In this document: positions 1-56,092 of the stretch, piece after piece | How positions within the stretch are numbered: the first letter of the stretch is position 1 | Layout: every line of letters begins with the position of its first letter | DNA from: a bacterium | Lineage (GTDB): Bacteria > Elusimicrobiota > Elusimicrobia > Elusimicrobiales > UBA9959 | Length of the DNA stretch: 56,092 nt | Direction: 5' to 3' | Assembly: GCA_021786295.1 (NCBI GenBank) | Contig: JAJYNO010000006.1 | Span: 1-56,092, forward strand | The notes under the pieces: model-generated | What the model was told of the DNA's origin: nothing | Seen by the model: the letters and a program-made list of their open reading frames with translations, nothing else | Databases searched by the model: none | Position numbers and translations under genes: made by a program

Positions 1-499
1 CCGCGGAGATGCGCCGCTCGGCCGCGACGGCGCGGGCCATATACTTGAGGTCGAAGCCGGGCGGGCAGTGGACGAAGATCCTGTCGTAAAGGGCGGCGGC
101 CGCGTAGAGCCGGTCCAGTTCCCGTTCAGGCCAGGAGACGTAGGGCAGCGCGGCGGAGCAGTAGATCCGGGTGCCGCCGGCCCGCGCGGCCCCGAGCGCC
201 GGCAGCAGCGCCGGCGCGCAGCCGGTCCGGCCGAGAGGGAAGAAGGCGGTGACGACGAAGTCGGAGCCGCCGGCGGCGCGGCGCAGCAGCGCGGCGCGGG
301 CGGCCGGCGAGGCCGGGGCCCTGAGCGCCGGGCCGTACTTCCAGGAAGAGAGGGGCGGATAGGGGGAGTCGCCGTCGCGCAGCAGCGTCAGGCCGGCGCG
401 GCCGCGCAGCCTCCTAAAAAGAGCGTCGGCCAGGCGGTACAGGTGTACGCCGTGGCCGACGTCGGCTGCCGGGCTGTAATGGTAGAACAGTCCCTTCAT
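1..499 (-). CDS. Glycosyltransferase-like protein, N-terminal part (runs off left edge)
   Basis: An open frame starts at ATG 499, 26 bases after the hxsA stop, and runs to the window edge without a stop (166 codons seen). Residues 1-30 read MKGLFYHYSPAADVGHGVHL followed by YRLADALFRRL. A short first strand followed by a GHG loop and a helix is typical of the N-terminal Rossmann half of GT-B glycosyltransferases of the MurG/COG4671 kind. Later segments such as VVTAFFPLGRTG fit the same fold. The catalytic half lies outside the window. Its position directly behind a precursor gene suggests a tailoring or export-linked role, which is inference. It could also be unrelated cell-envelope metabolism. 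Confidence 0.55.
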   Translation of the reverse strand, partial: MKGLFYHYSPAADVGHGVHLYRLADALFRRLRGRAGLTLLRDGDSPYPPLSSWKYGPALRAPASPAARAALLRRAAGGSDFVVTAFFPLGRTGCAPALLPALGAARAGGTRIYCSAALPYVSWPERELDRLYAAAALYDRIFVHCPPGFDLKYMARAVAAERRISA

Positions 500-525
500 C
501 GGGCCTGCCGGGGCCCCGCGCCGCG

Positions 526-837
526 TCAGTAGGAGCCGTGGCTGCCGTGCGAACCGTGCGAGCCGTGGCTGCCGTGCGAACCGTGCGAACCGTGCGAGGA
601 GTGCGAGCCGTGCGAGCCGTGGCTGCCGTGCGAGCCGTGGCTGGAATGGCTGACGTGCGCGTTGGAGGTGAAGTAGTTCTGGTGCAGGTTCTGGGCGGAG
701 GCCTGGTCGGCCATCGTCATCCCCAGGATGCCGAGGGCGAGGCCCGTCTTGACGATATCGGAGTCCAGCATCTTCCCTTCCTCGCTGGAGAAGAAGAGCT
801 TGATGTTCTTTTTGATCTTGGATTGGCCTTTTTTCAT
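526..837 (-). CDS. hxsA: His-Xaa-Ser repeat precursor peptide (copy 1)
   Basis: A 103-residue small precursor. Residues 1-50 form a Lys-rich then hydrophobic leader containing FFSSEEGKM (15-23), DSDIVKTGLALGI and ASAQN. Residues 61-102 are 14 consecutive HxS triplets (11 HGS, two HSS, one HVS), ending in Tyr103. HxsA family members are Ser/His-repeat proteins always found with two radical SAM enzymes and HxsD; that context is present here. The leader is almost the same as in the second copy at 38136-38414, so one set of enzymes could recognise both. EEG followed by K and acidic residues before a hydrophobic stretch resembles a Flp-type prepilin signal (inferred cut after Gly21). An alternative Sec-type cut would be after ASA. 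The chemistry of any modification is unknown. Confidence 0.8.
   Translation of the reverse strand: MKKGQSKIKKNIKLFFSSEEGKMLDSDIVKTGLALGILGMTMADQASAQNLHQNYFTSNAHVSHSSHGSHGSHGSHGSHSSHGSHGSHGSHGSHGSHGSHGSY
532..657 (-). repeat. 9-bp tandem repeat encoding (His-Gly/Ser-Ser)n
   Basis: In-frame direct repeats with unit CACGGCTCG or CACGGTTCG on the minus strand encode HxS residues 61-102 of the precursor. Synonymous variation (GGC/GGT, TCG/TCC) shows drift between units, while the HxS period is kept exactly. Such repeats can expand or contract by slippage. Confidence 0.9.
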
Positions 838-853
838 AGAATGGTCCCCCGCC

Positions 854-1963
854 TCACTTCTTCTTGAGCATCTCCTTGGCGCGCTTGTTGACTTCTTCGT
901 CGAGCTTCTTCATTTCTTTCCGCATGCTCTCTTCCTGAGCCCTGGCCGCCTTGGTCTTCTCTATCTCCGCCTTGAACTGGTCCTGCGTCAGGCCGATAAA
1001 GCCGCCGCTGAGTTTCTTGACCCTCTCCACGGCGCCGCAGTAGAACCTGGACATATCCTGCAGCAGTTTATCGCAGGGCACGGTGGAGCGGTCCAACAGG
1101 GCGCGGCACTGGGGCTGATAGGACTTGGGACAGGCCTGGGCGCGGCCGCTCTTCATGGCGGAATAGAGGCCGTAAGTCACAAGGCAGTCCTGGTCCTTAC
1201 GGCAGTCACCTTCGCTCATGGGGAAAGCGGCGGCGATGCGGGCCTTGGCGTCCGGAGGCGTAGGGGCGAAGGCCTTCATCAGGAAGGGCTCCGCGGCCGC
1301 CGGGCCTTTGGCGAGGGCCGCGCAGAAATCCGGGACCGAGAAGCGGTCCAGGTCCGCCTTATCCCAGGTGGACAGGCCTATGCGGCAGTAGGAGGCGTCC
1401 GTCATGTTCCCGGAGAGGTAAGCCTCGAACAGCAGCCTGGAGGTCTTTTCCCGGCAAAGATAGTTAGGGGAACTCTCCTGGCTGACGCTCACGGCCCCGC
1501 CCTGGGAAGCGCCCGGCAGGGAATCGCACAGGCTGATGTCGAGCCTGGCGGCCGCGCTGCAGGCCACGTAATCCGAGAGCATCCCGTACATCTTGTTGGT
1601 CTCGTCCAGATTGAAGGCGACGCCCCTGGCGAAGAAGCCCCAGTAGCTGCCGTGGGTGGAGATCATGTCCTTCAGGGAGCCGCCCTCGCAGGCGCCTTTG
1701 TAGGCGCTCTGGATGAAAGGCAGGTAGATAGGCGATCCGTAAGCGGAGCCGCCGGCGGCCTCCGGCACGTAGTTGTCCGCGGCCTCAGGGAGTTCGTAGG
1801 CGGTAGCGCCAGGAGGCAGGGCGACCCCGATCTGCTCGGAAGGCGCGGGCTGCCCGGCGGGGCCCGGGACCGGGCCACGCTTCCGTTCCATCAGGTACTG
1901 CATCGCCAGCAGCACAGCCGCCAGCGCCACGATGACCAATATAGTCCATTTCTTCATAGGCAA
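854..1963 (-). CDS. Anchored Cys-rich periplasmic protein upstream of hxsA (copy 1)
   Basis: About 369 residues. The N-terminus has one transmembrane or uncleaved signal segment (WTILVIVALAAVLLAMQYL), then a Pro-rich linker and a Cys-rich helical domain with 13 Cys, many in CxxxxxC or EGDCRKDQDC spacing. The last 40 residues are charged and probably coiled coil (EEVNKRAKEMLKKK). I do not recognise a family. It is homologous to the protein at 38428-39462: compare FPMSEGDC..TYGLYSAMKSG with FPKSADGC..TLYGAVRSKD. Both sit immediately 5' of an hxsA gene, here 16 bases apart. TTG 1963 lies 7 bases behind GGAGG; ATG 1957 is the alternative start. The disulfide-rich extracytoplasmic domain may act on or carry the exported peptide (inference). 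Confidence 0.7.
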   Translation of the reverse strand: MPMKKWTILVIVALAAVLLAMQYLMERKRGPVPGPAGQPAPSEQIGVALPPGATAYELPEAADNYVPEAAGGSAYGSPIYLPFIQSAYKGACEGGSLKDMISTHGSYWGFFARGVAFNLDETNKMYGMLSDYVACSAAARLDISLCDSLPGASQGGAVSVSQESSPNYLCREKTSRLLFEAYLSGNMTDASYCRIGLSTWDKADLDRFSVPDFCAALAKGPAAAEPFLMKAFAPTPPDAKARIAAAFPMSEGDCRKDQDCLVTYGLYSAMKSGRAQACPKSYQPQCRALLDRSTVPCDKLLQDMSRFYCGAVERVKKLSGGFIGLTQDQFKAEIEKTKAARAQEESMRKEMKKLDEEVNKRAKEMLKKK

Positions 1964-2008
1964 CCGGTCGCCTCCCTACCCCTATGCACAGACAAGGCGT
2001 CGTATATA

Positions 2009-2037
2009 AATATATGTTCTAGCACAAAAATCGTCAA
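2009..2037 (-). promoter_or_regulatory. Sigma70-like promoter for the 1963/hxsA transcript
   Basis: On the minus strand TTGACG (2037-2032) and TATATT (2014-2009) are separated by 17 bases. The -35 box overlaps the stop codon of the upstream hxsB-like gene. The predicted start near 2002 gives a leader of about 40 bases. It would let the precursor pair be transcribed separately from the enzyme gene. Confidence 0.65.
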
Positions 2038-3449
2038 CTTTCAAGCCAGCTCTCCAGCACCGGCCCGGTGCGCCGGTCGAGCAGCCTTTCGAAAACGGCG
2101 TCGAAGACGCCCAGCAGGGAGGCGCAGCGGGCGTTGGCGGGCATGGAGCCCCACAGCCCCCCCTGGGCGGCCCGGTTGTAGGCGGGGCACACTCCGCAAT
2201 AGGGCCTGTAGGCGCAGCGGGCGCAGACCGGCTGCAGGTCCAGGCTGGAGGCCAGCGCGCAGGCCTTCACGGTTTCGGAGGAGATCAGCCTGCGGTAGCC
2301 GTCGCGCACCGAGCCCAGGCGGAAGGAGAGGTCCCCCTCCCTCGCCAGCATACGGCCCTCGTCGCAGGTGTAAACGCCGCCGTCCCAGTCGTAGGCGAGC
2401 TGCCCGAGGCCGGCCCCGCAAGGGCAGCGCAGGTCCACGTAGCGGTTATCCTGCGAGCCGACTATCTTCTTGACCGCGAGGAAAGCGGTCTTCTCCCTGA
2501 TCGGGACGCCTTTCAGGTTGAGTTCCAGCACGCGGTCGAGGCCCTCGCGGTAGAACCTGACGAAGTCCTCCGGGCCGTAGCCTATCTCCCCCCAGCGGCG
2601 CGCGGCCTGCCCCAGCGGGGACAGCGGGCGCAGGAAAACGTAAGGCAGCTTGAGGCGGGCGTATTCGTCCACTATCTCGCGGGCCCGCCCCAGCGAAGCG
2701 CGCGTCACGGTCAGCAGCGCGCTGGGCCCGCCGGGCGGCTGCGTGCCGCGCCGGGCCTGGAAATGCTTTATCCACCCGACCGCGGCGGCGTAGGAATCCC
2801 CGCCGGAGAAGGGCCGGTTGGCGTTATGCAGGTCCGCCGGCCCGTCGAGGGAGGTGCACAGCGAGATATCCTGCTCCGCGATGAAGCGGGCCTTGCTTTC
2901 GTCCATCAGGCTCAGGTTGGTGACCAGGGCCAGGGCCAGCTCCCTGCCGGTGGCGTCCGCTTTCTTCCTGGCGTAGAGGGCGGCCTCCCTGAGGACGGGC
3001 CAGTTGGCCAGCGGCTCGCCGCCCTGGAACTCTATGGTCAGCCCGGGGACCGGGGCGGAAAATGCGAAGTCCACCGCCTTACGGGCCGCGGCGGCAGACA
3101 TCGAACGGCCGGTGGTCTCGCCGGCCTGGCAATAGACGCAGGAATGGTTGCAGACCTGGGTCAGCACCATGATATGCAAACCGGGGCCCTTGGAAACGTA
3201 CTCGTTGGAATCCCGCCAGTCGGTGCAGGCGGCCTCGAAGTCCAGGCGGCCGCGCAGCAGGTTGGCCTTCTCCAGCCGCTTCAGCGCGGGGCCGTCCTTC
3301 AGGCGGCCTGCCGCGAAAAGGCGGAACTCTTCCGGCTTCAGCACGGCCCAGCCGCCCATATAGCCGGTCACGAGCACGCCTTTCTTCAGGCGGCGCCAGT
3401 TCAGGCCGGCGGGGGCGAGGGGATAGTCCTTCATGCGTCCGGATATCAT
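2034..3449 (-). CDS. hxsB: HxsB-like radical SAM/SPASM peptide maturase (copy 1)
   Basis: 471 residues. An N-terminal RRE-like region of about 85 residues is followed by a radical SAM core with CNHSCVYC (Cys100, 104, 107), EFQGGEP and CTSLDGP. FLRPLSPLGQA follows, then a Cys-rich SPASM region with RCPCG, YTCDEGRM, CARC and CGVCP. These are hallmarks of HxsB maturases in His-Xaa-Ser systems, which are predicted to modify HxsA through SAM radical chemistry and auxiliary 4Fe-4S clusters. It lies upstream of the Cys-rich protein and hxsA and diverges from ygeW. ATG 3449 is used; ATG 3434 is a possible alternative. Close paralogues are at 18255 and 39743. The true substrate reaction is unknown. 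Confidence 0.85.
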   Translation of the reverse strand: MISGRMKDYPLAPAGLNWRRLKKGVLVTGYMGGWAVLKPEEFRLFAAGRLKDGPALKRLEKANLLRGRLDFEAACTDWRDSNEYVSKGPGLHIMVLTQVCNHSCVYCQAGETTGRSMSAAAARKAVDFAFSAPVPGLTIEFQGGEPLANWPVLREAALYARKKADATGRELALALVTNLSLMDESKARFIAEQDISLCTSLDGPADLHNANRPFSGGDSYAAAVGWIKHFQARRGTQPPGGPSALLTVTRASLGRAREIVDEYARLKLPYVFLRPLSPLGQAARRWGEIGYGPEDFVRFYREGLDRVLELNLKGVPIREKTAFLAVKKIVGSQDNRYVDLRCPCGAGLGQLAYDWDGGVYTCDEGRMLAREGDLSFRLGSVRDGYRRLISSETVKACALASSLDLQPVCARCAYRPYCGVCPAYNRAAQGGLWGSMPANARCASLLGVFDAVFERLLDRRTGPVLESWLES

Positions 3450-3467
3450 ATAAATACGGGCCTTACC

Positions 3468-3497
3468 TTGACAATAAGACGGCGAAAGACCTTTAAT
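3468..3497 (+). promoter_or_regulatory. Sigma70-like promoter for ygeW
   Basis: TTGACA (3468-3473) and TTTAAT (3492-3497) are spaced by 18 bases, with a 3532-3535 GGAG ribosome site before ATG 3542. This is one of the best consensus promoters in the window. It sits in the 92-base divergent region facing the hxsB-like gene. Confidence 0.75.
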
Positions 3498-3541
3498 TGG
3501 TAAGTCGTTCCCGCGTCAGACTATTTTTTCTGGAGAAAACA

Positions 3542-4732
3542 ATGTCCACAGATATCAAAAGTTCCATAGCCGAGCTCGAGAAGCTGGGCGCCGACCTCTA
3601 CCACAAGGACTTCCTGCTGACCTGGCAGAAGTCCGACGCCGAGATCCACGCGGTCCTCAAGATCGCCGAGATCCTCAAGGAGATGCACGCGCAGAACATC
3701 AGCGCGCGCATGTTCGATACCGGCCTCGCCGTCTCGAACTTCCGCGACAATTCCACCCGCACGCGCTTCTCGTTCGCCAGCGCCTGCAACCTGCTGGGCC
3801 TCGCCGTGCAGGACCTCGACGAGGGCAAGAGCCAGATAGCCCACGGCGAGACCGTGCGCGAGACCGCCAACATGATCTCGTTCCTGACCGAGGCCGTCGG
3901 CATCCGCGACGACATGTTCATAGGCAAGGGCCACACCTACATGAAGGAAGTGGCCGAAGCCCTCGACGACGGCTATAAGCAGGGCGTGCTGAACCAGCGC
4001 CCGGCCGTGGTCAACCTGCAGTGCGACCTGGACCACCCGACGCAGAGCATGTCCGACCTGCTGTTCATCAAGAACCATTTCGGCGGCTTCGAGAACCTCA
4101 AGGGCAAGAAGATCGCGATGACCTGGGCCTACTCCCCCAGTTACGGCAAGCCGCTGTCCGTGCCGCAGGGCGTCATCTGCCTGATGACCCGCTTCGGCAT
4201 GAACGTGGAGCTGGCCTACCCCGAGGGGTACGACCTGCTGCCCGACACCATCGAGGTGGCCAGGAAGAACGCGCAGAAGTCCGGCGGCAGCTTCAAGGTC
4301 TCCAACAGCATGGAGAGCGCCTTCAAGGACGCGGACGTGGTCTACCCCAAGAGCTGGGCGCCGTTCAAGGTGATGGAGCGCCGCACGCAGCTGCTGGAGA
4401 AGGGCGACCAGGCCGGCCTGAAGACGCTCGAGAAGGAATGCCTCGACAATAACGCCAAGTTCAAGAGCTGGGAATGCAACGACAGGATGATGGCGCTGAC
4501 GAAGGCCGGCAAGGCGACGTACATGCACTGCCTGCCCGCCGACATCACCGACGTCAGCTGCAAGGCCGGCGAGGTCTCGGCGGACGTCTTCGAGGGCGCC
4601 CGCATCGGCACCTACAAGGAAGCGGGCTACAAACCGTTCGTCATCGCCGCGATGATAGCCGCCTGCACCAAGAAGAACCCGTCCCGGCTGCTCTCCGAGC
4701 TGCTGGCGTCGGGCCGCAAGCGCGTGCTCTAA
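3542..4732 (+). CDS. ygeW: Knotted carbamoyltransferase YgeW
   Basis: 396 residues, the same length as E. coli YgeW and closely similar from memory over its whole length: HEKDFLLTW-like start, FRDNSTRTRF phosphate-binding loop, DLDEGKSQIAHGETVRETA, CDLDHPTQSM, MTWAYSPSYGKPLSVPQG and MHCLPADI. The family is related to aspartate/ornithine carbamoyltransferases and contains a trefoil knot. It transfers or removes a carbamoyl group and is linked genetically to ygeX/ygeY in purine or ureido-compound breakdown. Here ygeY lies about 5.3 kb away on the other strand and no ygeX is seen. GGAG at 3532 supports this start over upstream alternatives. Its own promoter and terminator make it a single transcription unit. 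Confidence 0.93.
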   Translation: MSTDIKSSIAELEKLGADLYHKDFLLTWQKSDAEIHAVLKIAEILKEMHAQNISARMFDTGLAVSNFRDNSTRTRFSFASACNLLGLAVQDLDEGKSQIAHGETVRETANMISFLTEAVGIRDDMFIGKGHTYMKEVAEALDDGYKQGVLNQRPAVVNLQCDLDHPTQSMSDLLFIKNHFGGFENLKGKKIAMTWAYSPSYGKPLSVPQGVICLMTRFGMNVELAYPEGYDLLPDTIEVARKNAQKSGGSFKVSNSMESAFKDADVVYPKSWAPFKVMERRTQLLEKGDQAGLKTLEKECLDNNAKFKSWECNDRMMALTKAGKATYMHCLPADITDVSCKAGEVSADVFEGARIGTYKEAGYKPFVIAAMIAACTKKNPSRLLSELLASGRKRVL

Positions 4733-4752
4733 GGCGCCGCGCGGCAGAAAAG

Positions 4753-4785
4753 AGGACCGGGCCCCGCGGGGAGCCCGGTCCTTTC
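4753..4785 (+). terminator. Intrinsic terminator of ygeW
   Basis: A 10-bp perfect stem, AGGACCGGGC with GCCCGGTCCT (4753-4762 / 4773-4782), and a 10-base loop, followed by a short TTTC. It lies 20 bases after the ygeW stop. Confidence 0.75.
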
Positions 4786-4815
4786 ATGTCGTGGCGCGGC
4801 CCGGGCCCGAAGGTA

Positions 4816-4821
4816 TATAAT
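4816..4821 (+). promoter_or_regulatory. -10 box for ndk
   Basis: A perfect TATAAT lies 50 bases before the ndk start, in a short AT-rich island of a GC-rich gap. No convincing -35 box was found 17 bases upstream. Confidence 0.5.
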
Positions 4822-4870
4822 AACGTGGAAGCCGGCCCGGGACGACGCCCGGGCCCGGGAGGGGACTGCC

Positions 4871-5434
4871 ATGAACGAATGCATACTGCTGATAGTCAAG
4901 CCCGACGGGATGGTTAAGGGCCTCGCGGGACACGTCCTGCGGCGGTTCGAGGAGACCGACCTGAAGCTCGTGGGCGCCCGCCTGGCCCGGGTCACCCGGG
5001 AACTGGCCGCGACGCATTACCACCACCTCCGCGACAAGCCGTTCTTCGACGAACTGATCCGCTTCATCACCGGCGAGCTGCACGGCGGCCAGGACACCGT
5101 GCTCGCCTTCGCCTACACCGGCGAGGACGCGGTGAGCAAGGGCCGCGCCATAGCCGGCGCCACCAACCCGGAGGAGGCCGACTACCGCTCCATCCGCGGC
5201 AGCTTCGGCCGCGTCACGACTAAGGGCGTCTTCGAGAACGTCGTGCACGTCTCCTCGGACGCCATCGAGGGCGAGCGGGAGATCAAGCTGTGGTTCTCGC
5301 CCGACCAGGTGACCGCGGACCTCTTCCCCGCGGTGGTCAGGGACGGCCGCAGGCAATGGACCGACCCCGGGGGGCCCAAGACCCGCACCGGCCCCTGGCC
5401 GGAAGAGAAAAGACCGCCCCGGACCCGGGTTTGA
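4871..5434 (+). CDS. ndk: Nucleoside-diphosphate kinase
   Basis: 187 residues. It moves the terminal phosphate of ATP to other nucleoside diphosphates through a phosphohistidine. The start ECILLIVKPDGMVKG, the ATNPEEAD motif and NVVHVSSD with the active-site His126 are diagnostic. The usual family length is about 140-150; this protein has a polar tail rich in Pro, Arg and Lys (GGPKTRTGPWPEEKRPPRT) of roughly 35-40 extra residues. The classic NxxHGSDS reads NVVHVSSD here, so Gly is replaced by Val, a mild deviation. GAGGGG precedes ATG 4871. It is monocistronic, with a TATAAT 50 bases upstream. Confidence 0.92.
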   Translation: MNECILLIVKPDGMVKGLAGHVLRRFEETDLKLVGARLARVTRELAATHYHHLRDKPFFDELIRFITGELHGGQDTVLAFAYTGEDAVSKGRAIAGATNPEEADYRSIRGSFGRVTTKGVFENVVHVSSDAIEGEREIKLWFSPDQVTADLFPAVVRDGRRQWTDPGGPKTRTGPWPEEKRPPRTRV

Positions 5435-5490
5435 CAATAATAGGCGTAATTGCTAGTGTAATCCTGAAAAGTGCCGCTCCCGGAGCGGCA
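5431..5490 (+). promoter_or_regulatory. Promoter and palindromic site before the lipoprotein operon
   Basis: TTGACA (5431-5436) overlaps the ndk stop. The -10 is either TAGTGT (5454-5459, 17-base spacer) or TGTAAT (5457-5462, 20-base spacer). A perfect inverted repeat TGCCGCTCC-C-GGAGCGGCA (5472-5490) follows where the transcript would begin. It could be an operator, a 5' UTR hairpin or a weak ndk terminator; it has no T-run. Confidence 0.5.
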
Positions 5491-5513
5491 ACGAGGGAGA
5501 TCAAGGAAGGAAT

Positions 5514-6098
5514 ATGGCAAAAATATCCGTCAATAAATATCTTATCGTCATAGCCGCCGCGGCCTCGCTGGCCGCCTGCGGCGGGCACAAAGAGGTCAAG
5601 CAGGCCGGCATACCCACCGCCCCCGCCTCCAACGCCCCGGCCTGGGTCAACCAGGGCTCCGGCGCCTTCAAGGACGGCAGCTTCTACGGCGTGGGCCTGG
5701 CGAGCGGCATCCGCAACCGCGCCCTGGCGGTGGACACGGCCGACAGCCGCGCCCGCGCCAAGGTGGCCGAGGTGTTCAACACCTACGTGGCCAAGCTGAA
5801 CAAGGACTACATGGCCTCCACGACGGCCGGCGACATGAAGAGCTCCAGCGAGGAGCAGAACGTCACGCAGACCCTTAAGACCTTCACGCAGATGACCCTC
5901 ACCGGCGCCGCCCCGATAGACCACTGGCTGGACCCGGCCACCGGCGACATGTACTCGCTCGTGAAGCTGGACATGGCCTCGGTGAAACAGACCCTCGACC
6001 AGGCCAAGGAGCTCAACGCGCAGGTGCGCGACTACGTGAGAGCCAACGCCGACAAGGCTTTCAACGACCTGGCGGCCGAGGAAGCCAAGCGCCAGTAG
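5514..6098 (+). CDS. LPP20-family lipoprotein (small)
   Basis: 194 residues. The N-terminal signal ends in a lipobox LAAC (Cys22), so the protein should be lipidated in the envelope. PAWVN, FYGVGLASG and ALAVDTADSRARAKVAEVF match the LPP20 domain, an alpha/beta fold of outer-membrane-linked lipoproteins. The remainder ends in a charged helix. AAGGAAGG precedes the start. It is the first gene of a four-lipoprotein operon (spacings 16, 9 and 8 bases) with LpoB-like and COG3014-like proteins, a set that recurs in diderms and is probably tied to peptidoglycan synthesis or envelope stress. Confidence 0.8.
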   Translation: MAKISVNKYLIVIAAAASLAACGGHKEVKQAGIPTAPASNAPAWVNQGSGAFKDGSFYGVGLASGIRNRALAVDTADSRARAKVAEVFNTYVAKLNKDYMASTTAGDMKSSSEEQNVTQTLKTFTQMTLTGAAPIDHWLDPATGDMYSLVKLDMASVKQTLDQAKELNAQVRDYVRANADKAFNDLAAEEAKRQ

Positions 6099-6114
6099 CG
6101 GCCGGGGGAAAGAC

Positions 6115-6717
6115 ATGAAGAAACTTCTGGCATTAGCCGCGCTCGCGCTGCCGCTGCTCGGCGGCTGCGCGGGCACCACGGTGAAGCGCGTGGACACCGC
6201 CGCGGTCATCGACCTCAGCGGCCGGTGGAACGACACCGACGCGCGCCTGACGGCGCAGGAGATGGTGGCGGACTGCCTCTCCAAGCCGTGGCTGGCGCAG
6301 GCCGAGCCCGACTCCGCCTCGATGGAGGCGCCCACGGTCATAGTCGGCACCATCCGCAACAACACCAGCGAGCACATCGACACCGGCGTGATCACCAACG
6401 CGCTGCAGGCGGAGCTGATCAACTCCGGCAAGGTCCGGTTCGTGGCCGGCAAGAACGAGCGCGGCGAGATCCGCGAGGAAAGGCTGGACCAGGACACCAA
6501 CGCCTCCGAGGCCACGCGCAAGGCGCAGGGCCAGGAGCTCGGCGCGGACTACATGCTCACCGGCTCCATCAGCTCGGTGGAGGACAAGGAAGGCGGCAAG
6601 GCCGTCGTCCTCTACCAGGTGGACATGAAGCTGGTCAACATGAAGACCAACCAGATCGCGTGGGTAGGCCAGAAACGGATAAAGAAGTTCATAGAGCGCT
6701 CTTCCACCACCTGGTAA
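6115..6717 (+). CDS. LpoB-like penicillin-binding-protein activator lipoprotein
   Basis: 200 residues with signal and lipobox LGGC (Cys18). The body has DLSGRWNDTDARLTAQEMV, PTVIVGTIRNNTSEHID, a FVAGKNERGE segment and GADYMLTGSISS, the landmarks of the LpoB family. In E. coli LpoB crosses the peptidoglycan to stimulate PBP1B. The ending KTNQIAWVGQKRIKK matches the last strand of that fold. It is co-transcribed with the LPP20 and COG3014-like genes on each side. Whether it activates a PBP here is inference from the family. Confidence 0.8.
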   Translation: MKKLLALAALALPLLGGCAGTTVKRVDTAAVIDLSGRWNDTDARLTAQEMVADCLSKPWLAQAEPDSASMEAPTVIVGTIRNNTSEHIDTGVITNALQAELINSGKVRFVAGKNERGEIREERLDQDTNASEATRKAQGQELGADYMLTGSISSVEDKEGGKAVVLYQVDMKLVNMKTNQIAWVGQKRIKKFIERSSTTW

Positions 6718-6726
6718 GCCCGCGCG

Positions 6727-8061
6727 ATGTCCTTCCGCACCCTGTTGCGCTGCTGCGTGGCCGGCGCGGCCGTCTTTCTGGCGGCCTGCGCCGGCCCGTC
6801 GCGCAACTACAGGGCCAACCTTGAGAACCTGATAGCGGCCGGGAATTACGCCGGGGCGCAGGCCGACATAGAGAGGAACAAGCGCTCGGAATATTCCCGC
6901 AAGAACGCGGTGCTCTACTACCTGGACCTCGGCATGGTCCAGCACGACGCAAGCCTCTACCGGGACAGCAGCGACAATTTCTCCGCGGCCGAGCGCCGCA
7001 TGGAGGACCTCTTCACGAAGAGCCTGCACCGCGCGGCCGGCACCTTCCTGCTCAACGACAACACCGCAGAGTACGCCGGCGAGGTCTTCGAGCGGGCGCT
7101 GACGAACGCCTTCCGCGCGCTGGACTACGTCTTCCTCGGCTCGCCGGACGACGCGCTGGTGGAGGCCCGCAAGGTGACGGCCTACCTCGGCCGCTACAAC
7201 GACTACATGCAGGGCAGGAGCGGCTACAAGGACGACGCCTTCGCGCAGTACCTCTCGGGCATGCTGTTCGAGCAGAACGGCGACGCGGACGACGCGCGCA
7301 TCTGCTACGACGCGGCCAGGGCCGCCTACGCCTGGTACGGGCCGTACTACGGCACCCCGGAGCCGGAATTCGACGTGCCGGCCTACGCCGACCTGGCCGG
7401 CAAGGGCCTAGGCGAGGTGGTGGTGCTGCACTACAACGGCAAGGCCCCGCTCAAGGTCTCGCGCACCTTCCAGGTGGCCTGGAACGACGCCATGATCGCC
7501 GTGGACCAGAGCCGCGACGAAGAGGAGGACGCCGGGCGGTTCCGCAACGCGCTGAAAGCGGGCGTGCTCGGCAGCGCCATAACGGTGGCCTACCCGGTCT
7601 ACGAGCGGCCGCCGTTCAAAATAGCCTCCTCCCGGGTGGAGGCCGCGAGCGCCACCGCGACCACGCAGCTGATGGACGACGTCTCGGCGATAGCCGTGAA
7701 GGCGCTGGAGGAACGCAACGCCGCCGTCCGCACGCGCGCGATAGCCCGCGCCGCGATAAAGTTCGTGCTGGCCAGGGCGGCGGCCGAAGAGGTCAAGAAG
7801 AAGGCGGGCGACGGCCTCGGCCTGCTGGCCGGCATAGTCACCAACATCACGGCGGCGGCCACCGAAACGGCCGACACGCGCGGCTGGACCACCGTGCCGG
7901 CGCAGGTCCGCATGGCGCGCCTCGCGCTGCCGCCCGGCAGGCACGACGTGACGCTCTATTTTTACGGCGCGGCGGGAGAACCGGAGGGCAGCCATACCTT
8001 CACGGACGTGGAAGTGACCCGGGGCCGCCGCACTTACCTGCATTACCGCACGGCGGAGTAG
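6727..8061 (+). CDS. COG3014-like lipoprotein
   Basis: 444 residues with a signal peptide and lipobox LAAC (Cys21). Residues 25-220 are helical and TPR-like (NYAGAQADIERN, FERALTNAFRALDYVFLG), followed by a beta-rich C-terminal part with VVLHYNGKAPLK and a Gly/Ala-rich helical segment. This arrangement matches the uncharacterised COG3014 lipoproteins usually found beside LpoB-like and LPP20 genes. The function is unknown. It is the third gene of the operon, 9 bases after the LpoB-like stop. Confidence 0.7.
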   Translation: MSFRTLLRCCVAGAAVFLAACAGPSRNYRANLENLIAAGNYAGAQADIERNKRSEYSRKNAVLYYLDLGMVQHDASLYRDSSDNFSAAERRMEDLFTKSLHRAAGTFLLNDNTAEYAGEVFERALTNAFRALDYVFLGSPDDALVEARKVTAYLGRYNDYMQGRSGYKDDAFAQYLSGMLFEQNGDADDARICYDAARAAYAWYGPYYGTPEPEFDVPAYADLAGKGLGEVVVLHYNGKAPLKVSRTFQVAWNDAMIAVDQSRDEEEDAGRFRNALKAGVLGSAITVAYPVYERPPFKIASSRVEAASATATTQLMDDVSAIAVKALEERNAAVRTRAIARAAIKFVLARAAAEEVKKKAGDGLGLLAGIVTNITAAATETADTRGWTTVPAQVRMARLALPPGRHDVTLYFYGAAGEPEGSHTFTDVEVTRGRRTYLHYRTAE

Positions 8062-8069
8062 GAGGAGAC

Positions 8070-9131
8070 ATGACGAAGAAATTTGCCGTTCTGCTGCTGG
8101 CCGCGCTGGCCTGCGCCTGCGCCGGCCCGCGCCGCAAGGCCGCCCCCGGGCTGCCCGCCGCCGGCCCCCGCCCCGACTGGGCCGACGGGCCGAGCGCGGA
8201 GTTCCCCAGGGCCAGGTACCTGCTCGGCGTGGGCATAGCCGACGACCAGGCCGCCGCCATGGAACGCGCCCGCGGCGAGATAGCCCGCGTCTTCAGCGCG
8301 CGGGTCACCGTGAACTCGCTGGCTTCGGCCTCGGAAAGCACCTCCGTGACCGCCGGGGGCGCGGTCACCGCCTCCTCGTCCCAGGACGTCCGGCAGGCCG
8401 TGAGGTCCACCTCGCAGAAGGTGCTCGAAGGCGTGGAGATAGTCCGCGGCTGGCGCGAGCCCGGCACCGGTTCCTACTATTCCCTGGCGGTCCTGGACAG
8501 GGCGAAAGCCTTCGCCGCCATGCAGGACAGGCTGGCGGACCTCGACCGGCAGGCCGTGGCCCTGAAGGCCGCGCTGGCCGCCCCGGCCGACAAGCTGGCC
8601 GGCGTCAAGGCGGCGCTGAACCTGCGCTCGCTGCTCAAGGCCCGCGGCGCCCTCGCGGCCGACATGCGGGTGCTGTCCCCCGGCCAGGACCCGGACCCGG
8701 GCTTCGACCCCGCCGCGGCCGCCTCCGCGGCGGCCTCCGCGCTGGCCCGGCTGGACGTGGCTGTCGTCGTTACCGGGGACGGCGCCGCCGGCGTGCGGCC
8801 GGCCGTGCTGGCCGAGCTGGCCTCGCTGGGCATAGACGGCCGCGAGGCGGCCTCGGCCGACGGCGCCGACATCGCCGTGAACTGCGAGGTGAGCTTCGCC
8901 CCGCAGGCCGACCCCGACCCCGCCTCCGGCTGGAAATGGTGCCGCGGCGAAGCCGCGGTGACGATGAAGGACGTGAAGAGTTCGCGCGTTTTCCTGAGCG
9001 CCCAGGCCGCGGCCAGGGAGGCCTCAGCCTCCGCGGCCGCCGCCCGCTCCCGCGCCGAAGCCTCGCTGGGCAGGGCCATCGCGGCCAGGATAGGCTCCGG
9101 CCTCGACGACTATTTCCGGTCCCTGCCCTGA
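8070..9131 (+). CDS. LPP20-domain lipoprotein (large)
   Basis: 353 residues. Lipobox ACAC (Cys17) follows a short signal. PDWADG, RYLLGVGIADDQAAAMERARGEIARVF and YYSLAVLDRAKA are LPP20 landmarks. An Ala-rich second half includes DIAVNCEVSF and GEAAVTMKDV, similar to the ligand-like domains of other LPP20 proteins. It is the last gene of the lipoprotein operon, with GGAGG at 8061-8066. Its relation to the 194-residue protein at 5514 is an N-terminal domain match only. Confidence 0.72.
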   Translation: MTKKFAVLLLAALACACAGPRRKAAPGLPAAGPRPDWADGPSAEFPRARYLLGVGIADDQAAAMERARGEIARVFSARVTVNSLASASESTSVTAGGAVTASSSQDVRQAVRSTSQKVLEGVEIVRGWREPGTGSYYSLAVLDRAKAFAAMQDRLADLDRQAVALKAALAAPADKLAGVKAALNLRSLLKARGALAADMRVLSPGQDPDPGFDPAAAASAAASALARLDVAVVVTGDGAAGVRPAVLAELASLGIDGREAASADGADIAVNCEVSFAPQADPDPASGWKWCRGEAAVTMKDVKSSRVFLSAQAAAREASASAAAARSRAEASLGRAIAARIGSGLDDYFRSLP

Positions 9132-9277
9132 CATAAAAACGAGAAAAACGGGGACAGCGCTCCGACGAGAGCTTTCGGCCGTCGGCATGGCCGCCCGCGT
9201 CGTCGGCGCGGCCCGTTACGCGGAGCCCGAGCGAAGGGGGCGGGCTCAGCAGCCTGCAGATCTCTTTCGGGTCGGCG

Positions 9278-9970
9278 TCAATCCTTGGAGACGGCGATGC
9301 CGGCGTAATCGGCCGCGGCGGAGGAACGGGTATTGTCGGAATCGGTGAGCAGGGCCACCCCGGCCGGGTTTTTCACGGCCCGGCCCCCGAAGACCTTCAG
9401 ATAATCCTCGTAGAGGTCCCTCTTCTCCTCCACCCAGGTCCCCAGCTTGGCGGAGCCGGATTCCAGGACTACGACCTTGGTGGCCTTGCGGAAAGGCGAG
9501 GCCAGAACGGTGCCGGGAGGCAGCGCGGCGCTCCAGACGTACTTGATGCAGTAAGGCAGGAGGGCGAAGCCCTTGAAACAGACGTAGAGGCCGGCGGCGC
9601 TGTCGTCGGCGGCTTTGGTCCGCTCGTCGCCGCCTTTCGGCAGGACCCGCGCCCGCCAGCGCCAGGAAAGAACGCGGTAGACGGACAGGTCGAAGGGGAA
9701 CCGGCGGGCGGCCGTGCAGGCGTCGCCGGCGGACTCTACCGCCAGATACCTGCCTTCCGGGCCGGCCTTCACCGCGAAGGATTTTTTCTTGCCCCGGCAG
9801 GGGTTCAGAAGGTCGGCTTTAAGCTCCCACCCGGCGGGAAAGGCGCCCGGCGCGTCCTCCCCGAAATCGTCTATCACCAGCCGGGCCGGGCCGGCGGCGG
9901 GCCCCCCTCCGGAAGCGGGGAGCGCGAGCAGCAGCAAGAGCTGCGCGGAGAAGGCGGCGGCAAGTCCCAT
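9278..9970 (-). CDS. DUF3047-family secreted protein
   Basis: 230 residues from ATG 9970. A hydrophobic signal (LAAAFSAQLLLLLALPASG) is followed by LVIDDFGED, GWELKADL, LSWRWRARVLPKGGDERTK, DDSAAGLYVCFKG and ADYAGIAVSKD. The W-R-W segment and the D-R/D-S-A motif are typical of DUF3047, a jelly-roll-like extracytoplasmic domain of unknown function. It stands alone between convergent and tandem neighbours. The 146-base gap 9132-9277 next to it shows no gene or clear terminator. Confidence 0.75.
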   Translation of the reverse strand: MGLAAAFSAQLLLLLALPASGGGPAAGPARLVIDDFGEDAPGAFPAGWELKADLLNPCRGKKKSFAVKAGPEGRYLAVESAGDACTAARRFPFDLSVYRVLSWRWRARVLPKGGDERTKAADDSAAGLYVCFKGFALLPYCIKYVWSAALPPGTVLASPFRKATKVVVLESGSAKLGTWVEEKRDLYEDYLKVFGGRAVKNPAGVALLTDSDNTRSSAAADYAGIAVSKD

Positions 9971-10010
9971 GTTCCCGGAGATTCTAGCAGTTTCCGGACG
10001 AGCCGGGGCG

Positions 10011-10038
10011 AAAGAAAAGCCCCGCCGGAGCGGGGCCT
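10011..10038 (-). terminator. Intrinsic terminator of ygeY
   Basis: Read on the minus strand, GCCCCGC-TCCG-GCGGGGC (10036-10019) is followed by TTTTCTTTC. It lies 24 bases past the ygeY stop: a classic rho-independent shape. Confidence 0.85.
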
Positions 10039-10059
10039 TCCTCTTTGATCCGCCGTCGC

Positions 10060-11250
10060 TTACAGGTACTGCGGCAGCGCGGCGTAGAACGCGGCGGCCT
10101 TCACCAGGTCCTCCGCGGGCATGAACTCGTTGACGGTGTGCGCGTAGACCTCGTTGCCGGGGCCGAAGCCGATGGTCGGGATCTTGAGGCGGCCGGCCGA
10201 GGCCACGCCGTTCGTGGAGAACACCCACTTGTCGACGACGGGGTTCCGGCCCAGGGCGACCTTGCCCGCCAGCTCGCCGGCCTTCACCAGCTTGTGCTCG
10301 CGCGGCAGCACCCAGGTGGGGAAGTACTTTTCCTGGTCCACCTTGGCGCCCGTCCAGGCGACGGCGTTGTACCACAGCACCTCCACCTTGGCCTTGGCCT
10401 TCTTCACGGCGGGCAGCTTGTTGATCTCGGCGACCGAGCTCTTGAGCGTCTCGCCCACGGTCAGGCGGCGGTCCAGGTAGATCGTGCACTCGTCCGGCAC
10501 GGCGTTGAGCGACGGGGTCTTGCACTCTATCGAGGTGACGGCCACGGTGCCCTTGCCGATGAACTTGTCGTTCTTAAGGCGCTTGTTGAGGGCGGTGATC
10601 TCGTTGATGATGCCGGTCATCTTCACGACGGCGTTGTCGCCGCGCTCCGGGGCGGAGGCGTGGCAGGAGCGGCCCTTCGTGACGACCTTCATCTCCATGC
10701 GGCCGCGGTGGCCGCGGTAGACCTTGAGGTCGGTGGGCTCGGTGATCACGACGAAGTCGGGCTTCAGGCCTTCCTTCTGGATCATGTGCAGTATCGGCAG
10801 GCCGTCGCAGTCCTCCTCCATCACGGAGCCGGTGACCATCAGCGTGTAGTCGCCCTCGAGCTTGAGGTCCTTTATGATCTTGCCCGCGTAGACCATCGAG
10901 GCCATCGACAGCTTCTGGTCGGTGGCGCCGCGGCCGTAGATCGTGTCGTTCTTGTAGATGCCGGCGAACGGGTCGATCTTCCAGGCCTTCGGGTCGCCTA
11001 TGCCCACCGTGTCGATGTGGGCGTCCATCATGATCTTCTTCTTGCCGCGGCCGATGAAGCCGATGACGTTGCCTATCCTGTCGATCTTCACCTTGTCGAA
11101 GCCGACCTTGAGCATCTCCTTCTTTATCAGGGCGACGAGCTTGCCCTCCTGGCACGAGAAGCTGGGGGTGCGGATGATGTTGCGCGCGAAGGCCACTATG
11201 TCCTTCTTGTACCTGTCGGCGGCCCTGCGTATCAGTTCTGCATTGTCCAT
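10060..11250 (-). CDS. ygeY: YgeY-family M20 metallohydrolase
   Basis: 396 residues. It is an M20-type amidohydrolase with MMDAHIDTVG (metal His/Asp), IYGRGATDQK (second Asp), EEDCDG (general base Glu and metal Glu), a dimerisation domain starting near GHRGRMEMK, and YAHTVNEF with the last metal His. It matches the YgeY family (named selenium metabolism-linked hydrolase; E. coli YgeY is 403 residues). YgeY is encoded with YgeW and diaminopropionate ammonia-lyase YgeX, and these are linked to purine or ureido-compound catabolism. Here ygeW is at 3542. AGGAGG precedes ATG 11250, and a terminator follows the gene. Confidence 0.9.
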   Translation of the reverse strand: MDNAELIRRAADRYKKDIVAFARNIIRTPSFSCQEGKLVALIKKEMLKVGFDKVKIDRIGNVIGFIGRGKKKIMMDAHIDTVGIGDPKAWKIDPFAGIYKNDTIYGRGATDQKLSMASMVYAGKIIKDLKLEGDYTLMVTGSVMEEDCDGLPILHMIQKEGLKPDFVVITEPTDLKVYRGHRGRMEMKVVTKGRSCHASAPERGDNAVVKMTGIINEITALNKRLKNDKFIGKGTVAVTSIECKTPSLNAVPDECTIYLDRRLTVGETLKSSVAEINKLPAVKKAKAKVEVLWYNAVAWTGAKVDQEKYFPTWVLPREHKLVKAGELAGKVALGRNPVVDKWVFSTNGVASAGRLKIPTIGFGPGNEVYAHTVNEFMPAEDLVKAAAFYAALPQYL

Positions 11251-11282
11251 TTTTTCCTCCTGAAGATACCAAATTCAATCAT

Positions 11283-11288
11283 ATTCTA
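11283..11288 (-). promoter_or_regulatory. -10 box for ygeY
   Basis: TAGAAT on the minus strand, 33 bases before the ygeY start, in an AT-rich gap (11251-11313). No good -35 match was found. The same hexamer precedes several other genes in the window. Confidence 0.45.
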
Positions 11289-11313
11289 ACTAAATTCCCC
11301 CGCCCTTTTCCCG

Positions 11314-12561
11314 TCACAGCAGGGAAAGATAGCGCTCCAGGCCCTCGACGAAAACGTCGGCGTCGGCCTGGGTGTTGTAGGAGAAGAAGGAGACCCGCAC
11401 GGTCCCGGTATAGCCCGAGCTCAGGGCGGCCAGGTCGGCGCAGTGGCGGCCGGTGCGCACGGCCACCAGCCGGCCCTTCAGCTCGTTGTTGAGGAACATA
11501 TTGAAGTCCGGCAGCGAGAAACCCTTTTTCCGCGGGGCGATGGACACCAGGGCCCCCGAAGTCAGGTCCTCCCTGCGTCCCAGCACCCTTACCCCCTTTA
11601 TGCCGTCGAGCCTTTCCAGTGCCCCGGCGACCAGCGACGAGACGTGCCGCCTTATCTCCGGGAAGCCGGCTTTCTTCAGGCGCAGCAGCGCGGCGGCCAG
11701 GCCCGCGGCGCCGGAATAGTTCTGCACGCCCGCCTCGAAGCCCCGGTGCCCCCCCAGGTATTCCGCCCTGTAACCGTCCCCGGCGCGCGAGACCCCTCGC
11801 ACGGTGCCGCCCCCCACGCGCCACGGGCGCAGCTTCTCCAGCAGTTCCCCGCGCACGTAGAGCGCGCCGGTGAAATACGGCGCGCCCAGCTTGTGGCCGG
11901 AGAACGCGCAGGCGTCGGCCCCGTCCGCCGCTGCGCAGCGGCCGTGCGTGGGCGCGTACTGCGCGTCGTCGGAGAAAAGGAAGGCCCCCGCGCCGCGGGC
12001 GACGGAGGCCGCGGCCCGCACGTCGACCGAGCCGCCGAAGACGTTGGAGGCGTGCGTCACGCAGACCAGCGCTGTCCGCCTGGTGACCAGGCGCGCCAGG
12101 CCGTCCATGTCCACCCGCAGATCCCTGAGCGGCGCGACCCTCAGCTTTATACGGCCGGCGGCGGCCAGCCTCTCGAATGGCAGGAAGACCGCGTTGTGCT
12201 CCAGCGGCGACAGCACCACCTCGTTGCGCGCGGGAGTGAACGGGAAGGAATTGGCCAGCAGGTTGACGGCGTCGGTGACGCCCGACGTGAAGAGGACCTC
12301 CTCCGGCGAGGCCGCCCCGACGAACTGCGCTACGGAGCGGCGGGCCGATCGGAACTCCTCCTCCACGGCCGCGGCCAGCGCGTGCAGGGACCTCCCCCCG
12401 CCGCAGCCGCCCAGCCGCAGCAGGTGGCGGCGCTGGGCGTCGGCGGCGCAGCGCAGCTTGAGCGCGGTGCAGGCGCTGTCCAGGTAGACGAGCCTGCGCC
12501 CGCCGAAGCGCTCCTTGAGCGCGGGGAACTCGGAGTTGAGCGCGGAGATACCGCGGTTCAT
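11314..12561 (-). CDS. Class V aminotransferase / cysteine desulfurase-like enzyme
   Basis: 415 residues from ATG 12561, which overlaps the upstream stop as ATGA. YLDSACTALK, THASNVFGGSVDV, FSGHKLGAPYFTG with the PLP lysine Lys224, and RTGRHCADL with Cys374 at the expected catalytic loop give a SufS/Csd-like profile. Such enzymes take sulfur from cysteine (or selenium from selenocysteine) as a persulfide on the loop Cys. It ends the nine-gene radical SAM operon, so it may supply sulfur for Fe-S clusters or for the peptide product. An aminotransferase or epimerase-type reaction on another substrate cannot be excluded. Confidence 0.82.
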   Translation of the reverse strand: MNRGISALNSEFPALKERFGGRRLVYLDSACTALKLRCAADAQRRHLLRLGGCGGGRSLHALAAAVEEEFRSARRSVAQFVGAASPEEVLFTSGVTDAVNLLANSFPFTPARNEVVLSPLEHNAVFLPFERLAAAGRIKLRVAPLRDLRVDMDGLARLVTRRTALVCVTHASNVFGGSVDVRAAASVARGAGAFLFSDDAQYAPTHGRCAAADGADACAFSGHKLGAPYFTGALYVRGELLEKLRPWRVGGGTVRGVSRAGDGYRAEYLGGHRGFEAGVQNYSGAAGLAAALLRLKKAGFPEIRRHVSSLVAGALERLDGIKGVRVLGRREDLTSGALVSIAPRKKGFSLPDFNMFLNNELKGRLVAVRTGRHCADLAALSSGYTGTVRVSFFSYNTQADADVFVEGLERYLSLL

Positions 12562-13403
12562 AGCTTTCCGTGCACGGCGATATAGTCCTTCCTGGGGCCG
12601 GGGCAGACCGAGAGGTACCGGCAGCCGCCGCATTCCGGCACATGCGCCTTCTCTTCGAGGTGCGGGCCGGGCAGGCCTTCCTTCATTTTAACAATATCCA
12701 CGTTCAGGCGGTAGAAGCCGCCGAGGAAGCAGGGCGGAACGTGGTCCACCTCGCAGCGCAGGCCGTTCTTCTCGCAGACCAGCAGCGCGCGCTCCAGGAA
12801 CGGCCGCACTTCGGCGTAGCGCGGCAGGAACCGCGGGTCCGCGCCGCGGCCCGTGCCCTTTATGTAGCTGAACTGGACCCAGGACACGCCCCCGAGCTTC
12901 TTCACGGCGAAAGCGGCGAAATTGGGCAGGCGCCGGTAGTTGAGGGAGCTTATCACGTGCGTCAGACGCACCCGGGCCCCGGCCTTCATCAGCCGCCGGA
13001 CGCCGGCCAGCCGCTTCCGGAAAGCCCCGCGCGTCCGGGTCGTCTCGTAGTCCAGGCCGGCGGTGGCGGCCGGGAAATTTACGTTGAAATAGCCGTCCGC
13101 CGCGTTGAGCGCCTTCACCAGCGCGGCCAGTTCTCCGGGCTCCATGCCGGCGGCGGCCGCGGCGTTGGTCTGCAGTTCGGCCGTGCGGCCCAGCCTCCCG
13201 ACGGCGGCCAGCAGCAGGCGCAGGTCCCCGGCCGGCGCCAGCAGCGGCTCCCCGCCGGAGATCTGCACCAGGCCTGGCGGCATGGCGGCCAGTTCCTTCA
13301 GCCAGTCCTTCAGCGAAACGCCCGCCTCCACGCCCCCGTCGGCCGGGTAGGAGCAGAACACGCAGCGCTGATCGCAGCGGCGGAACAGGTGGATCAGGGA
13401 CAT
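12558..13403 (-). CDS. Compact radical SAM protein (HxsC-like group)
   Basis: 281 residues. CDQRCVFC at Cys10, 14 and 17 binds the SAM cluster. QISGGEPLL (GGEP) and SSLNYRRLPNF follow. The C-terminus has CGGCRYLSVCPGPRKDYIAVHG, the short Cys motif shared by eight enzymes of this island and probably an auxiliary cluster. The core starts ten residues into the protein, with no extra N-terminal domain. It overlaps the PP-loop gene upstream by 10 bases and the aminotransferase downstream by ATGA. The start ATG 13403 is set by the motif position; the long frame upstream is antisense noise. Confidence 0.82.
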   Translation of the reverse strand: MSLIHLFRRCDQRCVFCSYPADGGVEAGVSLKDWLKELAAMPPGLVQISGGEPLLAPAGDLRLLLAAVGRLGRTAELQTNAAAAAGMEPGELAALVKALNAADGYFNVNFPAATAGLDYETTRTRGAFRKRLAGVRRLMKAGARVRLTHVISSLNYRRLPNFAAFAVKKLGGVSWVQFSYIKGTGRGADPRFLPRYAEVRPFLERALLVCEKNGLRCEVDHVPPCFLGGFYRLNVDIVKMKEGLPGPHLEEKAHVPECGGCRYLSVCPGPRKDYIAVHGKL

Positions 13404-14149
13404 GGCCGCCTCTCTCCGGAGCGCGGGCCCAGTCTCCCGGCCGCCGCCGTCATCCGCAGGAAGCCCAGGAACCTCCCCGGCACGGCCTGCTGCGAAACCA
13501 CCCTTACGCGGCCGCGGAACAGCGGGCTCTCCACCACCGTCGTCTGCACGGAATTGGAGGTTATCCTCTTCCCCGCGGCCCGCAGGCGCCTGACATGCGC
13601 CAGGAACCGGCCGTCCAGAGGGCGGCCCAGCCACTCCATGCCCACCTCCCTGTCCACGCCCACTATGACGGCGCACATCCCGCGCCGCGCCAGTTCGCGC
13701 GCGGCGGACTCCAGGCTGGCGCCGCGGCAAGGCGTCTCCACCCTGAAGCCGCAGCGCTTCCCGGCCTTCCTCAGAGCGGAGGCGTTCCCCCCCTCGTCGG
13801 CCTCCAGCGCCCCGGAGACCACCACGTCGAAAGCGTACCTGGAGAGGGCCGCCTCGAGCACCCGCGGGAACAGTTCCATGATCTTTTTCGGGGAAAAATC
13901 CGCCGGGGCCTTCCATACCAGCAGCGGCATCCCCAGCAGCCGGGCATGAAGCCGCACGATCCCGGTCTTGCGCAGCTCGGTGAAGTATTCCCTGTGGCGC
14001 GCCCCGCCGTCGATGTTTATCAGGCAGGAGACCGAATAGCCGCGCTCCACGGCCCTGGCCAGCGCCAGGTGGCCGTCCTTGCCGCCGCTGTAGACGACCG
14101 CGCAGCGTTTCACTTTTCCCGCTCGGCCGGCGCCCCCCCTTTTTCTCAT
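13394..14149 (-). CDS. Dph6-like PP-loop ATP pyrophosphatase (copy 1)
   Basis: 251 residues. VVYSGGKDGHLAL (20-32) is an N-type PP-loop that splits ATP to AMP and pyrophosphate. VVVSGALEADEG, GFRVETPC, VIVGVDREVGMEWLG and VVESPLFRGR follow in the order seen in the DUF71/Dph6 (diphthine-ammonia ligase) family, which adenylates a carboxylate and adds ammonia. The family's usual GGEYET before the last motif is replaced by SNSVQTT. No diphthamide pathway is expected in bacteria, so a carboxylate of the peptide or a small molecule may be the substrate (inference). ATGA overlap with the upstream radical SAM gene. A shorter relative is at 33863. Confidence 0.78.
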   Translation of the reverse strand: MRKRGGAGRAGKVKRCAVVYSGGKDGHLALARAVERGYSVSCLINIDGGARHREYFTELRKTGIVRLHARLLGMPLLVWKAPADFSPKKIMELFPRVLEAALSRYAFDVVVSGALEADEGGNASALRKAGKRCGFRVETPCRGASLESAARELARRGMCAVIVGVDREVGMEWLGRPLDGRFLAHVRRLRAAGKRITSNSVQTTVVESPLFRGRVRVVSQQAVPGRFLGFLRMTAAAGRLGPRSGERRPCP

Positions 14150-15333
14150 ACCCTCCCCTCCAGTTCCCCGTACGGCCTGGCCAGCGACCAGCTGTAGGTC
14201 CCGCGCGCGAAAGAGCTTTTCACTATGCCCTTGGCCGCCAGGCTGGCGGCCGCGGTCATCACGGCGTTGCCGTCGGAGCAGTCGCGGCACAGTATTATCT
14301 TCTTCGCCATGGCCAGCACCTCCTTTGTGGAAGCGCCGGCCTTCCGCCGCAGTATCTCCACCAGGCATTTCTCGTTGTCCGACAGATAGAGCCTGCCGCG
14401 GGCGGGCCGCGCCGCCGGTCCCGGTTTCCCGGCCGGGATGAAGCCTTCCCAGCCGAACCGGGCTATATAGTGCTCGTCGGCGCCGCGGCATCTCCCCGCC
14501 AGCGCGCAGCGGCGGCACGGCGGCCCCTTGACTTTGGCCGCCTCGGCGTTGGCGTCCAGGTCCGTGCGGGCGCCCAGGGGGTCTGTCACCAGCGTGTTGA
14601 AGAGGTCCAGGCCTATGGCCAGGGACTCGCGCCCGTCGAGAAAGCACGGCGGGACGTTCAGGAACAGTATCTCCCCCGGCAGCCCGGCCTCCTCCATCGT
14701 CCGCACCGCCTCCGCGAAATACGGGCGGCAGGCCGGGAGGCCGGCTCCGATCCTCCCGGCGTTGACGGCCATCGCGCCGTTATAGACGGGGTAAATGACG
14801 ACGAAATTCGTGATGCCTCGGTCCAGATAGAACTTTATTATCTCCGGCAGACGCCTGTAGTTGAGCCGGTTCACCAGTATGTTGGTGCCTAGGCGTATCT
14901 TCAGTTTCCGCAGGTTCTCCAGGCCCCTGAGCGCCTTCTCCAGCGCCCCGGGGACACCGACCAGCTCGTCGTGCTCCGCGGAACGGTCCGAAGTGAAAGA
15001 GAACTTGCAGAAGGTCAGCCCGGCCTTGACCAGAGCGCGGCAGAAGGCCGGGTCGGCCAGTTTTATGCCGTTCGTCTGCACCCTGACGAACCTGAAGCCC
15101 ACGGACCGGCCCAGCGCCACCAGTTTCACCACGTCCGGGTTCACCAGCGGCTCGCCGCCGGTGAACCCGAGCCGGCGGTATCCCGACCTGTAGGCGGAAT
15201 AGATGTCGCGCGCTATCGCGTCGAAGGGTGCGTTGAGGGACTTGTCGAAATCCCCCTGCGAGCAGAAAAGGCACCGCGCGTTGCAGTTGTAGTTGAGGAT
15301 CAGCTCGTAACACCGGGCGTTGTTGTTGGCCAT
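14146..15333 (-). CDS. Radical SAM protein with C-terminal winged-helix-like domain
   Basis: 395 residues. CNARCLFC at Cys17, 21 and 24, GFTGGEPLVNP, NRLNYRRLPEI, FLNVPPCFLDG and the auxiliary-type motif CRRCALAGRCRGADEHYIARFG form the same core as its neighbours. From about residue 320 there is an extra tail with LYLSDNEKCLVEILRRKAG and AAKGIVKSS. Its helix-helix-helix-strand pattern resembles a winged helix or a RiPP recognition-like element. An extra Cys8 lies before the core. It starts at ATG 15333, three bases after the preceding stop. Confidence 0.82.
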   Translation of the reverse strand: MANNNARCYELILNYNCNARCLFCSQGDFDKSLNAPFDAIARDIYSAYRSGYRRLGFTGGEPLVNPDVVKLVALGRSVGFRFVRVQTNGIKLADPAFCRALVKAGLTFCKFSFTSDRSAEHDELVGVPGALEKALRGLENLRKLKIRLGTNILVNRLNYRRLPEIIKFYLDRGITNFVVIYPVYNGAMAVNAGRIGAGLPACRPYFAEAVRTMEEAGLPGEILFLNVPPCFLDGRESLAIGLDLFNTLVTDPLGARTDLDANAEAAKVKGPPCRRCALAGRCRGADEHYIARFGWEGFIPAGKPGPAARPARGRLYLSDNEKCLVEILRRKAGASTKEVLAMAKKIILCRDCSDGNAVMTAAASLAAKGIVKSSFARGTYSWSLARPYGELEGRV

Positions 15334-15336
15334 GGC

Positions 15337-16329
15337 TCAGATCCCGTGCAGCCGCCTGAAGGACGGGCTGGAAAGGCCGGCCTTCGCCGCGGCGGCCAGC
15401 CAGCCAGACGCTATGCGCCTGGCCGCGGTTTGTCCTGCGGGCGTACGGCGCGGACGCGGGGCGAAGCGCGCGGACGCCCAGGGCGCCGCGGGGCACATGG
15501 ACTGCGAGTTCCCGACCCCGGCCGAACGCGCCAGCGCGAAGAATTTTTCCCTGCCTTTCCCGTCCGCGCCGGTGCGGAAAGGTTTCAGGCGCCCGGGCGG
15601 GGCGGCCAGCATCTTGTCGCAGGGATAGAAGAACCCGTCGGGAGCCAGCGCCAGGTTCCGGCAGGGTCCGGGGCGCTCGCCGCGGGCGGCCAGGGCCACC
15701 GCCTCGTAACCGTTGGCCAGTTCCCAGATCCCGCGGCCCAGTTTCAGGCGCCGCAGGTACTCCAGCAGCAGCGCGCGCGCGGAGGAGCGCAGCCGCTCCA
15801 GCGCGGCCGCGCCCCAGGGAGCGGTTATGTCCGGCGCCCAGGCCAGGCCGGCGAAGCCGGCCTCCAGCAGGCCCAGCAGGTCCGGCAGCAGCCTGCCGGC
15901 GGAGACCGGAGCGACCACGTAGCCGGCGGAGACCCGGCGGCGCAGCGGCCGCGGCAGGCCGGCCGCTGCGCCGGGGCCGCGGCCCCCGTCGAAACTGACG
16001 GTCAGCTTTACCCCGCGCTTAAGCAGCGCCGCCGCCTCGCCCTTTTTAAGCAGCAGGCCGTTGGTGAAGAGATGCACGGGCGCGGCGGCGCCGAACAGCC
16101 TTCTTATCTCGGAGAGGGCCAGGCGCAGCAGCGGCCTCTCCAGCAGCGGCTCGCCGCCCAGTATCGTGAACTTGGGGCGCTCAGGGGCGGCCGCAGCGAA
16201 GGCGGCCAGCGCCCGCCGCAGCGCGGCCGGCCGGACCGCGCCCGCGCTCACGCCGCGCGCGTAGCAGTAAGGGCAGGAGAGGTTGCACCTGCCGCTCAGG
16301 TAGATGGTCAGATGGTCCGGCCGCGTCAT
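15337..16329 (-). CDS. Radical SAM protein, divergent type
   Basis: 330 residues from ATG 16329 (ATGA overlap). CNLSCPYC at Cys15, 19 and 22, TILGGEPLL and LFTNGLLL define the core. Instead of the CxxC..C tail of its neighbours it has CRNLALAPDGFFYPCDKM, as in SPASM/twitch enzymes with one auxiliary cluster. The last 60 residues are basic and Ala-rich. It is the fifth gene of the nine-gene operon. The distinct C-terminus suggests a reaction different from the eight compact enzymes. Confidence 0.8.
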   Translation of the reverse strand: MTRPDHLTIYLSGRCNLSCPYCYARGVSAGAVRPAALRRALAAFAAAAPERPKFTILGGEPLLERPLLRLALSEIRRLFGAAAPVHLFTNGLLLKKGEAAALLKRGVKLTVSFDGGRGPGAAAGLPRPLRRRVSAGYVVAPVSAGRLLPDLLGLLEAGFAGLAWAPDITAPWGAAALERLRSSARALLLEYLRRLKLGRGIWELANGYEAVALAARGERPGPCRNLALAPDGFFYPCDKMLAAPPGRLKPFRTGADGKGREKFFALARSAGVGNSQSMCPAAPWASARFAPRPRRTPAGQTAARRIASGWLAAAAKAGLSSPSFRRLHGI

Positions 16330-17375
16330 CTCCGTCCTCTCCGCCGGCCGCTCTTGGCCAGCTTGAGGCGCGCCGCGTCCTCCCCCCTCAGTTTCAGGAC
16401 CGGCCTCAGTTCCGAATCGCCGTAGCGGCGGAGGTACTCGGTCCAGATGCCCTCGCAGTCGCGGTAGAGCAGGCAGCCGCGGCAGCGGGCGGTCTTCCTG
16501 CGGCTCACGACGGCGCGGGAGGCCACGGCGTCGGGGTTGGTGAAATCGGGGGCCCAATGCTCGGTACGAAAAAGGCTCCGCTCGTTGACCTCGCTTATCT
16601 GGTCCAGGCAATCGGTGAAGTGGCACAACGGCACGTAGCGCGCCTTCCAGCGGTACAGCCCCTCGGCCCTGCCGGCGGCCAGCGCCTTCCTCATGTAAGG
16701 CGCGGCCTCGGAGATGCGCGGCACCAGCCCGGAGAAGCCGCTGCGCGCCCCGCCGTAGGTGGGGTCCACGAAGATGTACTCCACGTTCTCCACGCCGTTG
16801 CGCGCGTAGAAGCGGGCCAGCCGCGGCAGCGAGGCCATGTTCTGCCTGACCACGGTGGTATTGCCGTTCAGGCTGCGGAACCCCAGCGCCCGCAGGTTGG
16901 CCAGGCCCTTCCTGAGCTGGGCGAAGCTGCCAGGGACGCGCGTTAGGCCGTCGTGCACGCGCGCGTCCGGGCCGTGCACCGAGAAGATCAGCGCGTCTAT
17001 GCCGGAGTCCACTATCCGCCTGGCGGCCTCCGGGTCCGCGAACACCCGGCCGTTGGTGGCGCAGAGCACGTCCTTAATGCCCAGGCGCTTGGCCGCGGCG
17101 ACCAGGCCGGTAAAATCCGGCCGTATCGTGGCCTCCCCTCCTATGATCTCCAGGATGTCGGCGCCCCTGTTCCTGGCCCGCATCACCTCGCGCAGCAGCG
17201 CGGCCGTGGTCTTCTGCGGCAGCCCGCGCTTGCCGGCGTCTATGCAGAAACGGCAGTTGTTATTGCAGGCGTACCCGGTGAACAGAACGATCTTAAGGCG
17301 TTTCCCGCCCGCCACGGCTATCTCGGACTGCCTTCCGCCCGCCGGCGCGCCGCGGGGAGCCCGTTCCGCGCTCAT
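16326..17375 (-). CDS. Compact radical SAM protein (HxsC-like group)
   Basis: 349 residues. CNNNCRFC at Cys37, 41 and 44, EIIGGEATIRP (GGEA, a variant of GGEP) and FSVHGPDARVHDGLT are the core elements. CRGCLLYRDCEGIWTEYLRRYG then SELRPV is the shared C-terminal motif. HGPD/HDxLTxxxGSF is a recurring active-site segment in this group. A further Cys pair, PLCHFTDC, lies before the tail motif. Overlaps both neighbours by ATGA; start at ATG 17375. Confidence 0.82.
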   Translation of the reverse strand: MSAERAPRGAPAGGRQSEIAVAGGKRLKIVLFTGYACNNNCRFCIDAGKRGLPQKTTAALLREVMRARNRGADILEIIGGEATIRPDFTGLVAAAKRLGIKDVLCATNGRVFADPEAARRIVDSGIDALIFSVHGPDARVHDGLTRVPGSFAQLRKGLANLRALGFRSLNGNTTVVRQNMASLPRLARFYARNGVENVEYIFVDPTYGGARSGFSGLVPRISEAAPYMRKALAAGRAEGLYRWKARYVPLCHFTDCLDQISEVNERSLFRTEHWAPDFTNPDAVASRAVVSRRKTARCRGCLLYRDCEGIWTEYLRRYGDSELRPVLKLRGEDAARLKLAKSGRRRGRR

Positions 17376-18262
17376 CGGCGCAGCGCCTTCAGTTCGGAGC
17401 TCCCGAACTTCTTCCGGTATTCCCGCATCAGCCCCACGCAGTCCTTCCTGGCGGAGCAGCGCCGGCAGACGGCCGGGTATACCCGCTCCTCTCTCGGCAG
17501 GGTCACCCGGCACAGCGGCCTGAGCTCCGCGCGCACCTGGCAGAGCGGGAAATGGTAAAGGCGCAGCTCGGGAAAGCGCCTTATCAGGGGCAGCGCGGCC
17601 GACAGGGCGGCCGAGGACCCGGAGAACCTGAGGGCGACCGCGTCGTGGTTCGCCTCGGACATGCCCTCTATCTCGTAATGGATCACCGTCACCCGGTAGC
17701 GGCCGGCGTCCGGGAACTTCCGCAGCAGGAAGCGCAGCGCGGCGGGGAAGGAGGCGACGGTCTTTTTGTGCAGTATTATCCGTATCTCCAGCGCCGGCCC
17801 GCCAAGCGCCAGCAGGTTGGCCAGGCCGGAGACCGTCTGCGCGAAGGCGCCCCGCGCCCCGGCCACCGCGTCGTGGACCTTAGCCGAGGGGCCGTGAAGG
17901 GCCACACCCACGGAGAACGGCGGGCGCGCGGCGGCCGCGAAGCGCTTCGCGAACTTCAGGTCGGAGAAGCGGCGGCCGTTGGAAAGAAGCGTGATCGGCA
18001 CTCCGGGCAGGCGCCTCCTGAAATAGGCCAGCAGCTGGAAGAACTCCGGGTGCAGCGTCGGCTCTCCGCCGGTGAGGCTCAGGTAGGGGACGCCGCCGGA
18101 GTCCTTGGCGTACACGGGCCCGCCGCCCTTCAGATAGCGCTCCAGCTTCTCTATCTGGCCCTTCAGGCGGTACTGCGCCCCGTCCTGCAGGGCGAACGAA
18201 GGCGGGTTGGTGCACATCACGCAGCTGTTATCGCACTTGTTCCAGAAGGCTATGTCAGGCAT
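17372..18262 (-). CDS. Compact radical SAM protein, best HxsC candidate
   Basis: 296 residues. The cluster motif CDNSCVMC (Cys10, 14, 17) is followed by TNPPSF. A cluster motif ending in M-C with a Pro-containing segment after it recalls HxsC, the second radical SAM enzyme of His-Xaa-Ser systems; this is from memory and unchecked. SLTGGEPTLHP, VALHGPSAKVHDAVAG and the tail CRRCSARKDCVGLMREYRKKFG agree with the compact group. It lies immediately downstream of an HxsB-like gene (8-base overlap), the arrangement expected of an HxsB-HxsC pair. Confidence 0.75.
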   Translation of the reverse strand: MPDIAFWNKCDNSCVMCTNPPSFALQDGAQYRLKGQIEKLERYLKGGGPVYAKDSGGVPYLSLTGGEPTLHPEFFQLLAYFRRRLPGVPITLLSNGRRFSDLKFAKRFAAAARPPFSVGVALHGPSAKVHDAVAGARGAFAQTVSGLANLLALGGPALEIRIILHKKTVASFPAALRFLLRKFPDAGRYRVTVIHYEIEGMSEANHDAVALRFSGSSAALSAALPLIRRFPELRLYHFPLCQVRAELRPLCRVTLPREERVYPAVCRRCSARKDCVGLMREYRKKFGSSELKALRR

Positions 18263-19685
18263 CCCGGCCCTCCAGCCAGCCCTCTATGACACCGCGGCTG
18301 CGGGGCCTCTCGAGCAGCGAGAACACCTCTTTGAACAGCCCCTTCTGCAGCGCGCACCAGCCGCCGGATGGGATGTCGCCCCACGGCGAGCCCTGCACCG
18401 AATAGTTGTGGACCGGGCAGACGCCGCAGAAAGGCTTGAAGACGCAGCGCGCGCAGTAGGGCTGGTTCTCCAGGCAGGAGGCCATCGCGCAGACGCGCGC
18501 CGCAGGCGCCGTCAGCAGTTCCCGGTACGAGTTCCCGCGCACGCTGCCCAGCCTGAAGAACGGGTCGCCGCAGGCGGCCGTCATGCGGCCTTCGTCGCAG
18601 GTGTAGACGTCGCCGTCCCAGTTGTAGGCCAGCTGGCCTATCGCGGCGCCGCAGGGCGAGCGCAGGTCCAGGTAGTTCGGGTCCTCGCGGCGCAGCAGCT
18701 TGCGCGCCAGCAGCGCGGCGTTGCGTTCCACGAAGCGTTCGCCTGAAAGGTTTATCTCCATCACGCGCTTCAGCGCGGTCCGGTAGAAAGAGAGGAACTC
18801 CTCAGGCCCGTAGCCTATCTCCGGCCAGGCCCCGCCGGCGTAGCCTATCGGCGACAGCGGCCTCAGGAAGATCCCGCCGAGGCCCAGCGCGCGGTACTCC
18901 TCCACTATCCCGCGCGGGTCCTTCAGGGAAAGGCGCGTGGTGGTCATCAGCGCGGAGGGCAGGGCGTCCCTCCTGCCGTCGCGCGCGGCTGCGGCCATGA
19001 AGCGCTTCAGCCAGTGGACGGCCTTGGCGTGCGAGGAGCCGCCGGCCCAGCGGCGGTTGGCGTCGTGCAGCGCGGCCGGGCCGTCGAGCGACGTGCAGAC
19101 GGACACCCCCTCCCCGACGAGCCAGGCGAACTTCTCCTCGTCCATCAGGCTCAGGTTGGTGACGACCGACAGAGCAAGGTCCTTTCCCGCCCGGCGGTTG
19201 AGGTCCTTGGCGCGCCCCACCGCGGCCTTCAGCGCAGGCCAGTTCAGCAGCGCCTCCCCTCCCTGGAACTCCAGCGTCAGCTTCCGGCTGGGGGACTGGA
19301 AAGCGGTTTCGACGGCCCTCAGCGCGGTCCCGCGGCTCATCATGCCGCCCCCGCCAGAGGCGGTAGCGCGGCAATAGACGCAGGCGTGGTTGCACCTGAG
19401 CGTGAGCACCAGTATGTGCAGGCCCGGCCCCTCGGAGGCGCCGGAGGAGAGGCCGGCCAGGCCGCCGACCGCGTCCTCCAGGTCCAGCCGGCCGCGCAGC
19501 AGCCCCGCGGCGGCCAGCCTGCCGAAAAGCGGCGAGCCCTCCCGGGCCGAGCCGGAGGCGAGCGCGGCGAACTCCGCCGCCGTCAGCCTGACCAGCCTGC
19601 CCGAAGGCCCGGCGGCGAGGTACGAGGAGCCGTCCCGCTCGAAGCGGAAGTCGAAAGGCTCCCCCGGAACGTCCTTCCTGGTCAT
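18255..19685 (-). CDS. hxsB: HxsB-like radical SAM/SPASM peptide maturase (copy 2)
   Basis: 476 residues from ATG 19685 (ATGA overlap with the upstream stop). The N-terminal 90 residues resemble the precursor-binding region of the other HxsB-like proteins. Then come CNHACVYC (Cys98, 102, 105), LEFQGGEALLNW (GGEA), CTSLDGPAALHDANR, FLRPLSPIGYA, RSPCGAAIGQLAY, YTCDEGRM, CARC and CGVCPVHNY. All auxiliary-cluster Cys of copies 1 and 4 are kept. It is encoded in the nine-gene operon away from any precursor gene, so it must act in trans or on another substrate. The very long frame reading through upstream sequence is not coding. Confidence 0.85.
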   Translation of the reverse strand: MTRKDVPGEPFDFRFERDGSSYLAAGPSGRLVRLTAAEFAALASGSAREGSPLFGRLAAAGLLRGRLDLEDAVGGLAGLSSGASEGPGLHILVLTLRCNHACVYCRATASGGGGMMSRGTALRAVETAFQSPSRKLTLEFQGGEALLNWPALKAAVGRAKDLNRRAGKDLALSVVTNLSLMDEEKFAWLVGEGVSVCTSLDGPAALHDANRRWAGGSSHAKAVHWLKRFMAAAARDGRRDALPSALMTTTRLSLKDPRGIVEEYRALGLGGIFLRPLSPIGYAGGAWPEIGYGPEEFLSFYRTALKRVMEINLSGERFVERNAALLARKLLRREDPNYLDLRSPCGAAIGQLAYNWDGDVYTCDEGRMTAACGDPFFRLGSVRGNSYRELLTAPAARVCAMASCLENQPYCARCVFKPFCGVCPVHNYSVQGSPWGDIPSGGWCALQKGLFKEVFSLLERPRSRGVIEGWLEGRDA

Positions 19686-20662
19686 TTTTTCACCGGCCTG
19701 AACTCGTCCCAGCCGTAAAGCTCCGGATACTCGCGCCACGGCCCCTCGCAGACCCTGAACCACCTGCAGCCGCGGCACTCCGGCCTCTTGGCCTTGCCTT
19801 CGCCGCGGCGGTAGTCGCCGTAGCTCTCCAGATAGAAACCGGCGTCCGCCACGGGCCCCTCGGGGATGACGCGCTCGGCCACGCATTCCTCGTAACCTTT
19901 CATCAGGCAGAAGGGGACGGCCTCGGTGTAACACGGCAAGCCGGCCGCGCGGCCCACGTCCAGCGCCTTCTTGACGTACGGAAGAGCCTCGGTCTTCCTC
20001 GGGGTGAGCCACTTGCGGTTCTCCCAGGCCGTGCCCACCAGGTGCACGAAGGCCAGCTGGAACTGGTCCACGCCGAGGTGCGCCAGCAGCCGCGCCAGAG
20101 CGGGCATGTCCCTGTAGTTGCGCGAGGTGACCACCGTATTGGTCAGCACGTAGAGGCCGAGCTTCTTGCAGTTCCTGATCCCGCTGACCACCTCGGCGAA
20201 GCTGCCCCGGGCGTGGGTCAGCGCCTCGTGCACTTCGGGCGTGGAGCCGTGCAGGGACGGACTGACCTCGGTGACGCCGGCCTTCTTCAGTTCGGCGCAG
20301 TAATCCGGGAAAGCCAGGCGCCGGCCGTTGGTCTGCACCTGGACCGCGGCATAGCCCATTTCGCGCGCGGCCCGCACGGCGGCGGGCAGTTCCGGGTGCA
20401 GCGTAGGCTCCCCGCCGGTGAACACCACCGCGGAAGCCCCGGCTCCCCTGGCGCGCGAGAGGGCGTCCTTTATCTCGTCCAGAGTGCGTCCCGCCCCGCG
20501 GCCGCGTTTGGAGCCCTGCGCGCAGAAATCGCAGAGGTTGTTGCAGCTGAAGCCTATCTTGACGTCCAGCCGCTTCGCCGCGGCGTTGCGGGGGAGGTCC
20601 CGGCGGATCTCGCGGCCGCGCGGCCCGGCTTTCCGTCTTTTCCAGAATTCTTCGGTTCCCAT
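19682..20662 (-). CDS. Compact radical SAM protein (HxsC-like group), first gene of operon
   Basis: 326 residues. CNNLCDFC at Cys40, 44 and 47, VFTGGEPTLHP, SPSLHGSTPEVHEALTHARG, VTSRNYRDMP and the tail CRGCRWFRVCEGPWREYPELYG then EFRPVKK match the compact group. The 35-residue basic N-terminus (FWKRRKAGPRGREIRRDLPR) is longer than in its relatives. It is the promoter-proximal gene of the nine-gene operon that ends with the aminotransferase at 11314. AT-rich -10-like sequence lies about 70 bases upstream. Confidence 0.83.
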   Translation of the reverse strand: MGTEEFWKRRKAGPRGREIRRDLPRNAAAKRLDVKIGFSCNNLCDFCAQGSKRGRGAGRTLDEIKDALSRARGAGASAVVFTGGEPTLHPELPAAVRAAREMGYAAVQVQTNGRRLAFPDYCAELKKAGVTEVSPSLHGSTPEVHEALTHARGSFAEVVSGIRNCKKLGLYVLTNTVVTSRNYRDMPALARLLAHLGVDQFQLAFVHLVGTAWENRKWLTPRKTEALPYVKKALDVGRAAGLPCYTEAVPFCLMKGYEECVAERVIPEGPVADAGFYLESYGDYRRGEGKAKRPECRGCRWFRVCEGPWREYPELYGWDEFRPVKK

Positions 20663-20733
20663 GCGTTCCAGAGCCGCCAGCTCCGCGCCAGGCGCGGACC
20701 ACGCCTTGCGGCGGCGCGGCGATCCTATATTTT

Positions 20734-20739
20734 AATATA
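20734..20739 (-). promoter_or_regulatory. -10-like island for the nine-gene radical SAM operon
   Basis: On the minus strand TATATT at 20739-20734, inside ATATATTAAAATATAG, is the only AT-rich patch upstream of gene start 20662. No consensus -35 is visible. Confidence 0.4.
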
Positions 20740-20780
20740 TCTGGACCGCCTCTGCGGAAGGAAAACCGCCCCCCCGCCGG

Positions 20781-20810
20781 TTGCGGATACGGCCGCCAAA
20801 CGACTACAAT
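20781..20810 (+). promoter_or_regulatory. Promoter for the radical SAM-flavodoxin gene, possibly leaderless
   Basis: TTGCGG (20781-20786), an 18-base spacer and TACAAT (20805-20810). The start codon is at 20817, where transcription would be expected to begin, so the mRNA may lack a leader. No Shine-Dalgarno is present. Confidence 0.5.
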
Positions 20811-20816
20811 GATGCT

Positions 20817-22826
20817 ATGCAGTGGCCCAGGAACAGGAAAATAGTCCTTCTCTCCGTTCCGCCCACCTTCGCCGGAGCCAGGCTCTGCCCGCTGGAACAG
20901 GTCCCGATAGGGGCGCTGAAGCTGATCGCCTTCCTGAAGGGGCGCGGCAACGAAGTGGCCTACCTGGACCTGCACGGCGGCGAACCCTCCCCGTGGAAGC
21001 CTAAACCGGCCGGGCGCGGCGGCGGCGCCGGGAAGCTGCTCTACGTGATGGGCCGGCCCCCGGACCGGCTGGAGAGCGTCCTGGACCGCATTGGCCCCGC
21101 CCCGGACGAGATCTGGATAAGCTGCACCTTCTCCTTCGACCTGGACCTGGCCCTGGAATACGCGGAGGTCCTGCGCCGGCGCTTTCCAGCGGCCAGGACG
21201 CTGCTGGGGGGCGACGCCGTCCGGAACGTCCCGGCCTCGGAGATGCCGGGCGGCATAGAGGTCTTCACCGGGCGCATCCCGGAAGCCGACGCCTCGGCCC
21301 CCGACTTCTCGGTCAGGAAGAAGTGGGATTACGGTCTTTTCAGCCTGGCCATCGGCTGCATGAACAGGTGCGCCTTCTGCTCCATCTGGCAGGACAGGCC
21401 GGTGAAGCTGGACGAAGGGGCGGTCCTGAACTACGTCAGGGACCTCTACGGGCGCGATAAGCCGGGGCTTTTCTGGAACTGGGACCCCAACGTGCTGATG
21501 TTCCGCGGCGCGCTGGAGCGCTTTCTCGACGGCTACGCGGCGGCCGGCATAAAGGCAGGGGTCTGCTTCGGCAAGGGCTTCCAGCCCAACCTGCTGACCG
21601 AAAGGCTGATAGGTAAGATGGTGAAGGCCGGCCTGAGCTACTCCACGTTCCCGATAGAGAGTTCCTCCTCCAGGTCCGGGATGCTGAAACCCTATACGGT
21701 CATCTCCACGATAAAGGCCCTGGAGTCGGCCAAAAGGGCCGGCTACGACCCGCGCCTGGCGCAGACCACCTTCATCTTGGGCTATCCAGGCGAGGACCTC
21801 GGCTCCGTCTTCAGGTCCTTCTCCCTTTCGCTCGTGATGGGCGCCACCCCCGCCCCGTTCCCGGTCTTCCTGTTCCCCGGGACCTCCGACTACTTGAAGT
21901 ACGCCGGGCGGGCGGCGCGCGGCGGGCCGGGGCGGCTGCACGGCAATCTGTGGCCGCTGATCGCGGACGAGCAGGTCGGCAAATACGACAGGCTGCTGGA
22001 GTTCCTGCTGACGCGAGACGTCCGGGACATACCGGGGAGGATAGGCCTGCTCTCTCCGGAGCTCAGGGACCTCTTCTTCAGGGAGTTCGAGAAATCCTCC
22101 CGGTTCGTGGAACTGGCCCGCTCGGCCAGGGACGACTCCAGACGGGAGCTGGAGCGCATAGAGAAGGAGATAGCCATGCGGAAAGTGCCGAAATTCAGGA
22201 GGCTGCTGCACGTCACGGCCTCTCCTAGGAGCGCCAGGACCTCCCGCACCAGGCTCTTCTCAGGGCATTTCCTGGCCCGGTTCAGGGAGGCCTACCCCGG
22301 GACCAGGATCACCGAGGTAGACGTCTTCAGGGAGAAGATCTCCTTCATAAACGAAGAGTTCATAGACTTCGTCTTCCGCAGGAAGGGCTACGCGCGGGTC
22401 TCGCCGAAGACCCGCGGGCTGATAGACCTGACGGAGAAGTTCATAAGGCAGATCGAGGCCAGCGACGTCGTCCTGTTCTCCGCCCCGATGTGGAGCCTCT
22501 CGATCCCCTCCGCGCTGAAAGCCTACCTGGAGCTGGTGGCGACGATGATGTTCTACCGCCGTAAAAGGACCTTCGGGAAGAAGCAGGTCTTCGCGCTTCT
22601 GACGCGCGAGGGCTCCTACGCCAAGCCCGGCGGCGACCCTTCGGGAGACCCGTTCCTGAACGTGCAGGACAGCACGCTCACGGCCATCTGCGGCTTCCTG
22701 GGCCTGGGCGAACCGCATTTCCTCTACGCCGAGGGCCTGCGCGTGAACGCGGAGCTGCCGCCGGACCTGGAGGCCGGGATAAAGGCCTCCATAAATCTTT
22801 CGCTGCGCAGGGCCCTCAACCTCTAG
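20817..22826 (+). CDS. B12-type radical SAM protein fused to a flavodoxin-like/azoreductase domain
   Basis: 669 residues with three parts. Residues 1-165 look like a cobalamin-binding-type Rossmann domain (SVPPTFAGARLCPLEQVPIG, then GALKLIAFLKGRGNEVAYLD), without a clear DxHxxG. Residues 170-450 are a radical SAM core, CMNRCAFC at Cys181, 185 and 188, ending in LDPRL/GYPGED motifs. From about 463, HVTASPRSARTSRTRL, ITEVDVFREKISFI, FSAPMWSLSIPSALKAYLE and ALLTREGSY match the Flavodoxin_2/AcpD FMN-reductase fold. The FMN domain could deliver electrons to the SAM cluster in cis. This fusion is unfamiliar to me. Divergent from the nine-gene operon and convergent with the phosphotransferase gene, sharing a CTAG stop. 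Confidence 0.8.
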   Translation: MQWPRNRKIVLLSVPPTFAGARLCPLEQVPIGALKLIAFLKGRGNEVAYLDLHGGEPSPWKPKPAGRGGGAGKLLYVMGRPPDRLESVLDRIGPAPDEIWISCTFSFDLDLALEYAEVLRRRFPAARTLLGGDAVRNVPASEMPGGIEVFTGRIPEADASAPDFSVRKKWDYGLFSLAIGCMNRCAFCSIWQDRPVKLDEGAVLNYVRDLYGRDKPGLFWNWDPNVLMFRGALERFLDGYAAAGIKAGVCFGKGFQPNLLTERLIGKMVKAGLSYSTFPIESSSSRSGMLKPYTVISTIKALESAKRAGYDPRLAQTTFILGYPGEDLGSVFRSFSLSLVMGATPAPFPVFLFPGTSDYLKYAGRAARGGPGRLHGNLWPLIADEQVGKYDRLLEFLLTRDVRDIPGRIGLLSPELRDLFFREFEKSSRFVELARSARDDSRRELERIEKEIAMRKVPKFRRLLHVTASPRSARTSRTRLFSGHFLARFREAYPGTRITEVDVFREKISFINEEFIDFVFRRKGYARVSPKTRGLIDLTEKFIRQIEASDVVLFSAPMWSLSIPSALKAYLELVATMMFYRRKRTFGKKQVFALLTREGSYAKPGGDPSGDPFLNVQDSTLTAICGFLGLGEPHFLYAEGLRVNAELPPDLEAGIKASINLSLRRALNL

Positions 22827-24769
22827 GCCTGGCGGCCGCACGCCGGCAGCTTGAACACCAGCCCGCCCCGCAGCCTGACCCTGTCCCCGTCCCGCAGCGC
22901 CCCGGCGCAGCCGTGCACGTCCACCAGACAGGGCTTTCCCAGCTCCCTGGCTATCACGGCCGCGTGCGAAAGCAGGCCGCCCTTCGCGGCGACGATGCCG
23001 CCGCAAAGGAGCATCGGCAACAGGAAGGAACCGTCCAGGTAATCGGCCACCAGTATGTGACGGGCGCCGAGCCCTTTTACGGACATGCCCCTGCGGGCTA
23101 TCCTGACCTCGCCGGCGACGTTCCCGGGGGAGGCGACGGTCCCTTTAAGGGGGAACTCCGCCTTCAGCCGCGGGGGCTTCCGGCGCGCCGGCGCCGCGGG
23201 AAGGACGCCGCGCCTTATCGCGGCGGGAATGCCGGCGGCCGGCAGCCTGCTCAGCGCGTAGACGTCCAGCCCGGAGGGAAAGCCCGGGCTCCCGGCTATC
23301 CGCGCGGCGTACGCCGAGGTTATCACCGAGACGCGCTCGTTAACCGTGTTCTTCAGAGCCGCCAGCTCTCCCAGCGCCGCGAAGCGCTCCTTCAGCCGGG
23401 CCGGCGCGGCGGAGAGCCGGCGCGCCCTCTCCCTCCGGGCGGCGGCCCTTTCGAGCGCCTCCCTCAGGGCCGGCGGCGGGCTGAAGCCGGCCGGCGGGGC
23501 GGACAGCAGGCCGTCCAGGACCGCCGGGACCGAAGAGAGAAAGCGCCCGTAATAAGCCTCGAAGTCCCCCCCGCCTGTCCCGGAACGCAGCGCCTCCAGC
23601 GAGTACCTGAGCGTCCTGGCGTGCAGATAGTTCAGCACGGCGAGCCTGAAATTTAGCTTCTTGAAGCGCGAGAGCAGCTCCGGAACCCCCGCCCCGTCCC
23701 GCCGGGCGGCCAGCCTGGCCTCCTTAAGCAGGAGCTCCAGCAGCAGGTCCCGCAGTCGCCGTCCGAAGGCCGGGGAACGGGCCTTCAGCCCCAGCTCTTT
23801 CTCCAGAGCCTCCAGCTCCCCGTAGCGCAGGAACATCCCGCCCCCCGAGACGACGGGCGTCAGGCGCGAGGCCAGGCCGGCCGCCCGCAGCAGCCGCCCG
23901 GCTTCGCGCCCGGAAAAATCCGTGTAGTGGTAATTGTACCTGCACTCGTTCTCGAACCTGAACAGGGCGTCCCCCGGGACCTTGGGCGCGGAGGCCTCCC
24001 GGGCCTGCACCAGCCAGAGCCTGCCTCCGGAAAGGACGAATTCAGCCGTCACCCCCCGGCCGGCCCCGCCGCGCAGCGCCGCCGCCGTCCGCGCCAGCCC
24101 GAGCAGCCAGCCGCCGTGCTCCAGTTCGACCGCGTCGTCGTTGAAGTAGGAGCTGCCGCCCTTCTCCAGGAAGACGTACTTCCTGCCGCCGGGACCGGAG
24201 GCATATTCCACCAGCACCTCGCCCGCCGCCCCTCCGGCCGCGTGCACGAGGCCGCCGAAGTCAGGCTTCTCGTAGCGCTGTATCACCACGGCCATATCCG
24301 GGCGGAAGCCGCGGCCGGCCCGCCGGTAGGCGAAGAACTCCTCGGAAAAACTGGCCGCCCAGATCCTCTTTACCGCCAGCTCCGCCCCGGCGGCGCCGCG
24401 GCAGGGCAGCGACGGGAACAGGCCGGAGCAGCTCCGCCCCGCCGAACCCTCCAGCGCGAAAGAAGAACGCGCCAGCGCCCGGTCTATCTTCAGGCCGGAG
24501 AGGGCCCTTTCGAGGCCGCTGGAAACGCGCGGGGCCAGCTTCAGTTGAAGTACGCGCTTCCTGACTAAGGCGCGGTCGGCCCGGCCGAAAGAGGCCTTCC
24601 GCAGCAGGCGCGAGAGGAGCGGGTCGGAGGCGAGGGCCTCGGCAAAGACCCCGGAGGTCAGCACGACGAAGTTCGGCGTGAGGCCGGCCTTGTCCAGCTT
24701 CAGCAGGCCGGCCGCCTTGCCTCCCAGGCCGCCGGCCTCGCCTTTTACGGGTCCTAGTATCTTGTGCAT
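22823..24769 (-). CDS. PEP synthase/rifampin phosphotransferase-like dikinase
   Basis: 648 residues from ATG 24769. The N-terminus GLGGKAAGLLKLDKAGL is the ATP-grasp start of PPDK/PEP synthase enzymes; ELAVKRIWAASFSEEFFAYR and WLVQARE continue it. A helical middle (360-530) follows, then the swivelling domain with GTVASPGNVAGEVR and GGLLSHAAVIARELGKPC, carrying the phosphohistidine His602. It stops there, without the PEP/pyruvate barrel. This ATP-middle-His order is that of rifampin phosphotransferase, which splits ATP into AMP and phosphate and phosphorylates the bound substrate. Here the middle domain may bind the peptide or an intermediate (inference). It follows a U32-like gene after 23 bases. 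Confidence 0.78.
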   Translation of the reverse strand: MHKILGPVKGEAGGLGGKAAGLLKLDKAGLTPNFVVLTSGVFAEALASDPLLSRLLRKASFGRADRALVRKRVLQLKLAPRVSSGLERALSGLKIDRALARSSFALEGSAGRSCSGLFPSLPCRGAAGAELAVKRIWAASFSEEFFAYRRAGRGFRPDMAVVIQRYEKPDFGGLVHAAGGAAGEVLVEYASGPGGRKYVFLEKGGSSYFNDDAVELEHGGWLLGLARTAAALRGGAGRGVTAEFVLSGGRLWLVQAREASAPKVPGDALFRFENECRYNYHYTDFSGREAGRLLRAAGLASRLTPVVSGGGMFLRYGELEALEKELGLKARSPAFGRRLRDLLLELLLKEARLAARRDGAGVPELLSRFKKLNFRLAVLNYLHARTLRYSLEALRSGTGGGDFEAYYGRFLSSVPAVLDGLLSAPPAGFSPPPALREALERAAARRERARRLSAAPARLKERFAALGELAALKNTVNERVSVITSAYAARIAGSPGFPSGLDVYALSRLPAAGIPAAIRRGVLPAAPARRKPPRLKAEFPLKGTVASPGNVAGEVRIARRGMSVKGLGARHILVADYLDGSFLLPMLLCGGIVAAKGGLLSHAAVIARELGKPCLVDVHGCAGALRDGDRVRLRGGLVFKLPACGRQA

Positions 24770-24792
24770 CCTGTCCTGGGCCGGGTCCGCGG

Positions 24793-25494
24793 CTAGGCGC
24801 CGCTGACGTGCCGCACCAGCCTGTCGACCCCCGCCGGGGTCCCGGGGTCGTATTCGAAGAAGTAGGCGTTGTTCACGGCGAACAGCTCCCGGCGCGAGTC
24901 CGGGACCGGCAGCCTCAGCGTCCTGCCCAGGCACTTGCGCCCGCAGCGAAGCGTTATCCTGCGCACGAAAGGGCAGGCCCGGCTCATGGCCGCGTACTTC
25001 AGCGGGTAGTGAAGATGCACCCTGAAGCCGGGCGCGGCCGGCAGGTTGCGCAGCAGGCCGGCCTCGTCCGTCTCCAGCGCGGAAAGGCGGTGGAGGCGGA
25101 AGAACTCCCTTCTGTAGTCCGGTCCCATGCGCATGAAGTCTATCGAGAGGAGGCGGCCCAGGCTCTTCGGGACTTCGGGGTGGAACTCGTTGAGATAGAG
25201 AAGCATCCCGGGATCGTTCACTACCACCTCCACGTTCCCGAACCTCTCCAGTATCCCGGAAAGGGAGTCCTGCGCCCGCTTCAGACCCTCGGTCACCATG
25301 AACGAGGTCATGACCGCCACCCGGCGCGCTCCTCGGGAGAAGAGCGCCTCCACGTCGGCCGCCGCAGGCCAGATGTTCTGGCAGAACTCGCTGCCGACGT
25401 AGACGCAGGCCTGCTCCCGGAGGAAACGCCGGGAGGCGCTCTTTATCTCCGGGAGCTCGAGCCCCGCTGCCTTCTCTAGTTCTCTCTTGCGCAT
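24793..25494 (-). CDS. U32-like Fe-S partner protein (copy 1)
   Basis: 233 residues from ATG 25494, overlapping the U32 gene upstream by 19 bases. YVGSEFCQNIWP, VVVNDPGMLLYLNEF, LGRLLSIDFMRMGPD, ALETDEAG, HYPLKYAAMSRACPF and CGRKCLGRTLRL occur in the order seen in the UbiV-like half of U32 peptidase-family protein pairs. Cys in EFC, ACPF and CGRKC could hold a 4Fe-4S cluster. UbiU-UbiV pairs hydroxylate the ubiquinone ring without oxygen, using prephenate; other U32 members modify RNA. A paralogue in the same pairing is at 27245. The substrate is unknown. Confidence 0.65.
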   Translation of the reverse strand: MRKRELEKAAGLELPEIKSASRRFLREQACVYVGSEFCQNIWPAAADVEALFSRGARRVAVMTSFMVTEGLKRAQDSLSGILERFGNVEVVVNDPGMLLYLNEFHPEVPKSLGRLLSIDFMRMGPDYRREFFRLHRLSALETDEAGLLRNLPAAPGFRVHLHYPLKYAAMSRACPFVRRITLRCGRKCLGRTLRLPVPDSRRELFAVNNAYFFEYDPGTPAGVDRLVRHVSGA

Positions 25495-26318
25495 TTTTCC
25501 AGGAAATCGTCCATCCTGCCGTGGCTGGCGAGGGCCAGCTTGACGAACCGCCCGCGGGGGAGGCCCGCTTCCAGCAGCCTGGCTATGGCCAGCGCCTCGC
25601 TGAAAACGACGCGGGAATAGCCCTTGGTCGGATGCCGCCCGACCTTCAGCACTGGCACTCCCAGCCGGTGCAGGTCGTAAAGGCGGCCGAAATGCTCCGC
25701 CGGCGTCGGCCCCGGCATCGTGAACCTTTTCCTGCCGGAAGGCCGGAACTCGGCGCGGCAGAGGCAGCGCCCGTTGAACTGCTTCAGGTAGCACAGCCCG
25801 TTCAGCACCACGCAGTACTCCCTGGCCGTCAGGAACATCTCGGTCCCTATGCCGAGGCCGTTCCTGACCAGCGGCTCGGCCTCGCCAGGCAGCAGCTGTT
25901 CCGGCAGGGCCAGGCGCGTCACGCCCAGTTCCCCGTAGAACCTCAGCGCGCCTGCGTTGTAGCAGGGGGCCAGGCTGGTGAGTATGTATTCCAGCGGCAG
26001 CCGTTCCGGCTTCAGAGCGGCCAGCAGGGAGATGTCCCGGACTATGACGCCGTCCAGCCCGCCGGCGGCCAGTTCCTTTACGAAGGAGACCGTCCCGGCC
26101 AGGGCGCCTGCCTGTATCTCGTTGGCGGCGAAATAGAACTTCTTCCCCCTGCGGTGAGACAGCTCCACCGCCCCGGCGATGTCGCGGAAGGAGCCGAAGG
26201 TCCCGCCGCCGTACAGGTGCCCCGGCACCGCGCTGGAGCCGCAATAGAGTTCGTCGGCGCCGGCGCCGAGGAAGAAGTCCAACTCCTCTTTGTTCCCTAT
26301 CCCCACCTGTATTTTCAT
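25476..26318 (-). CDS. U32 peptidase-family protein (copy 1)
   Basis: 280 residues from ATG 26318. IQVGIGNKEELDFFLGAGADELYCG, YFAANEI, DGVIVRDISLLA, YILTSLAPCYNAGAL, RLALPEQL and TEMFLTAREYCVVLNGLCYLK match the U32 (UbiU/RlhA/TrhP) barrel. The Cys group REYC, GLC and GRCLC is the expected Fe-S site. U32 proteins are usually not proteases but Fe-S hydroxylases or hydroxylation partners that can work without O2. It is the first gene of a three-gene minus operon with its partner (19-base overlap) and the dikinase-like gene, and is divergent from the second U32 pair. Confidence 0.78.
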   Translation of the reverse strand: MKIQVGIGNKEELDFFLGAGADELYCGSSAVPGHLYGGGTFGSFRDIAGAVELSHRRGKKFYFAANEIQAGALAGTVSFVKELAAGGLDGVIVRDISLLAALKPERLPLEYILTSLAPCYNAGALRFYGELGVTRLALPEQLLPGEAEPLVRNGLGIGTEMFLTAREYCVVLNGLCYLKQFNGRCLCRAEFRPSGRKRFTMPGPTPAEHFGRLYDLHRLGVPVLKVGRHPTKGYSRVVFSEALAIARLLEAGLPRGRFVKLALASHGRMDDFLEKCAREN

Positions 26319-26358
26319 CAGAGACGCCGGCCGCCGCCGGGAGGCGCGCCAGCACAAA

Positions 26359-26411
26359 ATTATATCATAAGCCGCCACGCCCTCCCGGCCCGGCGCCGAA
26401 AGATGTAGAAT
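26359..26411. promoter_or_regulatory. Divergent promoter region between the two U32 operons
   Basis: On the minus strand TATAAT (26364-26359) lies 41 bases before start 26318. On the plus strand TAGAAT (26406-26411) lies 25 bases before start 26436. Neither has a good -35 match. The two U32 pairs could share regulation from this 117-base gap. Confidence 0.5.
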
Positions 26412-26435
26412 TGGGATATACCCTGAGGCTGCGCG

Positions 26436-27266
26436 ATGAAGATAATCTGCGGCGTGAACGGCCTGAGCGAGGCCGGGCGGCTTGCCCCGTACGCGGACGA
26501 GCTATACTTCGGCGTCTCGTTCGTGGAGAACCACAGGAAGTGGTACCCCTGGCAGAACCTGAGGACCCTCGGCGAGGCGGCCGAGCTGGTCTCGCTGGCG
26601 CACGGGGCCGGCCGCAAGGTCCTCTTCGCGGCCAACGAACTCTATCCCCGCGCCTCGTTCTCCCGCGACATGCGGAACATAGAGAAGGTGCTGGCGCTGG
26701 GCCCGGACGGCGTGATAGCCAGGGACATGAACCTGCTCGGCAGGCTTAAAAGGAACGGTTACGGCGGCGAGGTCTGCCTGAGCTCCACCGCCATCTGCTT
26801 CAACAGCGAGACGCTGGACCTCTTCTCCGGGCTGGGCGTCTCCTCAGTGGTGCTGCCGCAGCACCTGAAGGCGGCGGAGTGGCGCCGCGTCCTGCGCCGG
26901 CGGCCCGGGACCAGGTTCGAGGTCTTCTTCTACCCGGACTGCTACTGTCCCAACATGGACGGCCTCTGCGTCTACCACGACGTCAACAGGACGCCGGAGC
27001 CCAGGAACTGCTGGAAGCCCTATTTCCTCGGCGGGAAAAAAGAGTTCATGCGGAAGCCGCCGATCCGGGAGCGCTACCTGGAATTCTACAGGATGGCGCG
27101 GCTGGGGGCCGAGCGCGTGAAGATAGCCAGGGACGCCGGGGTAGGGGAAAGGATCAGAACGGCGGTGTTCGTGCGGGAGCTGGCGGACAGGATAAAGAAG
27201 GGGACCGGCGCCTCCGAGTTCCTGCGGAGCGTGGAACTGGACATATGGAACGGGCGGAAGTCCTGA
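26436..27266 (+). CDS. U32 peptidase-family protein (copy 2)
   Basis: 276 residues. IICGVNGLSEAGRLAPYADELYFGV, VLFAANELY, GPDGVIARDMNLLG, LSSTAICFNSETL and SVVLPQHL correspond to the U32 barrel of copy 1. FYPDCYCPNMDGLCVYHDVN and RNCWKPYF supply the four Cys of a probable Fe-S cluster, spaced differently from copy 1. GERIRTAVFVRELAD forms the C-terminal helix. It begins a plus-strand operon continuing to 31764 and overlaps its partner gene by 22 bases. A B12 radical SAM and two compact radical SAM genes follow. Confidence 0.75.
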   Translation: MKIICGVNGLSEAGRLAPYADELYFGVSFVENHRKWYPWQNLRTLGEAAELVSLAHGAGRKVLFAANELYPRASFSRDMRNIEKVLALGPDGVIARDMNLLGRLKRNGYGGEVCLSSTAICFNSETLDLFSGLGVSSVVLPQHLKAAEWRRVLRRRPGTRFEVFFYPDCYCPNMDGLCVYHDVNRTPEPRNCWKPYFLGGKKEFMRKPPIRERYLEFYRMARLGAERVKIARDAGVGERIRTAVFVRELADRIKKGTGASEFLRSVELDIWNGRKS

Positions 27267-27967
27267 AAGGCTGCGGGGGCAGGGTCCCCGCCGGCGCCAC
27301 CGCGCCGGAGTTCCTCTACGTAGGCGGTGAGTTCTGCGAGAGGCTTCTCCCGCCGCCAGCCTGCCTGAGGCGGCTAAAGGAAGCTTTCCCCCGCTCGAAG
27401 CTGGTGCTCCTGACGCCGGTGCTCTCCCAGCCGGCGCTGGAGAGCCTGCTGGCGACGCTGAAAGCCGGCGCCAGGGAGGGCCTGCCTCAGGAGGTCTGCG
27501 TCAACGATCCGGGCCTTTTCCGCGCCCTCCTCGCGCGCGGCGGAGGGCCGCGGCTGAGCGTAGGCAGGCTGCTGGCCGGCGCGCTCGGAGTCTCTATGCA
27601 GCACGGACAGGTCAGGAGGGACCTGCTATCCCCGCGCGTGGCCGGGATAGAGGCCGATTCGCTGGAGACCCTGTCCTTTTTGACCGGGGCGCTGCGGCGC
27701 AAGGTGCACCTGCGCGCGCCCTTCTCCTACCTCGGCCACACGCGCAACTGCCGTTTCCGGGCGGCCGGCCGCTGCGCCAGGCAGTGCCTCGCAGGACACC
27801 TGCGCCTCAGGTCGGGCATCGTCGGGGAGATGTTCCTGGCCGGCAACGCCTACCTGAGGGACAACGCGGAGGAGGCCGCGCGGATAACGGAACAGGTCCG
27901 GGTGAAGCGGCTGGTGCTGGAAAGGGGCCCGGCCAAGGCCCCCGCAGGGCGGCCGCGGCCCCAATAA
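27245..27967 (+). CDS. U32-like Fe-S partner protein (copy 2)
   Basis: 240 residues from ATG 27245. FLYVGGEFCERLLP, VCVNDPGLFRALL, LSVGRLLAGAL, GIEADSLE, APFSYLGHTRNCRF and CARQCLAGHLRLRSG run parallel to the partner protein at 24793 (EFC, VNDPG, GRLL, RxC and CxxxC in the same order). The three Cys sites are kept. The C-terminal 20 residues are polar and Pro-rich. The frame upstream of 27245 lies over the U32 gene and is not used. Confidence 0.65.
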   Translation: MERAEVLKGCGGRVPAGATAPEFLYVGGEFCERLLPPPACLRRLKEAFPRSKLVLLTPVLSQPALESLLATLKAGAREGLPQEVCVNDPGLFRALLARGGGPRLSVGRLLAGALGVSMQHGQVRRDLLSPRVAGIEADSLETLSFLTGALRRKVHLRAPFSYLGHTRNCRFRAAGRCARQCLAGHLRLRSGIVGEMFLAGNAYLRDNAEEAARITEQVRVKRLVLERGPAKAPAGRPRPQ

Positions 27968-27970
27968 TAG

Positions 27971-27976
27971 TAGAAT
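27971..27976 (+). promoter_or_regulatory. TAGAAT -10 box immediately before a start codon
   Basis: TAGAAT begins 4 bases after the preceding stop and ends 8 bases before ATG 27985. A transcript starting there would have a leader of 0-2 bases. No Shine-Dalgarno is visible in the 17-base gap, which supports leaderless initiation or simple read-through from the operon. Confidence 0.4.
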
Positions 27977-27984
27977 TCACGTTT

Positions 27985-29043
27985 ATGGCGCAAAAGCGAA
28001 AGGCCGCCTCCTTCGACAAAGAGGCCTACCTGGCCGGCTACCACCGGAGGCTGGACCTCTACGACGTCGTCAGGCGGGACGGCTGGCCGCCGGCGCCGAT
28101 GGTCCGGAGCGCGGAGATAATACTGGGCGACACCTGCAACGCCAGGTGCGTCTTCTGCTGCGCCCACAAGAAGATGGGGGACTGGCTGCCGGAGGCCAGG
28201 GCCTTCGGGCTGCTGGAGGACGCGCGGCGCCGCGGCAACGAGCTTATCGTCTTCTCCGGCGGCGAACCGACGGTCTGCCCCTACATAGTCCCGCTGGTGG
28301 CCAGGGCCAGGGAACTCGGCTTCAGCATAATAGAGTTCATGAGCAACGGCCTGAAGTTCGCGGAACCGGGCTTCGCCGGAAAGCTGGCCGCGGCCGGCCT
28401 TACGATGGTGAAGGTCTCGGTGCACGGGGCGGACCCGGCGACTCACGACCGCCTCACCGGGGTGCGGGGCGCTTTCGCCAAAGCGCTGAGGGGCATCAGC
28501 GAACTGAACAAGGCCGGGGTCTACACCTCCACCAACCTGGCGATCAACAGGCTGAACTACAGGCAGCTGCCGCTCTACGCCGACCTCTTCGTCGGCAGGA
28601 TGGGCCTCACCGGCTTCTGCTTCTACTTCGGGTTCTACTCCGGGAAATTCTCGGAGGACGGGAACCTTCAGGTCCCCTATTCCGCCGTGCTGCCGTCGCT
28701 GAAGCTCACGCTGGAGTACCTGCGCGTCAGGAAGACGCGCATAGACTGGAAGTTCCTCGGCAACTTCGTGCCCTGCCTGCTGCCTTCCTGCGCCGGCGTG
28801 ATGATAGACTGGGGCGCCGACTACAAGAACAGGAACAACTCCGTGTCGGCCGGCGGCGGCGACAGCCGGCCGGTGTCCAGCATCTACGACGACAGGAAGA
28901 CCCGGCTCCCGAAATGCCGCGGCTGCGTCTATTCCGGCGTCTGCTACGGGGTGGACAGGCTCTACCTGGAGAAGTACGGCGACGGCGAGTTCGAGCCGGT
29001 GAAGAAGGAGCGGAAGCAGGTCTTCCGGCCGGTCTACTGGTAA
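27985..29043 (+). CDS. Compact radical SAM protein (HxsC-like group)
   Basis: 352 residues. CNARCVFC at Cys51, 55 and 58 follows a 50-residue N-terminal extension. VFSGGEPTVCP, VSVHGADPATHDRLTGVRGAF, AINRLNYRQLP and NFVPCLLPSCAG follow, then CRGCVYSGVCYGVDRLYLEKYG with EFEPVKK as the shared tail. It is most like the enzyme at 35646 (CNARCVFC, LNxL/NYLPCLMP, tail EFRPV), so the two may be functional equivalents serving different precursors. The start ATG 27985 agrees with the cluster position. Confidence 0.83.
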   Translation: MAQKRKAASFDKEAYLAGYHRRLDLYDVVRRDGWPPAPMVRSAEIILGDTCNARCVFCCAHKKMGDWLPEARAFGLLEDARRRGNELIVFSGGEPTVCPYIVPLVARARELGFSIIEFMSNGLKFAEPGFAGKLAAAGLTMVKVSVHGADPATHDRLTGVRGAFAKALRGISELNKAGVYTSTNLAINRLNYRQLPLYADLFVGRMGLTGFCFYFGFYSGKFSEDGNLQVPYSAVLPSLKLTLEYLRVRKTRIDWKFLGNFVPCLLPSCAGVMIDWGADYKNRNNSVSAGGGDSRPVSSIYDDRKTRLPKCRGCVYSGVCYGVDRLYLEKYGDGEFEPVKKERKQVFRPVYW

Positions 29044-29055
29044 GAGGGGAAAGCC

Positions 29056-30789
29056 ATGAGGATAACGCTGATCTATCCGCCTTCCGACTGCCTGAACTGC
29101 GAGTGCTTCAACCTGCCCAACCTCTCGCTGCCGGTGCTCGCCGGCCACCTGCGCGGCCTCGGCCACGAAGTCCGCATGGCTGACCTGGACGCCCCGTTCC
29201 ACGCCGGCATCCGGCCGGCGAACCCGGACCTGAACTTCGGGATACTCAAGCATCCGGAAAAGACCGCCGACTTCCTCAGGGGCCGCCTGAAAGGGCCGGA
29301 GGCCGGGCTCCTAAGGCGCATCGGCTCCGTCCTCGCGTCGGCCCCAGGCCTGGAGGGAGAGGCCGGGCTGTACGGCGTCACGCTGGCCGGCTTCAAGATG
29401 AACGCCTTCCTGCTGAACGCCGTGGGGCTGCTGGCGCATTTCCTGAAGGCCCGCGGAGGGGCCCCGGTGGTGGTGGGCTACAACGGGATCTCCAGGGAGA
29501 TCTACCGCGAGCTGCTGGAAAAATACCCGACGCTGGACTACGCCGTCTACTCCGGAGGCGGGCCGCACCTGGCGCGGCTGGCCGAATACGTCGAGAAGGG
29601 GCCGGCCGCCGGCGGGCTGTTCTCCACGCTGGAGAGGCGCGGCGGCAGGATCGTGGACCACGGGACCGGCGCTCCGGACGACCTCTCCCGGCCCGACTAC
29701 TCCGGTTATCCGCTCTCGTACTACAAAACGACCCCGAAGGAGCTGCTGGCCCGCTACTCACCGGACCTGCCTTTTACGGCCGACCTGGTGAAAAAGGGCA
29801 AAGGGCGCAGGCAGCTGGTAGTGATGTACCGTTTCGAGACCTCCTGCCGCGGCCGCTGCGCCTTCTGCGGCAACGACGGGCGCCCGCCGGCGGAGCAGCC
29901 GGACGCCGACCGGGTGGTGGAGGACCTCGCGAAGCTGAAGGCGCTCGGAGCCACCGGCGTCTATTTCATAAACCCGAACTTCAACAACCGCTACGAGTTC
30001 GCCGACGAGCTCTGCGGCAAGATGATCAAGCGCGGGCTGGACCTGCTCTGGTGCGACTGCGCCAACTTCAGGGAGCTGGACGCGCCGCTGCTGCGCAAGA
30101 TGCGGCGCGCAGGGGCCGTCAAGCTGACCTTCGGCATGGAGACCGGGAGCGCCAGGATGCTGCGCTACATCCGCAAGGGCGTGCTGCCGCCGAAGATCGA
30201 GGAATGTCTGAAGGTCTCCCACGAGCTCGGCATCTGGAACCACATCGAGCTGATCGGCGGCCTGCCCACCGAGACCGAGGACGACCTGAACGAGACCGTC
30301 TCGTTCCTCCGGCGCAACGCCGCGCACATAGACGCCTTCTCGATAAACCCGTTCTTCCTCTACCCCACGTCGCCGTTCGGCCGCGAGCCCGGGAAGTTCG
30401 GGCTGCGCCTGCGCCGCGCCGCGCCCGGTACCCGGATGGACCTCTTCTCTGCCGTGGAGACCCCCAACAACTTCTCGGAAAAGTTCGACGAGATCGGCGG
30501 CCTGACGTTCGAGCAGAAGGACGCCCAGATAAGGCGCTCCACCAGGATACTGGCGGAGACCGTCAAGGAAGTGGCCTCGGAACGCGCGATCGATTTCGAG
30601 CATATCCACCTGCTGATGTACCTCTACTCCGTCTTCGGCCACGGCAGGAAGGACCTGATCCGCCGCATCGTCGGCCTGCTGACGCGCAGGTTCAAGCCGT
30701 ACAACCTCGACGAGTTCCTCTCCTCGGTGGACTTCCGCAAGCACGACTACGACAGGGTGCTGAGGGAAAAGAAGGAGGGCCGGGGCTAG
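29056..30789 (+). CDS. B12-binding-type radical SAM protein
   Basis: 577 residues. The N-terminal 170 residues (LIYPPSDCLNCECFNLPNLS, LAGHLRGLGHEVRMAD, VVVGYNGIS) form a cobalamin-binding-type Rossmann domain. The radical SAM core has CRGRCAFC at Cys264, 268 and 271, then FINPNFNNRY, LTFGMETGSARMLRYIRKG and IELIGGLPTETEDDL, typical of the Elp3/MiaB-like core. Class B enzymes of this shape often methylate unactivated carbon or rearrange rings. The cobalamin His loop is not clear. It is the fourth gene of the plus operon, with AGGGGAAAG before ATG. Confidence 0.83.
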   Translation: MRITLIYPPSDCLNCECFNLPNLSLPVLAGHLRGLGHEVRMADLDAPFHAGIRPANPDLNFGILKHPEKTADFLRGRLKGPEAGLLRRIGSVLASAPGLEGEAGLYGVTLAGFKMNAFLLNAVGLLAHFLKARGGAPVVVGYNGISREIYRELLEKYPTLDYAVYSGGGPHLARLAEYVEKGPAAGGLFSTLERRGGRIVDHGTGAPDDLSRPDYSGYPLSYYKTTPKELLARYSPDLPFTADLVKKGKGRRQLVVMYRFETSCRGRCAFCGNDGRPPAEQPDADRVVEDLAKLKALGATGVYFINPNFNNRYEFADELCGKMIKRGLDLLWCDCANFRELDAPLLRKMRRAGAVKLTFGMETGSARMLRYIRKGVLPPKIEECLKVSHELGIWNHIELIGGLPTETEDDLNETVSFLRRNAAHIDAFSINPFFLYPTSPFGREPGKFGLRLRRAAPGTRMDLFSAVETPNNFSEKFDEIGGLTFEQKDAQIRRSTRILAETVKEVASERAIDFEHIHLLMYLYSVFGHGRKDLIRRIVGLLTRRFKPYNLDEFLSSVDFRKHDYDRVLREKKEGRG

Positions 30790-30801
30790 CCCCGGAACCG
30801 C

Positions 30802-31764
30802 ATGAAAGGGCCAGCGTCCCGGAACAACCGGAACAAACTGTACGGGGAGGCCAGGATAGGCGGCATGGCGGACGTGCCGGTCATCCGCATCACCAGCGCC
30901 TGCAACCACAAGTGCGTGTTCTGCTCGGCCCCGCACACCCCGGTCTATCCGCCGGCTGTCTCCAGGGAGATAATAAACAGGCACCGCGACACCATCTCCA
31001 TAGAGGGCGGGGAACCGACGCTCTCCAAGGACCTGACCGGCTGGGTAAGGTACGCCAAAAAAAAGAACTGCCGGGACATCATCGTCTGCACCAACGGGGC
31101 GCGCATGGGGGAGGGCGCCTACGTGCGGGAGCTGCTGGAGGCCGGCGTGACGATGTTCAACGTCAATTTTCCGGCCCACACCGCGGCGCTCTACGACCGC
31201 TTCACCGGCACGCGCGGCCAGTTCCGGAGCAGGGTGGAGGCGCTGCGCAGCCTGCTGCGCCTGGCCGGTCCCCGAGGCGTCCGCATAACGCTGGTGGTGC
31301 ACTCGGGCATAGTCGGGCAGCTGCCCGCCTACGCCGGCTTCGTGGCCAGGACCTTCCCCGGCCTCTTCTACCTGGAGCTGAACCTGGCCAAGGTGCTGGG
31401 CAACGTGGTGGACAGGACGGCGCTTGTCCCGCGCCTGGCCGCGGCCGAGCCCTACCTGAAAGGCGCCCTGAGGGTACTTTCCTTCGCCCGGCTGGGCTTC
31501 ATAACGGACGGGTTCCCCCTGTGCCGCCTCTCCGGCTACGAGACCTCCTCCATAGATGTGTACAGATCGGAAAACGGCATAGACGAGTTCCTCTCCGAGA
31601 AGCGCCACGCCCCCCGCTGCGCCGGCTGCTCGCTGCGGAGCCTCTGCGCGGGGCCCAGGGCGGATTACCTGGAATTGTACGGGGATTCGGAACTGAAGCC
31701 TTCCAAAACGGACCCGGCCGCCCTGCTGGCCGCGGGCCGCAAGACCGGGTTCCTGCGGCTCTAG
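30802..31764 (+). CDS. Compact radical SAM protein (HxsC-like group)
   Basis: 320 residues. CNHKCVFC at Cys34, 38 and 41, SIEGGEPTLSKDL, FNVNFPAHTAALYDRFTG and VVHSGIVGQLPAY follow. The tail is CAGCSLRSLCAGPRADYLELYG with SELKPSK. Its FNVNFPAxTAxLY segment matches the enzyme at 12558 (YFNVNFPAATAGLDY), making these two a sub-pair. An internal ATG at 30865 would give a shorter form starting 12 residues before the cluster. It is the last gene of the plus operon, 7 bases from the convergent prepilin peptidase gene. Confidence 0.83.
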   Translation: MKGPASRNNRNKLYGEARIGGMADVPVIRITSACNHKCVFCSAPHTPVYPPAVSREIINRHRDTISIEGGEPTLSKDLTGWVRYAKKKNCRDIIVCTNGARMGEGAYVRELLEAGVTMFNVNFPAHTAALYDRFTGTRGQFRSRVEALRSLLRLAGPRGVRITLVVHSGIVGQLPAYAGFVARTFPGLFYLELNLAKVLGNVVDRTALVPRLAAAEPYLKGALRVLSFARLGFITDGFPLCRLSGYETSSIDVYRSENGIDEFLSEKRHAPRCAGCSLRSLCAGPRADYLELYGDSELKPSKTDPAALLAAGRKTGFLRL

Positions 31765-31771
31765 GCCGGCG

Positions 31772-32983
31772 TCACCACAGCCCCAGCCTTCTGAGCACGG
31801 TGAAGAGATTGCCGTCGAAAGCCAGCTGGAAAAGGCAGCCGGCGAAGATCCAGACCGCGAAGGCCTCGCCCTTCATCACCTCTATCTTCGGGTTCTCGCG
31901 CGGGATGCGCGTCACCCATTCCCTAAGCAGCTCCGTCTCTTCCGGGCTTATGCCGTCCCTGAACGAGTCCTCGAAGGCGTCCTTGAAGTACGCGTCCCTC
32001 CTGACTATCTGCGCGTACCTGGAAGAAAGTATCATGCCCGGCTCCAGCTCGGCGGCGGAGACCTCCACCATGCTGAACCGCTCCATCAGATAGACCAGCG
32101 CGAACCGCCCCACCCCCAGTATCACGCCGAAACGCAGCACGTCGAGCGCCGCGTACCTGATATTCTGGAGCAGCTGTCCCTTGAAATAGAACAGACCGGC
32201 CAGCAGGTACACGGGATAGAAGAAGGTCAGGAAGCGCCTGAACCCCGGCCTGGAAAAATACCGGGAGAGTTTGTCCCAGCCTATGAACATCGCGAAGTAG
32301 AGCAGCTCGGGGTCCGGGACCAGCCGCTGCAGCCGCCCGGCTAAGCCGTAGTTGGCCAGCTGACGCACGAAGAAGACGGCCAGAACGGCCAGAACGTTCA
32401 GCGCCAGCTTCCAGGCGCTGCCCCCGCCGGCGCCGCGCAGCCTGCCCGAGGCCTCCTTCTTTATCTCGGCCCAGCGCGTCAGCGTGCGGCCGTCCCTCTC
32501 CCGCCAGGCGCGCCAGAGTCCGGCGAGGAACCTGAAACTGTAATAGGCCCCGGCGATCAGGAAGGAATTTATCAGCACCGAAAGCCAGAGCATCCCGGGG
32601 AAACCCCTGATCCGGTAGTTCATCAGCGGCAGCAGCGCCAGGCTGGTCATGAAGAACTTGGCGTCGCCGGCCGGCCAGATCTCCGCGTACCAGAGGAAGA
32701 TCCCGACCGCGGAGGAGAGCGCCAGGTTAGTCGCGAAGGCGTAATAGAATCCGCCGCCGACGTAGTCCGAAGAGGCGCCGGCCGCGCCCAGCGCGGTCTC
32801 CGCCGCGTACAGCGCCAGGAACAGCAGCAGCGCCTTCAGCCCGGCCACGATCATCCGGTTGGGGACCTTCTTGAACCTGAGGTCGTTGACCACTATCTTC
32901 CAGCCCCACCACAGGAAGAAGAGCAGCAGGGCGGCGCGGTAGGCCGTCAGCCTGTGGAACAGCAGCGCGAAGTCGCGGGTCAT
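31772..32983 (-). CDS. A24-type prepilin peptidase-like membrane aspartyl protease
   Basis: 403 residues with about seven hydrophobic segments. NDLRFKKVPNRM with Asp34 matches the first catalytic motif (D..xxxxIPN) of type IV prepilin/preflagellin peptidases. IWPAGDAKFF with Asp107 matches the GxGD motif (here AGDAK). The C-terminal soluble part, AAELEPGMILSSRYA and DGISPEETELLREW, is like that of archaeal-type A24 members. These enzymes cut class III signal peptides after Gly on the cytoplasmic face. The hxsA leaders carry such a Gly before a hydrophobic helix. It is the last gene of the right-hand operon, 25 bases after the gene of unknown function. Confidence 0.75.
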   Translation of the reverse strand: MTRDFALLFHRLTAYRAALLLFFLWWGWKIVVNDLRFKKVPNRMIVAGLKALLLFLALYAAETALGAAGASSDYVGGGFYYAFATNLALSSAVGIFLWYAEIWPAGDAKFFMTSLALLPLMNYRIRGFPGMLWLSVLINSFLIAGAYYSFRFLAGLWRAWRERDGRTLTRWAEIKKEASGRLRGAGGGSAWKLALNVLAVLAVFFVRQLANYGLAGRLQRLVPDPELLYFAMFIGWDKLSRYFSRPGFRRFLTFFYPVYLLAGLFYFKGQLLQNIRYAALDVLRFGVILGVGRFALVYLMERFSMVEVSAAELEPGMILSSRYAQIVRRDAYFKDAFEDSFRDGISPEETELLREWVTRIPRENPKIEVMKGEAFAVWIFAGCLFQLAFDGNLFTVLRRLGLW

Positions 32984-33008
32984 GGCAGCGCGGGCGGGAC
33001 GGGGCGCG

Positions 33009-33866
33009 TCACAGGAAATAAACCTCCGAGAAACGCCCGTCCCGGCGCATCGACACGACGTTCTTCCTGCCGCCGACGGCGCCTATCCTTTTCAGCAGGG
33101 CGGCCCGCTGGCCGGGAGGGGGCAGGAAGGAGCCGGAGGACTTCTTCAGCAGGAAATGCGTCTTTTCGTCCTCGCGCGTCCTGCCCCCCGGGTAAAGCCT
33201 GGTGACCCTGACGTAGTGGGCCGCGCCTTCCACGCGATGGCGCCTCAGGAAGCCCTCCTCCTCCGGGCGAAGGCCGGCCCCGCCGTCGAACGGGAACTTG
33301 GCGTAGATCTTGAAAGAGCGCGGGCCGTCCCGGAAGAAATCCGCGCCTAGGAACATCATGTTCCCGGCGGCGCGGTGGATATAGTCCCAGTCCCCGCGGC
33401 CGAGCGTCCCGGCTATCAGCTTGGCGGTCCTGACGCTCACGTTCCTGAAGCAGAAATAGACGGTTATCTTCTCCACCGACGGTCGCGAGAAGCCCCATTC
33501 GGCGCTGACTATGGTGTAGGGGAAGGCCATCCCGGTCCCCTCCACGCTCCGGACGAAATCACGCAGGAAACCCGCCGGGGCCGGGCCGAAACCGGCCAGT
33601 TCCATCAGCTCCAGCGCCCTGCCGGCGAAGAGCAGCCCGAGCTTCCCTTTGCGGCGCAGCTCAGGGCGGTAATAGATATAGTGCACGAACCTCGCCCTGA
33701 CCGGCGAATCGAACGGGATGGAGCTCTCGTACTCCGAGATGCTGAGGTAGCGGGAGTTCCTCTCGCAGACGCCCACCAGGTCCGAAGCGAGCCGCCGGCT
33801 GGCCGGTCCGGCCCCGAAAGCCTCCCCCAGGCGGCCGAGGCAGGCCAGCAGCTCCGGAGCGTTCAT
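33009..33866 (-). CDS. Unrecognised soluble protein of the Hxs island
   Basis: 285 residues; I do not recognise the family. It has no signal, no membrane span and few Cys. Two segments look like repeats of one strand-loop-strand unit: EWGFSRPSVEKITVYFCF and LGADFFRDGPRSFKIYAKF. A final strand pair is HYVRVTRLYP and KTHFLLKK. K-x-Y-x-F in repeated strands recalls PT-barrel (ABBA) prenyltransferases, but this is a weak visual likeness. It overlaps the PP-loop gene by ATGA (33863-33866), which favours ATG 33866 over GTG 33878. Operon context suggests a tailoring step on the peptide. Confidence 0.6.
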   Translation of the reverse strand: MNAPELLACLGRLGEAFGAGPASRRLASDLVGVCERNSRYLSISEYESSIPFDSPVRARFVHYIYYRPELRRKGKLGLLFAGRALELMELAGFGPAPAGFLRDFVRSVEGTGMAFPYTIVSAEWGFSRPSVEKITVYFCFRNVSVRTAKLIAGTLGRGDWDYIHRAAGNMMFLGADFFRDGPRSFKIYAKFPFDGGAGLRPEEEGFLRRHRVEGAAHYVRVTRLYPGGRTREDEKTHFLLKKSSGSFLPPPGQRAALLKRIGAVGGRKNVVSMRRDGRFSEVYFL

Positions 33867-34528
33867 CCGAGTTTCCACTCCAGCACTTCCAGGTGCCGCT
33901 CGCCGCCGGGCGTCTCCACGGGCCTGCTCTTCAGCACCTTCAGTCCCCGCTTGAGGAGCGGCCCCCTCAGCACCAGCGTCTGGAAATCGAAATTATCGGG
34001 GTCCGCCCCCCTTTTCTCCTGTTCTTCGAGATAGTTCATGAAGGCGCCGCCAGCGCGTTTGCCGAGAAAGCCCCGGGCCTCCCTGCCCACCACCCCGGTT
34101 ATCAGCATCTCGAGGCCGCTGCGCAGCGCCTCCCTGAACGCGTCGGCGGGGCTGACGCCGAGCAGCGGGTAGACGCAGGGAGTGCCGCGCACCTTTTCCG
34201 GGAACGCGCCGCGCCCGCCGGAGGGTCCGGAGAGGCCGATATAAAAAGCGCCGGTCTTCCCGGCTTTCACCGGGACCGCCCGCAGCGCGCGGCCGATGAG
34301 CGAGGCTTCATCGCCGAAGTCCGAGACCTTCTGGACGTAAGGCCTGAGGCCCATTCCGGCAGCCAGGTCCCTGATCAGGCGCGGATTGCGGAAATCGTTG
34401 AAGAATCCGAAGTGCTTCTTTCCCCCGTCCAGGTACAGCAGGCCGGAGACTTCGGCCTTGTCCCCCAGGGCCCGCATCAGGGTCAGATAGCTGTCCTTCC
34501 CGCCGCTGAAAGCGACTATCGTTCTCAT
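33863..34528 (-). CDS. Dph6-like PP-loop ATP pyrophosphatase (copy 2)
   Basis: 221 residues. IVAFSGGKDSYLTLM (4-18) is the PP-loop. FYIGLSGPSGGRG, YPLLGVSPADAFREAL, LITGVVGREARGFLGKR and FQTLVLRGPLLKRGLKVL follow the DUF71/Dph6 plan. It differs from copy 1 (13394): the acceptor-loop motif reads NDFRNPRLIRDLA rather than TELRKTGIVRLHA, and the final motif is closer to the family norm (TLVLRGPLLKR). An ATP-dependent amidation or adenylation in the pathway is inferred. It is followed with ATGA overlap by the unknown gene and preceded by a 36-base gap. Confidence 0.78.
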   Translation of the reverse strand: MRTIVAFSGGKDSYLTLMRALGDKAEVSGLLYLDGGKKHFGFFNDFRNPRLIRDLAAGMGLRPYVQKVSDFGDEASLIGRALRAVPVKAGKTGAFYIGLSGPSGGRGAFPEKVRGTPCVYPLLGVSPADAFREALRSGLEMLITGVVGREARGFLGKRAGGAFMNYLEEQEKRGADPDNFDFQTLVLRGPLLKRGLKVLKSRPVETPGGERHLEVLEWKLG

Positions 34529-34564
34529 AGGAGCGTCTCCCTGCGCCGGCCGGGGCCGGGCGTC

Positions 34565-35653
34565 TTAACCGCCATAAGAGGCCTCCACCATGCCGTGCAC
34601 CGCCTTCACGTAGGCGAAATACCTTTCGTCCGAGGAGGCCTTCTCAAGGACATCCTTAAAAAAAGCCTCTATCCTGCGGGTCCTGTAGGAATAGGGGGCG
34701 TGGCCGTCGGCCAGCCCGCCGATGACGTAGTAATCGGCTACGCACCGGCCGCAGGCCTTCGACGGGAACGAGCAGTCCCGGAACCTCTTCCGCAGGCCGC
34801 TGCGCGCGGCGCCTATCCTTATGCGGCCTATATACCGCCTGTAGTCCACGAAGCCGAAGGGGTAGAGCGAATAGCTGCCGTCGGGGTAGAGCTCCAGGTC
34901 GCGGTAGAGCGGGCAGGAGAACTTTTCGCGCGAGCCGGAACAGACCAGCATGTCCAGGAAGGTCTCCAGGAAGACGAAGTTCCCGGAGCGGATGCCGCGC
35001 TCTATGCGGCGCAGCACCTTCTCGAAGCCGGCGCGGAACGCGGCGAAGCTCTCCTCCGTCCAGCCGTGGCCGTGGACGCACTCTATGTCCACCACGCTGA
35101 ACCCGGCCTTCAGCACCTTCCCGAAATCCTCCGGGACGGTGGCCGCGTGCCCCGGGTTCACGCAGTAGAGGGCCACCAGGTTCTTCCCCTTAAGCGCCCC
35201 GGCCGCGAGCGCGCTCTTTTTGCTTACCACCGCGTGCGAGCCGGCCCCGCCGGGGAAGACGCGGTCGTGGTCGTGCGCCTCGCGGCCGCCGGAGAAGCTT
35301 ATGGCCAGTCCGACGCCGTTCTCCCTTAGCCAGGCGAGCTTCTCCTCGTCCAGCGGCACGGAGCTGGTGGCTACGGTGATGAAGAGCTTCTTGCGCGCCC
35401 TCCCGTTGGCCCTCCTGGCGTAGGCCACTATTTCCTTGAGCAGCTCGTACCTGAGGAACGGCTCTCCGCCGTAGAGCTCCAGCCTCTTGCGGCGGCCTGG
35501 GCTGGAGAGGAAAAGGTCCACGGCCCGCGCCGCGTCGGAAAAGCGCATGGTCAGCCCGAGGCTCTTGTCTATGAAGCAGTGCCGGCAGCGCAGCACGCAG
35601 TCGGAGGTGAGCGCCAGCTTGAGCTTCTGTATCTCCTTGTTGAACTCAGGCAT
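34565..35653 (-). CDS. Radical SAM protein, divergent type
   Basis: 362 residues. CVLRCRHC at Cys19, 23 and 26, ELYGGEPFLRYE and SFSGGREAHDHDR form the core. The C-terminal Cys are arranged as CSGSREKFSCPLYRDLELYPDGSY, FRDCSFPSKACGRC, unlike the compact group and closer to SPASM-like single-cluster proteins. VDIECVHGHGW is a Cys/His-rich segment of unknown meaning. It overlaps the upstream radical SAM gene by 8 bases and precedes the PP-loop gene by 36 bases. The best guess is a peptide-modifying or sensor-type radical SAM enzyme. Confidence 0.8.
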   Translation of the reverse strand: MPEFNKEIQKLKLALTSDCVLRCRHCFIDKSLGLTMRFSDAARAVDLFLSSPGRRKRLELYGGEPFLRYELLKEIVAYARRANGRARKKLFITVATSSVPLDEEKLAWLRENGVGLAISFSGGREAHDHDRVFPGGAGSHAVVSKKSALAAGALKGKNLVALYCVNPGHAATVPEDFGKVLKAGFSVVDIECVHGHGWTEESFAAFRAGFEKVLRRIERGIRSGNFVFLETFLDMLVCSGSREKFSCPLYRDLELYPDGSYSLYPFGFVDYRRYIGRIRIGAARSGLRKRFRDCSFPSKACGRCVADYYVIGGLADGHAPYSYRTRRIEAFFKDVLEKASSDERYFAYVKAVHGMVEASYGG

Positions 35654-36656
35654 AATAGGGCTTAAGCGGGAAAGAGGCGGGCTTCCTGCGCACGGGGCGG
35701 AACTCGCTCACGCCGTAGCGCTCCGAGTAGGCCCGCTCGAAACCGGCGCAGACCTTGTTGTAGGCGCAGCGCCGGCAGCCGGCGGCCTTGGCGCGCAGGC
35801 GCTCCGTGACCATGGTGTACATGCGCCCGATGTGCGTCTCCTCCGGCAGGAAGAGGTCGTCGTCGTTCTCCGGCAGCTCCCAGTCCTTCATGAGGTTGGC
35901 GTGCTCGGGCATCAGGCAGGGCAGGTAGTTGCTCAGGAACCTGAACGCGGGACGCACGCCGCTGGAGGCGAAGACCTCCACGGCCTCGCGCACGAATGGC
36001 ACCTGCTCCGAATACCTGGCCACGAGGCGGCCTATGTTGCCTTCGGCCGCGCCCATGCAGTGGGTGGCGATCAGGTGTATGGAATCCGTCGGGAAGCGCT
36101 CAAGCACGAAGCGCACGAAACCCGGAAGGTCCTTGTAGTTCATCGCGGTCACGGCGCTGTTGATGTTAAGGTAGACGCCGAGGCCGGAAAGGTTCTCGCA
36201 CGCGCGGCAGGCCTTGCGGAAAGACCCCTTGACCCCGGTGACGGCGTCGTGCGCGGCGGAGGTGCGGCCCTGCAGGGAGATGCTGGCGGTGTTCAGGCCG
36301 CTCTCCGCGAGCTCGCGCGCGTACGCGCGGTCGGCCAGCCTTATCCCGTTGGAGATCACCTGTATGGCCGGGTAGCCTATCTTCGCGGCGAGGCGCACCA
36401 GCCGCGGCAGCTCCTCGTAGACGGTGGGCTCACCGCCGATGAACTGCACCATGCGCGAGCCGTTCTTGTAGGAGAGCAGCAGGCGGTCCGCGGCCTGCTT
36501 GAGGCGCAGGTCCGGGTGGCGGCGCCATTCCTCCATATCGGGGGAACTGTAGCAGAAGACGCACCTGGCGTTGCAGGAATAGTTCAGCGTCAGCTCGCAG
36601 ACCTTCATGCGCCCGCCGGGCCAGCCGAACTTCTTCGCCGCTTCCCCGATGAGCAT
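35646..36656 (-). CDS. Compact radical SAM protein (HxsC-like group)
   Basis: 336 residues from ATG 36656, whose A is shared with the upstream stop (TGATG). CNARCVFC at Cys28, 32 and 35, QFIGGEPTVYEELP, ISLQGRTSAAHDAVTGVKGSF, VTAMNYKDLP and NYLPCLMPEHANLMKDWE precede the shared tail CRRCAYNKVCAGFERAYSERYG with EFRPVRR. An extra Cys20 precedes the core. It is paired with the HxsB-like gene just upstream, like the 18255/17372 pair, so it is another HxsC-type candidate. Confidence 0.83.
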   Translation of the reverse strand: MLIGEAAKKFGWPGGRMKVCELTLNYSCNARCVFCYSSPDMEEWRRHPDLRLKQAADRLLLSYKNGSRMVQFIGGEPTVYEELPRLVRLAAKIGYPAIQVISNGIRLADRAYARELAESGLNTASISLQGRTSAAHDAVTGVKGSFRKACRACENLSGLGVYLNINSAVTAMNYKDLPGFVRFVLERFPTDSIHLIATHCMGAAEGNIGRLVARYSEQVPFVREAVEVFASSGVRPAFRFLSNYLPCLMPEHANLMKDWELPENDDDLFLPEETHIGRMYTMVTERLRAKAAGCRRCAYNKVCAGFERAYSERYGVSEFRPVRRKPASFPLKPYYA

Positions 36657-38053
36657 CAGTCCACCCCTTCCGCGAGCCAGATATCGAAGATCTTTTTCCA
36701 CCTGCGGTCGCGCTTGAGCTTCAGCACGAGCCCGAACATCAGCTTGAAGAACCGGCAGCGGTCGCTGGAGGCCAGATCGCCCCAGAACGAGCCCTGGAAG
36801 ACGTAGTTGTAGACAGGCGAGATCCGGCAGTAGTAGCTGTAGGGGCAGCGCGCGCAGTACGGCTGGGACAGCTCTCCGAAGCAGGACGCTATCAGCGTCC
36901 TGGCCAGCGGCGTTCCCAGTATCCCCTCGAAGGTGTCGCGGCGGACGTTGCCCAGCCTGAAGAAGTCGTCACCTGACGAGGCCAGCATCCTGGCCTCGTC
37001 GGAAGGGTAGATGTCGCCGTTGCGGTCGTAGGCCAGCCTCACCAGCAGCTCCAGGTTGCGGTGCGGGTTCCGCTCCGCGGTCTCCGTCATCTTCAGGATG
37101 TTGAAGGCGCCCTTCTCGTAGACGGCCCGGCCTTCGCGCATGGTCAGTTCGCCCATGCGCTGCAGCGCCCTGCGGTAGAAAGCGAAGTACTCTTCCGGAG
37201 TATAACCGAGCCCGGAATTGCCGGCGGCGCGGCCCAGCGGGTCCAGCGGCCCCAGCTGTATGCGGTAAAGACCGTTCTCCACGTAGGAATCCACCGTCTC
37301 CTCGGGATAGGGCAGCAGGGCGCGCGTCACGGTGCAGATGGCGTTCGGCGCCTCCATGGAGGAGCCGCTGGCCCTGCGGCGGCCTATCTCGCCCAGCCAG
37401 CGGACCACCCGGTCGTAGTTGGAGCCGGCTCCGGAGGCGCGGTTGGCGTCGTGCACGCGGCGGACCGCGTCGAAGGAGGCGCAGACGGACACGCCGCTGC
37501 GCTCCAGGAAATCAAGTTTCTCCGAGTCCATGTTCTGGAGGTTGGTGACGACGGAGAAATGCAGCCTCTTCCCAGCCTTGCGGTTCAGGCGTTTCGCCTC
37601 CTCCACTATATATCTCAGGACACCGAAGTTCAGCAGCGGCTCCCCGCCCTGGAACTCCAGCGTGAGCCCTCCGCTCCTTATCGAAAAAACGAAGGCCAGC
37701 AGTCTGTCGGCCGTGGCCCGGGTCATGTCGCGCCCGGGAGAAGAATTGGCGCTGGCCGAGCAGTAGGCGCAGTTCAGGCTGCACCTGTTGGTCAGCGTGA
37801 CGATGTGTATGTACGGGCCGGCGTAGTCGGCGAAATAACGGCCGCGCAGCCTTGCGCCGACGCCGTCCAGGTCCAGCCTGTCGGAGAAAAAATCGTTCCG
37901 TTCCAGAAGGGCGGCCGTCCGCGGGGCCAGGTCCGGCCGCCGGAAAGCGCGCGAAGAGACGCGGGGAAGGAAAAAGACGCGGCCGGAGGAATTCGCCAGG
38001 AACATTCCTCCGGCCGTATTTTCAAAGGCTATGTCGAAGAGCTCGTTCTTCAT
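36656..38053 (-). CDS. hxsB: HxsB-like radical SAM protein with reduced SPASM cysteines (copy 3)
   Basis: 465 residues. CSLNCAYC at Cys91, 95 and 98, LEFQGGEPLLNF, CASFDAVRRVHDANR, LGPLDPLGRA and CARCPYSYYC place it with HxsB. It departs from copies 1, 2 and 4: RCPCG becomes NLELL, YTCDEGRM becomes YPSDEARM, and CGVCP becomes CRISP, so at least four auxiliary-cluster Cys are absent. The SDEARM form may be ancestral rather than a loss. QPYC and SSDRC remain. It lies 82 bases downstream of hxsA copy 2, behind a hairpin. Confidence 0.82.
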   Translation of the reverse strand: MKNELFDIAFENTAGGMFLANSSGRVFFLPRVSSRAFRRPDLAPRTAALLERNDFFSDRLDLDGVGARLRGRYFADYAGPYIHIVTLTNRCSLNCAYCSASANSSPGRDMTRATADRLLAFVFSIRSGGLTLEFQGGEPLLNFGVLRYIVEEAKRLNRKAGKRLHFSVVTNLQNMDSEKLDFLERSGVSVCASFDAVRRVHDANRASGAGSNYDRVVRWLGEIGRRRASGSSMEAPNAICTVTRALLPYPEETVDSYVENGLYRIQLGPLDPLGRAAGNSGLGYTPEEYFAFYRRALQRMGELTMREGRAVYEKGAFNILKMTETAERNPHRNLELLVRLAYDRNGDIYPSDEARMLASSGDDFFRLGNVRRDTFEGILGTPLARTLIASCFGELSQPYCARCPYSYYCRISPVYNYVFQGSFWGDLASSDRCRFFKLMFGLVLKLKRDRRWKKIFDIWLAEGVD

Positions 38054-38108
38054 CCCAGAGCGCGCCGCCCCGGCGCCCCGAAGCGCGGCAGGAGCGGGGA
38101 GGCGCGCA

Positions 38109-38127
38109 CCGCCCCGGCGCGGGGCGG
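38109..38127 (-). terminator. Hairpin behind hxsA (attenuator candidate)
   Basis: A 7-bp GC-only stem CCGCCCC/GGGGCGG with a 5-base loop, 9 bases beyond the hxsA stop and with no T-run. It may block some read-through into the enzymes or protect the 3' end, raising precursor relative to enzymes. Confidence 0.4.
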
Positions 38128-38135
38128 CCGCGGCG

Positions 38136-38414
38136 TCAGCACCACCCTCCCCTGGAATGGGAGCCGTGCGAGCCGTGCGAGCCGTGCGAGCCGTGCGAGC
38201 CGTGCGACGCGTGCGAGCCGTGCGAGCCGTGGCTGTAATGGCCGGTCTGGGCCGTGTAGTTCGTATGCAGGACGTTCTGGGCCGAGAGGTCCTCGGTCAT
38301 GGCGGCCCCTATGATACCCAGGGCGATGGCGGTCTTCAGCACGTCGGAGTCCACCATCTTTCCCTCTTCGCTGCTGAGGAACTTCTTTATTTTCCCGTTT
38401 CCTTTCTTTGCCAT
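38136..38414 (-). CDS. hxsA: His-Xaa-Ser repeat precursor peptide (copy 2)
   Basis: 92 residues. Leader 1-47 has KIKKFLSSEEGKMVDSDVLK, then TAIALGIIGAAMTEDLSAQN. HxS triplets run from His59 to Ser85 (nine units: HYS, HGS, HGS, HAS, five HGS) and end HSRGGWC. The C-terminal Trp-Cys is absent from copy 1, which ends in Tyr. The leader matches copy 1 at most positions but lacks four residues after KIKK. The Flp-like break would be after Gly18. It sits between the Cys-rich anchored protein (13 bases upstream) and hxsB copy 3, in an operon that also holds two HxsD-like proteins and hxsB copy 4. Confidence 0.82.
   Translation of the reverse strand: MAKKGNGKIKKFLSSEEGKMVDSDVLKTAIALGIIGAAMTEDLSAQNVLHTNYTAQTGHYSHGSHGSHASHGSHGSHGSHGSHGSHSRGGWC
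38160..38240 (-). repeat. 9-bp tandem repeat encoding HxS triplets (copy 2)
   Basis: Nine in-frame units, mostly CACGGCTCG on the minus strand, encode residues 59-85. Five central units are nearly identical at the DNA level, which suggests recent expansion by slippage. Confidence 0.9.
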
Positions 38415-38427
38415 AATCTTCCCCTCG

Positions 38428-39462
38428 TCACTCGCTTTTCTCTTTCTGGCCCGTCCTGGCCTTCCTGATGGCGGAATCCAGGGCGTTCTGCTGCTGCGCC
38501 GTGCGTTCCACGAGCATGGCCTGGTCGGCGATGGGCTTGACCATGCAGTAGTCCTGAAGGACGGCGGCGGCCAGCGGCTGGCACGAGTCGGCCGTCTTGT
38601 TGAGCAGGGCCGCCGCGAGCGGGCTCAGGTCCTGCCCGGCGGAGGCGGGGTCCTTGGACCTGACCGCGCCGTAAAGGGTCCACATCCTGGAGCAGGAATC
38701 GTTCTTGCAGCCGTCCGCGCTCTTCGGGAAGGTCTCCAGGCACGTCGCGCGCACCTCGGCCGGCGCCTTGCCGCAGAAGTTATCGGAGACGGCCGCCAGG
38801 CCGCCCTTGGCTATTCCGCAGAAATAGCTGTCGGACACGAACTTGTCGGCGCCCTTCATGTTATAGTGGAAATAAGCCGCGCACAGCGACATCCCGGACC
38901 CGCCCTGCATGTAGCCGACCAGTCCCGCCGGATACAGGGTCTCTATGCAGGAGCGGCGCAGCGCCTGGCCGGCCATGTCGCGCTCTTTTGCCGATCTGGG
39001 GCAGAGGTCCTTCCCCTGCACGAGGGCCAGGCAGGCCTCGTACTTCCCGGCCTTCTCGTAGAGCGCGTTTATGCGTGGCTCGCCTACGGCCTTTATGACG
39101 GCGTAGTTGTCCATCTGTTCCATCACCTTGTCGCTCAGCACGTCCCTGGCTTTAGTGCCCTGCGGACAGCCCTCCAGGTCCGCCGGCATCTTGGGGACCA
39201 GGGACTGGTCGATGTGCGCCGGCGGGACGGAGGGCGCGGACGGCTGCTGGTAGGGAGCGCCGGCAGTGCCAGAGAGCGGCGCGGACATGTCCTTGGCCGC
39301 CTCCGGCAGAGGCACTCCGACCTGCTGCGGCGGCTGCGGCACGGCCGCCTCCGTCTTCACGGCCTCGGCCGCTTCCCTGCTGGCCCGGACGGAAGTCCTG
39401 TACCGCGCATAAAGAAGCCCGGCCAGCAACGCCACCGCCACCAATATCAGCGTTCTTTTCAT
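38428..39462 (-). CDS. Anchored Cys-rich periplasmic protein upstream of hxsA (copy 2)
   Basis: 344 residues from ATG 39462, with its stop-start overlap (ATGA) to hxsD. One N-terminal span (LILVAVALLAGLLYA), a Pro/Ala linker containing PPQQVGVPLPE, then a helical domain with 14 Cys, many in pairs (DGCKNDSC, ADSC, LQDYC). QQVGVPLPEAA matches EQIGVALPPGA in copy 1, and FPKSADGC..TLYGAVRSKD matches FPMSEGDC..TYGLYSAMKSG. The function is unknown. Conserved position 5' to hxsA in both loci suggests a dedicated partner of the exported peptide such as a docking or assembly protein. Confidence 0.7.
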   Translation of the reverse strand: MKRTLILVAVALLAGLLYARYRTSVRASREAAEAVKTEAAVPQPPQQVGVPLPEAAKDMSAPLSGTAGAPYQQPSAPSVPPAHIDQSLVPKMPADLEGCPQGTKARDVLSDKVMEQMDNYAVIKAVGEPRINALYEKAGKYEACLALVQGKDLCPRSAKERDMAGQALRRSCIETLYPAGLVGYMQGGSGMSLCAAYFHYNMKGADKFVSDSYFCGIAKGGLAAVSDNFCGKAPAEVRATCLETFPKSADGCKNDSCSRMWTLYGAVRSKDPASAGQDLSPLAAALLNKTADSCQPLAAAVLQDYCMVKPIADQAMLVERTAQQQNALDSAIRKARTGQKEKSE

Positions 39463-39746
39463 CACGCCCCCTGTTTTTTCTGCCCCAGGGCCGAGACCAG
39501 CGCGTTGGCCAGTATCAGCTGAGAGGTCTTGAAGTTCTTCTTCACCAGGTCTATCCTGCACTGCTGGTTCAAAGCTTCGTTCATGAACTCCCGGAAAGCC
39601 GCCTCCGGGTCCCCGCCGGAAACCTCGACGCGGAGCCCGGCCGAGCCGTCCTTTACCTCTATGCGCGCGGCGCCGGAGACGTTGGCCGCCAGGCGCAGTG
39701 CCTCGGCGGAATAAACGACGCGGTCCACGGTGAATTCTTTTTTCAT
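39462..39746 (-). CDS. hxsD: HxsD-like small protein (copy 1)
   Basis: 94 residues from ATG 39746. VVYSAEALRLAANVSG, RVEVSGGDPEAAFREFMNEALNQQCRIDLVKKN and SQLILANALVSAL fit HxsD, the fourth component of His-Xaa-Ser systems. Its FxxExLxQxxR segment followed by a helix containing ILANAL is characteristic from memory. The reaction or binding role is not known. It lies between hxsB copy 4 (ATGA overlap) and the Cys-rich protein (ATGA overlap), so expression is tightly coupled. Confidence 0.7.
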   Translation of the reverse strand: MKKEFTVDRVVYSAEALRLAANVSGAARIEVKDGSAGLRVEVSGGDPEAAFREFMNEALNQQCRIDLVKKNFKTSQLILANALVSALGQKKQGA

Positions 39747-41194
39747 CTGCTCTCTCCGATCCCGGCCCATTTCTCCAGCACAGGCCGGCTCTTGGCGTCC
39801 TGCAGCAGCCCGAACAGCAGGTCCAGCACGCCCATCATCAGCCGGCAGCGGTAATTCGAGGGCATCAGCCCCCAGATGCTGCCCTGCGTCTCGTAATTAT
39901 AGACGGGGCAGACCCCGCAGTAGGGCTTGTAGGCGCATCTGAAGCAGAGCGGCTGGGACTCCAGGTTGGAAGAGGCGCAGACGGCCCTGGTGGTGGCGTT
40001 AGAGACCACGGCCTCGTACTTGTCGCGGACCGTGCCGACCTTGAAGAGGTCGTCCCCGAGCCAGCCGACCATCCTCCCCTCGTCGCAGGTGTAGACGTCG
40101 CCGTTGTAGTTGTAGGCCAGCTGCCCGATGGAAGCTCCGCAGGGGCACCGCATATCGAGGTAGCCGGAGTCCTTGTGGCCCAGCGCCTTCATCAGCAGCA
40201 TCTGAGCGAACTTCTCCTTTATCGGCTCGCCCGCCGCGCTCTTCCCGATGATGTAGCGCAGCGCCTCTTCGTAGAACTTCAGGAAATCCCCGGGAGCATA
40301 GCCGATGATATCCCAATGCTTCTTGGCGTAGCCTATCGGCGCCAGCGGCCTGAGGAAGATCTCCTCCAGCCCCAGGCCCAGGTATTCGTCCACAATGGCC
40401 CTGGCGGAGCCGAGCGACCGTTTCGAGACCGTGAGCAGCGCGCTGGGTTTGAAGACCCTGTATTTAAGCCCGTTCTGGGAATCGTGCCTGGCCTTGAAAT
40501 ACTTTATCCACCTGACCGTTTTCTTGTGGGAATTTCCGCCGGCGTACGTCCTGTTCCCGTTGTGGATGGGCTCGGGGCCGTCCAGCGAGGTGCAGATGGA
40601 GACCTCGTTCTCCAGCAGGAACCTCGCCTTTTCCTCGTCCATCAGGCTGAAATTGGAAACCAGGGCCAGAGTGAGCTTCTTGCCGGTCTTCCTCTCCTTG
40701 AGCCTGGCGTACCTTACCGCTTCGCGGAGAACGCTCCAGTTGACCAGCGGCTCGCCGCCCTGGAACTCTATCGTGAGCGCGCTGCGCGGCGTCTGGAAGG
40801 CGAGGTCCACCGACTTTTTCGCCACGGCGGGGGACATATCCGCGTTCCCGGCCCTTTCCCCGACCACCGAGGACTGACAGTACAGGCACTTATGGTTGCA
40901 CCGCAGCGTCATCACGAAGATATGCAGCCCGGTGCCGTGAAAGACGGAGGCGTTGGCGGATTTCCACCTGCCGAACAGGGTCTCGAACCCGAGCCGGTCC
41001 TTCACGAACCCTCCGGCGACCAGGGCCTCGTAGGACCGGCCGGGGACAGGTTTCCCGGAGCGGTATCTGTCGAACTCGCTGCGCGAAAGGAAGACGTGGC
41101 CTCCGAAATCGTTGGTAAGAAGGACCCCGCCGCGGAGCTCGCGGAACCGGAAATCCGGGGCTTCGACGCCCTTACTTCCCGGTTTTTTTGCCAT
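39743..41194 (-). CDS. hxsB: HxsB-like radical SAM/SPASM peptide maturase (copy 4)
   Basis: 483 residues, closest to copy 1. An N-terminal strand-helix region (FRFRELRGGVLLTNDFGGHVFL) resembles a RiPP recognition element. CNHKCLYC at Cys99, 103 and 106, IEFQGGEPLVNW, CTSLDGPEPIHNGNR, FLRPLAPIGYA, RCPCGASIGQLAY, YTCDEGRM, CFRC and CGVCPVYNY carry the complete HxsB cysteine set. QSSV after the core motif also agrees with HxsB, as far as I recall. It is flanked on both sides by HxsD-like genes and followed by hxsA copy 2, so this is the most canonical Hxs cluster in the window. Confidence 0.87.
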   Translation of the reverse strand: MAKKPGSKGVEAPDFRFRELRGGVLLTNDFGGHVFLSRSEFDRYRSGKPVPGRSYEALVAGGFVKDRLGFETLFGRWKSANASVFHGTGLHIFVMTLRCNHKCLYCQSSVVGERAGNADMSPAVAKKSVDLAFQTPRSALTIEFQGGEPLVNWSVLREAVRYARLKERKTGKKLTLALVSNFSLMDEEKARFLLENEVSICTSLDGPEPIHNGNRTYAGGNSHKKTVRWIKYFKARHDSQNGLKYRVFKPSALLTVSKRSLGSARAIVDEYLGLGLEEIFLRPLAPIGYAKKHWDIIGYAPGDFLKFYEEALRYIIGKSAAGEPIKEKFAQMLLMKALGHKDSGYLDMRCPCGASIGQLAYNYNGDVYTCDEGRMVGWLGDDLFKVGTVRDKYEAVVSNATTRAVCASSNLESQPLCFRCAYKPYCGVCPVYNYETQGSIWGLMPSNYRCRLMMGVLDLLFGLLQDAKSRPVLEKWAGIGESR

Positions 41195-41606
41195 ATTTTT
41201 GCTCCCAGGTCTTGGTTATGCCCCTCGGGTCCTCTTTCTTTATCTCGCTCTCGACCTGGGCTATCAGCTGTTCAAGTTCCTTCTCCTGCTCGGGAGTGAG
41301 CCCCACGTCCTCGGCGCGGTTGATCTGCTCCGGGACGTGGTTTATCGCGCGCTTGATCATCCAGAAGCGGAGGTCCTTGTTCCTGTCGAACAGCCCCTCC
41401 CGGAACTTCTCGTCCTCCAGCTCGCGAAGGAACCGTTCCTTCAGGTCCGCGGCCTTGCCGCCGTTCTTGGGAAGGAACGAGACCTTCACCGAAGTTTTGG
41501 CCGAGCTCAATGTCACGTAGGCCGCCCCGCTCACCGCGTAGGCGGCGTATCTTATGGTCTCCAAAGAGAATTTTTTTCTGCCCACCTGGATGTCTATCTT
41601 TTTCAA
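41172..41606 (-). CDS. hxsD: HxsD-like protein with C-terminal extension (copy 2)
   Basis: 144 residues. YAAYAVSGAAYVTL, FLRELEDEKFREGLFDRN and FWMIKRAINH align with the HxsD core of the protein at 39462, followed by about 50 charged residues (LTPEQEKELEQLIAQVESEI) that look like a coiled coil. The start is TTG 41606 behind AGGGAGGGG, an uncommon start codon also suspected at 1963. It overlaps hxsB copy 4 by 23 bases. Having two HxsD-type proteins around one HxsB is unusual; they may form a heteromer. Confidence 0.65.
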   Translation of the reverse strand: MKKIDIQVGRKKFSLETIRYAAYAVSGAAYVTLSSAKTSVKVSFLPKNGGKAADLKERFLRELEDEKFREGLFDRNKDLRFWMIKRAINHVPEQINRAEDVGLTPEQEKELEQLIAQVESEIKKEDPRGITKTWEQKYGKKTGK

Positions 41607-41641
41607 AACCCCTCCCTGTCCTTATCCCGGGCCGGCCGCCG

Positions 41642-42325
41642 CTAGTATATCCTGCAGCACAGCATGGTCCCGGCGGCGGGCACCGCCGTGTTGCCCGCCA
41701 CGCAGTAGCCGTTGTAAACGCCCACGCAGGCCAAAGCGTTGATGGAGCTGGTATAGTTCACGTTCACCAGGTTCTCCCCGGCCGGGCAATAGGTCCAGCC
41801 GCCGCTGCCCATCCCCACCGTCTGGCACAGGCCCGATATGGTCATGTTGTTGCCTGTTATCGTAGAGCCGTTGTTGGCGAGGTAAAGGTTGCCGTACAGT
41901 CCCATCCATTGGTTGGCGTAGTTGATGAGCCGCACGTTATAGTCACCGCCGCCGCCGTAATGGAAGTCTATGAAAGGGGTGCCGCCGCCGTTCTGGCCGA
42001 GCTCGATTGAGCCGTTCTGGTCCGTGTTCAGCTGGGAGCCGGACCACTCTATGGCGCCGTTGACGTCCAGGGCGTAAGCCGGGTTGGGATTGGCGTTCCT
42101 TATGCCCACGCTGCCGCTGTCCCTGGCCAGGATGGTCTGGCCGGTTGTGAGTATGCTGACATACCCGCCGTAGGGCGCTGGGTAATACGTGGTAAGGGTA
42201 AGCGTCTCGGAACCGATGAAGCCTGGATGCCAGCAGAGGAAGAAGAGCGTCAGGAGCAGAAGAAGCCCTCTGCGGCCTATCCGGGGAACAGGGATATGTA
42301 TGTTTATCTCTTTGACGTTATCCAT
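41642..42325 (-). CDS. Secreted surface protein with TTYYPAP motif and Cys-rich end
   Basis: 227 residues. A basic 20-residue start, one hydrophobic segment (GLLLLLTLFFLCWHPGFIG) and then SETLTLTTYYPAPYGGYVSI, followed by GSVGIRNANPNPAYALDVNGAIE. That last phrase is the repeat seen in tail-fibre-like and bacterial surface proteins. The end holds LCQTVG, YCPAGE, LACVG, GYCVAG and LCCRIY, probably disulfide-bonded. The function is unknown. It may be the first gene of the Hxs operon (35-base gap), driven by the promoter at 42398-42426, or a neighbour. Confidence 0.6.
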   Translation of the reverse strand: MDNVKEINIHIPVPRIGRRGLLLLLTLFFLCWHPGFIGSETLTLTTYYPAPYGGYVSILTTGQTILARDSGSVGIRNANPNPAYALDVNGAIEWSGSQLNTDQNGSIELGQNGGGTPFIDFHYGGGGDYNVRLINYANQWMGLYGNLYLANNGSTITGNNMTISGLCQTVGMGSGGWTYCPAGENLVNVNYTSSINALACVGVYNGYCVAGNTAVPAAGTMLCCRIY

Positions 42326-42397
42326 ATAGTCCCCCCAGTCGGAAGCGTAGAACGACCGCCCCGGACATGGAAAACCGGGTCACTCTCCAGTATTATA

Positions 42398-42426
42398 GTT
42401 ATAGCAGAAAAAGCGCGTATTTTCAA
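42398..42426 (-). promoter_or_regulatory. Promoter for 42325 and possibly the right-hand Hxs operon
   Basis: On the minus strand TTGAAA (42426-42421), 17-base spacer, TATAAC (42403-42398). A second TATAAT overlaps just downstream (42397-42392). Confidence 0.6.
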
Positions 42427-42449
42427 TAAGACCGGCGGGCGCCGCGCGA

Positions 42450-42836
42450 TCAAAGCAGGGCTATGACGAAGGGGACCTTGTACTTCTCCTCCAGGAAGGC
42501 CCGCGCGTCCTCCGCCACTTCACTGAAGTCGTTTTTATCCCCGGCGGAGGCGGAGAGGAAAAGGGCGGAATTCTCCACCGCCAGGACATATCCCTCGGCA
42601 GGGACCTCGTCCGGCAGGGAGCGCAGGCAGTCAAGCAGCGCGTCCCAGTTCCGGCCGAAATAGGCCGGGAACCGGAAAGCCGAGGCCAGCGCCTCCATAA
42701 GCTCCGCCTTGCCGGCTATCTTCCCGCCGTCGACGCGGGCGACAAAGAAGCGGGGCGGAGGAAATCTCTTCAAGAGTTCCTCCGCCCCGCCGGAGCGTCC
42801 GAGGTCCAGGAAAAGTCCTTCTTTCCCGGGCCCCAT
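42450..42836 (-). CDS. Barstar-family ribonuclease inhibitor
   Basis: 128 residues. FRFPAYFGRNWDALLDCLRSL is the signature of barstar: the Y-F-G-x-N-W-D-A-L helix entry that blocks the RNase active site. KIAGKAELMEALASAF precedes it, as in the family. It has no signal peptide and stays in the cytoplasm. Its start is 4 bases after the stop of the secreted barnase-like gene, so the two are coupled and form a toxin-immunity pair. Family length about 90; the extra residues are N-terminal. Confidence 0.85.
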   Translation of the reverse strand: MGPGKEGLFLDLGRSGGAEELLKRFPPPRFFVARVDGGKIAGKAELMEALASAFRFPAYFGRNWDALLDCLRSLPDEVPAEGYVLAVENSALFLSASAGDKNDFSEVAEDARAFLEEKYKVPFVIALL

Positions 42837-42840
42837 CTGC

Positions 42841-43428
42841 TCAGTAGACTATCTGCAGCTGTATGAAGTGCGAATAATGGTCAGGCGTGTAGTATATGAG
42901 CTGGCCGCCGCCGATTATGATGCGCTCGGCGCCGCGCGCGCTGAGGGCCGGGGCCACCGGGTAGGTGGTGTCTCCTATCACCACGGAGCTGGCGCCGTCG
43001 CCTATGACCAGCGTGTATTCGTGGTAGTACCCCTTGGGAGCCTGCGGCAGCACTCCTTCCCTGTTCGTGAAGACGATGCCGTCGTGGGAGTAGGGCAGGG
43101 GATCGCCGTTGTGTATCTTGGCGATGAGCTCCATTATTTTATCCGCCCGGTTCTGGTCCTGTATAACCGGGGTAAGGGAGGTGCCGGGGGCCGGAGCGCC
43201 GGCAGAGGAGCGCTCCGCGGCCGGGACCTGCACGGGCGCCGGCTGCGCCGCCGGGACGCCCACGTCGGCAGGGGCCGGGAGGTCCGTCAGGGTATCAAAA
43301 ACGTAACTGCCGGCCAGGCCGCTGATGGCGGCCGACTGCGACTTGTCGGACTGCGCCGAAACGGTCCCGGCGGCCAGCAATATCAGGGCCGCGGCGGCGT
43401 TCAGCCAGATCGTTCTTTTTTTTAGCAT
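42841..43428 (-). CDS. Secreted barnase-like guanyl-specific ribonuclease
   Basis: 195 residues. A signal peptide (AAAALILLAAGTVSAQS) and a Pro/Ala-rich linker (60-100) precede an RNase domain of about 90 residues. GIVFTNREGVLPQAPKGYYHEYTLVIG contains the catalytic Glu (HEYT); ERIIIGG gives the Arg and YYTPDHYSHFIQL the catalytic His. This is the barnase/RNase Sa fold, cutting after guanosine. Export protects the cell; residual cytoplasmic enzyme would be held by barstar. It may serve competition or RNA scavenging. Confidence 0.86.
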   Translation of the reverse strand: MLKKRTIWLNAAAALILLAAGTVSAQSDKSQSAAISGLAGSYVFDTLTDLPAPADVGVPAAQPAPVQVPAAERSSAGAPAPGTSLTPVIQDQNRADKIMELIAKIHNGDPLPYSHDGIVFTNREGVLPQAPKGYYHEYTLVIGDGASSVVIGDTTYPVAPALSARGAERIIIGGGQLIYYTPDHYSHFIQLQIVY

Positions 43429-43502
43429 GGTGTCCTGCCTTTCCTGAGATATTTTCCGATAGCCTTACGGTTATAGTTTAATCCTTTTAAACGGTCTGCC
43501 GA

Positions 43503-43544
43503 GGGCCCTAGGGCCCAGGGAGGCGTAGGTCCTAAGACCTACGC
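43503..43544. repeat. Two adjacent perfect inverted repeats
   Basis: GGGCCCTAGGGCCC (43503-43516) is a 14-base palindrome. GCGTAGGTC-CTAA-GACCTACGC (43523-43544) is a 9-bp stem with a 4-base loop. They lie between the phoH terminator and the RNase promoter region and could be operators or part of a 3' structure. The remaining gap (43429-43502) is AT-rich promoter-like sequence. Confidence 0.6.
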
Positions 43545-43562
43545 GGCCCGGCCGCAAAAAGA

Positions 43563-43587
43563 AAAAGCCGGGAACTTCCCGGCTTTT
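43563..43587 (-). terminator. Intrinsic terminator of the PIN-PhoH gene
   Basis: A 12-bp perfect inverted repeat, AAAAGCCGGGAA-C-TTCCCGGCTTTT. On the minus strand it is followed by TTCTTTTTG. It lies 23 bases after the stop at 43610 and is symmetric enough to work in both directions. Confidence 0.85.
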
Positions 43588-43609
43588 CCCGGCGCGGGGA
43601 CAGCGGAGC

Positions 43610-44911
43610 CTACAGCAGCTCCGCCACCAGCGCGGCCAGCGAGCTGCGCTCCGTCTTCGTGAACGTCAGATGGCCGTAGAGCTTCTGCCCCCTCATCCTG
43701 TCGACGATATAGGTCAGGCCGTTGGACGCTATGTCCAGGTACGGGTTGTCGATCTGGTACGGGTCGCCGGTCACGACGACCTTCGTCCCCTCCCCGGCGC
43801 GCGACAGGATGGTCTTGATCTCGTGCGGCGTCAGGTTCTGCGCGTCGTCCACGATCATGTACTGCTTGGGCAGCGAGCGGCCGCGGATATGCGTCACCGA
43901 GGCGATCTCTATCTTCTCGTTCTGCAGCAGGTACTCGAACTTCTCTATCGCGCCCTCGGGGTGCTTCTTGTCCATCACGAACTCGAGGTTGTCGTAGATG
44001 GCGCCCATCCACGTCGAGAGCTTCTCCTCCTTGGTGCCGGGGATGAAGCCGATGTCCTTGCCCACCGGCACGATAGGACGGCAGATGATCAGCTTGCGGT
44101 AGACGCTCTCCTCCACGGCCTTCTGCAGGCCGCAGACCAGCGTGCACAGCGTCTTGCCGGTGCCGGCCGCGCCGAGCAGCGTGACGAGCTTCACGGAATC
44201 GTCGAGCAGCAGCTCCATCGCGCAGCGCTGCTCCTTGTTGAGCGGGCGGATGCCCCACGGCGAGGGCTCCGGCCCCAGCGCGCGTATCTTGGAGGTGTCC
44301 GCCGGGTCCACGCGGCCGAGCGCCGACTTCTTGGCGTCGTCCTTGGAATGTATCACCACGAACTCGTTCGGGGACAGGTCCTTCTCCGGGCTGTCGATGA
44401 CGTGCTCCTTGTAGAACTTGTCGACGGCGGGGCCGGGCACCTCGAGCGACACCAGGCCCGGGTACAGCTCGTCCACCTTCACCTTGCCGGACTCGTAGTC
44501 CTCGGCCTTCAGCCCCACGGCCTCGGCCTTCAGGCGCAGGTTGATGTCCTTGGTCACCAGGATAGCCGCGTGCTTCTTCTCCTCGTACCAGAAGGCGGTA
44601 TTGAGGATGCGGTTGTCCATCTCCGTCAGCTTGAATTCCTTCGGCAGCACCTGCACGTGGTCGAGGTCCACGATCAGCGTACCGCCGTTCTCCATCTTCA
44701 CGCCGACGTTCAGCTTGCCCTTCAGGCGGTACTCGTCGAGCTTGCGCGAGACTATGCGCGCGCTCTTGCCGCGCTCGTCGCCGGCGTGCTTGAAGGTGTC
44801 GAGCTCCTCGATGACCGAGATCGGAATGACCACCGTGTTGTCCTCGAACTTCGTGAAGGAAAGCGGGTCGTGGATCAGCACGTTGGTATCGAGGATATAG
44901 ACTTTTTTCAT
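43610..44911 (-). CDS. PIN-PhoH ATPase (YlaK/PhoH2 type)
   Basis: 433 residues from ATG 44911 with GGGAGAAAG upstream. Residues 1-150 form a PIN nuclease domain: VYILDTNVLIHDP (Asp6), SVIEELDTFK (Glu), and LVTKDINLR (Asp). Residues 240-433 are a PhoH P-loop ATPase with GAAGTGKTL (Walker A), FIPGTKEEKL, MIVDDAQN (Walker B, DDAQ) and VVVTGDPYQID. The pair acts as an RNA helicase-nuclease in characterised PhoH2 proteins. It is single, with its own terminator. The 189-base gap to bamA (44912-45100) holds -10-like TAAGAT (45039) and TATATT (45050) on the plus strand. Confidence 0.9.
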   Translation of the reverse strand: MKKVYILDTNVLIHDPLSFTKFEDNTVVIPISVIEELDTFKHAGDERGKSARIVSRKLDEYRLKGKLNVGVKMENGGTLIVDLDHVQVLPKEFKLTEMDNRILNTAFWYEEKKHAAILVTKDINLRLKAEAVGLKAEDYESGKVKVDELYPGLVSLEVPGPAVDKFYKEHVIDSPEKDLSPNEFVVIHSKDDAKKSALGRVDPADTSKIRALGPEPSPWGIRPLNKEQRCAMELLLDDSVKLVTLLGAAGTGKTLCTLVCGLQKAVEESVYRKLIICRPIVPVGKDIGFIPGTKEEKLSTWMGAIYDNLEFVMDKKHPEGAIEKFEYLLQNEKIEIASVTHIRGRSLPKQYMIVDDAQNLTPHEIKTILSRAGEGTKVVVTGDPYQIDNPYLDIASNGLTYIVDRMRGQKLYGHLTFTKTERSSLAALVAELL

Positions 44912-45100
44912 TTCTTTCTCCCTAAAAACAGCGGACAGAGATGACGCGCAGGGCGCGCAGGGGTATTCTAGCAAATAAACCGCCGCCGGCAAGCCCGCCG
45001 GCGGCGGCGCGGACCTGAACAAGGCCCGGGAAAAATAGTAAGATATCTATATATTCCCGGCAGGCCGCTGAGGCGTTCCGCCGTTTACCCAAGGACAACG

Positions 45101-47569
45101 ATGAAAAAGATCACTCCGTTCCCGCTCCTCATCCTGCTTCTCGCGGCGATCTCCGGCGCGGCTTCGGCGCAGACCGTAGCGCAGCCGCAGGGGACGTCCC
45201 TGTCCTCCGGCACCGCGGCCGTCTCCTCGCTGCCGGGGCTGTCCAGTGAGCAGCAGCCCCCCGGCCAGGCGCAGGCCGGCGGCGCGGACGCGGCCCCGGC
45301 GGCAGACCCGCTCGGCGACGGGCCGTGGCCGGTGGCCGAAGTGGCGGTAAAAGGCAACGTCAACCTGAAGCCCAAGGCCGTCATAAAGGCCGGCAAAGCC
45401 AGAAAAGGCCGCCTCTACCTGAAGCAGTTCGTGTCCGAGGACATAGAGTCCATAATGGGCCTGGACGGCGTCGACAAGGTCTCGGTGGACATAGACAGGC
45501 TGCCGGGGACCCCGGTGCCTCCGAAGCTGGCCGAGGCGGCCGGCTCCACGGTGCCGGTGCGGGTCACTTACGTCGTAAAAGAGAAGCCGATGATAAAGAA
45601 AATAGTCGTCTACGGCGCCAAGGGCCTGTCGAAGACGCGCGTCAAGGACGAGATGGGCCTGAAGGAGCGCGACTTCTTCGACGACCTGAAGATGCGGGAG
45701 GACCTGATAAAGATAGACGACCTCTACCACGGGAAGGGCTACATCGACGCGAAGGCCGACTACAGCGTGCGCTACGACACCGCCGCCTCGCTGTGCTACC
45801 TGGACGTCACGGTGAACGAGGGCCCCAAGGCGAAAGTGGACGCCGTGCTGATAAACGGCGCGAAGGGTTTCCCCGTCAAGAAGCTCGTCAAGAAGATGAA
45901 GAACCGTCCCAAGAGGATCTACTCCCCGCAGGACCTTGACAGCGACCTCAAGGCGCTGGGCGCCTTCTACACGGACAACGGCTACGCCGATTTCAAGCTG
46001 CTGTCCTCCTCGGTGACGTTCAACGCCGAACGCTCGGGGGTAACGATAACGATAGACGTGAACGAAGGCAAGCGGCAGAAGTTCGGCGGCACCTACTTCG
46101 CCGGCAACACGATCTACCTGTCCAGCCAGCTGATGCCGGCCGTGGAGTACCGCCGCGGCAAGATCTTCAACAAGGAGCTCTTCGACGACACGATACGCAA
46201 CATCCAGGAGAAATACGCGGACAAGGGCTACCTGAAGGCCATCGTAGAGCCCGACCTGGTCTTCGACAAGAAGACCGGCCAGACCGACATCACGTTCAAC
46301 ATCACCGAGAACGACCAGATCTTCGTGGACCACATAGACGTGGAGGGCAACAAGGCCACCAAGACCTACGTGCTGCGCCGCGAGATCGTGCAGAAGGAGG
46401 GCGCCTACTTCGACGCCGCCAAGATAAGGCGCAGCCAGGAGAGGATCTTCAACCTGGGCTTCATAGACGACGTGAACCCGGTGATCAACCCGACCTCCGA
46501 CCCCGACAAGGTGGACCTGGTCTTCGACGTGACCGAGGGCAAGCCGGGCATGCTGACCGCGGGCGCCGGCGTTTCTTCGGTGGACGGCCTGGTGGGCACG
46601 CTGTCGCTCTCCCACATGAACCTGTTCGGGCGCGCGCAGCGGCTCTCGCTGTCGTGGAACTTCGGCAAGCGGGTGCAGGACTACAACGTGGACTGGACCA
46701 CGCCGTGGATCGGGGACCATCCGACCTCGCTGGGCGTGAACCTCTACCACACCCGCCACTACATGCCGTACCAGACCACGCTGTCGGCCTACTCGCAGAG
46801 GAGCACCGGCGGCAAGATCACGCTGGGCCCCCGCTTCGACAACGACAAGTACCACCTGACCACCACCTACACCTACGAGAAGGTGCGCATAGCCGAGGTG
46901 GACCCGCTCTACACCGGAGTGCTGCAGGAAGGCACCAGCGTGACCTCCTCCATCTACGTGGAGTTCGCGCGCGACACGCGCGACAACATCTGGGACCCGA
47001 CGCGCGGCACGAAGACCTCGCTGGGCATAGAGTACGCCGGCGGCCCGCTGCAGGGCGACGTGGACTACTACAAGCCCACGTTCTCCTACAGCTACAACCT
47101 GAAGCTGTTCGACATGGGCGACTACCCCTTCGTGATGTCCTTCGCCAACAGGCTCGGCATGGTCGGGCATTACGGCTCCACCAAGAGCGTGCCGGTCTAC
47201 GAGCGCTACTTCCTCGGCGGCGCCGACACGATCCGCGGCTACGCCAACAACGGCCAGATAGGCCCGCTGAACGGCGGCAACGCCTACGACGTGGCCAACC
47301 TGGAGTTCAAACTGCCGCTGGCGCGCGAGAAGAGGCGCACGATAGTGGAGTGGGCCTTCTTCCTGGACGCCGGCAACTCCTGGGAATCGTTCAGCGACGT
47401 CTCCGGGCGCTTCGGCACCGGGGTCACGAACCTGAAAGCCGGCGCGGGCTTCGGCATACGCTTCACCACCCCGGCCTTCCCGATCAGGCTGGACTGGGGC
47501 TACGGCTTCAACCACAAGCCGGGAGAGCAGAAATCCGACATCTACTTCACGCTGGGCAACCTGTTCTGA
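45101..47569 (+). CDS. bamA: Outer membrane assembly protein BamA
   Basis: 822 residues. It inserts beta-barrel proteins into the outer membrane. A signal peptide (LLILLLAAISGAASAQ) and a low-complexity linker up to about 75 precede POTRA domains (VAEVAVKGNVNLKPKAVIK; MIKKIVVYGAKGL; KVDAVLINGAKG; KFGGTYFAGNTIY; IFVDHIDVEGNKATKTYVLRREI), consistent with five. The barrel begins near LTAGAGVSSVDGLVG. RYFLGGADTIRGY is the conserved loop 6 motif, and the end GNLF has the terminal Phe. It opens the envelope operon with the Skp-like gene. Confidence 0.95.
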   Translation: MKKITPFPLLILLLAAISGAASAQTVAQPQGTSLSSGTAAVSSLPGLSSEQQPPGQAQAGGADAAPAADPLGDGPWPVAEVAVKGNVNLKPKAVIKAGKARKGRLYLKQFVSEDIESIMGLDGVDKVSVDIDRLPGTPVPPKLAEAAGSTVPVRVTYVVKEKPMIKKIVVYGAKGLSKTRVKDEMGLKERDFFDDLKMREDLIKIDDLYHGKGYIDAKADYSVRYDTAASLCYLDVTVNEGPKAKVDAVLINGAKGFPVKKLVKKMKNRPKRIYSPQDLDSDLKALGAFYTDNGYADFKLLSSSVTFNAERSGVTITIDVNEGKRQKFGGTYFAGNTIYLSSQLMPAVEYRRGKIFNKELFDDTIRNIQEKYADKGYLKAIVEPDLVFDKKTGQTDITFNITENDQIFVDHIDVEGNKATKTYVLRREIVQKEGAYFDAAKIRRSQERIFNLGFIDDVNPVINPTSDPDKVDLVFDVTEGKPGMLTAGAGVSSVDGLVGTLSLSHMNLFGRAQRLSLSWNFGKRVQDYNVDWTTPWIGDHPTSLGVNLYHTRHYMPYQTTLSAYSQRSTGGKITLGPRFDNDKYHLTTTYTYEKVRIAEVDPLYTGVLQEGTSVTSSIYVEFARDTRDNIWDPTRGTKTSLGIEYAGGPLQGDVDYYKPTFSYSYNLKLFDMGDYPFVMSFANRLGMVGHYGSTKSVPVYERYFLGGADTIRGYANNGQIGPLNGGNAYDVANLEFKLPLAREKRRTIVEWAFFLDAGNSWESFSDVSGRFGTGVTNLKAGAGFGIRFTTPAFPIRLDWGYGFNHKPGEQKSDIYFTLGNLF

Positions 47570-47630
47570 GAAGGCGGAAAGAGAGGGTCCCGTGATCCGA
47601 AAAACAGGCATGGTAAGATACGGAAGGCAT

Positions 47631-48551
47631 ATGAGGAAACCTTTGTTCCTGCTGGCGCTGCTGCTGCCGCCGCTGCTGGCGCCCTCCAGGGCCGGCGCGC
47701 TCGAGCTGCTGCTGGAGGAGAACCGCGGCGAATCCGGCACCATAGGCTACGTGGACATAGACCGCGTCTTCAAGGAATACTCCGGCACCACCGGGGCCCG
47801 CGAGGACTTCCTCAACGAGATCAAGAAAAAGGAGGACGCGCTGGACAAGAAGAAGACCGCCATCTTCACGCTGAAGGCGGAGATAGCGAAGCTGCGCCAG
47901 GAGAGGGCCTTCGCGCTGACGCTGCCCTCGCTGATGGCCACGCAGCGCAGCCTGGAACGGGCCGCGAAGACCGAGGCCGCGGAGCGCGCGGCGCTGGAGG
48001 CATCGACTCAGCCGGCAGCCGCGGCGCCGGCCGTCCCGGTCTCCACCGGCGCCGCCAGCCCCCCCGTCGCCTCGCTGCCGGGCCTGTCAACGGCGCCCTT
48101 CAGCGCCCCTGCCGTGGGCATCTCCACTCCGGCCGCGGCGGGCGTACGGACCGCGGCCCCGCCGCAGCCCTCTACCGGGACGGCGGCGGCCCCCCCGGCC
48201 GCGCAAGACCTGGACCTGCCCGGCATCTCCAAGATCCCGCTGTCCAGCTTCAAGTTCTCGGTCTCGACCTCGGTGCCGGTGATAGACGCCGCCATAGCGC
48301 AGAAGGAGGCAGACCTCGCCGACCGGGAGACGGAGCTCCAGAACGACCAGAAGCTGGCCGAGAAGCAACTGCTCGACTACGAGAACCACAGGAGCGAACT
48401 CCTGCTCGGGCGCATCTACGTGGCGCTGAAGGAGCTGGCCGTAAAGGAAGAGGTCAGCGTGGTCGTGGACAAGCGCAACATCCTCTACGGCCAGAAAGCG
48501 GTGGACCTGACCGACAAGCTCATCGAGAAGCTGGAGAAGGGGAGCATATGA
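47631..48551 (+). CDS. Skp/OmpH-like periplasmic chaperone
   Basis: 306 residues from ATG 47631 behind GGAAGG; GTG 47592 is an alternative. The signal is [34 protein letters not shown], then a Lys/Glu coiled coil ([18 protein letters not shown]), match the Skp tentacle start. A Pro/Ala-rich insert of about 90 residues (125-215) splits the coil; the second half ([20 protein letters not shown]) returns to end with [13 protein letters not shown], the Skp trimer strand. The insert makes it much longer than usual Skp (about 160). It is placed between bamA and lpxD as in many Gram-negatives. Confidence 0.82.
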
Positions 48552-49576
48552 ACCTCACCGCAGGCGACATCGCCAAGCTCGCCGAGGGCGACCTGCGGGG
48601 GGACGCCTCCGTCCGCCTTTTCGCGGCGGCGCCGCTCGACAAGGCCTGCGAGGCCGACCTCGCCTTCCTGGCCGATCCGGCCATGGCCCCCGCCGCGGCC
48701 GCCGCCCGCGCCGGCTGCCTGCTGGCGCCGCGCGGCACCGAGGAGGCCCTGAAGGATTTCAGGGGCGCGGTCGTGTTCACGAAGAACCCCCGCTACGCCT
48801 TCATGCTGGCGCTGCGCCTGCTGGAGAAGGAGCTGCGCCCCCAGCCGCCGGCCGGGACGCATCCCTCGGCAATCGTCTCCCCCTCCGCCAAAGTGGAGCC
48901 GTCAGCCCATATAGGCCCCTGCGCCGTCGTCGAGGACGACGCGGTCGTAGCCTACGGGGCCGTCGTCGGCGCGCAGTGCTACGTGGGCCGCGGCTCCAGG
49001 GTGGGCCGCGCCGCCCGCCTGTACCCCGGGGTCAGGATAATGGACGGCTGCGAGATAGGCGCGGAATGCATACTGCACGCCGGGGCCGTGATAGGCTCCG
49101 ACGGCTACGGCTACACCTCAGATCGGAACGTGCACGAGAAGATCCCGCAGCTGGGCAAAGTGGTGCTGGAGGACAGGGTGGAGATAGGAGCGAACTGCGC
49201 CATAGACCGCGCGGCGCTCGAGGCCACGCTCATAGGCGCCGGCACGAAGATAGACAACCTGGTGCATATCGCCCATAACGTGCGGATAGGCAAGAACTGT
49301 CTGATCATCGCCCAGGCCGGCATAGCCGGCTCCACTACGGTCGGAGACGGCGCGATCATAGCCGGCCAGGCCGGCATCTCGGACCACATAAAGATAGGCG
49401 ACAACGCCGTGGTCATGGCGAAGACCGGGATCATGAGCGACGTGGAGCCCGGCCAGGTGCTCTTCGGCCACGTGGGCCGTCCGCGCGTGCAGGCCATGAA
49501 GGTGGAGGCCCTGCTCTCCAGGCTTCCGGAGATGCACAGGACGCTTTCGAAGATCAAGAGGCGCCTCGGTATCTAG
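48548..49576 (+). CDS. lpxD: UDP-3-O-acyl-glucosamine N-acyltransferase LpxD
   Basis: 342 residues. It adds the N-linked acyl chain in lipid A synthesis. The N-terminal uridine-binding domain ([20 protein letters not shown], then [17 protein letters not shown]) is followed by left-handed beta-helix hexapeptides ([19 protein letters not shown] onward), DGYGYTSD, the catalytic-type [14 protein letters not shown] (His-x-x-His-N), and a C-terminal helix. Overlaps the Skp-like stop by ATGA. Followed by an 82-base gap before lpxC with no clear gene. Confidence 0.95.
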
Positions 49577-49658
49577 CGTCAGGCGCTTCCCTCCCGGGCA
49601 ACGGAGGAGGGCGCCGAGGCCGGACCCGGGTCAGCCGGAGTCCCCGCCGGGATTGGAA

Positions 49659-50492
49659 ATGCGAACTACCATAAGATCGTCGGTCGCGATAGAAGGGATC
49701 GGGCTGCATAAGGGGAAGCCGGCGAAGGTCGTTTTCCGGCCGGCCGAGGGAGCCACCGGCCTGCGCTTCCTCTCGCCGCTCTTCGGGGATCCGCTGCCGG
49801 CCCTCCTTTCCAACGTGGCCGGGACCGTTCGCGGCACCAACCTCACCGACGGCAGGAGCACCATCTACACCGTGGAGCACCTGCTCTCGGCCGCGGCCGG
49901 CCTGGGCATAGACGACCTGGACATAGAATTGACCGGCGAGGAGCCGCCGGCCGGGGACGGCTCGGCCCTGCCTTTCGCCTCGGCGCTCTACAAGGCCGGC
50001 TTCAGGGAAAAACCCGGCCAGGAGAGGAAGAGCCTGCAGCTCAAAGGCAGGCTGGAGATGAGGAAAGGAGACGTAGCCTACCTCGCCCAGCCGGCCGCGA
50101 AGGGCGTCTTCTTCAAACTGACCTACGACTACCCGCACCAGCTCGTAGGCAGGCAGACGCTGGAGTTCGCGCTTTCCCCGGAGGAATACCTCGCCCGCGT
50201 CGCTCCGGCCCGCACGTTCGGCTTCTCTCACGAGCTCGAGGCCCTGAAGAAGGCCGGCCTCGCCCTGGGCGGCTCGCTGGACAACGCGGTGGTGATAACG
50301 GGAACGGAGATCCTCGCCAAGGGCGGCCTGCGTTTCGCCGACGAGTTCGTCCGCCACAAACTGCTGGACCTCATAGGCGACCTCGCGCTGACCGGCCTGC
50401 CGCTCAAGGACGTCTATATAGAGGCCGAGCGCTCCGGCCACGCCGCCAACGTCAATTTTGCTAAACTGTTGCTGGAGAAGGCTTACCTATGA
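49659..50492 (+). CDS. lpxC: UDP-3-O-acyl-N-acetylglucosamine deacetylase LpxC
   Basis: 277 residues from ATG 49659; TTG 49653 is less likely. It is the committed zinc-dependent deacetylase of lipid A synthesis. IEGIGLHKGKPAKVVFRPA, TVEHLLSAAAG with zinc-binding His74, PPAGDGSALPF, ARTFGFSHE, FADEFVRHKLLDLIGDLAL with the second metal group, and SGHAANV near the end are all present. Family length is about 300, so this copy is slightly short at the end. The stop overlaps fabZ by ATGA. Confidence 0.94.
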   Translation: MRTTIRSSVAIEGIGLHKGKPAKVVFRPAEGATGLRFLSPLFGDPLPALLSNVAGTVRGTNLTDGRSTIYTVEHLLSAAAGLGIDDLDIELTGEEPPAGDGSALPFASALYKAGFREKPGQERKSLQLKGRLEMRKGDVAYLAQPAAKGVFFKLTYDYPHQLVGRQTLEFALSPEEYLARVAPARTFGFSHELEALKKAGLALGGSLDNAVVITGTEILAKGGLRFADEFVRHKLLDLIGDLALTGLPLKDVYIEAERSGHAANVNFAKLLLEKAYL

Positions 50493-50950
50493 CAGAGAAC
50501 AAAGCCCCCAAGTACGAACCGCTGCGGGTCATCCCCTGCGAGGAGATCCTGAAGGTCATCCCGCACCGCTATCCCTTCCTTATGGTGGACCGCGTCGAGG
50601 TGGTGCAGGAAGGCAAGTACTGCGTGGGCATCAAGTGCGTCAGCGCCAACGAGCTCTACTTCCACGGCCACTTCCCGGAGAAGCCGATCATGCCCGGGGT
50701 GCTGATGCTCGAGGGCATGGCCCAGACCGCCGCCGCGATGATGATGGACCTGCCCGAGACCAAGGGCCGCCTCGGCTTCTTCGCCGGCATCAGCAAGGCC
50801 AGGTTCCGCAGGCAGGTGGCGCCCGGGGACGTGCTAAAAATGCACGTCGAGATAGTCAGGTTCAAGAGCAGCGTAGGCAAGGTGAAGGCTTCGGCGTGGG
50901 TCTGCGACGAGCAGGCGGCGGAGGCCGAACTGACCTTCGCGATAGGCTGA
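50489..50950 (+). CDS. fabZ: 3-hydroxyacyl-ACP dehydratase FabZ
   Basis: 153 residues. It dehydrates 3-hydroxyacyl-ACP in fatty acid elongation and competes with LpxA/LpxD for the 3-hydroxyacyl pool. HRYPFLMVDRV, FHGHFPEKPIMPGVLMLEGMAQ with catalytic His and Glu, and FAGISKARFRRQVAPGD are the family motifs, at normal length. Located between lpxC and lpxA, as in the common lpx operon layout. Confidence 0.95.
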   Translation: MTENKAPKYEPLRVIPCEEILKVIPHRYPFLMVDRVEVVQEGKYCVGIKCVSANELYFHGHFPEKPIMPGVLMLEGMAQTAAAMMMDLPETKGRLGFFAGISKARFRRQVAPGDVLKMHVEIVRFKSSVGKVKASAWVCDEQAAEAELTFAIG

Positions 50951-50976
50951 ATCCCAGCACCCGACCGGAGGACGAC

Positions 50977-51786
50977 ATGGCAACCAGGATACACCCCACC
51001 GCGGTCATAGACCCCAAGGCGCAGATAGACGAGAACGTGGAGATAGGCCCGTACACAGTGATAGGAGAGGACGTGCAGATAGGCTCCGGCACGAAGATAG
51101 GCCCGCACTGCATCTTCGAGTTCTGCACGATCGGCAGGGACAACTGGTTCACCGGCGCCGCCTACGTCGGCATGCCGCCGCAGGACTGGAGCTACAAGGG
51201 CGAGCACAAACGCTTCGTCATGGGAGACAGGAACGTCATCCGCGAGAACGTCACGCTGCACCGCGGCGCGCATACCGACGTGACCACGATGGGCTCAGGC
51301 TGCATGCTGATGGCCAACTCGCACATAGGCCACGACGGCCGCGTCGGCGACAACGTCGTGATGGTCAACTGCGCCTCGGCCGCCGGCCACGTGGAGATAG
51401 GCGACCGCGCGCTGATCTCGGGCCTGGCCGGCATACACCAGTTCACCCGCATCGGCAGGTTCGCGATGATCTCCGGCGGCGGCATGGCCAACCAGGACAT
51501 CATCCCCTACGTCACCGCGCAGGGGGACCGCGCCAGGCCCGTGGGCCTGAACCTGGTCGGCATGAAGCGCAACGGCTTCACGCGCGAGGAGATAAAGGCC
51601 GTCAAGCACGTCTTCAGGACGCTGTTCTTCCGCGGCCTGCTGCTCAAGGACGCCGTCGCCAGGCTCCGCGCGGAGAACCTGTCCCCCAAGGCCTCGCTGA
51701 TACTGGACTTCATAGAGGGCTCAAAGCGCGGCATAGCCCGCCCGCGCCGGAACGCGCGCGACCTCGAGACCGCCGTCAGCGACTGA
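50977..51786 (+). CDS. lpxA: UDP-N-acetylglucosamine acyltransferase LpxA
   Basis: 269 residues from ATG 50977 with GGAGG before it. The hexapeptide beta-helix begins IHPTAVIDPKAQIDENVEIG. GMPPQDWSYKGEHKR, RENVTLHRGAH and NSHIGHDGRVGDN (active-site His) and VGLNLVGMKRNGF are LpxA signatures. It adds a 3-hydroxyacyl group to UDP-GlcNAc. If the downstream Gfo/Idh gene at 55491 is GnnA-like, the acceptor might be the 3-amino sugar, giving amide-linked chains; this is not shown by the sequence. The stop shares the start A of lpxI (TGATG). Confidence 0.95.
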   Translation: MATRIHPTAVIDPKAQIDENVEIGPYTVIGEDVQIGSGTKIGPHCIFEFCTIGRDNWFTGAAYVGMPPQDWSYKGEHKRFVMGDRNVIRENVTLHRGAHTDVTTMGSGCMLMANSHIGHDGRVGDNVVMVNCASAAGHVEIGDRALISGLAGIHQFTRIGRFAMISGGGMANQDIIPYVTAQGDRARPVGLNLVGMKRNGFTREEIKAVKHVFRTLFFRGLLLKDAVARLRAENLSPKASLILDFIEGSKRGIARPRRNARDLETAVSD

Positions 51787-52622
51787 TGCCGGATAAGATA
51801 GGCATCATAGCCGGCGGCGGGAACTTCCCGCTCCTCTTCGCGGCCGAGGCCAGGAAAGCCGGCCGGGAGGTCTGCGCCGTGGCGCTGGACGGGATAACCT
51901 CCAGGGAGATAGAAAAGCACGCGGCCGAGACCCGCTGGTTCCGTCTCGGCAACGTCGGCGGCCCTATAGATTTCTTCAAGGAACGCGGGGTCAGGAAGAC
52001 GCTGATGGCGGGCTCCGTGCCGCACGTCAACATTTTCGGCGGCGTGCTCCCGGACCTGCGCGGCGCCAAGCTGCTCCTGAAGCTGAGGGATAAGAAGGCC
52101 AACGCCATCTTCGCCGCGATCGCGGACGAGCTGGCTTCCGAGGGCATAGAGGTGGCCAGCTCTGCCACGCTGCTGGAGCACCTGCTGGTCAAGCCCGGCG
52201 TGCTCGCCGGCAGGCATTTAGGGTCCGACACGCTGAAGACCGCGGCCTACGGCTGGAAGGCCGCCAGGACGCTGGCCGCGCTGGACATAGGGCTAACCGT
52301 AGTGCTGCGCGACCAGGTGGTCGTGGCGGCCGAGGGCATAGAAGGCACGGACGAGTGCATCAGGCGCGCCGGAGCGCTCACCCGCGAGAAAGGCGGGGAA
52401 CTGACCGTGGTGAAGGTCGCGCGGCCCGGCCAGGACATGCGCTTCGACCTCCCGGTGGCCGGGGCGCGCACGCTGCGCGTGATGAAGGAGAACGGCGCCG
52501 CGGCTCTTGTGCTCGAGGCCGGCAAGACGCTGATCCTCGGCATGGAAGAATTCCTCGCCGCCGCCAAAGACACCGGCATCGCCGTCCTCGGCGCCGACGA
52601 TTCCACGTTCCCCGGCCGATAG
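51786..52622 (+). CDS. lpxI: UDP-2,3-diacylglucosamine pyrophosphatase LpxI
   Basis: 278 residues. It replaces LpxH in many alpha-proteobacteria and others. IGIIAGGGNFPLLFAAEARKAG, DFFKERGVRKTLMAGSVPH, SATLLEHLL, LDIGLTVVLRDQVVVAAEGIEGTDECIRRA, KVARPGQDMRFDLPVAG and EAGKTLILGMEEF match the LpxI (DUF1009) family at usual length. It follows lpxA directly. The 132-base gap downstream (52623-52754) carries a TATAAT. Confidence 0.93.
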   Translation: MPDKIGIIAGGGNFPLLFAAEARKAGREVCAVALDGITSREIEKHAAETRWFRLGNVGGPIDFFKERGVRKTLMAGSVPHVNIFGGVLPDLRGAKLLLKLRDKKANAIFAAIADELASEGIEVASSATLLEHLLVKPGVLAGRHLGSDTLKTAAYGWKAARTLAALDIGLTVVLRDQVVVAAEGIEGTDECIRRAGALTREKGGELTVVKVARPGQDMRFDLPVAGARTLRVMKENGAAALVLEAGKTLILGMEEFLAAAKDTGIAVLGADDSTFPGR

Positions 52623-52680
52623 CCCGCAGGCGCCGGTCCCGGCAAGGACCGCGCTGTTTACCTCGGCGCCGGATTCTGTA

Positions 52681-52686
52681 TATAAT
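52681..52686 (+). promoter_or_regulatory. -10 box upstream of the DUF374 gene
   Basis: A perfect TATAAT in an AT-rich patch 69 bases before ATG 52755, with no clear -35. It suggests a secondary promoter within the lipid A gene group. Confidence 0.5.
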
Positions 52687-52754
52687 TATTCCGCCGTTCC
52701 GATGTTACCGGCAAAGCGCTACCCAGCATCGGCCGCGCGCCGAGGCGGCCGCTG

Positions 52755-53399
52755 ATGAACGAACTGCTTTATAAAAATTCCCCCCCTCACTGGGCGCTGT
52801 CGCTGCTGGCCAGGCTCTACATACGCTTCCTGGGCCTGACCTCCCGCATAACGATAACGGGCGCGAAGGACCGCTCCGGGCCCGCCGTCTACGCGCTGTG
52901 GCACCGGCAGGAGGTGCTGATGATCTGGCTTCACCGGGGCAGGGGGATCTGCGGCCTCGTCAGCCAGAGCAAGGACGGAGAGTACATGGCGCGCATCCTG
53001 CTGGGCATGGGCTTCAATGTCGTGCGCGGCTCCACCACCACCGGCGGGATGATGGCGCTGCGCGGCCTGATAAAGGCGGCGCGCAAGGGTTATTCCATAG
53101 CCATCACTCCGGACGGACCGAAGGGCCCGATTTTCAAGGTGCAGCCAGGCCTCGTCTACGTGGCCCAGAAGGCCGGCATCCCGATAATCCCGGTAGCCTG
53201 CGCGCTGTCCAAGAAGAAGGTCCTGCGCAGCTGGGACCGCTACCAGTTCCCGCTGCCTTTCGGCCGCATAGAGGCCGTCTACGGCGAACCGATCGCGGTC
53301 TTGGAGACCGACGACGTCCAGGCCAAGGCCGCCGAGCTGGAGAGCCGGCTCAACGCGCTGACGGAAGAGGCCGAGCGGCTCCTCGCCGCCGGGAACTGA
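52755..53399 (+). CDS. DUF374-family lysophospholipid/lipid A acyltransferase-like protein
   Basis: 214 residues. ALWHRQEVLM corresponds to the HX4D-like acceptor box of the DUF374 family. ISQSKDGEY-like GLVSQSKDGEYMA, FNVVRGSTTTGG, and SIAITPDGPKGPIFKVQPG are clear DUF374 signatures. The role is probably acyl transfer to lipid A or a lysophospholipid at the inner membrane, supported by its place after lpxI. There is no strong N-terminal membrane span. Confidence 0.87.
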   Translation: MNELLYKNSPPHWALSLLARLYIRFLGLTSRITITGAKDRSGPAVYALWHRQEVLMIWLHRGRGICGLVSQSKDGEYMARILLGMGFNVVRGSTTTGGMMALRGLIKAARKGYSIAITPDGPKGPIFKVQPGLVYVAQKAGIPIIPVACALSKKKVLRSWDRYQFPLPFGRIEAVYGEPIAVLETDDVQAKAAELESRLNALTEEAERLLAAGN

Positions 53400-53400
53400 T

Positions 53401-55389
53401 ATGCCCGCCGGGGAACGATCCCTTCCCCGCGCCCTTTTCAGCGCCGCCGCTTTCCTGGGCTCCTTCCTGCTGTTCCAGCTCGAACTGACCACGGGTTCGG
53501 CCGTGCTCCCGCTCTTCGGAGGCGGCTACTACGTCTGGACGGTCTGCCTGCTCTTCTACCAGACGGCGCTGGTGGCCGGCTACGCCTACGCGCTGCTGCT
53601 CTCGGAGAGGCTCCCGGGACGCAGGCTGCTCTCGCTGCACCTGGCGCTGCTGCTGCTGGCCCTGCTGCTCACCGGCTGGGACTTCCCGGCCGGCCGCTTC
53701 GCCGCCCCCGTACCAGACCTGCTGTGGCGGCTGACGCTCGGCATCGGAGCGCCGTTCCTCCTGCTGTCGGCCTCCACCACGCTCTGCCACCGCCTTCTCT
53801 CGGAGAGCGATCGGGCGCGCTCCTACACCGTCTTCGCCTGGTCCAACGCCGGCTCGCTGGCCGGCATGCTCTGCTACTCGCTGCTGATCGAGCCGGCCTT
53901 CGCCAGACCGCGGGCCGACATGCTGTGGCTGGGCCTGTTCGCGGCCTACTTCCTGCTGCTGCTCGCCGCCAGGAGCGCGGTGAGCTTCGGGGAGGAGCCG
54001 CCGCCCAAACCGGCGGATTCGCCGGAAAAGCCGCGCTGGGGGATATGGCTGGCCCTGCCGGCCGCCACCTCCGCGCTGCTGGCCGCGGTCACCAGCTACC
54101 AGAGTTCGGCCACCGCTTCTATGCCGCTGACGTGGATGGTGCCGCTGTCGGTCTATCTGTTCTCCTACGCGCTGCTGTTCTCGGGCCGCGGGTTCCGGAC
54201 CGGCACGCTGCGTCTTTTCCTGTTCGGCCTGCTGGCCGCGCTGCTGGCCCTGCTGTGGCGCTTTCAGGTCCCGGTGAGCACGGCTTTCGTGGCCCTGCTG
54301 AACTGGGCGCTGCTCTTCGTCTGCGTGGCCGCCCACAGGGAGCTCTACGAGGCCCGCCCGCGCGACCCGGCTTTGGCGCCCCGTTTCTATCTGGCCATGG
54401 GCCTGGGAGGCGTTCTGGGCACGGCGCTGGTAACCCCGGCGGGGGCCCTGCGCTTCGGCTACGGATTCGCGGACCTCTACATAGCCGCCGCCCTCCTGAT
54501 AGGCGCGATGTCCTACGCGTCCGGGTCCAGGAAAGGCCTGGGCGGACGCGCCGCGCTGGCTTCGCTGCTGCTGCTGGCGGCCATAATCCTCGGCGGCGCC
54601 AGGCTCTCGGGGGAGTCGACGGTCTACGCGCTGCGCAACTTCTACGGCATGTACCGCGTGGAGGACGACAAGGCCCTGGGTCTGCGGCGCTTCGTGAACG
54701 GCGCCACCGTGCACGGCGTGCAGTATCTGGACGCCCGCAGGGACAGAACCACGGCGTACTACGCCGAAGGCTCGCCGATAAGCGAGGTGCTCAACGACTT
54801 CCCGGCGCGGCGCGTCGGGGCGGTCGGCCTGGGCGCGGGGGTCAGCTGCGCCGACGCGAAGCCGGGCACGGACTGGACCTTCTACGAGCTGGACCCCGAC
54901 GTGGAGATGATAGCGCGCAGATACTTCACCTTCCTGGCGGACTGCCGGGCACGGGTGCGGGTGGTGACGGGCGACGCGCGCGTGAACCTGGCCAAGGCGG
55001 CGCCAGGCTCCTACGGCCTGCTCTACCTGGACGCCTTCACCGGCGGGGCCGTCCCCTTCCACCTGCTCACCAGGGAGGCGCTCGGGCTCTACAAGTCGCG
55101 GCTGAAGCCCGGCGGCCTGATGGTCTTCCACGTCTCGGCCAACTTCCTGGACATAGCGCCGGTCATAGCCCTGTCAGCCTCCGCCGAGGGCCTCTCCAGC
55201 CTTTACAAGGAAGTCTCCTTCGATCCCTCCGACCCTTCCCGGCTAAGCTCCGAGTGGCTCGCCGTGACCTCCAACCCGGCCTACCTGAGGCGCCTCCGCG
55301 CCGAAGGCTGGACCCTTCCGGAACGGCGCCCCGGCCTCCGGCTCTGGACGGACGACTACCGCGACGTGCTGCAGGTCCTGAAGCTCTGA
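53401..55389 (+). CDS. Membrane-fused spermidine synthase-like protein
   Basis: 662 residues. About 12 hydrophobic segments occupy residues 10-400 (for example LLSLHLALLLLALLLTGW). Residues 420-662 resemble a spermidine synthase-type methyltransferase fold: VGAVGLGAGVSC, WTFYELDPDVEMIARRYF, VRVVTGDARVNLAKA, YGLLYLDAFTGGAVPFHLLTREAL. The arrangement is the fused MFS-spermidine synthase family. Catalytic Asp in YLDAF is kept. The real substrate is unproven; several such fusions have no polyamine activity. Starts one base after the DUF374 stop. Confidence 0.82.
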   Translation: MPAGERSLPRALFSAAAFLGSFLLFQLELTTGSAVLPLFGGGYYVWTVCLLFYQTALVAGYAYALLLSERLPGRRLLSLHLALLLLALLLTGWDFPAGRFAAPVPDLLWRLTLGIGAPFLLLSASTTLCHRLLSESDRARSYTVFAWSNAGSLAGMLCYSLLIEPAFARPRADMLWLGLFAAYFLLLLAARSAVSFGEEPPPKPADSPEKPRWGIWLALPAATSALLAAVTSYQSSATASMPLTWMVPLSVYLFSYALLFSGRGFRTGTLRLFLFGLLAALLALLWRFQVPVSTAFVALLNWALLFVCVAAHRELYEARPRDPALAPRFYLAMGLGGVLGTALVTPAGALRFGYGFADLYIAAALLIGAMSYASGSRKGLGGRAALASLLLLAAIILGGARLSGESTVYALRNFYGMYRVEDDKALGLRRFVNGATVHGVQYLDARRDRTTAYYAEGSPISEVLNDFPARRVGAVGLGAGVSCADAKPGTDWTFYELDPDVEMIARRYFTFLADCRARVRVVTGDARVNLAKAAPGSYGLLYLDAFTGGAVPFHLLTREALGLYKSRLKPGGLMVFHVSANFLDIAPVIALSASAEGLSSLYKEVSFDPSDPSRLSSEWLAVTSNPAYLRRLRAEGWTLPERRPGLRLWTDDYRDVLQVLKL

Positions 55390-55392
55390 CCG

Positions 55393-55412
55393 CGGCCCGC
55401 CGCGGCGGGCCG
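55393..55412 (+). terminator. GC hairpin after the spermidine synthase-like gene
   Basis: GGCCCGCC and GGCGGGCC form an 8-bp stem just after the stop. There is no T-run, so termination strength is uncertain. Confidence 0.4.
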
Positions 55413-55429
55413 TAATCCGCTATATTTAG

Positions 55430-55435
55430 TAGAAT
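55430..55435 (+). promoter_or_regulatory. TAGAAT -10 box for the Gfo/Idh gene
   Basis: TAGAAT within TATATTTAGTAGAATAATAAG, 55 bases before ATG 55491. It is the same hexamer found before ygeY and two radical SAM/U32 genes. Confidence 0.45.
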
Positions 55436-55490
55436 AATAAGATTAAGGCCGCTGGGCCGGTTTTTCAGGTTTCTTTCAGAGGACACCGTT

Positions 55491-56092
55491 ATGGCTGAAA
55501 AAGAAAAGAAACTCCGTTTTGGCGTGGTCGGCGCCGGCAAACTCGGCGGGTTCCACACGCGCACCCTTTCCACGATGCCCGAGGTGGAGCTGATAGGCGT
55601 CTCCGACCCGAACCTGCTGCGCGCCCAGGTGCTGGCCTGGCGCCACAACTGCGTGGCCTACAAGACCATGGAGGAGCTGCTCAACCAGGTGGACGCGCTG
55701 GTGGTGGCCGCCCCCACGGAGTACCACGCCGAGATAGGAGCGAAGGCGCTCGAGGCCGGCGTGCACGTGCTGATGGAGAAGCCGATCACCAACTCGGAGG
55801 AGGGCGCCCGCAGACTGCTGGACCTCTCGGAGAAGAAGAAGGTGGTGCTGCAGGTCGGCCACTCCGAGCGCTTCAACGCCGCGGTCGTCGAGACGATGCG
55901 GCACGTCAAGAACCCGCGCTACGTCACGATCGAGCGCCTCGGACCCTTCGACCCGCGCGTCGCCGCGACCGGCGTCACGCTGGACCTGATGATCCACGAC
56001 CTCGACATCATCCTGACGATGATAGACTCCGAGATCGAGAGCTTCGAGGCCATCGGCGCCAGCATGCTCTCCAACCACGAGGACATCTCCAA
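55491..56092 (+). CDS. Gfo/Idh/MocA-family oxidoreductase (runs off right edge)
   Basis: 200 residues seen, with no stop before the window end. FGVVGAGKLGGFHTRTL is the NAD(P)-binding Rossmann motif, ALVVAAPTEYHAEIGAKALEAGVHVLMEKPI carries the E-K-P signature with catalytic Lys, and QVGHSERFN begins the second domain. Such enzymes oxidise sugar hydroxyls. With lpx genes just upstream, a GnnA-like UDP-GlcNAc 3-dehydrogenase for amide-linked lipid A is plausible, but the partner GnnB aminotransferase is not visible here. ATG 55491 is preceded by AGAGGACAC. Confidence 0.85.
   Translation, partial: MAEKEKKLRFGVVGAGKLGGFHTRTLSTMPEVELIGVSDPNLLRAQVLAWRHNCVAYKTMEELLNQVDALVVAAPTEYHAEIGAKALEAGVHVLMEKPITNSEEGARRLLDLSEKKKVVLQVGHSERFNAAVVETMRHVKNPRYVTIERLGPFDPRVAATGVTLDLMIHDLDIILTMIDSEIESFEAIGASMLSNHEDIS

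Follow-up and report, generated by a model that had tools for sequence, protein, structure and literature searches.

The window (the whole stretch of DNA analysed, 56,092 nucleotides) is a single contig of an Elusimicrobiota genome, in which genes related to the His-Xaa-Ser (Hxs) peptide system occupy two blocks, at positions 526-3449 (abutting the contig edge) and 11314-42325. The original prediction had placed a system at 526..42325; its genes are present, but the two blocks are separated by a 7.8-kb stretch (3497-11250) that looks like ordinary housekeeping genes as judged by eye from the translations (OTCase, NDK, lipoproteins, M20-type peptidase). Runs of at least five tandem HxS units occurred at two sites only in the six reading frames of the window, and both predicted precursors proved to be real ORFs scoring above the cut-off of the NCBIfam HxsA4 model (NF038313). 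Each precursor has its own HxsB and L protein alongside:

526..837, minus strand: HxsA4 precursor A1 (NF038313 80.9 bits, cut-off 55; tail ...HGSHGSY, no Cys)
854..1957, minus strand: L1, predicted N-terminal TM helix and all-helical Cys-rich domain, adjoining the Y-tail precursor here
2034..3449, minus strand: HxsB B1 (TIGR03978 432 bits, cut-off 370)
18255..19685, minus strand: HxsB B2 (TIGR03978 413 bits, cut-off 370)
36656..38053, minus strand: HxsB B3 (TIGR03978 314 bits, under the cut-off of 370)
38136..38414, minus strand: HxsA4 precursor A2 (NF038313 62.1 bits, cut-off 55; tail ...SHSRGGWC)
38428..39462, minus strand: L2, a homolog of L1 (22% identity in the alignment)
39462..39770, minus strand: HxsD-like D1 (TIGR03976 18.7 bits, under the cut-off of 50)
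39743..41194, minus strand: HxsB B4 (TIGR03978 462 bits, cut-off 370)
41172..41606, minus strand: HxsD-like D2 (TIGR03976 38.6 bits, under the cut-off of 50)
41642..42325, minus strand: YYPAPYG-type protein, hydrophobic in a stretch near the N terminus (labelled 'pilin'), adjoining D2

Besides a leader (a basic stretch, FLxSEEGK and a short hydrophobic stretch), the sequences of A1 and A2 have a linker and an HxS core in common. Their tails are distinct, GSY in A1 and RGGWC in A2; the single Cys of A2 is its final residue. Neither L1 nor L2 matched an NCBIfam or Pfam family, and for the structure model of L1 (pLDDT 85) no fold in the PDB matched at E<=0.001. Across 33 aligned L sequences, eight Cys and one Gly are invariant. 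The YYPAPYG-type protein, which had no Pfam match, adjoins D2 in many relatives too. All four of the anticipated HxsB-like proteins matched TIGR03978, although B3 fell short of its cut-off. In all 17 B3 sequences three Aux I positions were without Cys and the four Aux II Cys were kept; B3 has lost its putative Aux I ligands and retained those predicted for Aux II. The two proteins proposed to be HxsD-like stay adjacent to HxsB in relatives, but their scores were below the cut-off. A winged-helix leader-binding domain was considered for HxsD but found no support, as the predicted structure of D2 was mixed alpha/beta and its PDB neighbours were weak ferredoxin-like and KH-like folds, none at E<=0.001.

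A CxxxCxxC scan combined with family searches yielded 16 radical SAM genes in the window, reproducing the predicted count: the four HxsB-type genes, eight compact HxsC/HxsC4-like genes and four others (R3, R9, V1 and V2). The twelve genes outside the HxsB type were as follows:

12558..13403, minus strand: C1, compact, HxsC-like (best TIGR03977, 70 bits, under cut-off)
14146..15333, minus strand: C2, compact, with an extra conserved C-terminal Cys (NF038332 88 bits, under cut-off)
15337..16329, minus strand: R3, PapB-like, without CxxCx5C (NF047865 47 bits, under cut-off)
16326..17375, minus strand: C4, compact, HxsC4-like (NF038332 140 bits, under cut-off)
17372..18262, minus strand: C5, nearest to HxsC (TIGR03977 168 bits, under the cut-off of 268; positions 33-289 of 292)
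19682..20662, minus strand: C6, compact, HxsC4-like (NF038332 159 bits, under cut-off)
20781..22826, plus strand: V1, fused to a flavodoxin-2 domain (PF02525 86.7 bits; PF04055 29.7)
27985..29043, plus strand: C7, compact (NF038332 87 bits, under cut-off)
29056..30789, plus strand: V2, nearest to PhpK-type methyltransferases (TIGR04479 74 bits, under cut-off)
30802..31764, plus strand: C8, compact (TIGR03977 73 bits, under cut-off)
34565..35653, minus strand: R9, CteB/PapB-like (PapB 104, SCIFF maturase 93 bits, both under cut-off)
35646..36701, minus strand: C9, compact, of the Cys-tail module (NF038332 107 bits, under cut-off)

Where at least eight compact enzymes with a CxxC-x5-C tail had been foreseen, exactly eight were found; the motif is also carried by all four HxsB and is absent from R3, R9, V1 and V2. 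None of the compact enzymes sorted with tRNA or cofactor families, an outcome that would have counted against the prediction: the best NCBIfam model was HxsC4 for five of the eight and HxsC for the rest, all below cut-off (best HxsC 168 of 268 bits, best HxsC4 159 of 500). V1 was weakly B12-binding-like (PF02310 19.3 bits, under cut-off). In a tree of 175 sequences, taken from selected loci among those retrieved, 11 of the 14 radical SAM classes tested formed single clades.

Further enzymes are encoded among these genes:

11314..12561, minus strand: SufS-like PLP cysteine desulfurase (TIGR01979 260 bits, under the cut-off of 475)
13394..14113, minus strand: N1, Dph6-like ATP pyrophosphatase (PF01902 60.5 bits; TIGR03679 64 bits, under cut-off)
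22823..24769, minus strand: P1, PPDK_N and PEP-utiliser mobile domain, dikinase/ligase-like (PF01326, PF00391)
24793..25494, minus strand: U1a, partner of a U32 protein (UbiV-like Cys pattern C38/C174/C184/C188, Cys in 11/11)
25476..26318, minus strand: U1b, UbiU-like U32 protein (PF01136 48 bits; UbiU model 52 bits, under cut-off)
26436..27266, plus strand: U2a, second U32 protein (PF01136 43 bits)
27245..27967, plus strand: U2b, partner of U2a by position and Cys pattern
31772..32983, minus strand: A24 (prepilin-type) aspartic peptidase of an Hxs-linked subfamily (PF01478 19.6-23.3 bits, under the cut-off of 26.5)
33009..33878, minus strand: X, a protein with no NCBIfam or Pfam matches
33863..34528, minus strand: N2, Dph6-like ATP pyrophosphatase (PF01902 45.9 bits)

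Cys374 of the SufS-like protein was kept in 21 of 21 sequences. The Dph6-like genes might hint at diphthamide-like chemistry on His. The U32 genes resemble those for the oxygen-independent hydroxylases UbiU-UbiV in being paired, with one Pfam U32 member per pair, and in the four-Cys pattern of U1a, which is close to that of UbiV; U1a had no U32 family match, and U2b had no match in NCBIfam or Pfam. The pairs differ from UbiU-UbiV in their link to a peptide system, in the U1a spacing (CX9CX3C, against the published UbiV motif CXnCX12CX3C) and in the U1b score below the UbiU cut-off. The Cys of the four-Cys motif are conserved in part only in U1b.

The locus resembles the described Hxs system (HxsA, HxsB, HxsC and HxsD; TIGR03976-TIGR03979) in that HxsB, an HxsC-like enzyme and HxsD-like proteins accompany an HxS-repeat precursor. 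HxsA-type and HxsB members reached their cut-offs here; those of HxsC and HxsD were not attained. In the Nostoc and Paraburkholderia plasmid records, the two viewed with all four genes annotated, the order is A-D-B-C; the window has 16 radical SAM genes, two precursors, the A24 peptidase, the U32 pairs and others. This variant of the Hxs system is new. Both precursors reached the HxsA4 cut-off, whereas no compact enzyme reached that of HxsC4 (NF038332). A literature search returned no paper on HxsA4/HxsC4, nor, in the portion of the literature that it covered, one reporting an Hxs product.

Among 294 Elusimicrobiota genomes, HxsA4 was found in 80. Four surveyed cluster genes were almost confined to these HxsA-positive genomes, which accounted for 66 of 71 carriers of the A24 peptidase, 33 of 35 of R9, 53 of 54 of C4 and all 33 of U1b. 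The gene order recurs over families of the class, and a larger group of genes (for HxsC- and HxsC4-like enzymes, the SufS-like protein and the A24 peptidase) recurs with Hxs throughout the phylum. This is an old cluster, found widely among Elusimicrobiota.

Some of the enzymes were partitioned according to the precursor tail. R9 was located near 20 of 30 Cys-tail, 0 of 23 Y-tail and 0 of 19 W-tail precursors (it was absent within 10 kb at the other 10 Cys-tail neighbourhoods), and C9 near 19 of 30 Cys-tail and 0 of 42 Y- or W-tail precursors; B1 showed the reverse, with 14 of 23, 0 of 30 and 0 of 19 for Y, Cys and W tails, respectively. R9, C9 and B3 were seen only near GGWC-tailed precursors, and B1 only near Y-tailed ones. 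The suggestion of several peptides sharing one factory is refined by this: some of the enzymes divide between precursors with different tails. Genome-wide, R9 presence and the GGWC tail agreed in 65 of 67 genomes in a first count that left 13 of the 80 HxsA-positive genomes unscored, and in 69 of 70 after further genomes, including G288 and G168, were added and nine remained unscored. R9 was found in 34 of 35 GGWC-tail genomes and in none of 35 scored genomes without GGWC, the single exception being a genome that holds R9 in short pieces. The genomes looked at a second time (G150, G288, G168, G201 and G268) were picked as R9 carriers and not from among the unscored R9-negative genomes, a choice that favours agreement. 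Two genomes kept out of the count, with tails read from joined neighbouring stretches (G110, Y-tailed, and G094, W-tailed), also fit the rule, with R9 in neither. In an rpoB tree covering 46 genomes, for which the rpoB ORFs were picked by similarity, R9 and the GGWC tail each required 11 parsimony changes and differed only in G292; the tail label itself was only weakly clustered (11 changes, where shuffling gave a mean of 15.5). The precursor and R9, often neighbours, may travel together as a single module. R9, at least, follows the tail with its C-terminal Cys and not the HxS repeat.

R9 resembles the thioether ranthipeptide maturases CteB and PapB: its sole PDB sequence match at E<=0.001 was CteB (5wgg), and its best NCBIfam model was PapB. 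Formation of a thioether at the tail Cys of A2 is the activity that we predict for R9. The target so predicted, a lone Cys at the C terminus next to HxS repeats, differs from those of CteB and PapB. Against the role, the scores lie far below the cut-offs (SCIFF 93 of 425 bits, PapB 104 of 340), and R9 lacks some of the SPASM Cys of CteB. In 18 R9 sequences the Cys set for two SPASM auxiliary clusters was not found; the conserved Cys could serve the SAM cluster plus roughly one auxiliary cluster. As the Cys tail is tracked locally by C9 and B3 as well, the role of R9 rests on CteB kinship together with co-occurrence.

All 64 precursors that phmmer matched had SEEG or SEEA in the leader, as did 99 of 102 ORFs selected on the repeat and not on SEE[GA] (exceptions in G247, G189 and G210); in the records from Nostoc and Sphingobium, the HxsA-type proteins have no SEEG. 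A Gly or Ala in this place is what prepilin-type peptidases require, and the A24 peptidase of the cluster may cut the conserved FLxSEEG leader. Its catalytic Asp residues, the second within GDxK, were conserved (D34, G106, D107 and K109 in 43 of 43 sequences). Against such cleavage stand the A24 score below the Pfam cut-off and the 14 of 80 HxsA-positive genomes without an A24 match. It is also quite possible, if somewhat short of an even chance, that the precursors are led by a normal Sec signal peptide whose n-region is long, FLxSEEG serving to dock HxsD/HxsB and the A24 peptidase processing other, pilin-like proteins. The HxsA-type proteins of two canonical plasmid systems carry what reads as a plain signal peptide; here the hydrophobic stretch contains a Lys, which weakens the canonical prepilin reading of the putative leader, and is followed in many precursors by AxA-like sites (for example, ASAQ and PAPA), so that signal peptidase I could also cut HxsA. 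A Sec leader would leave unaccounted for both the near-constant Gly or Ala after SEE and an A24 subfamily that is tied to HxsA and located within the cluster.

Taken together, the sequences point to the locus probably being an enlarged Hxs peptide-maturation system of Elusimicrobiota, with two HxsA4 precursors served by partly separate enzyme sets. HxsB and HxsC-type enzymes, with HxsD, would modify the His/Ser repeat, on which we infer multi-step chemistry; the CteB-like R9 would form a radical thioether bond between the C-terminal Cys of A2 and a residue close to it; and the U32 pairs, cobalamin-type radical SAM enzymes, ATP pyrophosphatases and dikinase-like protein could make additional changes (these families would be expected to introduce hydroxyl, methyl, amide or phosphoryl groups). 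The cluster A24 peptidase would remove the leader after SEE-Gly during export to the envelope, where L1 and L2 would sit. The failure of the HxsC and HxsD models to be reached at cut-off counts against this explanation. An unlikely alternative is that HxsA is acted on by the core Hxs genes (A, B, C and D) only, with the remaining radical SAM, U32, SufS-like and ATP-pyrophosphatase genes belonging to an adjacent pathway for another product, for example a cofactor: the U32, Dph6-like and SufS-like families act elsewhere on tRNA, quinones, proteins or Fe-S assembly, and nitrogenase-like genes, reportedly assigned to tetrapyrrole reduction by Meheust et al. 2020, lie nearby in relatives. However, the surveyed accessory genes are almost confined to HxsA-positive genomes and interleave with HxsA, B and C in changing orders, and R9, C9, B3 and B1 track the precursor tail. 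The 11-15 His in each short precursor, and a leader and predicted membrane-anchored L partners suggestive of export, would also suit a metal-handling surface peptide whose HxS repeats bind metal and whose enzymes only trim or cap the ends; we consider this very unlikely, as it leaves unexplained 16 radical SAM enzymes, most classes of which are kept as separate clades.

NifH-NifD-like fusions and NifK-like genes were found near HxsA in relatives. By a raw distance count among the matches listed, with no chance expectation, nitrogenase-like genes were close by in many relatives; this count left out nine genomes outside the class and used A24 coordinates in part. No NifH match at E<=1e-40 was found in the genome of the window (G000, 79% complete). 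Elusimicrobia loci combining nitrogenase paralogs and radical SAM genes were reportedly described by Meheust et al. 2020, with a predicted tetrapyrrole (reduction) pathway; the relatives resemble them in their NifH-NifD-like and NifK-like genes, here near HxsA, whereas the genome of the window, with no such NifH match, differs.

That enzyme set and tail class match provides a concrete handle, namely R9, the last Cys of A2 and one expected mass change, and a candidate enzyme for leader removal is suggested. The broader proposal of a phylum-wide peptide platform, with radical SAM sets assigned to each HxS-prepeptide tail, prepilin-type leader cleavage and, in many species, a nitrogenase-like reductase, is tentative and rather doubtful. 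If true, the Elusimicrobia loci with radical SAM genes and nitrogenase paralogs would make a peptide-borne product instead of, or besides, a free tetrapyrrole, and a radical SAM peptide system linked to nitrogenase-like genes would reopen the interpretation of those genes.

The window makes up the entire contig C33 of its genome (G000; 2.3 Mb, 79% complete). Genes were called by GC bias, and radical SAM enzymes were located by a CxxxCxxC scan combined with family searches. The number of radical SAM enzymes in the original prediction, 16, was recovered in full: four HxsB-type enzymes (B1-B4), eight compact HxsC/HxsC4-like enzymes (C1, C2 and C4-C9), all carrying CxxC-x5-C, and R3, R9, V1 and V2. 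According to the family searches, R3 and R9 are PapB/SCIFF-like, V1 carries a fused flavodoxin-type domain, and V2 has PhpK-type methyltransferases as its closest family. The two proposed HxS-repeat precursors, A1 (526..837, tail Y) and A2 (38136..38414, tail GGWC), likewise held up, both exceeding the curated HxsA4 cut-off; HxsD-like and HxsC matches fell below the curated cut-offs. A housekeeping stretch (3497-11250) divides the left block from the remainder of the cluster.

HxsA precursors share a common leader and an HxS core and sort into tail classes, the two represented by A1 and A2 coexisting in one genome, that of the window. Neighbourhoods were counted, at score thresholds set by us, for those precursors whose flank was long enough (77 of the 96 distinct ones). 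R9 was found within 10 kb of 20 of the 30 Cys-tailed precursors but of none of the 23 with a Y tail or the 19 with a W tail. In these counts C9 (19/30) and B3 (16/30) were restricted to Cys-tailed precursors, and B1 (14/23) to Y-tailed ones. At the genome level, R9 and the GGWC tail were initially both present in 30 genomes and both absent from 35, with one R9-only and one tail-only genome. The R9-only genome (G150) has a further precursor beside R9, ending CRGGWCNPRC, and three R9 carriers fetched later (G288, G168 and G201) are also GGWC-tailed, giving a corrected count of 34 both, 35 neither and one tail-only (G292, where R9 matches in three short pieces). Since the later genomes were chosen for having R9, 65/67 is the stricter agreement. 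G268 carries R9 on a contig that stops short of any precursor. Mapped onto an rpoB tree covering 46 genomes (those with a retrieved rpoB), tail and R9 each required 11 changes, differing only at G292; shuffled tail labels gave a mean of 15.5 changes, against the 11 observed. The G201 precursor (L223:17104, minus strand), missed by the HxsA4 model, has HxN in place of HxS repeats but keeps the SEEG leader and GGWC tail; it adjoins HxsB, and R9 matches lie at distances of 4 and 11 kb.

The sole PDB sequence match of R9 at E<=0.001 was 5wgg, named 'Radical SAM domain protein' in the PDB listing, which we take to be CteB. PMC8326336 describes CteB as the SCIFF ranthipeptide maturase that makes a Cys thioether, its auxiliary cluster offering an open site for substrate. 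A2 contains exactly one Cys, its last residue, and A1 none. From this terminal Cys and the kinship with CteB, R9 is predicted to form a thioether at the last Cys of A2. R9 scores far under the SCIFF and PapB cut-offs and is therefore not classed as a member.

A tree was built from 175 radical SAM sequences, drawn from the window, 18 of 77 named-genome loci and 6 of 19 region groups. It resolved 11 of 14 radical SAM classes as single clades, the exceptions being B3, B4 and C9; by this tree, the enzymes belong to distinct lineages. Alongside CxxC-x5-C, all eight compact classes retain one additional Cys (97-100% of sequences), a set consistent with one auxiliary cluster. B3 (36656-38053) and 16 relatives have no Cys at any of three positions tested for Aux I (17/17) and retain the four Aux II Cys of the SPASM region (17/17); B4 has Cys at those three positions.

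SEEG/SEEA followed by a short hydrophobic stretch was present in 64/64 phmmer-matched precursors, and SEEG/SEEA in 99 of 102 ORFs chosen by repeat alone. Three ORFs with at least five tandem HxS units lack it (L169:9855-10298, L203:9897-10439 and L206:9924-10313, in G247, G189 and G210, respectively). The prepilin-type peptidase of the cluster, A24, keeps both catalytic Asp in 43/43 sequences, and the HxsA leader is predicted to be cut after SEE-Gly. Signal peptidase I may cut it instead, AxA-like sites being present in the precursors. In two plasmid Hxs systems the HxsA-type proteins read as having a plain signal peptide; no A24 gene is listed beside four plasmid Hxs systems, in gene tables that are incomplete. 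The Cys-rich partner L1, which gave no fold match, is predicted to be a helical domain with a TM anchor and conserved Cys residues.

Of 294 genomes from the phylum, 80 gave an HxsA4 match (68 exceeding the cut-off); among the matches listed are 45 of the 47 genomes of the window's family. Two runs recur, whole or partial, in relatives: D2-B4-D1-L-A-R9-B3-C9 and C6-B2-C5-A24-C4-R3-C2-C1-SufS. Most carriers of individual components also have HxsA: 66 of 71 for the A24 subfamily, 33 of 35 for R9, 53 of 54 for C4 and all 33 for U1b (each out of 294 genomes). Conversely, 14 of the 80 HxsA genomes lack an A24 match and 47 lack R9. By record titles, the best 77 HxsB-set loci in named genomes comprise 62 from Elusimicrobia/Elusimicrobiota/Elusimicrobiales, nine from a 'bacterium' only and six from other phyla. 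Similar HxsB loci (L101, L102, L094, L106, L107 and L075) occur in MAGs labelled Patescibacteria, Moraniibacteriota, Spirochaetes, Cyanobacteria, Deltaproteobacteria and Schekmanbacteria; at two of these loci, L094 and L101, the A24 protein gave a weak match as well. Nitrogenase-like genes lie 6-9 kb from HxsA at L112:8402-12317, L134:4-3527, L135:11391-13625 and L125:4718-8504; all four include a fusion of NifH and NifD-type domains, and three an adjoining NifK-type protein. Class-wide, 39 of 76 strong NifH places (21/34 genomes) lie within 25 kb of HxsA or Hxs-linked A24, a raw count without chance expectation.

Among the accessory proteins, the U32 pairs (U1a/U1b and U2a/U2b) resemble UbiU/UbiV, the Cys pattern of U1a being near the UbiV motif published in PMC6747719; the ATP pyrophosphatases N1 and N2 are Dph6-like, and the SufS-like protein retains its conserved Cys. 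P1 (22823-24769), in the cluster, is a PPDK_N/PEP-utiliser protein whose relatives include rifampin phosphotransferase and prodigiosin ligases. The protein at 41642-42325, which matched no Pfam family, combines an N-terminal hydrophobic stretch with a TLTTYYPAPYGGY segment and adjoins D2 in the window and many relatives. From their linkage, we infer that the U32 pairs, N1/N2, P1 and the SufS-like protein would have the peptides as substrates. HxsB/HxsC maturation is termed putative, and credited to Haft and Basu, in PMC9062424; literature searched for Hxs genes, His-Xaa-Ser, and Elusimicrobia/Elusimicrobiota radical SAM or RiPPs returned no title or abstract on the system. NCBI models for HxsA4 and HxsC4 exist, so the parts were already known to curators, and the novelty is that of a variant of a known system.
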